A stretch of 42,744 nt of DNA, from positions 1 through 42,744 of IMG/VR virus record IMGVR_UViG_3300031746_000052; one strand, written 5' to 3'. The notes under the pieces are model-generated. The model did not search any database. It had not been told where the DNA came from and saw nothing but the letters and a program-made list of their open reading frames with translations. This DNA comes from a virus. Position numbers and translations under genes: made by a program. The number at the start of each line of letters is the position of its first letter. Within the stretch, counting starts at the first letter, position 1. Of the stretch, positions 1 to 42,744 are shown one piece after another.

Positions 1-1
1 C

Positions 2-130
2 GATGTCTATTCGGCCAGCACGGGCAAGAGGAGCACGCAATGGGAAGCATGGGATTGCCTGGAATGTGGTAGTGTGTGTTTGGGGATGGAAGCCGCGAAT
101 GCCTGTTGTAGACCCGAAGAGGAGGATTGA
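2..130 (+). CDS. C-terminal end of a truncated upstream protein
   Basis: An open frame enters from the left edge and stops with TGA at 128-130, leaving the last 42 residues. The fragment has a CxxC pair (residues L-E-C-G-S-V-C) and a further Cys pair near the acidic end, so a metal-binding tail is possible. The ribosome-binding site of the next gene (GGAGG at 121-125) lies inside its last codons, the spacing usual for phage operons. Family unknown because the body of the protein lies outside the window. It does not simply continue the nuclease cut at the right edge: joining the ends gives a different frame. Confidence 0.55.
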   Translation, partial: DVYSASTGKRSTQWEAWDCLECGSVCLGMEAANACCRPEEED

Positions 131-133
131 ACT

Positions 134-322
134 ATGTGGTATGTCGTCTCAAATGATGTAGTATGGTCCACACATAGGAACCGCTCAAATGCCAAATCAT
201 CTGCTCGCCGGTTGGGCATCAAAATGGCGCACAAAGGGTATCAATTCCGAGTAGCGAAAATACGCTACCGGTGGTCTAAAGGAGATAATCCAGCAGCCCG
301 ATATTACTGCCCATTGTCATAA
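134..322 (+). CDS. Small basic protein of unknown function
   Basis: This encodes 62 residues with many Arg and Lys and a run of Tyr/Trp near the end. The ATG at 134 sits 8 bases after a strong GGAGG site and 3 bases after the stop of the preceding partial gene, so the two are probably co-translated. An intrinsic terminator at 365-393 follows, which makes this the last gene of its operon. The fold (beta-like alternation, basic) could suit nucleic-acid binding, but I recognise no family. Confidence 0.55.
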   Translation: MWYVVSNDVVWSTHRNRSNAKSSARRLGIKMAHKGYQFRVAKIRYRWSKGDNPAARYYCPLS

Positions 323-364
323 ACAACAATCGTTATTTGTGACATAGCGTTTCATCCTTCGCAC

Positions 365-393
365 AGCCCGTCCCGTGTGGCGGGCTTTGTCTT
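365..393 (+). terminator. Intrinsic terminator after the left plus-strand operon
   Basis: AGCCCG (365-370) pairs with CGGGCT (381-386) across a 10-base loop and is followed by TTGTCTT. It lies 43 bases after the stop codon of the small gene at 134-322 and closes that operon. Confidence 0.7.
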
Positions 394-664
394 GCGTCCC
401 ACCCGCCGAGCACGCCCTACAATGCCTGATCCTCCGCCCGTCCGACCCATAGTACCCAATTGCCCATAGTCCGCGCCCGTTATCGCAGCCCTCCGCAGGG
501 TCGATAGTGTGTGTGCCCTCCCATACCCTCCACAGGTAGATCGCCCATTGTAGCGTATTCCAGACGCCCTCTTTGCCCATGCCCTGGGACCAAGCACGCA
601 CCATTAGTAGGCGCCCTCCCCTATCCATGCCCATGTCTGCCTCTTCTCTGTGGAGGAAGCCCAC

Positions 665-706
665 GTCCGATAACACCCAGGTCCGATAACCACACCGTCC
701 GATAAC
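665..706. repeat. Three direct iterons GTCCGATAAC with exact 16-bp period
   Basis: GTCCGATAAC occurs at 665-674, 681-690 and 697-706, so the starts are exactly 16 bases apart. The six spacer bases differ (ACACCC+AG, CACACC, CCAGCC-like), so only the decamer is conserved. Regular spacing on one face of the helix is typical of initiator or repressor arrays. Confidence 0.85.
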
Positions 707-812
707 CCAGCCGGCCCCCCGGAGACGCGGGCGAACCCCGGCCAAAGACCTCCCCCACGCCGAAAAAATACAGAAAATACCAACCCCTACAATCGTTACA
801 GTCTATACCTAC

Positions 813-975
813 GGAAGGTCGCAAAGGAGGGGAAGGTCGCAAATACACGTCCTAAGACACCCCTTTATACAACCTTCCACGTTATTACTCTAATATCCTT
901 GAAGGGTGCAAGAAGGGGGGGGGTGAAAATGGGAAGGTCGCAAATATGGGGGTCTCTGGGGGAGTTTTTGCGACC
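813..975. repeat. GGAAGGTCGCAAA repeats, three direct and one inverted core
   Basis: The 13-mer GGAAGGTCGCAAA occurs at 813-825, 831-843 and 932-944. The core is found inverted as TTTGCGACC at 967-975, only 16 bases from the stop of the ATPase gene. These could be protein-binding sites of a replication origin or of a regulator. The family is distinct from the 16-bp iterons upstream. Confidence 0.8.
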
Positions 976-990
976 TAGCGTTTTTAGCGT

Positions 991-2055
991 CTAATCGAGG
1001 GTAGGCAGGGACCATTCCCAGTATCCCCCCCCTTCCGGTAGGGTATTCTTCACAGCCTGTATCTCATCTTTCTTCTTGACGTTTTGCAGGGTTCTCTCCG
1101 AATATCCCTCCGTTTTTCCATCCCTGTATACATCTGCTGCTGGCTTCGGCCCATCCGATAGGTACTTCCACAGCCAATCCCCTGCGCTTTCTTGCTTCCT
1201 CGGCCTCCCATTCTGACCCTGCGGAGGAGCCAACTCTTCCTTTGCAGTCTCCAACAGAATCCCTTTCTCGAACAGGCAATATCCAACCTGCCCAGTCTTC
1301 CCATCCTCCGTTACGATAGGAGCAGACGTAATCCTGTACGCCAGCCCCGTGGTCTTAGGGGACAGATTACCCTTGAAGAACAGCATTTTCCTGCGGTCTC
1401 TATCCTTCTGGTCCGTCTGTATCAACCACATAGCTCGCGCCGTAGCGGAAATCCCCGTGGACCCAATAACCCTGTGCTCTGCGGAGGCTGATTCATTTTT
1501 GTTCAGGTGGCTGATACCCACGATAGCGATATTCTTCTCCGCTGCCATCACCGACAGGGGCATAAGGTACTCTCTCACTTCCGAGTTCTTGTTCTCATCC
1601 TTCCCCTCCATGTACGCCGAAATGGGATCAATGATAATGAGTCTCAAGTCCGGTATCTGCTTGACCGCATCCCATAGTACGTCCAAATCTTTCGTAAGAT
1701 TGAACAGCCCTTTGGTCTTATCCCCAATGTTGAAACTGGGTATCACAGCGATCTTCCCCATGTCCGCCTGTGCAGCCTGCAACCGTGGTTTGATCGTCTT
1801 CGAGACCGAATCCTCCGTGGACAGTATGATGGTGGACCCAATAGTCTGCTTCTTTCCTTCCCCGTCCGCCCACGGTCTCCCCGTAGATATCTGCGCCGCC
1901 ATATACAGCGACAAGAAGGATTTCGTCCCTCCCTGTACGCCCACCAGCATGGAGTACATCCCCAGGGGTATCTTATCGGGCCACAACCACTCAGTTGTTT
2001 CCGACTTAACATCCTTTAGGAACACTACGTTGGCAGACTTTTGTATCTCAGCCAA
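991..2055 (-). CDS. RepA-like RecA-fold replication ATPase (AAA_25 type)
   Basis: A 354-residue protein of the RepA/DnaB-like hexameric ATPase group, probably a replicative helicase or helicase-like initiator. Seen: an N-terminal EWLWPDKIPLG strand; a P-loop at residues 39-46 reading GVQGGTKS, where the usual Gly before Lys is Thr; TEDS at 80-83; a Walker B strand ending IIIDP with D143; HLNK in the sensor region; and a C-terminal winged-helix-like segment (WLWKYLSDGP...SERTLQNVKKK), usual for this family. The TTG start at 2055 is supported by its 8-bp overlap TTGGCTGA with the upstream gene, the same geometry as the other two junctions in the operon, and by an AAAGG site. Last gene of the minus-strand operon. 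Confidence 0.85.
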   Translation of the reverse strand: MAEIQKSANVVFLKDVKSETTEWLWPDKIPLGMYSMLVGVQGGTKSFLSLYMAAQISTGRPWADGEGKKQTIGSTIILSTEDSVSKTIKPRLQAAQADMGKIAVIPSFNIGDKTKGLFNLTKDLDVLWDAVKQIPDLRLIIIDPISAYMEGKDENKNSEVREYLMPLSVMAAEKNIAIVGISHLNKNESASAEHRVIGSTGISATARAMWLIQTDQKDRDRRKMLFFKGNLSPKTTGLAYRITSAPIVTEDGKTGQVGYCLFEKGILLETAKEELAPPQGQNGRPRKQESAGDWLWKYLSDGPKPAADVYRDGKTEGYSERTLQNVKKKDEIQAVKNTLPEGGGYWEWSLPTLD

Positions 2056-2287
2056 GTTGGCCTTCTTTCTTCCTCCATATTACATCCTTCTCGTATCTAT
2101 AGCACGGAAACCCCCTTCTCAATTCTATTGGTTTCGGATTTCCTGGATAGTACCCACAAAGGTTAACCCCCACCGTAGAGTAACAGCATGTCGAACATTC
2201 TGCCGGTATCTCCCTCTGGCGTTGTATCTCTTTGGACATCTCTTCTTGATGCTCTCTAAGACCCTTCTCAAATTGGAAATCACTCAT
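2048..2287 (-). CDS. Small Cys-rich protein, possible zinc ribbon
   Basis: This encodes 79 residues: an N-terminal charged helix (EHQEEMSKEIQRQRE) and then a cysteine module, C31-x2-C34-(C35)-x8-C44-x17-C62, followed by basic residues. The pattern suits one structural zinc ion. I chose the ATG at 2287 because it overlaps the preceding stop as ATGAGTGA, matching the other operon junctions; a further in-frame ATG lies upstream at 2320. The first cysteine spacings match those of the small plus-strand protein at 3656-3853. Function unknown; position just before the ATPase suggests a replication accessory. Confidence 0.65.
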   Translation of the reverse strand: MSDFQFEKGLREHQEEMSKEIQRQREIPAECSTCCYSTVGVNLCGYYPGNPKPIELRRGFPCYRYEKDVIWRKKEGQLG

Positions 2288-2453
2288 GGTAGGTTCCCCC
2301 CCATTGTCCCTCCCCCCCATCCCTGCACCACCTTCTACCGTCCCAGGCCAGCCACTTACCGCTCGTGTGGTCGTACCTCACCTTGTTCCCGTAATCCGTG
2401 GCGAACCGCAGAGCGTTTCCCATGTCCGTTTGTGGATAATTCAAATCAGTCAC
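2280..2453 (-). CDS. Stand-alone fragment resembling the N-terminus of phage D5-type primase-helicases
   Basis: A 57-residue protein beginning at GTG 2453, which overlaps the previous stop as GTGACTGA. Its sequence carries the signature T-D-M-G-N-A...RY...GKWLAWDGRRW, which resembles the segment that opens many phage and plasmid primase-helicases ahead of the D5_N/helicase region. Here that segment ends by itself, and the ATPase is a different family encoded two genes later. It may be a domain that works in trans with the RepA-like ATPase, or a relic left after replacement of a longer primase. The family resemblance is from memory. Confidence 0.55.
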   Translation of the reverse strand: MTDLNYPQTDMGNALRFATDYGNKVRYDHTSGKWLAWDGRRWCRDGGEGQWGGTYHE

Positions 2454-2802
2454 GATTACTCCCCACAGCTTCCAGGGCCTTGTCCACCATTTCCATATCA
2501 AGATAGTCGAGAGTCCAATCATCAAATTTCTGACGTACCGTCTTGAGGGTCTCCACCAACAGGGGGAATGCTTTGTGAAGACGTGCGTACTCCTCCCTTA
2601 TCTTACGTTCACCGTCCCACTTTTCTTTCTCTTTTCTGATGGACTCAGCCAATCTCATCTCCACCTGGGCTGGATCGTGCTGTTTGCAGTACATCTTTCT
2701 GCCCCGTTCCACCGTGGCGTTCCTTGAGCACTGGTGCCGATGAAATTCCCCCCCTGGTCCCTCCCCCCTCAACGATGCACAACACTTCTGTTTTTCGTCC
2801 AC
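2446..2802 (-). CDS. Cys-containing helical protein, first gene of the minus-strand operon
   Basis: This encodes 118 residues. The N-terminal third holds paired cysteines and CSRNATVERGRKMYCKQHDP, a short Cys/His segment of the kind found in small phage proteins that may bind zinc. The remainder is a long charged helix, probably coiled coil (RLAESIRKEKEKWDGERKIREEYARL is split by no helix breaker). The GTG start at 2802 follows GAAAGGGA by 6-7 bases. It is the first gene after the minus-strand promoter at 2915-2943. Function unknown. Confidence 0.65.
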   Translation of the reverse strand: MDEKQKCCASLRGEGPGGEFHRHQCSRNATVERGRKMYCKQHDPAQVEMRLAESIRKEKEKWDGERKIREEYARLHKAFPLLVETLKTVRQKFDDWTLDYLDMEMVDKALEAVGSNRD

Positions 2803-2914
2803 GGTCGGTCCCTTTCAAAAAGAGGCGGGGGATAGTGGCTGGGAATAGGCAGGAAGAGTTCCACGCCCCCGCCGAGGCTTGTATGATGGCAAGTTGCCAG
2901 ATTCCCATACCCCT

Positions 2915-2943
2915 ATTATACCACCACCCCCGCAGGGAGTCAA
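2915..2943 (-). promoter_or_regulatory. Sigma-70 promoter for the minus-strand replication operon
   Basis: Read on the minus strand: TTGACT (2943-2938), 17 bases, TATAAT (2920-2915). This is the best consensus promoter in the window and drives the four genes down to 991. Its spacer contains a variant of the iterated motif (CCTGCGGG). Confidence 0.85.
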
Positions 2944-2980
2944 CCCACCATCTTTTTTTTCTTAAACCTGTGATTGGGTA

Positions 2981-3009
2981 TTGCATTGTATGGTAGTTAC
3001 TGGTACAAT
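2981..3009 (+). promoter_or_regulatory. Sigma-70 promoter TTGCAT-N17-TACAAT, divergent
   Basis: TTGCAT (2981-2986), a 17-base spacer, then TACAAT (3004-3009) with a TGG extension before the -10. It is back to back with the minus-strand promoter. The predicted start site, about seven bases after the -10, coincides with the ATG of the next gene at 3016, so the transcript would be leaderless. The same hexamers and spacing recur at 36547 and 36994. Confidence 0.75.
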
Positions 3010-3015
3010 GGGGGA

Positions 3016-3375
3016 ATGGAAGAACAACGACCGGCCAAGAACTCACCCGAAGGGAAACACCTTATCGTGGTGGAGGCATACAACCCCTGCCGGTGCCATA
3101 CCCTGGTCCGTGCCAGATTTAAGACAGATGAAGGCCATTGGTTTTTCTTCTTTGTCCCCATCCGTCATGGCGTCACATTCGGGGACCATCTCATTTTCCA
3201 CACCAACAACCATGTTCCTCCCACCTTAAGCCTTTTTCTCGACCGGGGGGAGAAACTCCGATATCGTCTCCAGATGGACGATATACCGAGTGGGATTTTC
3301 GATAAAGCCCTAAGAGAGTTGTCGCCATTGGTGAATCCACAACAGAAGGAAGAGAGAGGAGAAAACAATGTTTAA
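3016..3375 (+). CDS. Hypothetical protein, leaderless start
   Basis: A 119-residue protein of alternating beta character with a Cys pair in NPCRCHTL, a WFFFF run and a charged tail. The frame stays open back through the promoter, but transcription should begin at about 3016, so the ATG there is the first usable start and has no Shine-Dalgarno site. A GTG at 3069, 11 bases after AAGGGA, is an alternative. It overlaps the next gene by 8 bases. First gene of the divergent plus-strand operon; no family recognised. Confidence 0.65.
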   Translation: MEEQRPAKNSPEGKHLIVVEAYNPCRCHTLVRARFKTDEGHWFFFFVPIRHGVTFGDHLIFHTNNHVPPTLSLFLDRGEKLRYRLQMDDIPSGIFDKALRELSPLVNPQQKEERGENNV

Positions 3376-3652
3376 CATTGAGTTCAAAGCCGGTAAGACC
3401 GACACGGCCGTCGCCGTAGAAATCGAAACAGACACCCCATGTTACCGTCCCGTAATTCGTTTACTTTGGGATACCGGATTTCAAATAACGGCCCAGTTGC
3501 TCCGGTCTCATTGTGAGAAAGAGCTACGAAAGGCCATAAGAAACTTGGTCAAGCAGGCCTACGAACAAGGCCTCGTAGATGGGAAAAATCACCGTCAAGT
3601 CAAAACGGATTTCGTGGAGTCTCTCGTACCCTCCGATGTAATTGGGTGGTGA
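3368..3652 (+). CDS. Hypothetical protein, 94 aa
   Basis: The N-terminal half looks like beta strands (FNIEFKAG...VAVEIET) and the second half is helical and basic (KELRKAIRNLVKQAYEQGL). The ATG at 3368 follows GAGAGGAG by 6 bases and overlaps the previous gene. Four bases separate it from the next start, so translation is probably coupled. I recognise no family. Confidence 0.6.
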   Translation: MFNIEFKAGKTDTAVAVEIETDTPCYRPVIRLLWDTGFQITAQLLRSHCEKELRKAIRNLVKQAYEQGLVDGKNHRQVKTDFVESLVPSDVIGW

Positions 3653-3655
3653 CGT

Positions 3656-3853
3656 ATGATAGAGAAGCACTGTAGCGATTGCGCCTTCTACGACCCATTC
3701 GGACTCAAGTGCCGCTTGACGGGGGACCACGAGTGGTCCACGAGCAGGGCCTGCGAGGCATATGAACCCATGTCCGATCACGCCATTGAGGACCTTCTCG
3801 ACAGCATCGAGCAGGATAACATCCTCCGTGACGCAACGTGGAGGCCCGAATGA
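3656..3853 (+). CDS. Small four-cysteine protein, possible zinc finger
   Basis: A 65-residue protein with C6-x2-C9-x9-C19-x13-C33 and an acidic helical tail (DHAIEDLLDSIEQD). The cysteine spacing resembles that of the minus-strand protein at 2048-2287 (x2, x9, then x17), suggesting a shared mini-fold. The stop overlaps the methyltransferase start as ATGA, so the pair is coupled. Function unknown; binding of nucleic acid or a partner protein is possible. Confidence 0.65.
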   Translation: MIEKHCSDCAFYDPFGLKCRLTGDHEWSTSRACEAYEPMSDHAIEDLLDSIEQDNILRDATWRPE

Positions 3854-4581
3854 GTAAACACGCCATTCTCTGTGGGGATTTCCTGAAAATACTCCCCACT
3901 CTACCTCCAGCCACGATGATCTTCGCTGATCCCCCCGACAACTTGGGTGTAGTCTATGATGGCGGTGTGTCGGATCAGCGTAACGACTATCTGCACTGGC
4001 TTCTCGAAGGGATAGCCACAGCAGCTTTGTTACATGATCCAAAGGTATTCTGGCTAAGCATAAACCATATTTACCTCTCGGATGTACTAAGGTGGTTCGG
4101 ATGCTGGAGATCGGATTCCCCCTCAGAGTGGCAGGTCCGTTTATTTCTGTGGCGGTTCACCTTCGGACAGCACCGGAACAGCGACTTCGGCAACGGCTAC
4201 CGTCCCATCCTACGCTTCTCTCGGCCTGGAACCGAGTGGTACACAGACAGTGTACGAGTGCCCTCCGCCCGGCAGACCAAGTACCACGACAAGCGGGCCT
4301 CTGCGGAGGGACGTGTTCCCGATGACGTGTGGGACTTCCCCCGCGTGTGCGGGACCTTCCACGAACGCCGTCCTTGGCACCCCAACCAACATCCGGAGGC
4401 CCTAATGGAGCGCATCATAAAGGTATCGTGCCGAGAGGGTGACGACTGCATCGACCTCTTTGGGGGAACCTTCACGACGGATCGCGTATGCCGTAGGCTC
4501 GGCGTATCCTGCACGAGCATCGAGATTTCCCCCGTGTACTGCCAGAAATACCAGGAAGAACTATCACATGCGACGACCTGA
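3850..4581 (+). CDS. DNA methyltransferase, beta class (N6-adenine or N4-cytosine), DPPD variant
   Basis: A 243-residue SAM-dependent DNA amino-methyltransferase. The catalytic motif comes first (ADPPDNLG, residues 26-33, where DPPY is usual) and the SAM-binding motif lies near the C-terminus (IDLFGGTFTT, 201-210), the beta-class order. Before it is HPNQHPEALMERII, matching the HPxQKPExLxxRII signature of this class. The Tyr-to-Asp change at the last position of the catalytic motif and FGGTF instead of FxGSG are notable; activity may be altered. I chose ATG 3850, with GGAGG at 3840-3844 and ATGA coupling to the previous gene, over a GTG at 3838. It could protect the phage from host restriction or tag DNA for packaging. 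No cognate nuclease is seen. Confidence 0.8.
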   Translation: MSKHAILCGDFLKILPTLPPATMIFADPPDNLGVVYDGGVSDQRNDYLHWLLEGIATAALLHDPKVFWLSINHIYLSDVLRWFGCWRSDSPSEWQVRLFLWRFTFGQHRNSDFGNGYRPILRFSRPGTEWYTDSVRVPSARQTKYHDKRASAEGRVPDDVWDFPRVCGTFHERRPWHPNQHPEALMERIIKVSCREGDDCIDLFGGTFTTDRVCRRLGVSCTSIEISPVYCQKYQEELSHATT

Positions 4582-4666
4582 CACTATCGTACTGGTGTGG
4601 ATGATGGCCAAGATCGTAGTGGACGTGGTGGCGATTATCTACCTATTTTGGAGGTTCGGAAAGTGA
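4568..4666 (+). CDS. Single-span membrane microprotein
   Basis: A 32-residue protein: a basic start (MRRPD), then about 20 hydrophobic residues (TIVLVWMMAKIVVDVVAIIYLFW), then RFGK. This is one transmembrane helix interrupted by Lys and Asp. GGAAGAA precedes the ATG by nine bases. It overlaps the methyltransferase end by 14 bases and shares its stop region with the next start (GTGA). Its size and context fit a phage membrane microprotein; function unknown. Confidence 0.5.
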   Translation: MRRPDTIVLVWMMAKIVVDVVAIIYLFWRFGK

Positions 4667-5097
4667 GTCATGCACTCAAGACCTTTGATTTCGGATCGGG
4701 GGAGATAACGGAAGTCTCATATCTGGAAAAGGTGTTCGGGATCAAACGTCGGACGGCAATGGCCTATCTCAAAGCCCTCCATATCCAGCCCATCTTCATC
4801 GGAGCGGACGCATACTTCAGCCTCCCCACCCTCCGCAGAATCCTGTTCGTCCTGAGCCGTCCGGGGTCACCGGGATTTGTCATGCCCGGCTCCAAAAAGA
4901 AGAACGATCCCCGACTCAACAAGGGGGGCTACCTGACCGAAGTGACCGATGGGATTCTGGCGCAGGCGGCTGCCCCGGTCATCCTCGCGGAGATGGCTGG
5001 GGCGACGGGGCGGGACGTAGACCTCTTGAAGAAATTTATCGTCCCCTCCGCAGAGAAGAAATCCAAGAAACCAAAAGAGGAACCCGATGGAAAATGA
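4663..5097 (+). CDS. Helix-turn-helix DNA-binding protein, possible small terminase or regulator
   Basis: A 144-residue protein. Residues about 15-55 (VSYLEKVFGIKRRTAMAYLK...ADAYFSLPTLRRIL) look like an excisionase/MerR-style winged helix. The C-terminal part is helical with a Lys-rich tail. The GTG at 4663 is chosen because GGAGG (4650-4654) lies eight bases upstream and GTGA overlaps the previous stop. Lying two genes upstream of the terminase cluster, it could recognise packaging DNA, but an early regulator is as likely. A homing endonuclease gene now separates it from the rest of the cluster. Confidence 0.55.
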   Translation: MSHALKTFDFGSGEITEVSYLEKVFGIKRRTAMAYLKALHIQPIFIGADAYFSLPTLRRILFVLSRPGSPGFVMPGSKKKNDPRLNKGGYLTEVTDGILAQAAAPVILAEMAGATGRDVDLLKKFIVPSAEKKSKKPKEEPDGK

Positions 5098-5620
5098 AGT
5101 GAGACAAATTCCAAGATACCCCAATTACTGGGCTACGAGGTATGGTTCAATTCTTTCTCGTAAACGATTAAGAACGAAAGGAGGAATCCTACGTCCAACT
5201 ATAGAGACGGGAGGACATTTGCGTCTCTTGGTATGCGAAGACGGAAAGAAATATCACGAATTTGTCCATAGGCTGGTGCTGGAGGCGTTCGTGGGACCGT
5301 GCCCGGTGGGGATGGAGTGCAGACACCTGAATGGGAATCCCTCCGACAACCGATTGGAGAACTTGGCGTGGGGAACCAAATCGGAAAATGCCCAGGATGC
5401 GGTAAGACATGGAACATCCGCAGGATTCCAACTCAGAGGCAGAGTTGGTTTATCTGGGGAGAGAAATGGACAATCAAAGCTTATGGAGGAAAAAGTTCGG
5501 GTAATCAGATATCTTTTTAAGGCAGCCAAATTTAATCAAACAGAATTGGCTTGGCAATTCGATGTAAGCAAGACCACTATCAGAAGAGTAGTTATTGGTG
5601 AACGATGGGGCCACGTATGA
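5087..5620 (+). CDS. HNH homing endonuclease (NUMOD4 plus HNH plus C-terminal HTH)
   Basis: A free-standing homing endonuclease, 177 residues. Domain order: an N-terminal NUMOD4-like segment (IPRYPNYWATRYGSILS), the HNH core (HRLVLEAFVGPCP...CRHLNGNPSDNRLENLAWG) with His/Asn/His positions, then a C-terminal helix-turn-helix (NQTELAWQFDVSKTTIRRV) that probably reads DNA. It is closely related to the endonuclease at 37029-37562. It overlaps the upstream gene by 11 bases and the downstream one by an ATGA, so it sits neatly in the operon although it is a selfish element. Its base composition is more AT-rich than its neighbours, in line with acquisition. Confidence 0.85.
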   Translation: MENEVRQIPRYPNYWATRYGSILSRKRLRTKGGILRPTIETGGHLRLLVCEDGKKYHEFVHRLVLEAFVGPCPVGMECRHLNGNPSDNRLENLAWGTKSENAQDAVRHGTSAGFQLRGRVGLSGERNGQSKLMEEKVRVIRYLFKAAKFNQTELAWQFDVSKTTIRRVVIGERWGHV

Positions 5621-6336
5621 ATGAAATCCAACGGGTAGCTCCGGACGATCTGACAGGTCTGATTCTATCCTATAATGACCCGAACCTGGTGGCCGGTCTA
5701 TTCGATTCGATGGGGTGGAATCTTACCGAAGAGATCAAGGAGACCTTATATGTGGCTCGTCAGTCCAAGAATCTTGCTGCGAAGATGACTGCCTTGAAAT
5801 ATCTCCGAACACTCGTAAATGAAACGGCAGAATCGGCCGGTTATTTGGCCAAGGTATCTCAGACAGTATCAACAGACGACGGAAGCCAAACAACGTTCTC
5901 GGCCCGGCGCATCGCTGGTGCCTTGAATCCAACCAACAACAAACTTCATAAGGAGATCGTGAATGTCCAAGACCAACGAGAATCAACCGCTGTCGTTCGA
6001 GGAAGCCTTACAGGGGAGACCGGGGGGATTGGAGATCGAGGAGTCGTTGCCCCCGGACGCGATGGACGATCCGGGTCCTATGACGGAGGACGAAGTGCTG
6101 GAGCAAGCCTTGGGGGAGGAGAAGGCGGAGATGATGCTGGGGACGAACTTCCAGGAGATACCGGAGACCCCGATGAACATACCGGACGTGGTGGAGATGG
6201 CTTCGATGATACTCCCCCATACTCCACCGGAGGCCCCTGCATCGACCATCGCCCTCCCACTTGTAGACATGCCCTCTACCCAGGTGTATCCTCCGCAGGG
6301 CCAGACGGAAGAGAACAGTCCGAAGAAAAGGTTTGA
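5617..6336 (+). CDS. Putative terminase small subunit with out-of-frame overlapping tail
   Basis: A 239-residue open frame. Residues 1 to about 120 form a normal helical protein (NLAAKMTALKYLRTLVNETAESAGYLAKV), similar in style and position to small terminase subunits that lie just before the large one. From about residue 118 the frame overlaps the next gene (start 5963) for 374 bases, and the protein becomes Gly/Asp/Arg-rich low complexity, the look of a frame shadowing another gene. Either the tail is genuinely translated, or a +1 shift or sequence error joins this gene to the 5963 frame. The start ATG overlaps the endonuclease stop. Confidence 0.55.
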   Translation: MNEIQRVAPDDLTGLILSYNDPNLVAGLFDSMGWNLTEEIKETLYVARQSKNLAAKMTALKYLRTLVNETAESAGYLAKVSQTVSTDDGSQTTFSARRIAGALNPTNNKLHKEIVNVQDQRESTAVVRGSLTGETGGIGDRGVVAPGRDGRSGSYDGGRSAGASLGGGEGGDDAGDELPGDTGDPDEHTGRGGDGFDDTPPYSTGGPCIDHRPPTCRHALYPGVSSAGPDGREQSEEKV

Positions 6337-6622
6337 GGAGTTCGTTCGGGGACCTGAGTTCACGGTCAGTTGGGTGGAACAACACCTCCAACAGTTCTCG
6401 GATGTACCTTTCATTCTCCCCAGCCCCTCGACATGGGCCGGACTTGGAGGGATGGACGTGGCAAAAGCTGTTCACGACTTCATGCGTTCGCCATCATTCC
6501 TAAACAGGATTTGGAGGCAGTTAGAGATGGTCATGGGGCTTTCCGTGGACAATACGCCGTGGTGCGTAGAGGTCGCTTGCTCAATGATGCTATTCCATTT
6601 CTTGTGGTATCTGTCTGAATGA
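5963..6622 (+). CDS. Acidic protein of unknown function upstream of the terminase
   Basis: A 219-residue protein. The first half is acidic and Pro-rich (EEALQGRPGGLEIEESLPPDAMDDPGP is typical of its composition), likely flexible; the C-terminal 90 residues look folded, with Trp-rich helices. AAGGAG seven bases before the ATG is an excellent ribosome-binding site. It overlaps the candidate small terminase by 374 bases in another frame and the large terminase by ATGA. A packaging or scaffold accessory role is suggested by position only. It carries one copy of the iterated motif (6291), encoding PPQG. Confidence 0.6.
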   Translation: MSKTNENQPLSFEEALQGRPGGLEIEESLPPDAMDDPGPMTEDEVLEQALGEEKAEMMLGTNFQEIPETPMNIPDVVEMASMILPHTPPEAPASTIALPLVDMPSTQVYPPQGQTEENSPKKRFEEFVRGPEFTVSWVEQHLQQFSDVPFILPSPSTWAGLGGMDVAKAVHDFMRSPSFLNRIWRQLEMVMGLSVDNTPWCVEVACSMMLFHFLWYLSE

Positions 6623-8472
6623 TAATCAACCGCCCATACCCACTGTTCCCCCTCCCTTCCGACTACGGAGACCTCTCTGCGGAGGGTCAGAAGTTGGCCC
6701 GGCTGTCGGTACTGTCGGACCACTCGACGCCCTATCGTCTCACATGTGCTTGGGACTTCTTCCGCCGCACGTACCTGGCGGGGACGGAACAGGCGGTGTT
6801 CTACAAAAAGGGCTTCTCGGAATCACCGGAGTTCCACTATGACATGATTTTTGATATGGGGATGCACGGCCGGAACGTGACGGCGGCTCCCCGTGGGTCG
6901 GCCAAGAGCACGGTGCTGACGGAGATTGCCATGCTCCTGGCGTTGACCAAGCCCCCCTACGAGACGATGTTTGGTCTGGCAACGGACAAGCTGGTGGAGG
7001 AGCGGTTCGACCAGATCATGTTTCAGTTCCAGGATAACGAGTTGATCCTGCAAGACTTCGGGGATATGCGTCCCAAGCGGGGCAGCGCGTTGTGGAACCA
7101 CCATTATCTCCACCTGTCCAACGGATCGGTCATCAAGGGCCTGTCGGTCATGGGTAAGAAGCGCGGCGGGCGTCCCCATCTGTTCATCCTGGACGACCCG
7201 GAGAACGACCCGGACAGCGACTCGGAATCGTCCCGCGCCATCCTCATCGAGAAGTTCGAGATGATCCTGTTCAAGCAAATCCTCCCCATGCTTGAGAGCG
7301 GATCGTGCGTTTCATGGGTTGGGACCCTGATCGACCGGAAGGCGTTCCTCTACAAGGCGGTGAAAGGGGACGATCCCAGGTTCGACTTCTGGAATCGCAA
7401 GACTCTCCGGGCCATATCCTACGACAAGGATGACCCGAAGAAATGCCACGTTCTGTGGCCCGCGAAGTGGCCCCAGGATGTACTCGAAGCCCGTAAAGAA
7501 GAGATTGGCCTGAGTGCGTTTCATAGCGAATACCTGAACGAGCCGGTCAGTGCCCAGGACAGGATTTTGATTGTTGATCCTCGGCGTAATGAATACACCG
7601 TGGATGGATCGTTCAACTGGAGTAACCCCCTATCCAACGAGAACCTGGTACACTGGAACGACCGGGTGTTTGGGGAAGACTCTACGGGCCGAATCTATCT
7701 GGAGAGGACAGCCCCCTATCACGAATTGGTACGTCCCATGTTCCGGTTCCTCCTCTTCGACTATGCGGAGGGATTGACTTCGTACAACGACTACTCCTGT
7801 ATCGCCATCTGTGGAATGGATACCCAGGCCACCTTGTGGGTGCTGCAAATGCTGCTTATGAGGGCCAAAGAAGACACTCTCATGCGTCTGATCTATGAGA
7901 CCGGGTTGGCGTGGCAGGTGCGGGTCATCGGGATCGAGGCCGTGAGTCTCCAAAAAGCCTTTGTGGAGGCAACACGGGAGTACACACTGGAGCAGGGAAA
8001 CATGCGGGGGGATCAGTGGCGGGCACGAGTGTTTCCGATCACCTACCCTTCGAGAGAGTCCAAGGCCCAAAAGATCGCCTCCCTGGAGTGGCGGTTCAAT
8101 TCCGGCCGCATCAAGTATCCCGCGCACATGCGGAACGAGTGGCCCTACAACCAACTGTACGACCAAACGCAGGACTTCACGATGGATCTTGCGCTCCTGC
8201 CACATGATGATGCGATTGACACCCTTTCCATGTCTAAGTACGTCATCAAGACGACCGGGCACCAGTTCAAGCGGGAGGCGGGACAGTCGGGTCTACTGGA
8301 GCGAATCATCAAGAACCAACCGGCTATCCCAGGGCAACCCCTATTGTCGGGGGTCTCCTCCAGCCAGATCAGCGACGAGATGATGGGAATTTTGTCCCGT
8401 CGTGCAAGGGATAAGGCTATCGAACCACGACGTAGGCGAATCGAGCGTAGGAATCCGAGAAATATACGGTAG
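6619..8472 (+). CDS. terL: Terminase large subunit
   Basis: The DNA-packaging motor, 617 residues. The ATPase domain shows an adenine-side motif and Walker A at residues 90-98 (APRGSAKST), then Walker B LFILDDPE at about 188-195 with the catalytic acid following. The nuclease half has FDYAEGLTSYNDYS, with the first catalytic Asp of the RNase H fold, and HDDAIDTLSMS near the C-terminus with later acidic ligands. The basic tail (RRRRIERRNPRNIR) may contact the portal or DNA. ATGA overlap with the preceding gene. Size and order before the portal are typical of podoviruses. Confidence 0.95.
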   Translation: MIINRPYPLFPLPSDYGDLSAEGQKLARLSVLSDHSTPYRLTCAWDFFRRTYLAGTEQAVFYKKGFSESPEFHYDMIFDMGMHGRNVTAAPRGSAKSTVLTEIAMLLALTKPPYETMFGLATDKLVEERFDQIMFQFQDNELILQDFGDMRPKRGSALWNHHYLHLSNGSVIKGLSVMGKKRGGRPHLFILDDPENDPDSDSESSRAILIEKFEMILFKQILPMLESGSCVSWVGTLIDRKAFLYKAVKGDDPRFDFWNRKTLRAISYDKDDPKKCHVLWPAKWPQDVLEARKEEIGLSAFHSEYLNEPVSAQDRILIVDPRRNEYTVDGSFNWSNPLSNENLVHWNDRVFGEDSTGRIYLERTAPYHELVRPMFRFLLFDYAEGLTSYNDYSCIAICGMDTQATLWVLQMLLMRAKEDTLMRLIYETGLAWQVRVIGIEAVSLQKAFVEATREYTLEQGNMRGDQWRARVFPITYPSRESKAQKIASLEWRFNSGRIKYPAHMRNEWPYNQLYDQTQDFTMDLALLPHDDAIDTLSMSKYVIKTTGHQFKREAGQSGLLERIIKNQPAIPGQPLLSGVSSSQISDEMMGILSRRARDKAIEPRRRRIERRNPRNIR

Positions 8473-8476
8473 GGGC

Positions 8477-8505
8477 TTGGAAGGAATAGTGTTTTGTGGT
8501 AAAAT
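8477..8505 (+). promoter_or_regulatory. Sigma-70 promoter before the portal operon
   Basis: TTGGAA (8477-8482), 17 bases, TAAAAT (8500-8505), with a TGG-type extended -10. It lies just after the terminase stop and about 30 bases before the membrane-protein gene, so it can drive the head genes separately from the packaging genes. Confidence 0.6.
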
Positions 8506-8534
8506 GTGGATAGAGAAGACAAAGGAGATTTTCT

Positions 8535-8786
8535 ATGGATATCGTGGGCGTGGCAATTCTCGTCGTGGTGACGGGTGTTCTGGCAATAGCGGTGGATAAG
8601 CTGGTCCATCGTGTACTCAGCATGAACGAAAAGTTAATGGTGATGCTCGCATCCCGTGATGGAGACGCAGCGGGGGCCAGACTCCTATCCATGAACAAAC
8701 CTCCGCAGGGCCACCTTCCGGGGGTTGCTAAACCTGCGGAGGAGAAACCCAAAACAGGAACCGTAGTTACTTACGGGGGGATGTAA
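8535..8786 (+). CDS. Small membrane-anchored protein
   Basis: An 83-residue protein. The N-terminal helix (IVGVAILVVVTGVLAIAV) is a membrane anchor; the rest is hydrophilic and ends in a Pro/Lys-rich tail. AAAGGAG precedes the ATG. The tail-coding DNA holds an inverted pair of the iterated motif (8700-8709 and 8733-8742, loop 23), which can form a 10-bp hairpin; the two halves encode PPQG and PAEE. It sits between terminase and portal. Function unknown. Confidence 0.65.
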   Translation: MDIVGVAILVVVTGVLAIAVDKLVHRVLSMNEKLMVMLASRDGDAAGARLLSMNKPPQGHLPGVAKPAEEKPKTGTVVTYGGM

Positions 8787-8787
8787 A

Positions 8788-10833
8788 ATGCCACACGTGT
8801 TCAGTCTCCCGAAAGACGAGACGCAAAGGTGCGATGTTATCTCGAATATCTTATTGCAGGGACGCGGGATCAGAAACCCCGTGAGTATCCGTTGGTGGTT
8901 GGCAAGTGCCTATATGATGGGAATTCGGGAGTTTTCTGCGATCAATTATTCTTCGGGCACCGTGAGCATAGCCTACCTGAACGAAGCTGGTCTCCTGAAA
9001 TTTCGCTACGAGGAGATCGTGGCCAAATATCAGTCCCAGCTTGGGAGGCTGTACTCCCTCGATCTGTCCCCGGCTGTCCGGATGAAGGGAATATCTCTCG
9101 ATGGGATGCGGAAGGCTTCCGTGGCGCAGGTGGTGCTGGACGCCGCGATGACGGAGGACAAGATTGATCGGCTCAAGTCCGATTTGTGTCCTCCCCTTCT
9201 GATGTTCGGGACTGTGGGAGTAGGTCTGTGGGTGGACAGCGCGGATTCACAGGGGATCGAGGTGATCCCCCCCTGGCAACTGTTCCCCATTCCCGTTAAC
9301 ATTGCGGGTCCGAACGAGGTCCGGGGGTTGATTCGGTATCGGCCCGTCCCCGTGGATTGGTTGAAGGAACTGAAAATCACCCCCGGTGCCCGGTCCAAGG
9401 ACTGGAAAGAGGTCGATTCGGCCTCGGTTCCCCGTGGTCATCTTCCCCTCGATATGGACACACTCGGAGAGGGTCTCGTCTCTATGACCGCCGGGGGGGG
9501 TGGATTCTCTGTTCATACCCAGAGCTTGAAAGATAATGGGATGGCGCAGGGGAAGACTAAGAAGGACGACCAGACGAATGTTCCCATTACTGGACTGACG
9601 GAGGTGTGGACGGAAACGAGCGACGGGTATCTGGCTACGTACTCAATCTACGCCGGGATCACCAAGCTCAAGGAACTCTATTTCCAAGACCACACCGCTG
9701 AGAGGTATCCAATGCCCGTCCGTGTCATCCGAGACGTGACGATTGGATCGTTCTGGGGACGGTCTTATGTAGATATGATGATCCCCCTCAACCACGAGAT
9801 CGAGGTTGCCATGTCCAGCCTGTTCGAGGCCGTGAGTGACTTCGACCTCTATGGGTTGCAGTTGTGGCCCACGACGTTGGGGAACCCCACCTTGGCCGAG
9901 CGTGGTCAGGATGGAATCAAGCGTATTCGGTACGAGCCGGACTATACGTGCCCGGAAATCAAGATCGAGAACGTCATGCCCGCCAAGATGACAAATCCCC
10001 AGTTGATGGCGGTGAACCTGGCGTCGTCCATGCTGGACAAGATCGCCAACCAGCCCTCCCAGATGATGTCGGGGCAGGCCCCTGGTCGAATGGATTCCGC
10101 AGCGGGTATCAATCTTCTGTATGAGACATCCGGGATACCCCTCAGTCCTACCGCCAAGAACATTGCGGAGGGGGTGGAGGGGTGTTACCGATCCCTCCTG
10201 CGGATTCTCAAGGATATGTGGGACGACCAGAAGGTAGTGAACGTGTCAAGCCTTGATGACTCCCTGGCGGGGATCGTACTGGACGCGGACGCTGGTACTT
10301 TGAGTCTATCGAAGAACGCGATCCCAATGCCGGAGGAAGTGACGATCAAGATCGCCAGTGAGATTCCCGTCTCCCGTACCAAGGACGAGGCCGAGTTGAA
10401 GGAGGCCCTAAAGGCAGGACGAATCACTATTGACGAGTTCAACTGGACGGTGCGGAAGAAGGGCCTGAACATCCCCGTGGGTGACGAGATTGGGTGGCAG
10501 AACTACCGCCGGGCAATGCTGAACAACATCCTTCTGTTCGGGGACGGTGAGACACCTGGAAAAATTGTCATCAGCCCCCATGATTTGCACCGCATCCATA
10601 TCCAAGTGATGCAGTCGTTCATGGCTCGTCCGGAGTTCTTTTCCGCAGACGGCCGGGTTCGACAGGCGTTCGATGACGCCATGATGGAACGTAAAGGGCA
10701 GATGGGGATGTTCCCCGATGCCCTACCTTACCCCGAAGATACCGCCGCCGCGATGATGGGGCAACCTCCGCAGGGTGACATTTCGATGATGCAAGGTGGA
10801 AGTCCCCAGATGGGGGCGGTTCCGCTCCAGTAA
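8788..10833 (+). CDS. Portal protein
   Basis: A 681-residue protein in the portal position between large terminase and scaffold, the size usual for podovirus portals, which form the dodecameric head-vertex channel. Segments such as SPTAKNIAEGVEGCYRSLLRILKDMW, split by the stem helix, and the earlier PSQMMSGQAPGRMDSAAG resemble podovirus portals. The C-terminal region (MMERKGQMGMFPDALP) is Met/Gln-rich and likely the flexible barrel or crown part. The ATG follows a run of G one base after the previous stop. One iterated-motif copy lies near the C-terminus (10766). Confidence 0.85.
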   Translation: MPHVFSLPKDETQRCDVISNILLQGRGIRNPVSIRWWLASAYMMGIREFSAINYSSGTVSIAYLNEAGLLKFRYEEIVAKYQSQLGRLYSLDLSPAVRMKGISLDGMRKASVAQVVLDAAMTEDKIDRLKSDLCPPLLMFGTVGVGLWVDSADSQGIEVIPPWQLFPIPVNIAGPNEVRGLIRYRPVPVDWLKELKITPGARSKDWKEVDSASVPRGHLPLDMDTLGEGLVSMTAGGGGFSVHTQSLKDNGMAQGKTKKDDQTNVPITGLTEVWTETSDGYLATYSIYAGITKLKELYFQDHTAERYPMPVRVIRDVTIGSFWGRSYVDMMIPLNHEIEVAMSSLFEAVSDFDLYGLQLWPTTLGNPTLAERGQDGIKRIRYEPDYTCPEIKIENVMPAKMTNPQLMAVNLASSMLDKIANQPSQMMSGQAPGRMDSAAGINLLYETSGIPLSPTAKNIAEGVEGCYRSLLRILKDMWDDQKVVNVSSLDDSLAGIVLDADAGTLSLSKNAIPMPEEVTIKIASEIPVSRTKDEAELKEALKAGRITIDEFNWTVRKKGLNIPVGDEIGWQNYRRAMLNNILLFGDGETPGKIVISPHDLHRIHIQVMQSFMARPEFFSADGRVRQAFDDAMMERKGQMGMFPDALPYPEDTAAAMMGQPPQGDISMMQGGSPQMGAVPLQ

Positions 10834-10860
10834 CCGATCAACCTTTGAAAGGAACGAACA

Positions 10861-11712
10861 ATGCCAGACCCAGTTGTAGACCCGAACCTGAAACCTGAAC
10901 CGACAAAGCCCGACACGTATGACTTGACGGTGGATGGGGCTAAGCGTACTGTTACCCTGTCGGAAATGCAGGAGTTGGCACAAAAGAGTGCGGGGGCGGA
11001 TGCGAAGTTCCGGGAGGCAAGCGACCTTCGGAAGGAAGCTGAAGACGGGATGAGACTCAAGGGTCTCGTGGCCCGGATGTCGGATGGGAGCTACACACCC
11101 ACCTCCGCAGAGACCTCCGAGTTGGCGAGCCTGATTGGGGTCGATCCCAAGGAGTTCGCCGAGTACCTGAAATCCGACGAGAAGGTTCCGGCCAAGGGCG
11201 CCGCCAAATCTGCGGAGGGAATCACCAAGGAGGACCTCGTGAAAGCGTTGGGGTTCGACCCTGCGGAGGCCAAGGCTATTCTGGACTACTCTCACCAGCG
11301 TCATATTGACGATGCACGCAGACAAATCCGAGAATTATCGGACAATGCGGTTGACAAAGATGACGTTTTTGGTAAAATGGTAGTAGGTGAGAACGGAAAG
11401 GATCGTTCCGCCGCGATTAAGGATATGGTAGCAGAGGACGTACTCAGAGCAGTTCAGGATGGACGCCCGTTTGGGGCCGAGCTTGTGGCGGCAAGTGTTC
11501 AAAAGACACGCGCCCACCTTACCAAGTTTGGAATCCAAGGGAATCCGAGCCAACACCCCTTGACGTTGGGACTTGGCCCAGGAGGAGGGTTGCCCGCCGA
11601 AGTGCAATCTGAGACCCCCATCAAGCGAATCAGTTCCGCCGACGACACGGATGAATCGAACTTCGTGGCTCGGACCATGCAAAAGGTCTTGAAATCCATG
11701 CGGGGCGGCTGA
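10861..11712 (+). CDS. Capsid scaffolding protein
   Basis: A 283-residue, highly charged helical protein between portal and coat, where phage scaffolds sit. It begins with a Pro-rich segment, continues with a helical central part (ADAKFREASDLRKEAEDGM) and ends with a short basic helix (MQKVLKSMRGG) suited to binding the inner face of the coat. GAAAGGAA precedes the ATG. Three copies of the iterated motif fall within it (11103, 11210, 11261), in different frames. A sigma-70-like promoter lies inside the coding sequence at 11351. Confidence 0.75.
   Translation: MPDPVVDPNLKPEPTKPDTYDLTVDGAKRTVTLSEMQELAQKSAGADAKFREASDLRKEAEDGMRLKGLVARMSDGSYTPTSAETSELASLIGVDPKEFAEYLKSDEKVPAKGAAKSAEGITKEDLVKALGFDPAEAKAILDYSHQRHIDDARRQIRELSDNAVDKDDVFGKMVVGENGKDRSAAIKDMVAEDVLRAVQDGRPFGAELVAASVQKTRAHLTKFGIQGNPSQHPLTLGLGPGGGLPAEVQSETPIKRISSADDTDESNFVARTMQKVLKSMRGG
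11351..11378 (+). promoter_or_regulatory. Internal promoter inside the scaffold gene
   Basis: A consensus TTGACA (11351-11356), a 16-base spacer and TAAAAT (11373-11378). It would give an extra transcript for the zinc-finger gene and the major capsid protein, which phages need in large amounts. Its location in coding sequence makes it less certain. Confidence 0.45.
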
Positions 11713-11800
11713 TTGGGATGGCTTGAGGATGCCTCTTGCTGCGAATGTGGGCGAATGGTGCCCGAAACGTAGTAACCAAATCGCGTCGAGAGGCGCAGAT

Positions 11801-12007
11801 ATGGCTCTCGTGTCGTTGGATTACGTTGGACTCAACGGTGTACTCATGCCGCGTAGGTCGTGCCCCAAGGATGGGTGCAAAAGGCTACGCAAGTTGAGAA
11901 GGACATGGACGGAAGACGGGTACTTCTATTTGGTTGAGTCATCGACGTGTGAGCGACATACACGGGAAGAGAGTCATTTTCCACGGATTGGAAGAACAAG
12001 GGAATAA
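11801..12007 (+). CDS. Small zinc-finger-like protein
   Basis: A 68-residue protein with C21-x4-C26, a basic patch (KRLRKLRR) and C50-x2-H53, a likely single zinc site. I chose ATG 11801 because GAGAGG precedes it by seven bases; an in-frame ATG at 11729 would add 24 residues. It lies between scaffold and coat genes and ends seven bases before the coat start. It could bind nucleic acid; no family recognised. Confidence 0.5.
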   Translation: MALVSLDYVGLNGVLMPRRSCPKDGCKRLRKLRRTWTEDGYFYLVESSTCERHTREESHFPRIGRTRE

Positions 12008-12014
12008 GTGATTT

Positions 12015-13601
12015 ATGAGTCAAGCTGTCGACATACTGAACGATATCGTAAAAGAGGAATTGCCTCGTATGTTCGTGGACCTTGAGCCACAGGTTGCTCC
12101 GATGTTCGAGAAAGTGAAACGGACCTCCTTTGGGGTCAAGAGTCAGGATGGCCTCGGCAAGGGCTATCAAGTCATCCACATGTACGAGACTGGCACCGCT
12201 GGTCTGTTTGAGAGCGGCGACCCCCTCGGCCCCGGCATGACGGCCATTAGCGGCAATCAGGCCCAGTTGCTCGCCGAAGGTACGGCGGCTACGAATCTGG
12301 CGATCTTTCCGGAGGCCACCGAAGTCCCGCACACCGGCGAAGTTAAGCGGACCCTGGTCCTGAACAAGGTTGTGGGCAACTACAGCGTCCCGGCTTCGTG
12401 GAAGCAGTTGGACATGCTGAACGCGGCCCAGTTGAAGAAAGTCGCGCGGGACCTCAAGGCGGTGGCCAAGGCCAAGCTGATGTACGAGGCCACGTCGTTC
12501 TTCTCCCACGAGGCTGCGGCTACTGGTGGGGCTTCGGGTCAGGTGGTTCAAGTGCTCGGCCGGATTTCGGCCATTGCTGAGCATGGGACGTGGACCGACT
12601 ACATCGTTGTCACCCTGGACGAGCAGTATGGCCGTATCGCCAACTTCGTCAAGGGCCAACGGTTGGACATCGTGGCCGCGAGTGGTGTGACTGTCCAAGT
12701 GGGTACGGCGACGGATGGTACGGACGTTCGTAACTACACCCACACCGGCGCGGTGTACGTGCATCTGATCGTGGTGGATGTGGACTACCTCGGCAAGAAG
12801 ATCACCCTCCGCCCGGTCAATTCGACCACGGGTGCCTTGCCCAACTACGGCTCCGGTACGAGTGGTGACGTGTTCCAGAATGGTCAGGCGGGTGCCGCGA
12901 ACGATTGGCTGGTCTATGCCAAGACGACCCGGTACACGACTGCGACTCGTCCCCAGTATTCTTGGGGCCTGAACAACTGGGTAAAGGCTTCGGGGACGAT
13001 CCTCGGCGGAGCAACCGCCGCGAGCGGGCTGGACGTGGACCTGTATTCCATGTTCAAATCTCAAGTGAAGGCGATCAACACGAGCCTGACCGATGACATC
13101 ATCAACGGATACATCGGCGGCTACCTGGACGCCTACCCTGGCGAGACGCTCGATACGATCATCACGACCCAGGGCGTTCAGCAACAGTGGCTCAAGCAGC
13201 CCGGTCTCTACAACAACCGGCAGAACTACGAGCGCACCGGCAAGGCCCTGAGCTTCAAGGGCGGTTGGTCCTCCATCGGCTACGAGTTCGGTGGGCGTGT
13301 CTTTGAGTTTGACATCAGCCCCATGTGCCTGAGCAAGACCCTGTACGCCTTGAAGTTCGGCGGGAACAACATCCTCCGCTACGGTCCTCCGCGTATCGGA
13401 GGGGTCGAGTCCCAGATGGGTCCGGAGCTTGAGTTCCTTGCCCCGCTCGGTGGTCTGAGTGGCGTGTTTATGATCGCCCGCTCCAGCACGGGTGCCCCCA
13501 CGGAATTGCTTGAGGCCCCGTTCTGGTACTACGATCTGCTCTGTCCTGTAGATCCGAGGGGAATAAAGTTCACGGGACTCACCGAAGCGACGATGCTGTA
13601 G
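12015..13601 (+). CDS. Major capsid protein
   Basis: A 528-residue protein directly after the scaffold and before strong terminators, the expected site for the coat gene. The N-terminal third has the helical arm and spine-like segments of HK97-fold coats; the middle (about residues 175-290) is a beta-rich stretch (YIVVTLDEQYGRIANFVKG...VTVQVGTATDG) that may be an inserted surface domain, explaining the larger than usual size. Codon choice is markedly C-ending and uniform, as in a highly expressed gene. It holds no copy of the iterated motif over its 1.6 kb. Confidence 0.8.
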   Translation: MSQAVDILNDIVKEELPRMFVDLEPQVAPMFEKVKRTSFGVKSQDGLGKGYQVIHMYETGTAGLFESGDPLGPGMTAISGNQAQLLAEGTAATNLAIFPEATEVPHTGEVKRTLVLNKVVGNYSVPASWKQLDMLNAAQLKKVARDLKAVAKAKLMYEATSFFSHEAAATGGASGQVVQVLGRISAIAEHGTWTDYIVVTLDEQYGRIANFVKGQRLDIVAASGVTVQVGTATDGTDVRNYTHTGAVYVHLIVVDVDYLGKKITLRPVNSTTGALPNYGSGTSGDVFQNGQAGAANDWLVYAKTTRYTTATRPQYSWGLNNWVKASGTILGGATAASGLDVDLYSMFKSQVKAINTSLTDDIINGYIGGYLDAYPGETLDTIITTQGVQQQWLKQPGLYNNRQNYERTGKALSFKGGWSSIGYEFGGRVFEFDISPMCLSKTLYALKFGGNNILRYGPPRIGGVESQMGPELEFLAPLGGLSGVFMIARSSTGAPTELLEAPFWYYDLLCPVDPRGIKFTGLTEATML

Positions 13602-13610
13602 TGCAATCAC

Positions 13611-13660
13611 CCTCCGCAGTGAAGACTACGGGACCAAACGTAGCCCTGCGGAGGTCTTTC
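13611..13660 (+). terminator. Intrinsic terminator 1 after the capsid gene, built from the iterated motif
   Basis: CCTCCGCAG (13611-13619) pairs with CTGCGGAGG (13646-13654), with an inner stem CTACG/CGTAG (13626-13630 and 13639-13643), then TCTTTCTTT. Both arms of the outer stem are copies of the iterated motif in opposite orientation. Confidence 0.75.
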
Positions 13661-13676
13661 TTTGACAATGTGTGTT

Positions 13677-13750
13677 AGCACCGGGGAGTCGTCATCATCT
13701 TCTCTCCTCCTCTCTGGTTGGTCGGGTTTAGACCCCCCGGTGCTTTTTTT
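13677..13750 (+). terminator. Intrinsic terminator 2 with long loop
   Basis: AGCACCGGGG (13677-13686) pairs perfectly with CCCCGGTGCT (13735-13744), followed by seven T. The 48-base loop is pyrimidine-rich and contains a small GGTC/GACC hairpin. It ends just before the ribosome-binding site of the next gene and is the second terminator in 140 bases. Confidence 0.7.
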
Positions 13751-13762
13751 AGGAGTGTACAA

Positions 13763-14662
13763 ATGATTTTCACAGAGTTGGTCCAGAAATACGGGCCGTG
13801 GGCTTTCGCCGATCTGATGTCCGCAAATGTCAACAGCCATATCTACTACGTCGATAAGGGGGCCACGAACGCCCTCGATGCCAACGATGGTGTTCACGGG
13901 CAGACGTGGGAAAACCCCTTCGCAACGATTGCCTACGCGATAACGCGGAACAACGTCGATGCCAGTTCGTACTCGATGAGTACCATCTTCGTCAACGCCA
14001 ACACCTACTCCGAGGCACTGACGGTCCTCCCTAAGAACTGCAACGTGATCGCGGTAGGTGCGAAGACGAGAATTGCCGGGGCGCATACCTTTGCTGCTGG
14101 GTCTCAGAATATCCACTTCTGGAACTTCTGGTTCCGTGGTTCTGGGGCCTATCCGGGCGTCACCATTCCGGGTACAACCTACGGCGTTGGCTTCCACGGA
14201 TGTACGTTCGAGGGGGCAGCAAGCGTGACGTATGCCCTCCAAGTTGGGGATACACAGGATTGCATTATTGAAGATTGCCGGTTCATTGGCAATCCGGTGG
14301 CACCCACGGCGATCTTTTTCTCAGGTACTACCAACCTGAGAACTCGGATTCGACGCAACTGGATTTGCGCCACCACAAATGGTATCCTCATCGACGGGGG
14401 CGATAATACCAGCTACGGCAACCTGATCGACAACAACTACATCACTCGTCAGACTGCCGATCCGAACAATACCGCCCAGATGGCCTATGGTATCAAGATG
14501 ACGAAGGCCACGGGTACGTCCAAGTGGCTTATTGTGAATAACAGCATCGAAGCGATTGACGCAATCTACTCCGGTACGGACGATACTCAGTTTGACAATT
14601 CGTGTATCGGAAACCGGGTCAATCAGGCCGGGACGGGTGCGTTCGAGGATGAAGGTGCTTGA
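13763..14662 (+). CDS. Right-handed beta-helix protein (pectate-lyase fold), virion-associated
   Basis: A 299-residue protein. After a short N-terminal helix (MIFTELVQKYGPW) come repeated short strands with turn Asn/Gly and stacked Ile/Val (CTFEGAASVTYALQVGD, CIIEDCRFIGN, NNYITRQ), typical of right-handed beta-helices of the pectin-lyase type used in phage tail spikes. The opening segment YYVDKGATNALDANDGVHG...WENPFATIAYAI resembles the start of many such domains. I used ATG 13763, after AGGAGTG (13751-13757), since the longer open frame would include the terminator. Probably host-surface recognition or polysaccharide degradation; catalytic residues are not assignable by eye. Confidence 0.75.
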   Translation: MIFTELVQKYGPWAFADLMSANVNSHIYYVDKGATNALDANDGVHGQTWENPFATIAYAITRNNVDASSYSMSTIFVNANTYSEALTVLPKNCNVIAVGAKTRIAGAHTFAAGSQNIHFWNFWFRGSGAYPGVTIPGTTYGVGFHGCTFEGAASVTYALQVGDTQDCIIEDCRFIGNPVAPTAIFFSGTTNLRTRIRRNWICATTNGILIDGGDNTSYGNLIDNNYITRQTADPNNTAQMAYGIKMTKATGTSKWLIVNNSIEAIDAIYSGTDDTQFDNSCIGNRVNQAGTGAFEDEGA

Positions 14663-14916
14663 TGGCTACTCCGGTAATCAAGAACCTGAGATTGTTGGAC
14701 AATACGATACTCGTTCTCCCCGATTCACCCGGGGCAAACGTGACGACCGGGTTAGTCAAGTTTCACCGGTCTATGGGTGGCACTTCGTTATCTGTCCTTA
14801 TTAACGAGGCGGAACAACACGTATTGTTCGTAAACAGTATGGCCACCGAGGTTGTTGTGGGCGGCGTAACGTATTGGGCTATGCCCCACATGGCCGTTGT
14901 CGGTTTCATCCCCTAA
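14662..14916 (+). CDS. Small beta-rich structural protein
   Basis: An 84-residue protein with strands alternating hydrophobic residues (LRLLDNTILVLPD, SLSVLINEAEQHVLFV). The ATG overlaps the stop of the beta-helix gene and follows AAGGTG. A motif-based terminator follows. Size and position suggest a decoration or small virion protein; no family recognised. Confidence 0.55.
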   Translation: MATPVIKNLRLLDNTILVLPDSPGANVTTGLVKFHRSMGGTSLSVLINEAEQHVLFVNSMATEVVVGGVTYWAMPHMAVVGFIP

Positions 14917-14932
14917 GTATGATTTTTGAGTT

Positions 14933-14990
14933 CCCTCCACAGGGTCAGTTGTCCACAAATCGTAGACGACTCGCCCTGCGGAGGGTTTTT
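14933..14990 (+). terminator. Intrinsic terminator with iterated-motif arms
   Basis: CCCTCCACAGGG (14933-14944) pairs with CCCTGCGGAGGG (14974-14985) with a single mismatch, and five T follow (14986-14990). One arm is an exact iterated motif and the other a one-base variant. It ends transcription of the 13763-14916 pair. Confidence 0.7.
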
Positions 14991-15000
14991 GGAGACCAAC

Positions 15001-16020
15001 ATGTCACAAGAAGTTAGACCAGTTCCGCCTCAAGATGGGTGGCCGATCAACCATCTCAACGCGGGTGTGGCGGGGTGTTTCAAAGTGGCCAACTCGCCAG
15101 GGCCGAACCTGTCGTGGTACATCGACGGGTTTGTGCTGACGGGGGGCGGGACGGCGGATGGGTTTTCGATCATACGGAGGGCCGCGCTCCAGTTTGCGGA
15201 GGCGGCGGATACGTTCACCGTAAGCGACAACGCCGCGCTCGAACCGGGCACGGGGCACTTCGCCATTGAGTTCGGGATCAAGGCGGCTTCTACGGCGGTA
15301 AGCGTGGCGGCACTCATCAGCAAGTACGCATCGACCAATGGGTACTTGGTGACTACGACCGCAGCGGGTAAGCTGGCGGTGACGGTGGGGGATGGGACGG
15401 ACACGGCCACGGCGACGAGCATCAACGTCATCAATGATGGTTTGTGGCACCATGTTGTCATCAACATTGAAGCAGCCTCCGTGACGGGGTTGAAAATCTA
15501 CATCGACGGGGCCTTGGCCGTGACGGCCGGGGCGGACCTGTCGGCCGTGGGGAGCACCACGGGAGGGTCCGCTAACTTGGTCCTTACCGGAGAGGCTTCC
15601 AAGACGTTCTCCATTAGCGCGTTGGGACTTTACAAAGGGCAAATCTTGTCGGCCGCAGAGATTTCTACGCGGTGGGCGGGTGGGGCCGGGAGCAAGTTCA
15701 CGGGAAGCGAGACGGGAATCTCGGCAGCGTGGAACCTGGACGAGGGAACGGGGACTTCCCATACCGATTTGGTGGCGAGCAACACTGGAACGTCTTCGAG
15801 TACGGTGTGGTTGGATGGGGAGGGATTGCCTATTGACCTCCATACGCTCGGCAAGACGATCAAATACAACGTGGGCGTGTTGACGACGAGCGGCGTGGTT
15901 GGGAATACGGTCGTGACGTTCCCCCACTCGATCAAGATAGGGCGGAACAACCTCGTGCGCCTCGATGAAACGGATGGGGCGTGGGCGGTTCAATTGTTTG
16001 GACATAGTGAGAGAGCATAA
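15001..16020 (+). CDS. Concanavalin A-like lectin (LamG_3 type) domain protein
   Basis: A 339-residue protein. Its centre has the hallmarks of the laminin-G-like jelly roll: [16 protein letters not shown]...[27 protein letters not shown] and [19 protein letters not shown]. These domains bind glycans and are frequent in phage receptor-binding or capsid decoration proteins. The C-terminal 60 residues form an extra beta domain ([11 protein letters not shown]). ATG 15001 follows GGAG; an open frame further upstream passes through the terminator and is rejected. It overlaps the next gene by one base. Confidence 0.75.
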
Positions 16021-16274
16021 TGGCAGACGTGAAACCAACACCGGCGAATAATCCATTCATCAAAGAGGCAATGGAGAAAGCACTCGTTCAAGAGCGACTC
16101 AAGAAGAAGTATCCCCAGATGTTCCAATCGGGATGGGGGGGTAGGGTTGCCCAGGCAATCAAGGGGGCAAGGACTAAGGAAACGGGCAGTTCTCAACATC
16201 GAATGGGAATGTCTATAACGACACCAGATGACTTAGTGGCAATCAACAAATCGAGAGACAAACAGTATAAGTGA
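16020..16274 (+). CDS. Small basic protein of unknown function
   Basis: An 84-residue helical protein rich in Lys (EAMEKALVQERLKKKYPQMF) with a Gly-Trp-Gly-Gly segment. The ATG overlaps the previous stop (TAATG). It sits among late structural genes; similar small basic proteins occur in phage heads, but I recognise no family. Confidence 0.55.
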   Translation: MADVKPTPANNPFIKEAMEKALVQERLKKKYPQMFQSGWGGRVAQAIKGARTKETGSSQHRMGMSITTPDDLVAINKSRDKQYK

Positions 16275-16285
16275 AAGGGAACCCG

Positions 16286-16549
16286 ATGAGCCAGATGGTG
16301 ATTCAAGTCAACAAAGAAGGTGGAGAGGCAGTGGCGGCGTTGGCGGACATCGCCCTGAAAGTAGGGGGCTTGTCCAATCTACAGAAGGTCAGCCTGATTC
16401 TCTCCTGCGTGAAGATGATTGAGGAAGCCCCCGCAGAGACCCCCAAGGTTGTCAAGTTTCCAGGACGAAGACCAGACCTTGAGGTGGAACCCCTTCGGGG
16501 GGAAGAGGCACGTTGGGAAGACGAAAAACCCGCGGAGGAGAAACAATGA
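16286..16549 (+). CDS. Hypothetical protein, 87 aa
   Basis: The N-terminal two thirds alternate hydrophobic helices (AVAALADIALKVGGL, LQKVSLILSCVKMI), and the tail is acidic and Pro-rich. ATG 16286 follows AAAGGGA by seven bases. It overlaps the next gene by four bases (ATGA). Function unknown. Confidence 0.55.
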   Translation: MSQMVIQVNKEGGEAVAALADIALKVGGLSNLQKVSLILSCVKMIEEAPAETPKVVKFPGRRPDLEVEPLRGEEARWEDEKPAEEKQ

Positions 16550-16926
16550 TTGGAATGGCCTCGACGTGGAACAAGGACGAGCACGGCCTGATGGGTGGGG
16601 AGATTGGCGCGTTCGTGAGCCGGATGGGTAAACGGGCGAGACGGGACCTGGCCGTGGTTCGGTATCACAAGCTGGATACGTTCTGCATCATCGAATTTCT
16701 GTCCCCCCGCAGAGATGTGTTCGTGGATACCATGAACCTGGGGAAGTCACTCGCCAACTTCGACAGGACGAAGCGGCAGGACCTGGAGCGGCGGTTGTTT
16801 GCTCCCATCACATGCGAGGAAGAGTGCCGGTTGCTGTCGGAAGCTGACAGTGACTACCATCACGGTCGGCAGGACGATCAGTCAGAAGAGACAGAAAGGT
16901 TGGAAAAATGCGCACGTGGAGAGTAA
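16546..16926 (+). CDS. Hypothetical protein, 126 aa
   Basis: A mixed alpha/beta protein with an extended stretch FCIIEFLSPRRDVFVDTMNLG, then a charged helix and a strongly acidic tail with HHGRQDDQSEETE. GCGGAGGAG, a variant of the iterated motif, serves as its Shine-Dalgarno site. It overlaps the protease gene start by 19 bases, so the two are coupled. I recognise no family. Confidence 0.55.
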   Translation: MIGMASTWNKDEHGLMGGEIGAFVSRMGKRARRDLAVVRYHKLDTFCIIEFLSPRRDVFVDTMNLGKSLANFDRTKRQDLERRLFAPITCEEECRLLSEADSDYHHGRQDDQSEETERLEKCARGE

Positions 16927-17735
16927 ACTGGGTATTGGTGGTACTGGTAGCCCTTGTCGTGTATTTTGGGGTGTATCATATCTACTCCACTGTTCCACAA
17001 CAAGGTATCGCTCCCCAAGTGGCTAAGGTCAGGGGGGCTGTGGTCCACATCAGAAAGACCACGCCCGATGGTGGTTGCCAAGGTTCCGGATGTCTTATCG
17101 ACCCCAGTGGGATTCTCTTCACGGCCAAACACGTCTCAGACGGTCAGCCTGGTGACTATGTGGTTACGCTCGATGATGGAAGGTCCTTTGGGGTAAAGTA
17201 TGTCATCGAGGATCGGGAGAACGATGTGGCCCTGATGAAGCTCGATCTACCTCCTGGCACCGAGCCGCTGCCCTATGTGCGACTCGCCTCCGGGGATGAC
17301 ATGCAGGTGGGGGAGGCACTGTTCATCTTTGGCTCCCCACTTGGCAAGGACAACTTCAACACGGTCTCCCTCGGTATCCTGTCGGCCGTGAACCGAGACC
17401 TCGCAAGAATCTGTTCGGAAGGCAAGAAATACGACTGGTATGTCATGATGCAATCCACGAGTCCTGCATTTCCTGGGAACTCCGGCGGGCCGGTATTCAA
17501 CATGCAGAGCGAGGTCATCGGTATCCTGGTGGCCGGGATGGCGGAGACGTTGAACTACGCGGTCCCCGTGGCTCGATTCCGGGATACTATAGGGTCCGTT
17601 TGTAGTTGGTTCGATCTGTGCCGATTCCATGTAGTTACCCCGGATATGCAGGGACCCCAGGGACCCCAGGGACCCCCAGGAGAGCGCGGCCCGGCGGCAG
17701 ACCCAATCGACCCAAACAAGGGGGAGGACAAGTGA
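16908..17735 (+). CDS. Membrane-anchored trypsin-like serine protease (HtrA-like) with collagen-like tail
   Basis: A 275-residue chymotrypsin-fold protease. Residues 8-22 form a membrane anchor or uncleaved signal. The triad is complete: H75 in FTAKHVSDG, D106 in DRENDVALMKLD, and S192 in PGNSGGP with the oxyanion Gly. The PGNSGGP and GSGCLIDPSGILFTAKHV signatures match the HtrA/DegP branch, but there is no PDZ domain. After the protease come about four Gly-x-y triplets (GPQGPQGPPGERGP), a short collagen-like tail, and an acidic end. ATG 16908 follows AAAGG. Located among late genes, so roles in virion maturation, in host envelope proteolysis or in superinfection control are all possible; which is unknown. 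Confidence 0.85.
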   Translation: MRTWRVNWVLVVLVALVVYFGVYHIYSTVPQQGIAPQVAKVRGAVVHIRKTTPDGGCQGSGCLIDPSGILFTAKHVSDGQPGDYVVTLDDGRSFGVKYVIEDRENDVALMKLDLPPGTEPLPYVRLASGDDMQVGEALFIFGSPLGKDNFNTVSLGILSAVNRDLARICSEGKKYDWYVMMQSTSPAFPGNSGGPVFNMQSEVIGILVAGMAETLNYAVPVARFRDTIGSVCSWFDLCRFHVVTPDMQGPQGPQGPPGERGPAADPIDPNKGEDK

Positions 17736-17736
17736 T

Positions 17737-17895
17737 ATGCCTCCGTTTGTGTCGGACAAGCAGCGCAGGTTCATGTTCTCACAGCATCCGGAGATTGCCA
17801 AGCGTTTCGCTGCGGAGGGAAAGGCCAGCGTGGAACCCTCTAAGCACCCTATCGCAAAGGCTATGAAGGTCAAGAGGGCACGGCATGGAAAGTGA
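17737..17895 (+). CDS. Small basic phage protein (SDKQRRFMF family style)
   Basis: A 52-residue basic protein starting MPPFVSDKQRRFMF and containing HPEIAKRFAAEGK. I recognise this layout as a very short protein often found next to phage structural genes, though its role is not known to me. The start is one base after the protease stop. One iterated-motif copy (17810) encodes the Ala-Glu of FAAEGK. Confidence 0.6.
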   Translation: MPPFVSDKQRRFMFSQHPEIAKRFAAEGKASVEPSKHPIAKAMKVKRARHGK

Positions 17896-17906
17896 CATGG
17901 TGAACG

Positions 17907-18146
17907 ATGACCCTGGACCTGGGAACGCTGTTGCAACTGATAGTCCTCCCGGTGTCGATGGCGACGACGTGGCTCCTGAGCCGGAAGGGAAAGGAACGAT
18001 GGGGATACCTCGTTGGGTTTCTATCCTTACCCCTCTGGTGTTGTTTGGAAATTTACTACAAGGAGTGGGTGTTCCTTGCAACGACTCCGGCATACATGGT
18101 CTGGTGGTTCCGTGGGCTATGTAATCATTGGAAGGTAGAACCATGA
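17907..18146 (+). CDS. Two-span membrane protein
   Basis: A 79-residue protein with two hydrophobic spans (LGTLLQLIVLPVSMATTWLL and GYLVGFLSLPLWCCLEIYY) plus a further Trp-rich segment (FLATTPAYMVWWFRG). The W-G-x2-x-G-x-L-S-x-P-x-W pattern is familiar from small phage membrane proteins. An open frame in another register (17885-18124) covers the same bases but has no membrane logic; I prefer this one because of its composition. It overlaps the next gene by four bases and probably belongs to the lysis-like cassette. Confidence 0.6.
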   Translation: MTLDLGTLLQLIVLPVSMATTWLLSRKGKERWGYLVGFLSLPLWCCLEIYYKEWVFLATTPAYMVWWFRGLCNHWKVEP

Positions 18147-18400
18147 AGACGTTTAGGTTTCGAGGGAAACGATACCGGGTAGTGGTGGAATCCTTGCATG
18201 GTATGTGTGATAGCCCCACGAAGCGCGATCCGGCGATTTATCTTTTTGCCAACCTCAACAAAAAGTCCGGATTGGAGACGTGTATCCACGAAGCCCTGCA
18301 CGCGGAAGATTGGTCCGCGAGTGAACGAAAGATAGAACGTACCTCTGCGGAGATTGCGGATTTTCTGTGGAAACTGGGATTCCGAAAGGTAGTTGGATAA
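18143..18400 (+). CDS. Small HExxH putative zinc metallopeptidase
   Basis: An 85-residue protein with HEALH at 49-53, in the context ETCIHEALHAEDW, and downstream acidic residues at about 61, 65 and 70 that could supply a third zinc ligand. The length is very short for a protease, so it may be a minimal domain. I chose ATG 18143, which follows GGAAGG, and coupling to the previous gene by ATGA-type overlap. It lies between a two-span membrane protein and a holin-like protein, so a part in lysis or envelope processing is plausible. One iterated-motif copy at 18345. Confidence 0.65.
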   Translation: MKTFRFRGKRYRVVVESLHGMCDSPTKRDPAIYLFANLNKKSGLETCIHEALHAEDWSASERKIERTSAEIADFLWKLGFRKVVG

Positions 18401-18402
18401 TC

Positions 18403-18558
18403 ATGCGTCAGGAAGATAGAGAATGGATCGAAGCACGATTTGATCGAATCGAGATCGCCATAGCCAAGTTGCAGGTGAAGTCGGGGGTGTGGGGCCTCAT
18501 CGGGGGGTCAATCCCCGTGGCGATCATGCTGGCAATATACCTGGTAGAGAAACTCTAA
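18403..18558 (+). CDS. XhlA-type holin-like protein
   Basis: A 51-residue protein with an amphipathic helix (DREWIEARFDRIEIAIAKLQ) followed by one membrane span (GVWGLIGGSIPVAIMLAIYLV). This arrangement matches the XhlA hemolysin/holin-associated family. ATG 18403 comes two bases after the previous stop; the Shine-Dalgarno site is weak (AAAGG at long range), so coupled translation is likely. It probably helps permeabilise the inner membrane at lysis. Confidence 0.6.
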   Translation: MRQEDREWIEARFDRIEIAIAKLQVKSGVWGLIGGSIPVAIMLAIYLVEKL

Positions 18559-18570
18559 AGGAGATTTCAA

Positions 18571-18966
18571 GTGGCGTTCACGAGCACAATAGACCAAGCG
18601 TTCCTGGACCACTTCTTCGGGTTGGCAAGTTGGACGGCCCCCACCCAATGGTGGGCGGGCTACTCGACGGCCGATCCCGGCAAGACTGGGGCGGGATTGG
18701 CGGAGCCGGATCATGGTACTACGGACTATCACCGCGTACAGGTGTTGTCGGCGGGGTGGGGACGTACCACGAGTACGGTGGACAATGAGGCCGTGATCGA
18801 GTTCGCGCCGACTACGGGTAGCCAGGGGCACGTCACCCATGCGTGCCTATTCGACGGGGCGGCGGGTTCGCTGATTTGGTCGGCGGAATTGACGGTCCAC
18901 AAGGACATTGGTTCCGGGGAAACGCCGCGCTTTGCAGCGGGTACCTTCGACGTTACCATAAGTTAG
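18571..18966 (+). CDS. Phage tail-fibre-associated protein (short beta family)
   Basis: A 131-residue protein. The beginning (DQAFLDHFFGLASWTAPTQWWAGYSTADP) and the end (HVTHACLFDGAAGSLIWSAELTVHKDIGSGETPRFAAGTFDVTI is its final beta sheet) match a small protein widely found in tailed phages next to fibre genes. It starts with GTG after AAGGAGAT. A structural role in the tail or baseplate is expected; the exact position is unknown. Confidence 0.65.
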   Translation: MAFTSTIDQAFLDHFFGLASWTAPTQWWAGYSTADPGKTGAGLAEPDHGTTDYHRVQVLSAGWGRTTSTVDNEAVIEFAPTTGSQGHVTHACLFDGAAGSLIWSAELTVHKDIGSGETPRFAAGTFDVTIS

Positions 18967-18975
18967 GGAAACCAC

Positions 18976-20490
18976 ATGGCTCTTTCAGCATCTACAGTTT
19001 GGGAGTTCGCATCGGGCGGCTCGATGAACAACGGCGGCGGGTACGTGACCACTGGCGGAAGCACGGACTACTCGCTCGCCGCTCCTACTCCCGTCTATTC
19101 CCCAACTACGGCCTACCACGCGGCTGGGTCAACCACAGTGACGGTGGATGGTGGGGCATTTACTGCGGCGATGGTGGGCAATCTGTTGAAGTGTGTGAGT
19201 GGCACCAACGCCACGGTAGGCTGGTACGAGATTAAGACCAGGGTTGACGCCAACAACATAACCCTCGACCGCACCCTCAACGCCACGGCCAACACCACCA
19301 AAGATATCACATTGAATGTCGGCGGTGCGCTGGCCTACGGGATTGCGGCACAAGACACGGCGTTTCATGCTGCATTACTGGCGGGAATGACCGTGTGGTA
19401 TTCAGGTGGGAATACGAATCCCGGAACCACTTTCACGATAGCGGGTAATGTGGCGGCAGGCGGAATAGGCACGGGACCACTGCCAATCACATATAAGGGG
19501 TATAAGGCAAGCCGGGCGGATTCGTGTGTGGGAGTGTATAGACCCACCATTGCCTGTGGGGCTTTTACTTTTGGTTCCGGCACGTACTCCAACTGGTCTA
19601 ATCTACAGTTCACCGGAACAGCCGCATCCGTTTTTACATCCTCCGGACAAAGCACTATTTTCAACTGCAAGTGCGTGAATTCCTCCGCCACTGCAAATCA
19701 GTACGCTTTTGTTCCTGTTGGTAGTAACATGATCGGTTGCGAGGGATCATCCCCGGCGGGAACGGGTTTTCGATCAAACGGGTCCACCCATATAAGTTGC
19801 TATGCCCATGACTGCGTTATCGGTTTTCAAAGTATCACATCAGGGTGTCGTTTCTTCAGTTGTGTGGTTGACACATGTGGAGGAGCGACGGCTACTTCGG
19901 GGGATGGCATAAATCCAATTGGAGGCGACGATATAGTAAACTGCACCATACGCAATTGCAAGAACGGAATCTATAGTTCCGCCTCTTTCGATTGTATCTT
20001 CATAAACAATATAATCGCGGATTGCTACAACGGAGCTAACTGGGGAACTAACGAACTCCAGAACACATGGGCCTACAACTGTTTCTACGGAAACACGACC
20101 CCACGTACCAACGTGACAGCAGGAGCCACTGATATTGCTACTGATCCAGCCTTGACCGGGACAATTGGTAAGGGCACCGATGGAGCGTCGGTCGCAACCA
20201 GTCTGGTATTCACGTCTGCATCAAACCCATTCGCCAGTGTAACAACTTCAGACTATCTGGCGATCTTCGCAGGCACGGGCACGGGAATCAAGTTGGCTGT
20301 CTATGCCATTTCCTCAGTGGCCAGCATACCCGGACAGATAACTCTGGCAACCGATCCTACGGACGCTACGAACAATATCAGTTCATGTACGTTCGGAGTG
20401 GTGAAGGGGATTGACTTCACACTGGGGGCGGGGAGTTCCTGTATTGACGCAGCCCTGGACGCACAGACCTACAGCGGAGTCACGGTGTAA
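18976..20490 (+). CDS. Large beta-helix (pectin-lyase-like) virion protein
   Basis: A 504-residue protein. Residues about 80-125 form a small beta domain (TVTVDGGAFTAAMVGNLLKC); from about 190 onward come parallel beta-helix coils with Cys/Asn ladders (NCKCVNSS, GCEGSS, SCYAHDC, CRFFSCVVDTCGG, NCTIRNCKNGIY, CIFINNIIADCYNG). This is the fold of many tail spikes and of environmental-phage surface proteins. AGGGA precedes the ATG; the stop overlaps the next start. It and its 3' neighbours lack the iterated motif over 2.7 kb. Enzyme activity cannot be judged by eye. Confidence 0.7.
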   Translation: MALSASTVWEFASGGSMNNGGGYVTTGGSTDYSLAAPTPVYSPTTAYHAAGSTTVTVDGGAFTAAMVGNLLKCVSGTNATVGWYEIKTRVDANNITLDRTLNATANTTKDITLNVGGALAYGIAAQDTAFHAALLAGMTVWYSGGNTNPGTTFTIAGNVAAGGIGTGPLPITYKGYKASRADSCVGVYRPTIACGAFTFGSGTYSNWSNLQFTGTAASVFTSSGQSTIFNCKCVNSSATANQYAFVPVGSNMIGCEGSSPAGTGFRSNGSTHISCYAHDCVIGFQSITSGCRFFSCVVDTCGGATATSGDGINPIGGDDIVNCTIRNCKNGIYSSASFDCIFINNIIADCYNGANWGTNELQNTWAYNCFYGNTTPRTNVTAGATDIATDPALTGTIGKGTDGASVATSLVFTSASNPFASVTTSDYLAIFAGTGTGIKLAVYAISSVASIPGQITLATDPTDATNNISSCTFGVVKGIDFTLGAGSSCIDAALDAQTYSGVTV

Positions 20491-22337
20491 TGAGCCTATA
20501 CATTGGGGCCTCCCAACAATCCGGATTTGATATAGGCGCGTCCCAGTACACCGTCCCCGCTGTGACCTACGTTGACATGGCGGTATCGGGCGGGGGGACG
20601 GGGGGTGGGTCCGGAACACTTTCGATTGTCGTAGAACTCGCGGTATCCGGGGGTGGAGTAGGTGGTGGATCGGCCACACTGACAACAATCAAATACATAG
20701 ACCTCGCGGTTGCGGGGGGCGGAACTGGCGGCGGGTCGGCCACACTGGATGTCATAGAAGGAGGACCCATGATCGTACTACCAATCTACTACGGGGACTT
20801 TGCGGCTGGATCGACGTTACGTATGATCTGGAATACGTTTGGGTCCTCGTCCCAGCCTATTACCCAGACGGGTCTGGCCGTGACGGACATCGAGGTGTAC
20901 AAGGGGTCGAGCATGACGCAGCGGTCGTCCGACTCCGGGTACACGTTGCTCGATACGGACGGAACGGACCTCGACGGGATCACCGGGATTCACGGAATCT
21001 CGATTGACCTGAGTGACAACTCCGACGCAGGGTTCTACGCGGTGGGGAACGACTACTTCGTGGTCATCAACGCGATCACGGTGAATGGTCAGACCGTCCA
21101 ATTCTGCGGAGGGATGTTCTCGATTCAGAACCGGGCCACGGCGAATGGGGTGGGGGACTACTCGGTAACACTGACGATCCGCACGACGGGGGGAACCCCG
21201 GTGTCGGGGGTGAGCGTATGGGTGAACTCGTCCAATACCAGGTCGGGGTCCGTGGCGGGGACGAAGGTGACGGACACCAACGGACAGGTGACGTTCAACC
21301 TCGAATACACGACGTACTACGTGTTCTGCACCCTATCGGCCTACACGTTTGCCCCGGCACAGTTCACGGCGGCGTCGGGGTCGGTGTCGTTCACAAAGGA
21401 CATAGCGACGGCGGTGGCGGTGGGGAGTACGGCGGCGTACACGGACAGTTTCCTGACGCGGGCCATTGCGGACGTGCGGGAATCACTCGACGAGCCGAAC
21501 GTGAGTGCCAAGTACACGGACGCCCGGATCATCGAGCACCTGGAGAAGGCGTACATCCTCGTGCTCAACGAGGTGAACCGACAGAGTAAGACGCCAGCGG
21601 TGGTGCAACAGACGATCACCATAGCGGCGAATACGACCGTATTCCGACTCCCGTACATCATGGGGTCGTTCTATGGCCTGTACGACCAGGATGATTCCGG
21701 AGGCAAGATTTACTACGACGGGCGGGGACGGTTCAATCCATTTGGGAGGCGGATTTGGCTCGAACAGAACTTCCTCCATATCCAGTCAGTAGATTCCCTG
21801 GGTATCGGAACGACCCTCAAAGCAGAGTGGATTCCGTCCGGGGTATCTCGCCTTCACAATGGGACATGCACAATCAGCGCGGACGGCAAAACTGTGACGC
21901 TGGGGGCCACTCCCAACGTCGGGACCCTTGATACACACGAGGAAGCCTATGCTGGTAGTACCCTCCGGATTCTGGGGGCGACGGGAACGACGGTGGTGGG
22001 GAACGTGTTGCAGGAAATTCCCATCTCCTCGTACAGCAACATCACACGGGCGGCGGTTCTTCCCATTGCACTTGATCCTATTCCGACGACGAGCGACGGG
22101 TACATCTACTATGAGATCGCACCCTCCATTCACAAGGGGATGGATATGGTTGTGGCCCTGTACGCGGCCTACCGTATTATGTCCACCGAGGGCAACGACA
22201 AGCGGGCCAAAGGTATCCTGAACGCCTACCGGAACGAGATTCGCAACGTGAGGCTGACCACGTACTACAGTAGTATGCCTGACTCTTCCAGGATGTCTGG
22301 TGATTCCGCCGACAACTCCAGATATCGGAGGTTTTGA
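20490..22337 (+). CDS. Head-tail adaptor fused to Gly-rich repeats and an Ig-like domain
   Basis: A 615-residue mosaic. Residues 30-90 hold three copies of an A-V-x-G-G-G-x-G-G-G-S-x-T-L repeat. A second part from residue 94 (MIVLPIYYGDFAAG...) looks like an N-terminal domain of receptor-binding proteins. About residues 225-300 resemble a carboxypeptidase-regulatory or Ig-like domain (TPVSGVSVWVNSSN...TDTNGQVTFNL). The C-terminal 300 residues (FLTRAIADVRESLDEPN...YTDARIIEHLEKAYILVLNEVNR...YYEIAPSIHKGMDMVVALYAAYRI) look like podovirus adaptor (gp11/tail tubular A) proteins. A strong GAAGGAGG before ATG 20769 suggests a second, shorter product without the Gly repeats. Confidence 0.65.
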   Translation: MSLYIGASQQSGFDIGASQYTVPAVTYVDMAVSGGGTGGGSGTLSIVVELAVSGGGVGGGSATLTTIKYIDLAVAGGGTGGGSATLDVIEGGPMIVLPIYYGDFAAGSTLRMIWNTFGSSSQPITQTGLAVTDIEVYKGSSMTQRSSDSGYTLLDTDGTDLDGITGIHGISIDLSDNSDAGFYAVGNDYFVVINAITVNGQTVQFCGGMFSIQNRATANGVGDYSVTLTIRTTGGTPVSGVSVWVNSSNTRSGSVAGTKVTDTNGQVTFNLEYTTYYVFCTLSAYTFAPAQFTAASGSVSFTKDIATAVAVGSTAAYTDSFLTRAIADVRESLDEPNVSAKYTDARIIEHLEKAYILVLNEVNRQSKTPAVVQQTITIAANTTVFRLPYIMGSFYGLYDQDDSGGKIYYDGRGRFNPFGRRIWLEQNFLHIQSVDSLGIGTTLKAEWIPSGVSRLHNGTCTISADGKTVTLGATPNVGTLDTHEEAYAGSTLRILGATGTTVVGNVLQEIPISSYSNITRAAVLPIALDPIPTTSDGYIYYEIAPSIHKGMDMVVALYAAYRIMSTEGNDKRAKGILNAYRNEIRNVRLTTYYSSMPDSSRMSGDSADNSRYRRF

Positions 22338-23065
22338 TGGGTGTAGTTTTTGCTGATACAGGCCAGTCGAGCGACGTGGGGTTGGGATCTCCGACACTTC
22401 AAGGTATCTACCTACCTGGGATCGACAACGCCGACATGGTGGATGGTCTCGGTATCTATACCCCGTGGGGGGGAGGTAGCACTGCCCGTAAGTATGGGGA
22501 TTATGGCCCATCAGAGGGGGATACACAACTTCGGGACCTAAACAATGGTCTATTCTCCTCCGCAGGGCAGGGGGTTTCATACAACATCGAGGGGTTGACG
22601 GGTCCCCAGGGTCCTCCAGGACCGGCGGGGCCTCCGGGACAGGTGACGATCCAGCAGTTGCTTTACCCCGTGGGGTCGGCGGGTTTGAGTTCCCTCCTGG
22701 CGCAGTTGCAGGCGCAGAGCGGCGTCACGGATACCCTTACGTATGGGGCCGCAACGCATATTGAGTGGAACGAGACATGGGTTCCCATGCCCGTGGCGGC
22801 GACGAAAACATGGAACGACTTCGCGCTCAACCACGACGGGTCCTTCATGCTCATCTCCTCCGACTTGGGCCTGTACGTCTCCACGAACACCGGGGCCGGT
22901 TGGGCACTTAGGACCGTCAGCCCTGCGGAGGGGTTCCTGATGGGAAACGTTTCGGACGCCAGCGGGAACGCCGTGGCCCTGGGGGAGACGAGCCGGGTGG
23001 ACGGGAAGTTCTGGGCCTCCTCGAACTATGGATCAACTTGGGCACAAGTAGTTTTGAGTATATAG
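22337..23065 (+). CDS. Tail fibre N-terminal part: collagen-like triplets and partial BNR propeller
   Basis: A 242-residue protein. After an attachment-type N-terminus come collagen-like triplets (GLTGPQGPPGPAGPPGQ), a linker helix and then sialidase-like BNR blades (DGSFMLISSDLGLYVSTNTGAGW, ASSNYGSTWAQV). The blades stop abruptly at the stop codon, and matching blades resume about 270 residues into the next gene, so this is probably the front half of one original fibre. GGAGG precedes the ATG. Iterated-motif copies lie at 22558 and 22923. Confidence 0.65.
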   Translation: MGVVFADTGQSSDVGLGSPTLQGIYLPGIDNADMVDGLGIYTPWGGGSTARKYGDYGPSEGDTQLRDLNNGLFSSAGQGVSYNIEGLTGPQGPPGPAGPPGQVTIQQLLYPVGSAGLSSLLAQLQAQSGVTDTLTYGAATHIEWNETWVPMPVAATKTWNDFALNHDGSFMLISSDLGLYVSTNTGAGWALRTVSPAEGFLMGNVSDASGNAVALGETSRVDGKFWASSNYGSTWAQVVLSI

Positions 23066-23069
23066 GATA

Positions 23070-26000
23070 ATGGCGCATCTTGATTCCATAACGCTGAACA
23101 TTGGGACCACAGGGGTAGATTCCGGAACTTGTTTCCTACGACTAACGGCAGCGGACGGTGACGGTTATCCCTCTGGTTCTGTATTGGCTGAGTCTTCTAC
23201 GATAGAATTGGGGGACTTGATAGATGGATCACCTACACAATATACCACTGTGGAGTTTGAGTTTGATGTAGACATTGATAAGGATACGTGGTATGATGCC
23301 GAAATTATCCTGACCGAGGTGGTGGAGAAGGAGCTTGGTGAGGGATGGTATGTCTGGATTGAGAAATCCGGTTATTCATGGTCTCCTGGGGACCCAGCAT
23401 GTTCGATCAATTCCGATGAATCGGGGGAATGGTATCCTTATGGTGAACTGACTGATGTTCGGGAGCCTTATACATCTGTCATAACCATAGATGACTCCCC
23501 CGTTATTACTGTTTCACAAACAGGGGGTGGCTCTGCCTTTGTTTATGGGTATAATTATCGTAGTTGTATATCTTTCAATGATCTAACCGAATTGGCAAAA
23601 CCCATAAATCCTACCCCGGAGAATGAGGATACCGGGGTGGATTTTTCAGATTTTACTCTGGCATGGGAGAACGGGGGGGGAGCTACCTCTTACGATATAT
23701 CCATCGGTCCTGATGAACTAAGCATGACCTTGGTGTCCGAGAGGCAATCCGAATTGTCCTATGTGACAAATGCCGAAGAGCTTGCGACTCTATTTGGGGA
23801 GTGGCCTCCTTCCCAAAAGGTATATTGGGAAGTAGATGCCTGGGACGACGCAGACAATACGGTCACGGGGGACGTGTGGACATTCACGCCCGTTCTTACT
23901 TCTATCAACACCGTTCGACTGGGGGCCGGAGGATCGTTCATCCTTTGCACGACCACCACGGGACTCTATTTGTCTACGAACTTCGGATCAGTTTGGATCA
24001 ACGTATTGCCCGATGCCGGGGAAACGACTGAGTGGGACAAGGGGATATGCAGCGGGACGGGGACGTACATCATCTCTGAGCGGAAGTCCGACGGGGTGCT
24101 GTATCGGTCGGGGAACACGGGAAGTACGTGGGCGACGATCACACCGGCGGGAGCAGATACGTTCACCGTCAACGATATGAAGATGAGTGAGAGTGGACAG
24201 TACGTCGTCATCGTGGGGACGAATGGGACGACGCAGGCAAATAGTTGCTACACCTCCGCAGACTATGGGGTAACGTGGACGGTGCGGAATCCGACGACCG
24301 CCTATACCCTGGCGTGGACGACCTGCGATATCAGCGACAACGGGCAGATTATCATGGTGGGGGCGACGGGGGACCTGTACGTCACGTTCAACGGGGGAAT
24401 CCTGTGGAAGAAGCAGAATCCTCCGGCGTCGAACTATTGGTGGGAGAGCGCGGGGATTTCCGGGGACGGGAAAATAGGGGTCATCGTTAACACCGGGACC
24501 GCTAATGAGTGGTTCAAGAACAGTGGGTGGAACGATCTCGCTACCGTCACCACTACGCCGTTTACGGCCACGGGGAGGAGCATCGTGGGGGCCGCGAACG
24601 CTGCGGCTGCCAATACGGTACTGGGATTAGGGACGACAGATTCTCCCTCGTTCGCTGGGTTGACCCTCACGGGGACCGATCTGGCCGTATCCAGTGGAGG
24701 TACTGGCGCATCGACGTTCACAGATGGGGGTCTGTTGGTCGGGGCGGCGGCGGGACCCATAGAGGCGTTGGCAGTTGGGACCACAGCCCAGATTCTTGTG
24801 GGAGGTGGGTCCGGAACGAACCCAGCGTGGGGCACAGATATTCCCACCGCTGTTACTATTGGGTCCAAGTACGTCTATAGGGCGGAAGGGACTGATGTAC
24901 CTGTGGCGGATGGGGGGACCGGAAAGTCGGTATTCGCCGTTGGCGATATCATTCACGCCACCGGAACTACAACGTTGGCGGGGCTTGTGGACGTTGCTGT
25001 GGGGTCTTACCTGCGTAGCGGCGGGGTCACGACCGTGCCGTTGTGGTCAACGCTGATCCTGCCCAATGAAGCGACGGCGTTTCGACTTCCTGTGGCAACG
25101 TCGGCCAACACAATTGGAGAACTTGCTGCTGTTGGGGCTACCGGGGAATACCTGAAGGGCAACACCGGGGCGGTTCCCAGTTGGGCCACGTTGAATCAAG
25201 CAGCCGTGGCGGGACTTACGACGGCGGATAGTCCGGTGTTTGCGGGATTGACTTTAAGTGCTACCCAGGAAATTTCTATCCTCAATACTACCGCAAGCGG
25301 CGACATTATCCTGGATTTGGATATTACTCAGGGCACCAACGCTCTCACAGGTACACTCAGAGGTGTGTATTCTGTTGTGACAAACGGGGCCTTCGCGTCC
25401 AGCGGCACGATCCGGGCATTTGAAGGCAAGGCCCGTGCGGCCACGTCTGGGTTGGTGGGCGGAAACGTCGGCACCCTGGAGGGAATGTCACTCACGGCCG
25501 ACGCCAAGAACAAGACCATCACGACTCTGCGGGGCGCAGAAATCATCATGGATGGTCAGGCCGGGGCGGCGGTAACGCTTGCCACGGGTCTGCGAATATC
25601 CAACAACTTCCAGGCCAATATCGCTACCACCAGTTATGGACTGCATATCCACCGGGATAGTTTCGACTACACCGCTGACATATTGCTGTCCAAGGGTGGG
25701 ACCATCACCGGGGATAGTTACTTGAATCAGGATTGTCGAATTGCCACCAGTCCGACGTTTGCCGGGTTGACTCTCACAGGAACGTTGCTGTTAAACAACA
25801 GCGTATCGTTTCAATATAAGGATTCAAGCGGAACACCTAAAGCACTGTTGACTCGATATTCTGACGATAATGTTTATTTCGATAACATCATCGCGAATAA
25901 GTCGATTGTAGTTCGGGTGGGAGGGGGAGTCAACAATACCACCTTCTCCGACACCCAGACCACCATGACTCATCGAATCCTGTCCGTTACTTCATCTGAT

Positions 26001-26867
26001 GGTCTCACTGGATTTAACATTTCTGAAAACTACAACAGGTTTTTCAGCTCTGTGGCAAGTCAAAATTTTTATCTGGATAATCTGTCCAGGGGGGGGCTAC
26101 TTGTTTGCAGAGTGTCCGCTGCCAGCGACGTAGATACTACGATATGCACCATGAATCCAGCGGGACCAATCACCACATTTAACGGCAAGGTTCGTGCTAA
26201 CACCGCCTTCAACCTCAACGGCACGGATTTCCTGACATCTACGGGACTGGCTATAAACGGCACCGCCAAGTTGGGTGATGGCGGCACGACCAACTACGCC
26301 AACTTCGCGGCGGACGGCGAGTTGAATCTGTACGGCACGGCACGGGTGCTGAACTCGGAGTGGATCGGGGCGTCATCGTTAAAAGCCGCTGGTGCTAAGC
26401 CCGCCACGGAGGTTATTGTTGGTGCATTGGAAAGCCATGCGTGGAATTTCGCGGACGTATCTGCGGCCAACGAACAGAGTCTATCGTTCAAGATTCGTCT
26501 GCACCGACGACGGGATACTTCAGTCGCGTCTACTATCACTCTCAACTGGTCCTCCACTACGGCTGATCCGGGGGACAACACCGCAAAGGCGTACTGGCGT
26601 CTGGAGTACACGTGGCGATCTGCCAACGAGGCGATGGACCCTGCGGCAGAGACCACGATCTATGCCAACCCGATAGCATCGACTACCTCTAAGGGATTGG
26701 TTAGAACTGACATATCCATCGCCACACTACCGTCGGCTACAGACGTACTCATGCTGTGTCGCCTCACGCGACAGTCCGCAGATGCACTGGACACCATAGC
26801 AGATGACGTAAGGCTGCACGGTATCACGGCGAGTTGGATCACCAATAAATTAGGAACGGCCACGTAG
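23070..26867 (+). CDS. Large tail fibre: AT-richer jelly-roll/FN3 cassette, BNR propeller, fibre repeats
   Basis: A 1265-residue protein. Residues 1 to about 180 look like a jelly-roll anchor-type domain (DGDGYPSGSVLAESS, DKDTWYDAEIIL), then an FN3-like domain to about 270 (KPINPTPENEDTGVDFSDFTLAWENG...VYWEVDAWD). From about 275 BNR blades follow (GLYLSTNFGSVW, YRSGNTGSTWATI, YTSADYGVTWTV). Then come fibre repeats DSPSFAGLTLTG / DSPVFAGLTLS / SPTFAGLTLTG and a C-terminal beta domain for receptor contact. The first 810 bases are visibly poorer in GC than the rest. The start is five bases after the previous stop with only a weak ribosome-binding site, so coupling or readthrough is likely. Confidence 0.7.
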   Translation: MAHLDSITLNIGTTGVDSGTCFLRLTAADGDGYPSGSVLAESSTIELGDLIDGSPTQYTTVEFEFDVDIDKDTWYDAEIILTEVVEKELGEGWYVWIEKSGYSWSPGDPACSINSDESGEWYPYGELTDVREPYTSVITIDDSPVITVSQTGGGSAFVYGYNYRSCISFNDLTELAKPINPTPENEDTGVDFSDFTLAWENGGGATSYDISIGPDELSMTLVSERQSELSYVTNAEELATLFGEWPPSQKVYWEVDAWDDADNTVTGDVWTFTPVLTSINTVRLGAGGSFILCTTTTGLYLSTNFGSVWINVLPDAGETTEWDKGICSGTGTYIISERKSDGVLYRSGNTGSTWATITPAGADTFTVNDMKMSESGQYVVIVGTNGTTQANSCYTSADYGVTWTVRNPTTAYTLAWTTCDISDNGQIIMVGATGDLYVTFNGGILWKKQNPPASNYWWESAGISGDGKIGVIVNTGTANEWFKNSGWNDLATVTTTPFTATGRSIVGAANAAAANTVLGLGTTDSPSFAGLTLTGTDLAVSSGGTGASTFTDGGLLVGAAAGPIEALAVGTTAQILVGGGSGTNPAWGTDIPTAVTIGSKYVYRAEGTDVPVADGGTGKSVFAVGDIIHATGTTTLAGLVDVAVGSYLRSGGVTTVPLWSTLILPNEATAFRLPVATSANTIGELAAVGATGEYLKGNTGAVPSWATLNQAAVAGLTTADSPVFAGLTLSATQEISILNTTASGDIILDLDITQGTNALTGTLRGVYSVVTNGAFASSGTIRAFEGKARAATSGLVGGNVGTLEGMSLTADAKNKTITTLRGAEIIMDGQAGAAVTLATGLRISNNFQANIATTSYGLHIHRDSFDYTADILLSKGGTITGDSYLNQDCRIATSPTFAGLTLTGTLLLNNSVSFQYKDSSGTPKALLTRYSDDNVYFDNIIANKSIVVRVGGGVNNTTFSDTQTTMTHRILSVTSSDGLTGFNISENYNRFFSSVASQNFYLDNLSRGGLLVCRVSAASDVDTTICTMNPAGPITTFNGKVRANTAFNLNGTDFLTSTGLAINGTAKLGDGGTTNYANFAADGELNLYGTARVLNSEWIGASSLKAAGAKPATEVIVGALESHAWNFADVSAANEQSLSFKIRLHRRRDTSVASTITLNWSSTTADPGDNTAKAYWRLEYTWRSANEAMDPAAETTIYANPIASTTSKGLVRTDISIATLPSATDVLMLCRLTRQSADALDTIADDVRLHGITASWITNKLGTAT

Positions 26868-26875
26868 GAGATAAC

Positions 26876-27064
26876 ATGCACGAGAACTTAACGAAGTTGA
26901 ACGCGTCGAATGAGGACTACCATAAAGCAATCAACACGATCCTTCGGGACAACTCTGTTGATCTTGAACTGCGTGTGAGACTGGCTACACAGTCTAACGA
27001 GGTGTTCAAGTACATGTTTGCGGTACGGATGTTGGCAGAGCAGACGTACCCGACTGTAGTCTAA
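26876..27064 (+). CDS. Small helical protein, 62 aa
   Basis: Entirely helical and polar (HENLTKLNASNEDYHKAINTIL, LELRVRLATQSNEVFKYMF). GGAG lies six bases before the ATG, nine bases after the fibre stop. Tail-fibre chaperones and small tail proteins occur here in phages; nothing more specific can be supported. Confidence 0.6.
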   Translation: MHENLTKLNASNEDYHKAINTILRDNSVDLELRVRLATQSNEVFKYMFAVRMLAEQTYPTVV

Positions 27065-27077
27065 CGTAGGAGAAATA

Positions 27078-29711
27078 ATGTCTGAGGATCGGCCTTACAT
27101 AGCGTATACGTTCAAGTCTCCCCGAATGGATCAGAGCGTCCCCTCCAATCAAGTCAAACCCGGCTCGTTCGGGCGACTGTCCGGGGTGGACGGGAGGTTC
27201 AACGGGGGCCTGCGGAAATACTTCGGGAACCGGCTGGTGTTGGACCTCGACGGGGTATCGGGGCTGGGGAACATCGACGCCTACAACGGGCCGGACTTCT
27301 TCAAGTGCGTCACGTTCCAGAAGCGGGGGACCACGACTGTCTACCGGGGGTTCGTGATCCGATGGGATAGCCAGAACAGCACGACGAACGAGCAGATCGA
27401 CCTCGTGTACACGGCGGACAACGGAGCTACGTGGTCGGTCCTGGCAATATGGGCGGCGGGAAACTCGATCACGTCTTCACTTGAAATCGACTGTGCCTCC
27501 TACCAGGGCTACTTGATGGTGGGAGTCGATACCAAGGCCACGCAGACAATCTACTGGAATGGATCGGCGGTCGTGGCGGTGGATTCGGGGCCGGGGGCGT
27601 TCAGTGCGGAGTTGGGGGCCATGACCCTCGCAAGCTCCTCCGCAGATTCGAGCTACCAACTGGTGGGGAATGGGACCTACCAAGTGGCCTATCGGTTCTA
27701 CGCCTCTACGCGGGGTATCTACAGCGCACTCAGCGACCCATTGACGGTCCAACTCGACCTGTGGGAATCCTCCAAGGCAACAGGTACGGTATCGTTCATC
27801 TCCGCGGGGGGGAACTCCGGACTCTTCTCGGACGGCGACCAGGTGCTGGTCAACGGTCGGGTGTACGAGGCGGATAGCAACTCGTCCATTACGGGGGACG
27901 TTACCGTCCCAATCACCGGGTTGACCACAATCGCCCACCACGCTCAGGCACTCGCGGACGCGATTAACGGGGACGCCTCCTCTATCGTTACGGCGCAGGC
28001 GCAGTCATCGAGCGTCCTGTTGCAGTCAATCGCTGAGGGGTCGGGGGGGAACGCCTATACGCTTGCCAAGGCCGAGACCGGAGGCTACCAGAACGACCTC
28101 ACGGTGTCGGGGGCCACGTTTACAGGAGGTGGGATTGATACGACCACGCCACAAACCCAGTGCAAGGCTGTGATTGACTTCCCTGCCAATACGGCAGTCG
28201 TGTCTACGAAGGTATACGCAGACTTTGCCGCCCTGTTCGATACAATTGATGTATTCCGAACAATCAACATAGGAGATTCAACCCCCGCAGGTTCTATATT
28301 CTACCTGGAACAGACAATCGCTAAGGCCACAAGTTGGGCGACGTCTGGGGCGTGGGACGCCATGCAGGTGACGATTGGGACGGTCTACGATGACGCGCTG
28401 CCGTTCCAGACCATGTACGATCCGGAGAAGGACATCGTGAGCACTCCTCCGCAGAGCGGGACCATCGGAAGGTATGAGGGCCAGACCTACATGGGGCAGG
28501 CTGCGTCCGTGGCGGGGGCACAGGATACTTTGTTCTCCTCCGCAGAGCACCTATCTCCGGAGTATTTCAGCACGTACAACCTGCGGAGGGGTGAACCCGA
28601 AGACGGTAGACCATTGCGGTTCATCACGGCTGGGGACTCGATGTTCCAGTTGAGCCACAACGCCGTGGTGTTTATCTACAAGTCGGGGAAGTTGAAGCCC
28701 ATCCAGTTCACGAGGTTACATAAGAAAAGGGGTCTCGTGGGGAAGGAGGCCGCACACTCGGCGGGGAACAGCGTCTTCCTTATTACGGGCTTGGGGGTGT
28801 CAATACTGAACGCTATGGATGGGAGCATGGGGGGAGTATCGACGGCAGATCGGGTGCTCTTTGACGATTGGAAAAGTGATCTGGCCAACATCAAGAGTGG
28901 GTACGATTCTCTGGCCAACGCTTCGTTTTTCCTCGATACGACGCGGGAGGAGATGCTGGTCGTGTGGCACTCGACGCAGGTGGTCACGATGCTGGACGGG
29001 GCCAACTTCGTTGGGGTGTCGGAAGGCCCCAGCATGGCGGGGACGGGCGACCGGGCGTTCTTCATCACCAAGACGGGCCTGATCGTATCCCCGGACGTGT
29101 TGGCGGCTGGGTCGGGAACGATGTGGGACCTGAGTAGTTCCTACACCCTGAATGGTACGGCCACGGCGACGGGGGCCAGTCTCGTGGACGCCAATGCCAC
29201 GTTCCATGCGGATATGGTGGGGGCCAAACTCTACGCTTCCACTGGGCTTAACGCCGGGTTGGGCCGGACGGTGGCGACGATCAACAACTCCACGAAGACG
29301 ATCACCTTCACGGCGGCTTTCCCCAATGATTTCTCTACGGGGGATACCTATTCAGTCAGCCCTGTACCGTTCTCGTTGAGGGCGTGGCCGTTGCAGTTTG
29401 AGGGGATCAGTCGGTTCAACCGATGGATCGTGGCCGGGGTCTCGTTGAAGACCAGGGGCCTATCGGGATTCACCAATAACGTGAACAACAAGTGGCGGGT
29501 GGGCGTCTACCGGAACAACAGCACGACTCTGGAATCTGCCGTAGCCTATCCAACCGTGGCCCCGGACCCCAAGGACTCCGCGGTGGCTCTCGGTGTGCAT
29601 GGGGTGGACGTGGAACCGTACATCGAGCAGCTTGCGTCGGGGGTGTCGTTCGAGCTTACGGACGCCGAATTTAACCTCACTTTGACGGATTCCCGCCGGG
29701 ATGGGGCTTGA
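27078..29711 (+). CDS. Tail nozzle-like protein (tail tubular protein B position)
   Basis: An 877-residue beta-rich protein. It has propeller-like strands with a Gly-rich turn pattern throughout, and a central conserved-looking block (SAGNSVFLITGLGVSILNAMDG, DWKSDLANIKSGYDSLANASFFLDTTREEMLVVWHSTQ) of a kind I associate with podovirus nozzle proteins. Residues 225-345 appear to be an inserted domain (KATGTVSFISAGGNSGLFSDGDQVLVNGR). GGAG precedes the ATG. It follows the fibre and adaptor genes as in podovirus tail modules. Four iterated-motif copies (27638, 28447, 28538, 28581), the last two as an inverted pair. Confidence 0.6.
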   Translation: MSEDRPYIAYTFKSPRMDQSVPSNQVKPGSFGRLSGVDGRFNGGLRKYFGNRLVLDLDGVSGLGNIDAYNGPDFFKCVTFQKRGTTTVYRGFVIRWDSQNSTTNEQIDLVYTADNGATWSVLAIWAAGNSITSSLEIDCASYQGYLMVGVDTKATQTIYWNGSAVVAVDSGPGAFSAELGAMTLASSSADSSYQLVGNGTYQVAYRFYASTRGIYSALSDPLTVQLDLWESSKATGTVSFISAGGNSGLFSDGDQVLVNGRVYEADSNSSITGDVTVPITGLTTIAHHAQALADAINGDASSIVTAQAQSSSVLLQSIAEGSGGNAYTLAKAETGGYQNDLTVSGATFTGGGIDTTTPQTQCKAVIDFPANTAVVSTKVYADFAALFDTIDVFRTINIGDSTPAGSIFYLEQTIAKATSWATSGAWDAMQVTIGTVYDDALPFQTMYDPEKDIVSTPPQSGTIGRYEGQTYMGQAASVAGAQDTLFSSAEHLSPEYFSTYNLRRGEPEDGRPLRFITAGDSMFQLSHNAVVFIYKSGKLKPIQFTRLHKKRGLVGKEAAHSAGNSVFLITGLGVSILNAMDGSMGGVSTADRVLFDDWKSDLANIKSGYDSLANASFFLDTTREEMLVVWHSTQVVTMLDGANFVGVSEGPSMAGTGDRAFFITKTGLIVSPDVLAAGSGTMWDLSSSYTLNGTATATGASLVDANATFHADMVGAKLYASTGLNAGLGRTVATINNSTKTITFTAAFPNDFSTGDTYSVSPVPFSLRAWPLQFEGISRFNRWIVAGVSLKTRGLSGFTNNVNNKWRVGVYRNNSTTLESAVAYPTVAPDPKDSAVALGVHGVDVEPYIEQLASGVSFELTDAEFNLTLTDSRRDGA

Positions 29712-29735
29712 CCAAATTGGGATTTGTGGTACAAT
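29708..29735 (+). promoter_or_regulatory. Sigma-70 promoter for the ejection-protein genes
   Basis: TTGACC (29708-29713), 16 bases, TACAAT (29730-29735) with TGG before the -10. It overlaps the stop codon of the nozzle gene and lies 38 bases before the next ATG. It allows separate transcription of the 29774-36539 block. Confidence 0.65.
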
Positions 29736-29773
29736 GAGTGATATAAGATAGTATTCCTAGGAACGGTGACGAT

Positions 29774-29974
29774 ATGGCTTGTACACCAAAAGAAGAGAAG
29801 CTATTTGGATTTCCAAAGTACGAAGTAGAAAACCTCGCAGATACGATCATGCGAGCAAAGGAGGCGGAGTCCACCAAACCCGAATTGTATGATGCAGCGC
29901 TCAAAGTCTTGGGGAACAGAGCCAAGGCTTTGGGAAGCGTGTTGAGAATGGCAAGGCGGGGGGATTCAGACTAA
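29774..29974 (+). CDS. Small helical protein, 66 aa
   Basis: A helical charged protein (YEVENLADTIMRAKEAEST, LYDAALKVLGNRAKALGSVLRMARR). It is first after the promoter at 29708 and overlaps the next gene by one base (TAATG). The Shine-Dalgarno site is poor (GGAACGGTG at distance). Possibly a small partner of the ejection proteins; unknown. Confidence 0.55.
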   Translation: MACTPKEEKLFGFPKYEVENLADTIMRAKEAESTKPELYDAALKVLGNRAKALGSVLRMARRGDSD

Positions 29975-31053
29975 TGGCACTATCTAATACCACACCCGGC
30001 GTACAGACAGTCACGGGGATGCCCGGATACGACGACTACGCCAAGAAGATTCAGGACGCGGCGGCAAAGACAAGGACCGTTGGGGGGGATATCAAGCCCT
30101 TAACGAATTATACGGCAAAGCCCTATGCTGGTAAGAGTTACGACATGGGATTGCCAGGGATGAGGGCGACTACCTTATCGGGGGCACAAGGAGCGTTAGT
30201 CGGCTCGTTGGCCGGTCAGGCGAAAACCCAACAGGGTGCCTTGGAATCTCAGGCAGAGAAGGCGGCGTCGGCTTTGGAGATGACCGGGGCGACTACCTTG
30301 AAGAGTATGCAGGCTCTCGATACCATCGCGGCGGGGGTTAAGAAGAACGTATCGGAGGCGTCTGGGACGTGGAGCGCGGCGGCGGAGAAGGCAGACGAAT
30401 ACGTGAAGGCTTCGCGGGGACGGGTGGATGAGGTATTGAAGAAGCTCGATGCGATCAATACCAGTATCGCCCAGGACAACGATTTCGCCAAGGCCCACGA
30501 GATGCAGGCGGGGGTTCAGGCGGTGATGGGGTCGATGAAGGACGAGGAAAGGAACATCTCTCAGAACTATGGGACGGACAGCAAGGAGTACCAGCAGTTC
30601 CAAGCCAGCAAGAAGACGACACTGGCCACGGTGCAAAGCAACATCCAATCGAATTTCTCCAAGATTCGGGCACAGCAGCAGGAGAACTATCTCGCTATAA
30701 CCTCCGACGCCTACACCAAATCGAACATGTACGTTGGCTACCAGGAGCAGCAACACGTCGAGATGCTCAAGTATCAAGAGTCCAACCGTCAGCAGTATGC
30801 GTTGCAGGGGGCGCAGTTGGAGGCTACCCTGGAGCAGATGAAGATGAGCGGGATGGAGAACCTCGCCAACTGGATTGTCCAGAGTCCGACGTTCACTATG
30901 GATATCACCCCCACGCTCGTGGCCATTGCCCAGATCGAACGCACTGCGGAGGAAGAAAATCAAGCGTATACGAAAGCAAATTTCGTCCCCTACCATAGAA
31001 CAACTAACCTGACTACGGGGGAGTGGGGTCCAAGACAATCTATAGGAACATAG
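29974..31053 (+). CDS. Coiled-coil internal virion protein candidate
   Basis: A 359-residue protein. A Gly/Thr-rich N-terminus is followed by about 250 residues of Ala/Gln/Glu/Lys-rich helix (QAEKAASALEMTGATTLKSM, AQQQENYLAITSDAYTK), and then a hydrophobic segment. Podovirus ejection proteins, which leave the capsid ahead of DNA and build a channel, often look like this and are encoded in tandem after the tail genes. Family not assignable from sequence alone. Confidence 0.55.
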   Translation: MALSNTTPGVQTVTGMPGYDDYAKKIQDAAAKTRTVGGDIKPLTNYTAKPYAGKSYDMGLPGMRATTLSGAQGALVGSLAGQAKTQQGALESQAEKAASALEMTGATTLKSMQALDTIAAGVKKNVSEASGTWSAAAEKADEYVKASRGRVDEVLKKLDAINTSIAQDNDFAKAHEMQAGVQAVMGSMKDEERNISQNYGTDSKEYQQFQASKKTTLATVQSNIQSNFSKIRAQQQENYLAITSDAYTKSNMYVGYQEQQHVEMLKYQESNRQQYALQGAQLEATLEQMKMSGMENLANWIVQSPTFTMDITPTLVAIAQIERTAEEENQAYTKANFVPYHRTTNLTTGEWGPRQSIGT

Positions 31054-31054
31054 T

Positions 31055-32422
31055 ATGGCAAGAGCACCGGATGCCCCAAACGTGACGGGGGGACAACTTG
31101 ATCCTTATGTGTCGCAATCCTTGCAACAGGGCCAGCAGCAATCGAGCAATCGGTTGATTACGGCCATGCAGCAACAGGGTGAGACGCAACGGGCCGGGAT
31201 GCAGACCGCCTCCGCAGAGAAGCAACAGGCGATGGCCGGTCAGCAGGCGATACAGAAGCAGGCGGCGGATTTGGCGATGCGGGATAAGGAAATGGCTGCG
31301 GAGATTGCGTCCAAGGGGGAGGATCGGAAACATACGGAGATGCTCCAGACCCAGAATCAGGGGTTCTTGGCCAAGCAGAGCGAGCTTCTACGCGAGGCGG
31401 AATTGGCCGACCAAGGCCACGACGATGCGAGGGCGGAGAAGGCGTATAGGCGGCTGATGGCTTTGGAGGGAGCAAGGGGGGCGGCTGCATTGGCTTCGGC
31501 CAGAGAATCCGCCAAAGTAATGCTCAGTGCCGTCGATCTTTCCCAAATGCAAGAATCTGCTATGGCGACGTATGATGATGGATTGACGTCCAGTGCGGAG
31601 AAGGCCGAACAGGACAAAATAGTGCATGATGGTCAAATAGAATTATCCAAAAATTCTATTCTGCAGAATAAGGGATTTGATCTAACTATCCCTATGGAGG
31701 TACGAAACGCTGTAACGGAACGAACCCAAGCCGGACCTGCCACTCGTTATGTGCCTGAGACGATCACTGTCGGGGGTACGCGTTCTATTCTTGGGGCGGT
31801 TCAGGAGAGAGTGACTGCTAATGGGTCCAAGGTGGATATCACCGCATTGAGTAGTTCCGATGCCCATAAGATCAAGGACGGGATTGCACGGGGAGAGATT
31901 GACTATATGGATGTTCGGAAGGCTATCGCTGGTCTGGATGGTGGGATGTTGGCGGTAGATGAGAAGATCAAGGAATCCTCAACGGAGAGCGACAAGAAAG
32001 CGTGGGGGAGAGAGAAGGTAAGGTTGGGTCTGCGGAGGTCAACGTTGATGGGATTGGGTGGTGAAACAGGGACGAAGATTGCAGGGGACCAAACTGGTAA
32101 GACGGTGGCCCATGTTATACGTGAAGCTACAGGGTCAATCAGCGGGTCTACCGTAAGTTCGGAAATAGCGTTGCGTAAAGTCCTTATGGGTGATATGAGA
32201 AAAGCAACGGCTTCTGTCAAAGAAGGACTAAGGAAGAAGATGGAATATAGTGACCCGTATGCCTACCCCCCCAATGCTACTCCAGAGGATGTTGAAGCGT
32301 ATGATTTTCTCAACAAGATGAAGCTATCCGTGTTTCCCTCCGCAGGGTCAATAACACCTGTGGTTCCCGCGAGGAAACTGACGTTGGATCAATTGGATAC
32401 TCGTGGTATTGAAGGACTGTAA
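31055..32422 (+). CDS. Coiled-coil internal virion protein candidate 2
   Basis: A 455-residue protein. The first 200 residues are Gln/Ala/Glu-rich helix (QSLQQGQQQSSNRLITAMQQQGE, SAEKQQAMAGQQAIQKQAADL). The second half is mixed alpha/beta with KAIAGLDGGMLAVDEKIKESS. It starts two bases after the previous stop. Four iterated-motif copies (31210, 31296, 32030, 32338) in several frames. Likely a core or ejection protein working with its neighbours; inferred from position and composition. Confidence 0.55.
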   Translation: MARAPDAPNVTGGQLDPYVSQSLQQGQQQSSNRLITAMQQQGETQRAGMQTASAEKQQAMAGQQAIQKQAADLAMRDKEMAAEIASKGEDRKHTEMLQTQNQGFLAKQSELLREAELADQGHDDARAEKAYRRLMALEGARGAAALASARESAKVMLSAVDLSQMQESAMATYDDGLTSSAEKAEQDKIVHDGQIELSKNSILQNKGFDLTIPMEVRNAVTERTQAGPATRYVPETITVGGTRSILGAVQERVTANGSKVDITALSSSDAHKIKDGIARGEIDYMDVRKAIAGLDGGMLAVDEKIKESSTESDKKAWGREKVRLGLRRSTLMGLGGETGTKIAGDQTGKTVAHVIREATGSISGSTVSSEIALRKVLMGDMRKATASVKEGLRKKMEYSDPYAYPPNATPEDVEAYDFLNKMKLSVFPSAGSITPVVPARKLTLDQLDTRGIEGL

Positions 32423-32424
32423 CT

Positions 32425-32964
32425 ATGCCTGCTGCATTGCTCAAGCTGTTGTCTCTTCTTGCGATGGTCCCCGGTGGATTAAAGATGTTGGGTAGAGGGG
32501 CTAAGGCCGCGGGTAAGGCCACGCCCGGACTGGCCAAGGCAGGATGGGGGAAGGCGGAAGAAGCTGCATCGACTCCTGGTGGTCTTGCTGCTTTGGCCGG
32601 TGGGGCCTACTTTGGGAATGAGATTCTTGGGCAGTTCGGAGCAGCAGGACAACGGAATATCTCCCGCGCGGAACTTGCATTGCAGGAGAAACTCGCCGGG
32701 ATGTCTGCGGAGGCTACCAAGTTGCTGGTGCAAGAATCCAGAGCGGGCACGGAGAAGTCCTTAAAGGAGACGAGAGAGATACGGAAAGAGGATCTCCGTC
32801 GAGCACAGGAGGATAGGATGATGGAGATGTTCCTATCTGGACAGCAGAATCAAGTGGCCATGCTACTCCAGGCCGCGCAGGGGAGGGCGGGAACACCTGG
32901 GATGGCGGGGAGCCAACCGGCTGCTGGCGGGGGGATCACGGGAATCTTGAGGAGTAATCTGTAA
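32425..32964 (+). CDS. Small internal virion protein candidate, membrane-active look
   Basis: A 179-residue protein. The N-terminal 70 residues are Ala/Gly/Leu-rich with two hydrophobic helices (LLKLLSLLAMVPGGLKML, GLAALAGGAYFGNEILG), followed by a long charged helix (TKLLVQESRAGTEKSLKETREI) and a Gly/Pro tail. Membrane-active helices suit proteins inserted into the host envelope during DNA ejection. It starts two bases after the previous stop and overlaps the next gene by one base. Confidence 0.55.
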   Translation: MPAALLKLLSLLAMVPGGLKMLGRGAKAAGKATPGLAKAGWGKAEEAASTPGGLAALAGGAYFGNEILGQFGAAGQRNISRAELALQEKLAGMSAEATKLLVQESRAGTEKSLKETREIRKEDLRRAQEDRMMEMFLSGQQNQVAMLLQAAQGRAGTPGMAGSQPAAGGGITGILRSNL

Positions 32965-33395
32965 TGGCAACAAAATCCGCACGGGAGTTTATGAGAAGAG
33001 CCTTGCGTGACAGGGTAAGCGGGTCCGTGGAAGAAAAAATGGGACTCGACCCCAGGATATCGAAGGTTACAGGGGGAATCCAGACTTTACCTGCGGAAGG
33101 ATTGGGTACGAGAGTGGCCAAGAAGGTCGGACCCTATGCTCCGGGCCTCCTGCTATTTGCTGCCATTCAAAAGATGCTCAATCTTCCTACGGAGATGGGA
33201 GAGGCCGACCTGCAACGGGAAGCCTTACAGTCACAGGGTAGGTCCGTGACCCCAGAGAGCTTGTACTACCAGGCGGCGTTACCCCAAGCTCAACTCGAAG
33301 AGTCCGAAGCTCGGCAAAGCCTGATGTCCCACCTGTCGGGAGGCGTTATTGGTCCTTCTCTTGCAAGGGGCGAAAGACTTATCGGCGGGCGTTAG
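32964..33395 (+). CDS. Hypothetical protein in the ejection block, 143 aa
   Basis: The N-terminus is basic and helical (SAREFMRRALRDRVSG); a hydrophobic stretch (APGLLLFAAIQKML) could enter a membrane; the rest is Gln-rich helix. The start overlaps the previous stop (TAATG). No family recognised; membership of the ejection block is inferred from operon position. Confidence 0.55.
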   Translation: MATKSAREFMRRALRDRVSGSVEEKMGLDPRISKVTGGIQTLPAEGLGTRVAKKVGPYAPGLLLFAAIQKMLNLPTEMGEADLQREALQSQGRSVTPESLYYQAALPQAQLEESEARQSLMSHLSGGVIGPSLARGERLIGGR

Positions 33396-33398
33396 GAG

Positions 33399-36300
33399 AT
33401 GGGCAAAAAATATGAACTCGATGACGACGCTCCCTATGGGGTAGCCTCCGCAGACTTCCCAATCACCGGGTATGACAGGCCCCAACTCGCATTTGCCAAC
33501 CTCCTCCGTGGCGACGTTGATGGTATTACCAGAGCGATGCTGTCCCCCTCTACACTCACCCCCACCCAGATCAAGACGGTGCGGGATACGCTCCTGCCCG
33601 GCAAGCACCCAAACCCAATCCTCAAGACCATCACCGACATAGCCACCAACCCCCTCGTGATCGCCGGGCTGGTCGTGGGCCTTTGGAAATTTCCCCTGGG
33701 CACGACCGAACCTCTTCTCGCCCTGCGGAGGGGTTTATTGCCCAAGGCCGCTGCGATGGACTCGTTGTTCGCCGGGATGCACGGGGCGATGATGAACCTG
33801 CGCACACACCCCGGACTGTTCGAGAAGTTGAACTCTGTGTATGAGGCCACGGCTGCGTTCAAACTGAAGTATTGGGAGAGGGCCAACAAGATATTCCTCG
33901 ATGCCGGACCCATGAGCAAGGTCGAGCGTCTTGCGGTGGCGGCACGGATGGATGGGTTACAAAACGCAGACCACAGTATGGTGAAGCTGCTTGGGAATGA
34001 GCCGGAAATCATAGCACTTATGGGGGGAAAGAATGTTCCCGTTGCAGCGGGACTTCAAGGCAAGATGCGGAAAGAGGTTGTAGGAGCAGCCGATAAGATG
34101 CGGGACTTGCAAGATGACGTATGGAAGTGGGCCACCAGCAATCCAGAGGCGGAGAAGCGTATCCACGATGCGGTTGAGAAGAAGGGGTTGGTTTCTGGGG
34201 GGAGGATAGATAGCCATTTCCCCCGTTCGGTAAAATTCAACAGGTACGAGAATGACTACCACCGAGGAGTGAGCGGTGTACAGAGTCGTAACTACGTGCA
34301 TGATGAGGATTATACAAAGGTGAGTGGGGCCTATGTGGAACGTCCTGATTACTCAATGGGCAACTTGGATAACCTGTTGGAGATGGAAAAGGCCGGGATG
34401 ATTCCGCTCGGATACAATAAGGCGGCTCGTGCGGTCTTGAATAGGTGGTCGGGAGAAGCGGCGAGTACAGTGGAGAGGGTGTGGAACGAGGTCAAGGTGA
34501 TCGGGACGGACGAGGGGGCACACCGGGCCATGTTCGCCCAGAGGATGACCGAGTATTCCGAGAAGAGTAATATGAATTTTGTGGCTCGGTTGGGTAAACC
34601 AGAAAAGGCTAGGTCTACCTTGGACGCAATGGCCCTATCTCTCCAACAGGCACGGTTCGGGGGGCAGGAGGCAATCAAGAAGGAGTTCCAAAGCATCGGT
34701 AGGGTGCTGGCAGAGCCGGGACAGTATTCCCTCGATCCCCATGAGGCACTGGGCCGGTACGTAAGCACCGTGGCAGATACCCATGCGTGGCATGGGACCG
34801 GGTATGGTAAAGAGATTGAGGCTATTGTCAAGCGTAAAGGGGAGTTCGATAAGGACCCGTGGGCCAAATCCTATGTGGAAGACGGGCTTATTCCTCACGT
34901 CCGGGGAGTGATGACTGACAAGCAACTGGCACGATCCTTAAATGCCACTATACACAAGGAGAAGATATACAACTGGCTGGGAAGCCACCCCATGATCGAC
35001 TCGGTGATTGGGCCGGAGAACAAGAAATGGTTGATGAACTACTACAAGGACTCCAAATTCTTCTCTTCCCTCGATTCCATGAGTAGTGCCGCAGCGAGTA
35101 ACTTCTACCTATCCACTTTGGGGGGTAACGTATCGTCGGCCGCAGCTAATTCACTACAACCCCTCCTCACAACCGTCAACTCTGTGGGCGTGCGTGGTAT
35201 ATGGTATGGCCTCAAGGGATTCGCCGGTCAAGAGGGGATGCTATCTCGAATGAGCCGATATGTTGGAGACTTGTCTAAGGGGGTGGGGCGAGACGAGGCG
35301 TTCAAGGCGGCGTTCCCCGACTTCGTAGAAGACCTTGGGACAGCATCTAAGGCGATCAGCACCCAATTGGCTATAGAGACGGAGCAATCGGGCGCGTTGA
35401 GTGTGGGGGCAAAGACCGTGTGGGGGAAGGTCAAGGATGCGATGATGCTCCCCTTCTCCACTTCCGAGACTCACAATAAACTGCTGGCCTACTACTCCGG
35501 GAAGAATACCCACCTATTCCATAACGCTACCAAGCTGGCCGAAGCCTCCGCAGAGGGCCGGGCAGCTATCCTCAAGGAAGCGGGTGAGGTGGGGCAGACC
35601 CTCAACATGGTATCCAATTTTACGGGGGGACCACTGGGGGTACCCAAGGCCATTATGAATTGGTCCCCAGCGGCGAGGCAGTTCATGCACTTCCCCCTTC
35701 GCATGATGGGGGCGTTGCATGGCTCGCTACGTATGGGGATGGACCCCAGCAAGCTCGATTTTGGATTCATCGGACGGGCTACGGCTGGATCAGCGGCGGC
35801 ATACCTGACGGCGCGGGACCTTCTGGGGGTCGACATATCCAAGGGGTTGATGACGGGGGCATTGCCTATCCCGGAGTATGAGAAGTCCCCGTTCTACCCG
35901 TTCCCATTTGTACCTCCGATTGCACAGGTGGCGGGAACGACAGCGATGGGACTGTTGAAGGGGGATACGTCCCAACTGGCGGGGGCTGCGGCTATGGCGG
36001 TTCCGGGTGGGATCGCACTGAGCCGGGCCTACCGGACGCTCTCCCCCCGGTACGCGGACTACACGAACCCGACTCCGGAGGGCCGGGTGCCCCTATATGA
36101 CCATAACAAGTCATTGATCGGGACACTCTCCCCGATGGAGCTTACCCTACGGTCTATGGGTCTGCGCCCCACCTCCGTCTCTGCGGAGGCTGGCGCGGCT
36201 AAGTGGCTGGTGTCCCAGAGAGATCGTATTCGGGGATACCGACGGGATTTCACCCAAGCGATCACGGACAACGAGACCCAGAAGGCCGACAAGATCAAGG

Positions 36301-36539
36301 CCGAGTTCCAGAAGGTGTACCCGGAGCTTGGGGAGTTGCAGATCAAGAAGTCTGACCTGAAAGCTATTGAGAACCGCAAGCAGATCAGCCGACTGTCCCG
36401 CATCGAGAGGGGAATCCCCACCGCCTACCGTCCGATATTCTCACAGGTTATCGGAGAGGCGGGGCTGGGACGGATGACGGAGGATATCGAACAGGGCGGA
36501 CCCGACTCCGTGCAGAGATATTACGCCTCCCTCCAGTAG
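33399..36539 (+). CDS. Large internal virion/ejection protein
   Basis: A 1046-residue helical protein, the last and largest of the block. Notable segments: FKLKYWERANKIFLDAGPMSK, a middle region with many aromatic residues, Ala/Gly-rich stretches around 790-880 that could cross membranes, and a C-terminal charged helix (KADKIKAEFQKVYPELGELQIKKSDL) typical of large phage-carried polyproteins. No lysozyme or transglycosylase motif is visible. ATG 33399 lies three bases after the stop of the previous gene, and GGAG abuts the start, too close for a standard site, so reinitiation is likely. Three iterated-motif copies and a fourth at 36181. Confidence 0.6.
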   Translation: MGKKYELDDDAPYGVASADFPITGYDRPQLAFANLLRGDVDGITRAMLSPSTLTPTQIKTVRDTLLPGKHPNPILKTITDIATNPLVIAGLVVGLWKFPLGTTEPLLALRRGLLPKAAAMDSLFAGMHGAMMNLRTHPGLFEKLNSVYEATAAFKLKYWERANKIFLDAGPMSKVERLAVAARMDGLQNADHSMVKLLGNEPEIIALMGGKNVPVAAGLQGKMRKEVVGAADKMRDLQDDVWKWATSNPEAEKRIHDAVEKKGLVSGGRIDSHFPRSVKFNRYENDYHRGVSGVQSRNYVHDEDYTKVSGAYVERPDYSMGNLDNLLEMEKAGMIPLGYNKAARAVLNRWSGEAASTVERVWNEVKVIGTDEGAHRAMFAQRMTEYSEKSNMNFVARLGKPEKARSTLDAMALSLQQARFGGQEAIKKEFQSIGRVLAEPGQYSLDPHEALGRYVSTVADTHAWHGTGYGKEIEAIVKRKGEFDKDPWAKSYVEDGLIPHVRGVMTDKQLARSLNATIHKEKIYNWLGSHPMIDSVIGPENKKWLMNYYKDSKFFSSLDSMSSAAASNFYLSTLGGNVSSAAANSLQPLLTTVNSVGVRGIWYGLKGFAGQEGMLSRMSRYVGDLSKGVGRDEAFKAAFPDFVEDLGTASKAISTQLAIETEQSGALSVGAKTVWGKVKDAMMLPFSTSETHNKLLAYYSGKNTHLFHNATKLAEASAEGRAAILKEAGEVGQTLNMVSNFTGGPLGVPKAIMNWSPAARQFMHFPLRMMGALHGSLRMGMDPSKLDFGFIGRATAGSAAAYLTARDLLGVDISKGLMTGALPIPEYEKSPFYPFPFVPPIAQVAGTTAMGLLKGDTSQLAGAAAMAVPGGIALSRAYRTLSPRYADYTNPTPEGRVPLYDHNKSLIGTLSPMELTLRSMGLRPTSVSAEAGAAKWLVSQRDRIRGYRRDFTQAITDNETQKADKIKAEFQKVYPELGELQIKKSDLKAIENRKQISRLSRIERGIPTAYRPIFSQVIGEAGLGRMTEDIEQGGPDSVQRYYASLQ

Positions 36540-36546
36540 ATTTCTC

Positions 36547-36575
36547 TTGCATTGATACCCCGTAGGTAGTACAAT
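36547..36575 (+). promoter_or_regulatory. Sigma-70 promoter, first copy of a duplicated promoter
   Basis: TTGCAT (36547-36552), 17 bases, TACAAT (36570-36575). It is preceded by AGTAGATTTCTC; the 18-mer AGTAGATTTCTCTTGCAT at 36535-36552 recurs exactly at 36982-36999. It serves the small gene at 36600, whose leader holds AAAGGAAG. Confidence 0.75.
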
Positions 36576-36599
36576 GTGTGCATACAGAAAGGAAGAAAA

Positions 36600-36977
36600 A
36601 TGGAAAAATACAAAATTGGGCCAGACGAGTTCTCCGATTGGGACTGGAAGAATATCCTTGAGGAAGAGTACGAGTGGTTCGTGTACTGGTACGAGGCAAG
36701 TGGTTATGAGGGGAGCGGAGTAGCAATCACCAAGTGTAAATCAGGTGGTTATGATCTGTTTGGTCTTGGTCATTGCTCAAGCTTCGGTCCATTGGAGGAT
36801 GGGCCTATTCATCTTAATGACGTGGCGTCCGTACAGGCGATGTGTCTATTGGATGAAGGACTACCTAACCGCCCTCGTAACCCTGAGGACTATGACCATG
36901 AACGATACCACAAGTTATGGATGTGGTTGAGGAATAGATCGGAGTTCGTGGGTCTCCCAGATATTACCAACTTTTAA
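36600..36977 (+). CDS. Hypothetical protein between duplicated promoters
   Basis: A 125-residue protein rich in Trp, Tyr and acidic residues (FSDWDWKNILEEEYEWFVYWYEA), followed by a beta stretch and a helical tail. ATG 36600 follows AAAGGAAG at good distance. It has its own promoter and is followed at once by a second copy, so it is a separately controlled unit, perhaps acquired. Acidic aromatic proteins of this size in phages sometimes mimic DNA or bind host proteins, but that is speculation. Confidence 0.6.
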   Translation: MEKYKIGPDEFSDWDWKNILEEEYEWFVYWYEASGYEGSGVAITKCKSGGYDLFGLGHCSSFGPLEDGPIHLNDVASVQAMCLLDEGLPNRPRNPEDYDHERYHKLWMWLRNRSEFVGLPDITNF

Positions 36978-36993
36978 CCGTAGTAGATTTCTC

Positions 36994-37022
36994 TTGCATC
37001 CAACCTCCGCAGAGGGTACAAT
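36994..37022 (+). promoter_or_regulatory. Sigma-70 promoter, second copy; spacer carries the iterated motif
   Basis: TTGCAT (36994-36999), 17 bases, TACAAT (37017-37022). The exact octamer CTCCGCAG fills the spacer (37005-37012). The -10 ends seven bases before ATG 37029, so the message should be leaderless. It starts the DNA-metabolism operon. Confidence 0.75.
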
Positions 37023-37028
37023 CTACGC

Positions 37029-37562
37029 ATGACGATGAAACCCGTACCATATTGCCCCGGATATCAAGTAACCGATGATGGGCGTGTATGGTCCAATCCA
37101 AAACCAGGAAAAGGTTGGAGTAAACATGGACGTTGGTTGAGACTCCGCCACGATTCTTTTGGGTATAGGAGAGTACACCTATGCGCCGGGGAGAAAAGAT
37201 TTGAAAGACGAGTTCATGTGTTGGTGCTGGAGACATTCGTGGGTCCTTGTCCGGATGGGATGCAATGTAGACACTTGAACGGGGACCCAAGTGATAACCG
37301 ACTGGGGAACCTTAAATGGGGAACATGGAAAGAGAATGTCATGGATTCAGTAAGACATGGAACAAAGGTCAATCCTCCAATTGGCATAGGGGAAGATAAT
37401 CCTGCGGCAAAGCTGACGGAGAGAGACGTTAGGCTCATCGTCTACATGTGGAGGACCGGGGAGTTTACACGAAGGGAAATAGCAGAAAGCTATGGTATAA
37501 GTGTTGTCACAGTCGGGCAGATCGTGAATAGAAAGACATGGGGCTATTTGTGGGCAGCCTGA
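37029..37562 (+). CDS. HNH homing endonuclease next to the polymerase gene
   Basis: A 177-residue paralogue of the enzyme at 5087-5620. Shared core: HVLVLETFVGPCPDGMQCRHLNG-type HNH, with PSDNRLGNLKWGT and VRHGT; C-terminal helix-turn-helix (TRREIAESYGISVVTVGQI) for DNA reading. The N-terminal NUMOD4-like part is more diverged. Homing endonucleases commonly sit beside phage DNA polymerase genes, whose conserved sequence they cut in rivals. The start has no Shine-Dalgarno site and appears leaderless; ATG 37035 is an alternative. It overlaps the polymerase start by 25 bases. Confidence 0.85.
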   Translation: MTMKPVPYCPGYQVTDDGRVWSNPKPGKGWSKHGRWLRLRHDSFGYRRVHLCAGEKRFERRVHVLVLETFVGPCPDGMQCRHLNGDPSDNRLGNLKWGTWKENVMDSVRHGTKVNPPIGIGEDNPAAKLTERDVRLIVYMWRTGEFTRREIAESYGISVVTVGQIVNRKTWGYLWAA

Positions 37563-40135
37563 CGTTTGAATCACATTCAGATTGTAAACTATGCCCATTG
37601 TACCAATCGGCAAGGAATCCCGGACTACCCACAAGAAGTCTCTATGATGGACAACCACTACAAAAAAACGTAGCAATCTTATTTACCGGCCAAAGTCCGG
37701 GGCACCAAGAGGATATGAAAGGGAAGTCGTTCGTTGGATTCACCGGCCAGTTGTTGGAGAAGATGGTCCGGGCGTCGCGACTGACGGACTACGCTGACGT
37801 GTACTTGGTCAATTCCTGCCGGTGCAAACCCCCGCAGGGGGCGGACGAGTCACAGTCCAATATCCGGGCGTGCCTCCCGTACTTGCAAGAGGACGTAGCT
37901 ATACTTGGAGGAATGTATGAAGAGGTCGTTATCGTGGCGTTGGGAGCTAAGGCAGCCTATTCCGCCCTTCACCTGTCCTCATTGGGTGCGGCCCTCAAGA
38001 AGCAGGGTCAGAAGAGTGCTGTATTTGGTGGTAAGGTTCGTGTGTTTTGCACGTTCCATCCTGCTATGCTTCACCCATTGCGGGAGCCGGGGAAAATATT
38101 CGCCGTCGAAACCCATTTCTCGTTGATCCTTCGCTACCTCCGGGGGGAGTTAATCCCCAATGCGTTGCAGATTGATCCGGAGGTGGGGATTGATCCTCCG
38201 CAGGTTCTACCCCCGTTCGTCACAATGGACATCGAGACCTATGGAATCTTGGAGGGTAAGGAACAGACGGTGTTCCACCCGATCAAGTCGAAGGAGATCG
38301 ACGGGGTTCCGTTCGAGGACCAGATCGTCTCCGTAGCGTTTGGATGGAGGGATGGGGACAGACTGAGGACGGCGCAGTATGTGTGGTCTGAACCCCATCA
38401 CAAAGAGCAGATACGGGAATGGTTTTACCGGATTAACGAACAAAAGGTTGTGGTGGTTGGACAGAATATCAAGTTCGATCTCTTGTATTTGTACTTGTCA
38501 AAAGACCCAATACTTCCATTCCTGATTAACCAAAGACGAATAACTCTGGACGACACGTTGTTGTTGAGTTTCCTCCTCTATGAGCAGCAGCCGGAGAAGG
38601 GCCTCAAGGAATTGGCTACGCTATTCGGGATCGCGGACTATTCCGAAGTTAACGTAACCGGAAAGTCTGGTAATGCTAAGTCCTCGTGGGATAAGGACTT
38701 ACACTACTACAACTGCCTTGACGCGGCGGCTACCCTCGTCCTGTACGAGGAACTCCTGCGGAGGATCAAGGAACGATACGGCCCCGACTCTCCCAAGTTG
38801 AGCAAGACCTGCGCTTGGACTCGGAACATGATCCTGTGGGATACGTTCTACCTGGAAGAGACGGGTAGCTCATTTGACGTCGCCAAGCTACAGGCTTTCC
38901 ATGAGGAAGAGACCATCCGATGCCAAAATCTCTTGACCTCCGCAGAGACGGACCACGAGATCAAACTTTGCGGGACCGGATCAGATGCTCCCCTGAGACA
39001 ACTCCTACTCGACTGCCTGCGAGAAGCAGGGTTGTTGGAAGACAGCCGAGTGGAGTGGACGGGGAAGACAAAGAAGATTTCGATAGGGGTCGAGAACGTC
39101 AATCTCATCTTGGAACATATTCCGGAGGGAAAGAACAAGCAACTTATTGCGATGTTCCAGGACTACAAGGAACGATCCAAACTCGTTTCTACTTACACGG
39201 GTCCGCTCCTGATCGATCCTCGGAAGGGGATTATGCCACACACCGGGGACGTGGGGATGGTCTATCCGACGTGGTACGCAATTCCTATGTACTCGGAGCG
39301 GGGGGGAAGTTCGGATGTCAAGAGCGGGGGTCAGATTCAGGGACGGTTCTCGTGCAAGAAACCCGCCCGGCAGACGGAGCCACACAGCATACGTGATTGC
39401 TCGTGCTCCCGATGGCCGGGGGGGAAGATCGTTGAGTACGACGTGAACCAAGATCATCTACGGATGGCAGCGTTGCTGTCTGGCGACCCCCTGCTCATGG
39501 AAGCCTATACGAAAGAAGGGGAGAGCATCCATACTCGAACCGCCTTGACGCTGTTCCCCAACGAGAACCCGGTGGGGTTCAAGAAGCGGGAGCCGGTGAA
39601 GTACGCACTGGGGAAGACGCTCAATTTCCTCGTCCTGTTCCGTGGGGGGGCCGACGCCTTTCAGAGCACGGCCCGGAGAGACGCGGGAATCGAGGTCGAT
39701 ATTGAGTTCTGTGATCGGGCGATCAAGACGTGGTATGCCAAACACCACGTATACAAGGCGTGGCAAGATGAGATGATAGCCTTGGCCGGTAGACAGGGGT
39801 ATCTTGTTCTGCCCACCGGATGGTCCAGGACGTTCGGGGTCGGGTGTACGGCTGGAAAGGGGGGGGAAATATGCAACTTCCTCCACCAGACCCCCTGCGC
39901 CCAACTGCTGCACTCAGTCCAGTACCGGGCCCAAGCACGTTTCATGGAAGCAAACCTCCGCAGTGTGATATGCCTGCAAATCTACGACGCTCTGTTTGTG
40001 GACACTTACCCTGCGGAGGGAGAACGAGTGGACGCGATCATGGGCGACTGTATGAAACATCCCCCCCTGCTCGAAGTGTTTTCGAGGTGGGTGGGAAGAA
40101 CAGTGCCGTGGGATTATGAAAGGAAAGAGACATGA
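37538..40135 (+). CDS. Uracil-DNA glycosylase / family A DNA polymerase fusion
   Basis: An 865-residue replicative polymerase. Residues 1-205 are a family 4/5-type uracil-DNA glycosylase domain: Cys at 16, 19, 94/96 and 112 placed to hold a 4Fe-4S cluster, GQSPGHQED at 51-59, FVGFTGQLLEKM, and the HPAMLHP loop at 174-180. Residues 228-405 are a 3'-5' exonuclease: DIE (231-233), GQNIKFD (308-314), YYNCLDAA (390-397). The rest is a PolA palm-fingers domain: motif A DVNQDHLR (635-642), where His640 replaces the usual steric-gate Glu; fingers KTLNF (693-697); motif C QIYDALF, YDA in place of HDE, with D817 kept. SPO1-like phages are known to carry similar fusions. Six iterated-motif copies or variants lie in the gene. 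Confidence 0.9.
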   Translation: MGLFVGSLTFESHSDCKLCPLYQSARNPGLPTRSLYDGQPLQKNVAILFTGQSPGHQEDMKGKSFVGFTGQLLEKMVRASRLTDYADVYLVNSCRCKPPQGADESQSNIRACLPYLQEDVAILGGMYEEVVIVALGAKAAYSALHLSSLGAALKKQGQKSAVFGGKVRVFCTFHPAMLHPLREPGKIFAVETHFSLILRYLRGELIPNALQIDPEVGIDPPQVLPPFVTMDIETYGILEGKEQTVFHPIKSKEIDGVPFEDQIVSVAFGWRDGDRLRTAQYVWSEPHHKEQIREWFYRINEQKVVVVGQNIKFDLLYLYLSKDPILPFLINQRRITLDDTLLLSFLLYEQQPEKGLKELATLFGIADYSEVNVTGKSGNAKSSWDKDLHYYNCLDAAATLVLYEELLRRIKERYGPDSPKLSKTCAWTRNMILWDTFYLEETGSSFDVAKLQAFHEEETIRCQNLLTSAETDHEIKLCGTGSDAPLRQLLLDCLREAGLLEDSRVEWTGKTKKISIGVENVNLILEHIPEGKNKQLIAMFQDYKERSKLVSTYTGPLLIDPRKGIMPHTGDVGMVYPTWYAIPMYSERGGSSDVKSGGQIQGRFSCKKPARQTEPHSIRDCSCSRWPGGKIVEYDVNQDHLRMAALLSGDPLLMEAYTKEGESIHTRTALTLFPNENPVGFKKREPVKYALGKTLNFLVLFRGGADAFQSTARRDAGIEVDIEFCDRAIKTWYAKHHVYKAWQDEMIALAGRQGYLVLPTGWSRTFGVGCTAGKGGEICNFLHQTPCAQLLHSVQYRAQARFMEANLRSVICLQIYDALFVDTYPAEGERVDAIMGDCMKHPPLLEVFSRWVGRTVPWDYERKET

Positions 40136-40677
40136 TTCCATTCCCGGACAGGAAATACACTGTGATCTATGCTGATCCCCCGTGGAACGGATTGGGGTGG
40201 AATAACGGTAGTGGGCTGAAATGCCCGGCGAATCACTACGAAGTACAGGATGAAGAATGGATACAGAAGCTACCAGTGCCTTCCTTGTCGGAAGAAACAT
40301 GTTTTCTGTTTTTATGGGTGACGTTTCCCAATCTTCCTTCTGGATTAAAGGTAATTGACGCTTGGGGATTCAAGTATGCTACTTGCGCCTTTACATGGAT
40401 CAAGAGGAATAGGGTATCGGACTCCTACTTCGTAGGGTGCGGGAACTACACAAGGGCCAACTCGGAGATTTGTCTGTTGGGGACGAAAGGACATTGCCAG
40501 ACGTTGAGAAAGAGTAGAAGTGTTCTACAAGTTTGTGACGCTCGAATTGGAAGACATTCGGAGAAGCCTTCGGAGATTCGAGATAGAATAGTTCAACTCT
40601 GCGGAGACGTTTCTCGAATAGAGTTGTTTGCACGAACGAAAACAGAAGGATGGGACGTATGGGGGAATGACGTATGA
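40132..40677 (+). CDS. MT-A70 family N6-adenine methyltransferase
   Basis: A 181-residue methyltransferase. ADPPWNG at 14-20 is the catalytic DPPW of the MT-A70 group; further on, GNYTRANSEICLLGTKG, RHSEKPSEIRDRI and ELFARTKTEGWDVWGNDV are the family signatures for SAM binding and the C-terminal strand. It should methylate adenine in DNA. The start overlaps the polymerase stop as ATGA, so it is made with the replication proteins and could mark nascent phage DNA. One iterated-motif copy at 40599. Confidence 0.9.
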   Translation: MIPFPDRKYTVIYADPPWNGLGWNNGSGLKCPANHYEVQDEEWIQKLPVPSLSEETCFLFLWVTFPNLPSGLKVIDAWGFKYATCAFTWIKRNRVSDSYFVGCGNYTRANSEICLLGTKGHCQTLRKSRSVLQVCDARIGRHSEKPSEIRDRIVQLCGDVSRIELFARTKTEGWDVWGNDV

Positions 40678-41255
40678 CCAACAATGATGTGTTCTATAGG
40701 TATGCGATTCCGCAGGGGATCACGGTGCAGATCGACACGAGGGAACAGTGCCCAATTCTGTTCCCGGCAACCATCAGGATTGCCCACCCAGAGTTGACGT
40801 TCAAGGAGTTGGTGATCCCCGTCAAGGAGGAACGGATCGCGCTTCCGTTTGGGGACTACCGGCTGGTGGAGTACCCAGACCTGTGCGTGTTCGAGAGGAA
40901 AGCGACCCAACTGGAAATCTTCAAGAACCTGAACGATACCCATGACCGGGTGAGGCAGGCCAAGGCGTTTCGGAAGCTGTCGTGTGGGTGCAAGTTCCCG
41001 TACCTGCTGGTGGAGGCGTCCCCCGTGGAGTTGCTGGCGGACGACCCCCGTATCAAGCAGCCGGAGTTCGTGTGCCACCGGCTGGCGATGGCAATGGCCA
41101 AGTACGGATTCCATACGATCTTCCTCCCGTGGAAGTCCCGTAGCCCCGACGTGCGGAGGAAGGTGGGGACCCTCATGCTCCATATAATGCTGGCTTGTGC
41201 GCTGACGGATGTATTCGATGTTCCCCCGGTGTTGCTGGATGGGGGCAATGAATGA
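40674..41255 (+). CDS. ERCC4-type (XPF/Mus81-like) nuclease
   Basis: A 193-residue nuclease-domain protein. D21 in IDTREQCP, GDYRL at 60-64 and ERK at 74-76 (CVFERKATQLEI) form the G-D-x(n)-E-R-K active site of ERCC4 nucleases, which cut branched DNA. Residues 85-195 are helical and hold the conserved DTHDRVRQAKAFRKL and LVEAS segments. No HhH domains follow, so this is the catalytic domain alone. It is coupled to the methyltransferase by ATGA. Likely acts on recombination or replication intermediates, perhaps before packaging. Confidence 0.85.
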   Translation: MTNNDVFYRYAIPQGITVQIDTREQCPILFPATIRIAHPELTFKELVIPVKEERIALPFGDYRLVEYPDLCVFERKATQLEIFKNLNDTHDRVRQAKAFRKLSCGCKFPYLLVEASPVELLADDPRIKQPEFVCHRLAMAMAKYGFHTIFLPWKSRSPDVRRKVGTLMLHIMLACALTDVFDVPPVLLDGGNE

Positions 41256-41416
41256 GACCAGAGAAGGAAATCATGGAAGAATTGGAAGCTACCCGTGCCG
41301 ATATGCCAAAGACGGATTCGACCAGTGATATCTATACGCGGATCAAGTTACGATGCTATGCGTTGGCACTTCAATGGGTCCTGGACGAGGACGAAAAAAA
41401 TGTTGAGAAATCGTGA
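41252..41416 (+). CDS. Small charged helical protein, 54 aa
   Basis: Begins MRPEKEIMEELEATRADMP and continues as a helix (IYTRIKLRCYALALQWVLDEDEKN). It overlaps the nuclease stop as ATGA, so it should be translated with it. It is the last gene before the candidate RNA. Function unknown; a small partner of the nuclease is possible. Confidence 0.5.
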   Translation: MRPEKEIMEELEATRADMPKTDSTSDIYTRIKLRCYALALQWVLDEDEKNVEKS

Positions 41417-41423
41417 TTTTCCC

Positions 41424-41452
41424 TTGACCTATGGTAGCAAATCGGATACAAT
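41424..41452 (+). promoter_or_regulatory. Sigma-70 promoter of the candidate small RNA
   Basis: TTGACC (41424-41429), 17 bases, TACAAT (41447-41452). The predicted start, seven bases downstream at 41459, is the first base of the RNA closing stem. Confidence 0.75.
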
Positions 41453-41458
41453 ACAGTT

Positions 41459-41589
41459 GTGGGTGTTGCACAACAAGTCCTGTTGGACCCACGGAAACGT
41501 AAAGAGTTGGCTCGCAACACCCACCAGATTTGACCTCCGCAGAGTCGGGCGGGTCGTTGGCAGTGTCTTCGATCCGCCCGCTCGTTTTT
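41459..41589 (+). ncRNA. Candidate structured small RNA with own promoter and terminator
   Basis: About 131 nt without a gene. The 5' end GTGGGTGTTGC (41459-41469) pairs perfectly with GCAACACCCAC (41514-41524), an 11-bp closing stem. Inside it are GTCC-TGTT-GGAC (alternatively CAACA/TGTTG) and an ACG-GAAA-CGT hairpin with a GNRA tetraloop. A linker (41525-41545) carries ACCTCCGCAGAG, an exact iterated-motif copy that should be single stranded. A terminator hairpin follows. It might be a trans-acting RNA, a ribosome-directed decoy (CCUCC matches the anti-Shine-Dalgarno core) or a leader for 41608. I do not recognise a known RNA class. Confidence 0.6.
41546..41589 (+). terminator. Intrinsic terminator of the candidate RNA
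   Basis: CGGGCGGGTCG (41546-41556) pairs with CGATCCGCCCG (41570-41580), 11 bp with one G-U pair, 13-base loop, followed by CTCG and five T. Confidence 0.8.
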
Positions 41590-41607
41590 CTTAACCAGAG
41601 AGAACCA

Positions 41608-41748
41608 ATGACTGACGATAGAACATGGCGAAGACTTATCGACCTAGAAGCCAAGGTTATAGTCCAACAAGAGACTATAGCGAAACTGGAGGAGCGGATA
41701 GAGGCCCTGGAAATTCAAACACAGAGTGGGAGATTTGAACCACAATGA
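41608..41748 (+). CDS. Short coiled-coil protein, 46 aa
   Basis: Heptad-like helix LIDLEAKVIVQQETIAKLEERIEALE fills most of the protein, so it probably forms a dimer or trimer. ATG 41608 follows AGAGAG. Its stop overlaps the next start by ATGA. Similar short coiled coils are frequent in phage accessory operons; function unknown. Confidence 0.55.
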   Translation: MTDDRTWRRLIDLEAKVIVQQETIAKLEERIEALEIQTQSGRFEPQ

Positions 41749-42077
41749 TTGATCCAAACAAGGGCGTGAGCACAGAGAAGTTGGAACTCCTGCGGCAAGA
41801 GTCGTATGAGAGAATGTGTACCCAACTCAAGACGGCCATTGAACAGAAGCTCACCGACTTTCAGATGACATGGGATGACCTTGCCAATTGTGTACATTGG
41901 GAGGATGTCTACTGTGCTCCTGGGGAAGACCATATTTCTGGACTTGAGGTTAAGGGATTGATCGGCGATTGTGGGGGGGGAAGAGTAACTCTGAGTGGGT
42001 TGAATGACATTGCCCATTCATTCTCTGCGGAGGTGTACGTTATCTTCCGTCCGAGATATCCGTGGATAGCTACGTAG
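41745..42077 (+). CDS. Hypothetical protein, 110 aa
   Basis: An N-terminal helix (ESYERMCTQLKTAIEQKLTDF) followed by a beta domain with NCVHWEDVYCAPGEDHISG and a Gly-rich turn (GDCGGGRV), ending VYVIFRPRYPW. The start is coupled to the previous stop. One iterated-motif copy at 42025 lies in the beta part. No family recognised. Confidence 0.6.
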   Translation: MIDPNKGVSTEKLELLRQESYERMCTQLKTAIEQKLTDFQMTWDDLANCVHWEDVYCAPGEDHISGLEVKGLIGDCGGGRVTLSGLNDIAHSFSAEVYVIFRPRYPWIAT

Positions 42078-42086
42078 GAGAGATCA

Positions 42087-42290
42087 ATGAAACAAGAGCA
42101 AATGTTCAAAATTGTCGAAGACCTGTTTACTCTTAGCGAGTACCGACGATGCTTCTACTATGATGACGGGGATTGTGCCCCTTGGAAACAGTGTTCGGAA
42201 TTGTTTCCTTCCTGCCCCATCGTTCTGCTTGCAATTGAGGCAGGTTACCCCATGACGTTGGAGGATGATAATGGACCTGACCAAGCTTGA
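42087..42290 (+). CDS. Small acidic Cys-containing protein, 67 aa
   Basis: It carries Tyr/Asp-rich YRRCFYYDDGDCAPWKQC and a second Cys pair, so metal binding or disulfides are possible. GGAG lies before the ATG. It overlaps the nuclease start by 20 bases. Function unknown. Confidence 0.55.
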   Translation: MKQEQMFKIVEDLFTLSEYRRCFYYDDGDCAPWKQCSELFPSCPIVLLAIEAGYPMTLEDDNGPDQA

Positions 42291-42744
42291 ACCTATTCCG
42301 GTGGTGTGCAGCCAATCGAAGTTGGCGTGTGCCTTGGCGTGCAAGCGCAAGTGGTGGTGCAAATACCGCATGGGGATCGAGTTGCGGGGCACGGAGCGAA
42401 AGGATGCCGCTACGCTCGGTACGATCTACCATCGGTTGCAATGTCTGGGGCCGGGCAGCGAGATGACGGTGATGGCCGAGGTACAGAAGCAGCAGACGGC
42501 CCTAATGGATCGGGTAAACAAGGGGGAGGACCTCGACGGGAACACGGCTCGTCAGGCTGGGATGCTGACCGAGTTGTATAATAAGGCCGTCGCCATGTCC
42601 CAAATCTTCTGGGAACGATTCCCTCAACCCCTCTACTTCGAGACTCAGTGGGTGGAGACAAAATTGCAAGTTCATTTTCAAAGTTGGCCCTTCCTATTCG
42701 AGGGGACGGTCGATAAAATCCTACGTGATACATCGACGACTGAA
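42271..42744 (+). CDS. PD-(D/E)XK nuclease (RecB/Cas4-like exonuclease), 3' truncated
   Basis: The first 158 residues of a nuclease that runs off the right edge. The N-terminus (SQSKLACALACKRKWWCKYRMGIE) and LGTIYHRLQ match the start of RecB-family/PDDEXK_1 nucleases, in which the His of the helix precedes the core; FEGTVDKILRD holds the first catalytic Asp (G-x-V-D). The later E-x-K motif would lie beyond the window. Early Cys residues might pair with C-terminal Cys for an Fe-S cluster, as in Cas4/AddB types, but that cannot be seen here. Likely works with the ERCC4 nuclease in recombination. Confidence 0.75.
   Translation, partial: MDLTKLEPIPVVCSQSKLACALACKRKWWCKYRMGIELRGTERKDAATLGTIYHRLQCLGPGSEMTVMAEVQKQQTALMDRVNKGEDLDGNTARQAGMLTELYNKAVAMSQIFWERFPQPLYFETQWVETKLQVHFQSWPFLFEGTVDKILRDTSTTE

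What the first reader, a model, noticed from the sequence alone, without database searches (positions are those of the whole stretch)
491..42032. A genome-wide iterated motif, CCTCCGCAGRG, in a phage
Forty-six exact CTCCGCAG octamers (22 forward, 24 inverted) occur in 42.7 kb, roughly twenty times chance. The motif occurs in every reading frame and both orientations, so protein sequence does not explain it. It is about as dense as uptake sequences in naturally competent bacteria or HIP1 in cyanobacteria, but those belong to cellular genomes. Possible roles: mimicry of a host dispersed signal, recognition site for a recombinase, primase or methyltransferase, or a spreading hairpin unit. Counts are seen; roles are inference.
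Basis: partly seen in the sequence, partly recalled or inferred. Interest (0 to 1): 0.92.

Follow-up and report, generated by a model that had tools for sequence, protein, structure and literature searches.

The report
Phage genome dotted with nine-letter signal
This bacterial virus and its relatives carry one exact nine-letter DNA word about once per thousand letters on both strands, probably a host-read recognition mark that protects or recruits the viral DNA, and near relatives without it or with a different word suggest that it follows the host rather than the virus.

Summary
In detail: 46 CTCCGCAG octamers (22+/24-) against 2.6 expected (order-3) or 1.6-2.0 (orders 3-6 trained on the motif-masked window); CCTCCGCAG 43 against 0.8. 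The RG tail is not conserved. Synonymous-codon shuffles leave 1.0-2.8 copies where 19-47 lie in genes of seven phages. Of 79 kept loci with related terminases, all 41 at 53% identity or more carry the octamer; the 38 below have 0-3 copies, and two examined closely use other words (GCCCCGCAG; CCCCGACCC). An unrelated phage family (Wolbachia-WO-like capsid) carries the same word in six contigs; near relatives there have none or few. Sites arise by point mutation, not insertion. New: each orientation is spaced more evenly than chance (repulsion below about 1.2 kb), and opposite sites pair in one polarity within 600 bp. The same script ranks the known uptake signal first in Haemophilus phage HP1, which lacks this strand pattern. 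No dense cellular genome appeared among 1,336 sampled; the host is unknown. Best reading: a host-read, orientation-dependent self-signal, Chi-like (0.40) rather than uptake-like (0.28). A spreading hairpin is not supported.

The parts
491..498 (+). CTCCGCAG site
1219..1226 (-). CTCCGCAG site
1479..1486 (-). CTCCGCAG site
4301..4308 (-). CTCCGCAG site
4831..4838 (+). CTCCGCAG site
5046..5053 (+). CTCCGCAG site
6291..6298 (+). CTCCGCAG site
6677..6684 (-). CTCCGCAG site
8701..8708 (+). CTCCGCAG site; convergent pair with 8734
8734..8741 (-). CTCCGCAG site; convergent pair with 8701
10766..10773 (+). CTCCGCAG site
11103..11110 (+). CTCCGCAG site; convergent with 11210
11210..11217 (-). CTCCGCAG site; convergent with 11103
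11261..11268 (-). CTCCGCAG site
13612..13619 (+). CTCCGCAG site; intergenic convergent pair with 13646
13646..13653 (-). CTCCGCAG site; intergenic convergent pair with 13612
14976..14983 (-). CTCCGCAG site
17810..17817 (-). CTCCGCAG site
18345..18352 (-). CTCCGCAG site (TCTCCGCAG)
21104..21111 (-). CTCCGCAG site
22558..22565 (+). CTCCGCAG site
22923..22930 (-). CTCCGCAG site
24254..24261 (+). CTCCGCAG site
27638..27645 (+). CTCCGCAG site
28447..28454 (+). CTCCGCAG site
28538..28545 (+). CTCCGCAG site; convergent pair with 28581
28581..28588 (-). CTCCGCAG site; convergent pair with 28538
30944..30951 (-). CTCCGCAG site
31210..31217 (+). CTCCGCAG site; convergent with 31296
31296..31303 (-). CTCCGCAG site (TCTCCGCAG); convergent with 31210
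32030..32037 (-). CTCCGCAG site
32338..32345 (+). CTCCGCAG site
32705..32712 (-). CTCCGCAG site
33446..33453 (+). CTCCGCAG site
33723..33730 (-). CTCCGCAG site
35546..35553 (+). CTCCGCAG site
36181..36188 (-). CTCCGCAG site
37005..37012 (+). CTCCGCAG site
38196..38203 (+). CTCCGCAG site
38756..38763 (-). CTCCGCAG site
38938..38945 (+). CTCCGCAG site
39956..39963 (+). CTCCGCAG site; convergent with 40011
40011..40018 (-). CTCCGCAG site; convergent with 39956
40599..40606 (-). CTCCGCAG site (TCTCCGCAG)
41535..41542 (+). CTCCGCAG site
42025..42032 (-). CTCCGCAG site
6619..8472 (+). terminase large subunit, used to define the phage family
   Evidence: PHROG phrog_38 E 1.9e-57; relatives

Best explanation
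YCTCCGCAG is a genome-wide, orientation-dependent DNA signal that this phage carries because a machine of its host reads it. Shown: the word is far above chance, independent of coding, lost and gained by point mutation, shared by an unrelated phage family, absent or replaced by another word in near relatives, and placed separately on each strand at fairly even intervals of about 2 kb (over the family; in the window alone only the pairing is significant). Inferred: selection acts on every interval because an enzyme that travels along DNA from a broken or free end recognises the word from one side only and then stops degrading the DNA or hands it to recombination. That is how Chi works with RecBCD or AddAB (recalled; PMC3784561, passages). 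The G-rich strand, CTGCGGAGG, would be the active one (inference); its paired sites point outwards, so that enzymes arriving from either side meet a correctly oriented site first. Which enzyme, and which host, is not known.
For: Overrepresentation against composition, masked Markov models and codon shuffles. All 41 loci with terminase identity of at least 53%, among the 79 kept of 241 found, carry 1-24 octamers (some loci are copies of one phage). Unrelated family B: no ORF in common with family A for G017-G019 and none for L282, L299 and L100, yet 6, 7, 3, 6, 7 and 3 octamers against 0.16-0.44 expected. Relatives of B without it: L408, 82% identical to L282 in one protein, 0 copies in 12.6 kb; L103, 0 in 7.6 kb. 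Other words in relatives of A: GCCCCGCAG 29 in 52 kb against 0.7, with no CCTCCGCAG; CCCCGACCC 38 in 45 kb against 2.2. Orientation dependence in seven phages: per-orientation gap CV 0.70 against 0.88 +- 0.04 when orientations are shuffled (none of 2000 as low), same-orientation pairs under 1.2 kb 110 against 154 +- 9, convergent pairs under 600 bp 83 against 41.5 +- 5.7; the same direction in 15 further contigs (CV P 0.025; convergent 43 against 20.6 +- 3.9). Uptake signals, by contrast, are reported to act independently of orientation (PMC1939737, passages), and those of HP1 and Aaphi23 show no such pattern (42 sites).
Against: About 1 site per kb is five times the 0.2 per kb given for Chi in coliphages without recombinase (PMC3784561, passages). 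The relative G016 encodes a Sak4-like recombinase and a weakly matched exonuclease, which could make a host Chi unnecessary. The preference for one polarity of close pairs is not predicted by simple Chi logic. No cellular genome rich in the word was found (1,336 genomes; top about 44 per Mb by rounded genome size). The dialect phage G733 shows no even spacing, and in the window alone evenness is not significant (P 0.23); only the convergent excess is (16 against 7.1 +- 2.3).
Confidence: 0.4

Rival explanations
1. It is a DNA uptake signal of a naturally competent host: phage DNA from lysed cells is taken up preferentially if it bears the word and recombines into resident phage genomes, so that copies accumulate, as uptake signals do in Pasteurellaceae phages.
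For: Same k-mer signature as the known signal in HP1 (AAGTGCGGT 17 in 32 kb against 0.6) and Aaphi23 (17 in 43 kb) by the same script; density about 1,000 per Mb is closer to uptake signals (saturation near 750 per Mb, PMC6776037, passages) than to Chi; different words in relatives; preference for frames that write small or acidic residues; sharing by unrelated phages.
Against: Uptake signals act independently of orientation and position (PMC1939737, passages), whereas spacing here is orientation-specific. No flanking consensus beyond about two bases, unlike HP1. No integrase was recognised in the 19 window proteins and 20 of 44 G016 proteins scanned; in PMC6776037 the phages above 150 kb, all likely lytic, were signal-poor. 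No signal-dense host among 1,336 genomes.
Confidence: 0.28
2. The word is read by the phage's own replication or recombination machinery, for example a strand-specific priming or replisome-loading site used about every 2 kb on each strand, and differs between phage lineages because that protein differs.
For: Mean spacing per orientation of 1.3-3.3 kb (from the counts) resembles Okazaki-fragment length (inference); relatives of the same phage family carry different words; the window encodes a family A polymerase, the relative G016 a D5-like primase-helicase, SSB and Sak4-like protein.
Against: Family B shares no detected ORF with family A yet carries the same word, though only fragments of B are known; L408 and L282 of family B are close but differ in having it. 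A nine-base priming word would be unusually long (recalled).
Confidence: 0.14
3. The word is a restriction, methylation or anti-restriction site, with convergent pairs because a translocating enzyme needs two head-to-head sites.
For: Convergent pairs are enriched; methyltransferase genes are present in the window (3838-4581, 40132-40677) and others in G016.
Against: Phages normally lose such sites, not gain them (recalled); the two methyltransferases of the window have matches in only one other family A genome each, while the word is in all of them. The specificity of none is known.
Confidence: 0.06
4. The motif spreads as a short mobile or templated hairpin unit without any selected function.
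For: Some close convergent pairs lie between genes and could form hairpins.
Against: Alignment gaps are no commoner near sites than elsewhere (0.218 against 0.255), and sites missing in an orthologue differ by substitutions; there is a strong preference for one reading frame; divergent pairs, which could also form hairpins, are not enriched.
Confidence: 0.03

Closest known systems
Uptake signal sequences in Pasteurellaceae phages (HP1, Aaphi23, SuMu, PHL101; PMC6776037)
   Same: One exact 9-mer, both orientations, far above chance, dialects, found in unrelated phages of one host group; the same script ranks it first among 8-mers in HP1 and Aaphi23.
   Different: Different word; higher density; orientation-specific spacing and one-polarity pairing; no flank consensus like that of HP1; host and its competence unknown.
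Chi sites in coliphages (GCTGGTGG; PMC3784561)
   Same: Short exact word whose effect depends on orientation (recalled), overrepresented in host and in phages that do not block RecBCD (PMC3784561, passages). Chi words differ between bacterial species (recalled); the G-rich strand CTGCGGAGG contains GCGG, as the recalled words of Bacillus and Staphylococcus do.
   Different: About five times denser; one polarity of close pairs; reader enzyme and host not identified; a relative has its own Sak4-like recombinase.
HIP1 of cyanobacteria (recalled)
   Same: Dense genome-wide octamer.
   Different: HIP1 is a palindrome of cellular genomes; this word is asymmetric and was found dense here only in phages.
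Mycobacteriophage stoperators (recalled)
   Same: Dispersed asymmetric phage motif.
   Different: Stoperators lie between genes, in one orientation, and bind a phage repressor; here sites lie mostly inside genes and in both orientations.

Membership tests
DNA uptake signal (USS/DUS) | Exact short word greatly overrepresented, both orientations, coding and non-coding | tested here: met
DNA uptake signal (USS/DUS) | Hundreds of copies per Mb in the host chromosome | tested here: inconclusive
   1,336 distinct cellular genomes counted, top about 44 per Mb; host unknown, so its genome may not have been sampled
DNA uptake signal (USS/DUS) | No dependence on orientation | tested here: not met
   orientation-specific spacing and pairing in family A; orientation-free action of uptake signals from PMC1939737 (passages). 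Indirect: spacing, not action, was tested
DNA uptake signal (USS/DUS) | Preferential uptake of DNA that bears it | not testable with these tools
   needs the host in culture
Chi site | Short exact word with effect in one orientation | tested here: inconclusive
   strand-wise even spacing fits; the effect itself is not testable here
Chi site | Overrepresented in the host genome | tested here: inconclusive
   no strongly enriched genome found in 1,336; host unknown
Chi site | Read by RecBCD, AddAB or AdnAB | not testable with these tools
   biochemical assay needed
Chi site | Phage lacks RecBCD inhibitor or own recombinase (tendency, PMC3784561) | tested here: inconclusive
   Sak4-like recombinase and weak exonuclease match in the relative G016; inhibitors were not searched for
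Mobile or spreading hairpin unit | Copies inserted as units, so gaps in orthologues at the sites | tested here: not met
   gap frequency 0.218 near sites (875 comparisons) against 0.255 elsewhere

The most novel reading that the evidence does not exclude
Phages of some uncultured bacteria carry a third kind of dispersed DNA signal, neither uptake signal nor Chi: a host-specific nine-base word laid out as two strand-specific lattices of about 2 kb, locked together in outward-facing (G-rich strand) pairs, with dialects between hosts, read by a strand-specific DNA-processing machine not yet described.
Probability: 0.25. Interest if true: 0.9.

Novelty: new variant of a known kind. Interest (0 to 1): 0.7.

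Why it matters
If the signal is host-read, its dialects would let metagenomic phages be grouped by host without culture, and the word itself would predict a Chi or uptake specificity in bacteria where none is known. The strand-wise spacing gives a sequence-only test that can separate orientation-dependent signals (Chi-like, priming) from orientation-free ones (uptake), and can be applied to any genome with a dispersed word.

Tried and rejected
Host search. Counts in 23 assorted genomes, 297 Desulfobacterota, 369 Gammaproteobacteria, 213 Verrucomicrobiota, 192 Patescibacteria and 247 Spirochaetota found none dense (1,336 distinct, each centre counted once). One search was meant for another deltaproteobacterial phylum but drew 197 genomes already counted. 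Phyla without a centre (Campylobacterota, Myxococcota, archaea and others) were not reached. One genome search was left unused.

Other phage records with a chance close pair: of the 118 stretches most were judged by the fetched stretch alone; 29 were counted whole (G007, G010-G014, G020-G037, G725-G729) and hold 2-8 9-mers. They were dropped as chance; G020 with 8 in 29.7 kb was not looked at further.

Ribosome-binding role of CTGCGGAGG: not favoured, since sites are equally sense and antisense and a look at a few window gene starts showed no fit; not tested systematically. Helical phasing of pair distances: none. 5'/3' bias within genes as reported for Pasteurellaceae (PMC2346458, text part 1 of 3): none (P 0.22). 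tRNA genes as host clue: none in the window and six relatives. One-mismatch variants: 181 against 92.6 expected in seven phages, the commonest mostly transitions, read as decaying sites; this does not separate Chi from uptake.

Results against my reading: evenness per orientation is not significant in the window alone (P 0.23) nor in dialect phage G733 (P 0.80). Family B contigs G017-G019, L282 and L299 were found through a close pair and are biased for it; only L100 was found without the motif (3 copies against 0.19). G017 and G019 share near-identical stretches, and L282 is tied to family B only by weak similarity. Sites shared by descent are not removed, only. Gene sets for the frame, codon and orthologue tests were my own ORF choice, not curated annotation.

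In print: one search, 'CTCCGCAG' with 'overrepresented', gave 7 unrelated papers in the listing; two listings on uptake sequences and phages showed no such case in the part listed. Literature seen: PMC2346458 (part 1 of 3 of the text), PMC6776037, PMC3784561 and PMC1939737 (found passages only); all others as search listings.


Full report
Observation. The window is a 42,744-base virus record. CTCCGCAG occurs 46 times (22+, 24-), against 2.6 expected by an order-3 model; CCTCCGCAG 43 times against 0.8. Higher-order models seem to explain the count only because the motif feeds its own sub-words: trained on the motif-masked window, orders 4-6 expect 1.9-2.0. The conserved core is YCTCCGCAG; the RG tail is a local preference that relatives do not keep.

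Not a by-product of coding. In seven phages, 19-47 copies lie in predicted genes where synonymous-codon shuffles leave 1.0-2.8 on average. Sense and antisense are equal (101, 99) and all frames occur; the commonest frame in each sense writes Ser-Ala or Ala-Glu, the pattern of a DNA word placed where protein tolerates it (the residue reading is mine).

Relatives. A terminase search found six relatives at 62-63% identity (two are the same phage), and a profile search found 241, of which 79 loci were kept. All 41 loci with identity of at least 53% carry the octamer (1-24 copies in the stretch held; some loci are one phage twice), though their G+C runs from 39 to 52% against 55% in the window; the 38 loci at 52% or less have 0-3 copies. 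Eight long relatives carry 14-66 octamers against 1.0-2.7 expected. Members share gene order in part and 6-42 ORFs per pair, counting ORFs of at least 80 aa in all frames.

Dialects. G732 (terminase 52%) has no CCTCCGCAG but GCCCCGCAG 29 times in 52 kb against 0.7; G733 (31%) has one CCTCCGCAG and CCCCGACCC 38 times in 45 kb against 2.2. Other distant loci show weaker candidates, not followed.

A second phage family. Three close-pair scans of viral contigs returned 118 stretches; those I judged dense fall into family A and a second family B with a major capsid protein 45% identical to that of Wolbachia phage WO. G017-G019 share no ORF with family A, nor do L282, L299 and L100. They hold 6, 7, 3, 6, 7 and 3 octamers against 0.16-0.44. 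All but L100 were found through a close pair, so they are biased for at least two copies; L100 was found by its capsid protein alone. Near relatives have none or few: L103 0 in 7.6 kb, L408 (82% identical to L282 in one protein) 0 in 12.6 kb, L409 0 in 6.6 kb, L102 3 in 20 kb. In four pairwise comparisons 9 of 26 sites could be aligned; there the relative differs at 2-6 of 10 positions, once by a gap. So the word changes faster than the phage genes, which points to the host.

Turnover. Over 423 orthologue pairs in family A, 200 of 875 site comparisons are conserved, 611 lost and 64 fall in gaps; gaps near sites are no commoner than elsewhere (0.218 against 0.255). Sites come and go by point mutation.

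Strand pattern. Sites alternate in orientation (216 of 331 neighbours in nine genomes, against 167 +- 9). Within each orientation they are more even than chance in seven phages (mean CV 0.72 and 0.68 against 0.93-0.94, none of 1,000 simulations as low), while all sites together are nearly random (0.90 against 0.97). In ten phages, same-orientation pairs are depleted up to about 1.2 kb and slightly enriched at 2-3 kb, and convergent pairs are enriched below 600 bp. With orientation shuffled on fixed positions, convergent pairs under 600 bp are 83 against 41.5 +- 5.7 in seven phages and 43 against 20.6 +- 3.9 in 15 further contigs. All of these except the window were also returned by the terminase search, so the close-pair scan does not create the effect. 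After removal of homologous duplicates (families A and B together), convergent pairs under 200 bp number 50, divergent 15, same orientation 25. Read on the G-rich strand, the paired sites point outwards. In the window alone the convergent excess is clear (16 against 7.1 +- 2.3) but the evenness is not (P 0.23).

Controls. The same script puts AAGTGCGG first among 8-mers in HP1 and Aaphi23 and the Apl-type AAGCGGTC first in SuMu and PHL101, so it detects known uptake signals. HP1 and Aaphi23 together (42 sites) show no alternation or convergent excess; HP1 alone is somewhat even over all sites (P 0.016). G732 shows the per-orientation evenness (P 0.006); G733 does not, but has a convergent excess (10 against 5.5, P 0.03).

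Host. 1,336 distinct cellular genomes from six samples hold at most about 44 copies per Mb by rounded genome size against 1,006 per Mb in the window. The host is either outside these samples or not itself dense in the word. The latter suits Chi better than uptake.

Mechanism. An uptake signal explains density, dialects and sharing, but uptake signals act regardless of orientation (PMC1939737, passages). Strand-wise even spacing is what one expects if an enzyme moving along DNA reads the word from one side and every long gap is costly, as with Chi. Chi is also exact and differs between hosts (recalled), and it is kept in phages that do not block RecBCD (PMC3784561, passages). Against Chi stand the fivefold higher density, the Sak4-like recombinase of G016 and the pair polarity, which I cannot fully explain. 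I therefore give 0.40 to a Chi-like host signal, 0.28 to an uptake signal and 0.14 to a phage-encoded reader. That the word is host-linked in some way I hold at about 0.75.

Novelty. Host signals in phage genomes are known; a new word with dialects, in uncultured phages, with this strand pattern, did not appear in the listings of the searches made. I call it a new variant of a known kind.

Noticed in passing
window 37538-40135 +: One ORF joins a uracil-DNA-glycosylase domain (PF03167, residues 43-179) to a family A DNA polymerase (PF00476); orthologues align over nearly the full length in five relatives.
   Followed up: no
window 5087-5620 + and 37029-37562 +: Two HNH endonuclease genes of the same PHROG families at distant places; both match one gene of G004 (40% and 45%) at 39453-40001, as expected of homing endonucleases.
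   Followed up: no
window 16908-17735 +: Trypsin-like serine protease with an N-terminal hydrophobic stretch; matches of 26-34% in three relatives.
   Followed up: no
window 11844-13610 -: A 588-codon open frame runs antisense to the conserved 528-aa gene 12015-13601 (perhaps the capsid gene, by position only); likely a composition effect.
   Followed up: no
L373, L374, L380, L383, L384, L385: Distant terminase relatives share a weaker recurrent word around AGTGGGGGGA, 6-10 copies per locus of its commoner octamer; L365 has one around TCTGCCGCCCGAAG.
   Followed up: partly
L265, L291: Two IMG/VR contigs of metagenome 3300031952 encode proteins 99.8-100% identical to the window's in the best matches shown, probably the same phage assembled in pieces.
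   Followed up: no
L392 11666-11744: Dialect phage G733 carries a tRNA-Arg (CCT) gene; none in the window or the seven other phages scanned.
   Followed up: no

Follow-up and report, generated by a model that had tools for sequence, protein, structure and literature searches.

The window, by which we mean the whole stretch of DNA analysed here (42,744 bases, an IMG/VR virus record), holds near its end a compact unit that runs from a promoter to a terminator at 41424-41589. The features of this region, and the repeat to which it relates, are as follows.

37538..40135, + strand: UDG-fused DNA polymerase (family A), used as marker for this group of phages
40674..41255, + strand: ERCC4-type nuclease gene, the usual 5' neighbour of the unit (Pfam ERCC4, phrog_3490, synteny)
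41424-41429 (-35) and 41447-41452 (-10), + strand: sigma-70-type promoter TTGACC-17-TACAAT, 10 of 12 consensus matches
41459..41469, + strand: 5' strand of helix P1 (11 bp), from fold and covariation
41471..41474, + strand: 5' strand of helix P2, CAAC, from covariation; absent from the window's single-sequence MFE fold
41500..41505, + strand: conserved UAAAGA in the P2 loop, directly 5' of the P2 3' strand
41506..41509, + strand: 3' strand of P2, GUUG, from covariation
41514..41524, + strand: 3' strand of P1 (11 bp), from fold and covariation
41534..41544, + strand: CCUCCGCAGAG, RNA copy of the genome-wide repeat and candidate guide-like element
41542..41583, + strand: terminator hairpin with a UU/UU internal loop and a 3-bp upper stem
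41585..41589, + strand: T-run
42265..42744, + strand: PD-(D/E)XK exonuclease gene, cut by the contig end
491..42032, 22 on the + and 24 on the - strand: CTCCGCAG, dispersed in 46 copies including the one in the RNA

The nuclease gene matches Pfam ERCC4 at E 7e-4, which is under the Pfam cut-off, and phrog_3490 at E 1e-5. Together with the UDG-polymerase, the PD-(D/E)XK exonuclease and a Sak4-like ATPase, it is conserved alongside the system as a recombination/replication module, and the RecB-like PD-(D/E)XK exonuclease and Sak4 occur in essentially all of these phages. Elsewhere in the window there are two DNA methyltransferase genes (40132-40677, MT-A70-type, and 3838-4581) and two HNH-endonuclease-like genes (5087-5620 and 37029-37562, the second NUMOD4/HNH_3), which are 73% identical in DNA over 146 bases and are probably homing endonucleases. 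In the relative G016, a weak JAB-domain match lies beside a ThiF-family gene (L215 8721-10491), a pair in the style of ubiquitin-like conjugation.

A preliminary description had proposed an independently transcribed, structured small RNA at this place, and its outline holds: the promoter with a 17-nt spacer is present and kept in most homologues, the predicted start (41459, 7 nt past the -10 element) falls on base 1 of a perfect 11-bp stem, the strong terminator is formed by the hairpin and the T-run listed above, and no gene lies inside the unit. On both strands of 40500-42744, TTGACC-17-TACAAT is the sole promoter-like site; shuffled sequences yield 1.8 such sites on average, and the consensus scan by itself is not significant. 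The terminator match by itself is likewise no better than chance. Because both matches alone are within chance, the case for the unit rests on its homologues. The folding energy of the unit is unusually low (MFE -65.6 kcal/mol, z = -4.46, 0 of 200 shuffles as low), and in this fold the CCUCCGCAGAG element is single-stranded up to its GCA. Internal hairpins, which had also been pointed out, do occur in the window (GAAA, 41491-41500; UGUU, 41477-41488) but are not conserved in homologues, and we dropped the GNRA and UGUU hairpins as conserved elements, since they are window-specific. What that description lacked are the covarying P2 helix, the ACCTCCGCAGAG motif and the match of this motif to a genome-wide repeat. 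With Rfam 15, the whole window returned zero families at the gathering score, and at a permissive threshold the region of the unit gave a chance snoRNA match at E 1.3 and nothing else; a BLAST search of the unit's RNA against phage records gave no useful match.

Relatives gathered by profile searches with the nuclease and the polymerase provided about 15 distinct syntenic homologues with a common architecture, in which promoter (mostly TTGACA/TTGACT-16/17-TATAAT), stem architecture and terminator are retained at the syntenic place while the letters differ. L004, at about 63% protein identity, has its unit in the corresponding position behind the ERCC4-type nuclease gene, with a perfect TTGACA-17-TATAAT promoter, stem letters that are entirely different and the terminator layout of the window. 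Its polymerase (L004 2-1927) is about 22 residues shorter than the window's just before NQDH, by assembly or by a real deletion. Single-sequence folds give back the architecture in nearly all homologues. We aligned 11 distinct RNAs, in which TAAAG is invariant, and later added L007, L044, G015 and a shorter second copy from G008. P2 occurs as CAAC/GUUG, CGAC/GUCG, AGAUU/AAUCU, CAAUU/AAUUG and AAGUUU/AAACUU, with 49 of 55 positions paired, whereas shuffled partners reach 34 on average (none of 20,000 shuffles got as high; with similar sequences collapsed, 4 of 40,000 did), and the GAG/CUC base of the terminator hairpin covaries with GGA/UCC. In an alignment of nine sequences that excludes the window, two-sided changes are seen in 22 of 28 pairs and the covariation score is 0.695, versus 0.257 in shuffles (0 of 500); sliding the pairing by 1-3 columns makes the covariation collapse. 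A covariance model built from these nine sequences detects the window at 50.8 bits (E 2.8e-7) and picks up the units of sister lineages weakly. A covariance search was among the checks that the preliminary description had named, and it came out in favour of the RNA. The homologues thus share a conserved secondary structure with two-sided changes, as is expected of a new RNA family; covariation and model detection, with no Rfam family matching, support an undescribed structured small RNA as its own transcription unit, and the RNA gene is therefore real at the sequence level. The locus is accordingly best described as a phage small-RNA gene with a predicted RNA of about 131 nt, from promoter to terminator.

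The 11-bp stem, whose retention in homologues the preliminary description had made its test, fared less uniformly. It is present with compensatory changes in most homologues and absent from L022 and all sister lineages, which keep the motif and the hairpin, and usually the promoter too. The stem is hence an accessory, and the comparison identifies P1/P2 as a clade-specific accessory domain, with the short motif and the hairpin as the core. The L022 locus (4244-4364) has promoter, word and terminator hairpin without P1/P2, which could be a natural deletion or the ancestral state.

Conservation within the RNA is highest in ACCTCCGCAGAG, between the P1 stem and the terminator. In homologues this motif reads ACCUCCGCAGR before the terminator hairpin, and ACCUCCGCAGR is the genome-wide repeat of the window phage: CTCCGCAG has 46 copies in the window versus 1.3 expected from dinucleotides, a C stands before 43 of them, and the flanks are random. 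Relatives with this RNA have it at similar density, and it is nearly missing in more distant polymerase relatives. The sites lie in coding and non-coding DNA, in sense and antisense orientation and in all codon phases; a protein-coding origin of the repeat was ruled out by its occurrence on both strands and in all frames. Spacing is irregular, averaging 0.7-2.9 kb, with a density of about one copy per 1-2 kb, and conservation ends abruptly at 9-14 positions. Three inverted pairs of the word lie 33-43 bases apart (8701/8734, 13612/13646 and 28538/28581), two of them apparently intergenic.

Comparisons between genomes show strong selection on the individual sites. Where nucleotide identity is 64-72%, 47% of them are exactly kept versus 5.7% of composition-matched 8-mers, and at 72-80% identity the values are 72% versus 12.6%. 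Between dialects, a foreign word is almost never retained at homologous sites, some of which carry the word of the other lineage instead (8 of 22 and 8 of 16 for K/L, 6 of 21 for D/A; also 5 of 40). Judged from these alignments, the selected sites switch with the lineage.

Such lineage-specific words extend well beyond the clade of the window. Most of 30 phages with the UDG-fused DNA polymerase have a repeat of their own, 9-14 letters long and present in 20 to 60 copies a genome:

CCTCTGCAG: G016, G022
GCCCCGCAG: G017
CCCCTGCAG: G018, G029
CCCCTGCAA: G019
GAGTTGGACAGG: G020, G032
GTGGTCCCAGG: G021, G023
GACGGGGGACGGGG: G025
CACTCCGGGCTCC: G028
GCAGAGACAGG: G030
ACCGGGAGAG: G031, G037
ATCGGGAGAGAG: G033
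CGGGAACGAG: G046
CCCAGTGACG: G036

At least one copy of the word stands directly 5' of a compact hairpin in 27 of 28 repeat-bearing contigs, usually with a promoter and a T-run, and in most lineages this unit often follows soon after the nuclease gene. The hairpin has a recurrent layout, with a GC stem at its base, then a small internal loop that is frequently UU/UU, and a short stem on top. In nearly all distant relatives with a word of their own, the hairpin-bearing copy is in a fixed orientation with the hairpin within a few bases, and most genomes have just one or two such copies, in one orientation; several copies pass the hairpin filter in the GC-rich G000, G025 and G030, and G034 is weak. 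Second word-plus-hairpin units occur in some phages (L199 19391-19485, - strand; G033 and G037). Across 27 contigs, the 9-mer of the own lineage averages 27.7 copies versus 0.43 for the words of other lineages. In a cross-test, the word-plus-hairpin unit was found with the own word in 27 of 27 genomes and with foreign words in 3 of 351, for a set that was picked after G036, G024 and G035 had shown no unit, with G036 left out, and with own words that have more chances to meet a hairpin because they were chosen for abundance. The linear record of G036 (L263-L265) yielded no unit despite 54 copies of a very strong dispersed CCCAGTGACG (strands 19/35), and G024 and G035 have neither a word above background nor a unit. 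Serratia phage Serbin and MW202455 (isolated or complete) share the UDG-polymerase and PD-(D/E)XK genes and show no dominating word, and can therefore be used as negative controls.

Outside the clade of the window, the word begins 4-19 nt past the -10 element where a promoter is recognised; the predicted RNA would therefore be about 55-60 nt long and carry a single hairpin, the word lying close to the 5' end. In the window's clade, P1/P2 sits between start and word, which lies 72-112 nt past the -10 element. The invariant pairing is thus word and hairpin, not word and promoter: since the hairpin stays within a few nt while the promoter distance ranges over 4-112 nt and the T-run is sometimes absent (the L034, L043 and L046 units are without a good one), word and hairpin appear to be tied at the RNA level.

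These units also bear on a more conventional explanation, in which the unit is a leader or attenuator whose promoter and terminator govern the early operon downstream, with P1/P2 as an antitermination or sensing element. The lambda 6S RNA/tR' leader and the HK022 put RNA combine a phage promoter, a short structured RNA and an intrinsic terminator before an operon. The unit is like them in that some 20 nt separate its terminator from the next gene downstream, the genes all lie on one strand and a structured leader precedes the terminator; those RNAs, however, are not known to be tied to a genome-wide repeat. A leader would leave unexplained why the genome's own dispersed word stands in it in all lineages and why minimal units without P1/P2 exist, and the downstream genes differ among relatives. 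We consider this explanation improbable. Still less credit can be given to an ordinary trans-acting small RNA with a C-rich seed that pairs with mRNAs, as the preliminary description implied. CCUCCGCA is single-stranded in nearly all folds and resembles a seed that pairs with Shine-Dalgarno sequences, but the elements of other lineages are G-rich or unrelated (GAGUUGGACAGG, GACGGGGGACGGGG), and the sites are equally sense and antisense, within genes and in every frame. Anti-Shine-Dalgarno pairing was ruled out, the other dialects being unlike anti-SD sequences, and a role of this kind appears highly improbable.

From lineage to lineage, as far as the compared genomes tell, the RNA's copy of the word changes in step with the genomic copies. 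Within the window's clade, the base two past CAG in the genome tends to match that of the RNA (G in G000, A in G009, G011 and G014, T in G015), with exceptions: RNA and genome differ at this position in G006, G008, L010, L023 and L029, the RNA of L038 deviates by one base, and L018/L033 have CAAGG in the RNA where the genome has CAG at 17 of 21 sites. The first unit of G008 reads CAGGA and the second CAGAG, and the genomic sites lean to the second (G 33/66).

A word of this kind might equally be read by a phage DNA-binding protein, such as a stoperator-like repressor or a nucleoid or segregation factor; an early promoter would then have the copy in the promoter-terminator unit as its operator, and the RNA would be incidental. 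Cluster A mycobacteriophages possess 20-30 asymmetric 13-14-bp stoperators, dispersed over the genome and coevolving with the lineage, one of them at the early promoter (PMC6550527, PMC9283540). The words described here share asymmetry, dispersal and lineage-wise coevolution with these sites; a DNA-binding protein would likewise give dispersed, lineage-specific, selected sites, and the distance from the -10 element to the word is 4-19 nt in many lineages. Stoperators, however, are mostly oriented with transcription (PMC6550527) and are read by a repressor protein in temperate phages, with no structured RNA, whereas the phage words are about equal on both strands (22/24, 28/38, 24/23), within genes and in all frames. 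No tyrosine integrase was found in the 27 contigs, the word of the window's clade abuts the hairpin at 72-112 nt from the -10 element, and covariation extends across the whole RNA. A protein-read word is the main rival, and an unlikely one; it is weakened by site orientation, the hairpin tie and RNA covariation.

The dispersed sites could also act as a Chi-like or uptake-like DNA signal, which would control a recombination or degradation enzyme of phage or host and spare phage DNA, the copy beside the hairpin being merely one such site at a terminator. The DUS dialects of Neisseriaceae, words of 10-12 bp with very many copies on both strands and in genes, change with phylogeny (PMC3630211) and in this resemble the phage words, which, as with DUS and Chi, are selected, form dialects and occur roughly once per kb. 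The conserved RecB-like exonuclease and Sak4 would fit such a signal, and DUS are associated with terminators. DUS, however, occur in bacterial chromosomes, where the pilin ComP reads them at DNA uptake (PMC3630211), and no DUS RNA gene is known that bears the word beside a non-word hairpin. DUS terminators are inverted word pairs, while the hairpin here is not built from the word, and the inverted pairs in the phages are few and mostly not terminators. In most genomes the hairpin accompanies just one or two copies, in one orientation, and the unit has a promoter to itself and a conserved RNA. When bacterial genomes were scanned with the inverted pair, there were, among the matches listed, scattered ordinary ones (Calothrix brevissima and Rikenellaceae SIG168 with at least three each) and no word-rich host, and a polymerase scan of genome contigs for a host found no relative. 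By analogy, Chi or DUS would account for the sites, not for the RNA, and we regard a signal of this type as distinctly unlikely.

The simplest account of a conserved RNA structure next to an element that equals selected, strand- and frame-independent sites is a guide to the phage's own DNA, and the joint change of word and RNA in distant relatives suggests an undescribed guide-like RNA for own-DNA recognition. Sites in either orientation, in all phases and in coding and non-coding DNA fit the expectation for double-stranded DNA targets; the element matches these sites and changes with them, as would be expected of RNA-guided DNA targeting. The RNA's element would pair with the complementary strand of the dispersed sites, by R-loop formation or annealing to single-stranded DNA, and the 3' hairpin would bind a phage protein. 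The resulting complex may mark or handle the phage's own DNA in replication, in recombination or in sparing it from degradation, with the ERCC4-type nuclease, the PD-(D/E)XK exonuclease, the Sak4-like ATPase and the UDG-polymerase as candidate effectors, none of which is directly implicated. In the window's clade, the P1/P2 domain would have been inserted 5' of the guide. We put the chance that a guide-like RNA directs a phage protein to the phage's own DNA slightly below even. Against it count the guide length of just 9-14 nt, the mismatches between RNA and consensus, the G036 repeat without a unit, and the lack of any known guide-RNA protein family: a Nop-domain protein, a TnpB/Cas12f-like nuclease and a reverse transcriptase, which TIGR-Tas, OMEGA/TnpB and retron or DGR systems respectively would need, were each found in 0 of 27 contigs.

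Among known systems, TIGR-Tas, with 9-nt spacers in TIGR and RNA-guided DNA binding (PMC12045711), offers a likeness in a phage-borne small RNA that has a short guide beside a compact structure and is aimed at DNA. The phages studied here differ in that there is a single putative guide instead of an array, no Nop/Tas, TnpB or RT protein was found, and the tens of sites that would be targeted belong to the phage itself. In the open-access literature searched, we found no account of such a pairing of RNA and repeat. We regard the system as new at the level of its architecture, an RNA plus a dialect word, and give the putative guide mechanism the just-below-even chance stated above. The preliminary reading is partly supported and was too modest.

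Among the described systems that we found, none matches a short RNA that shares its word with tens of selected DNA sites of the same genome and evolves along with them over deep phage divergence. Even if a protein reads it, a word that is lineage-specific, strongly selected and spread genome-wide across a large set of uncultured phages is new, and direct predictions follow from it. Tentatively, and as a prospect somewhat short of even, a minimal guide RNA together with a phage protein may recognise the phage's own genome through an RNA-programmed code that exists in lineage dialects, with evolution rewriting guide and targets jointly. If the guide reading is true, this would be a new form of RNA-guided DNA recognition, with a very compact guide RNA, that is aimed at self, not at invaders, and it would provide a testable answer to the question of how some phages mark their own DNA.
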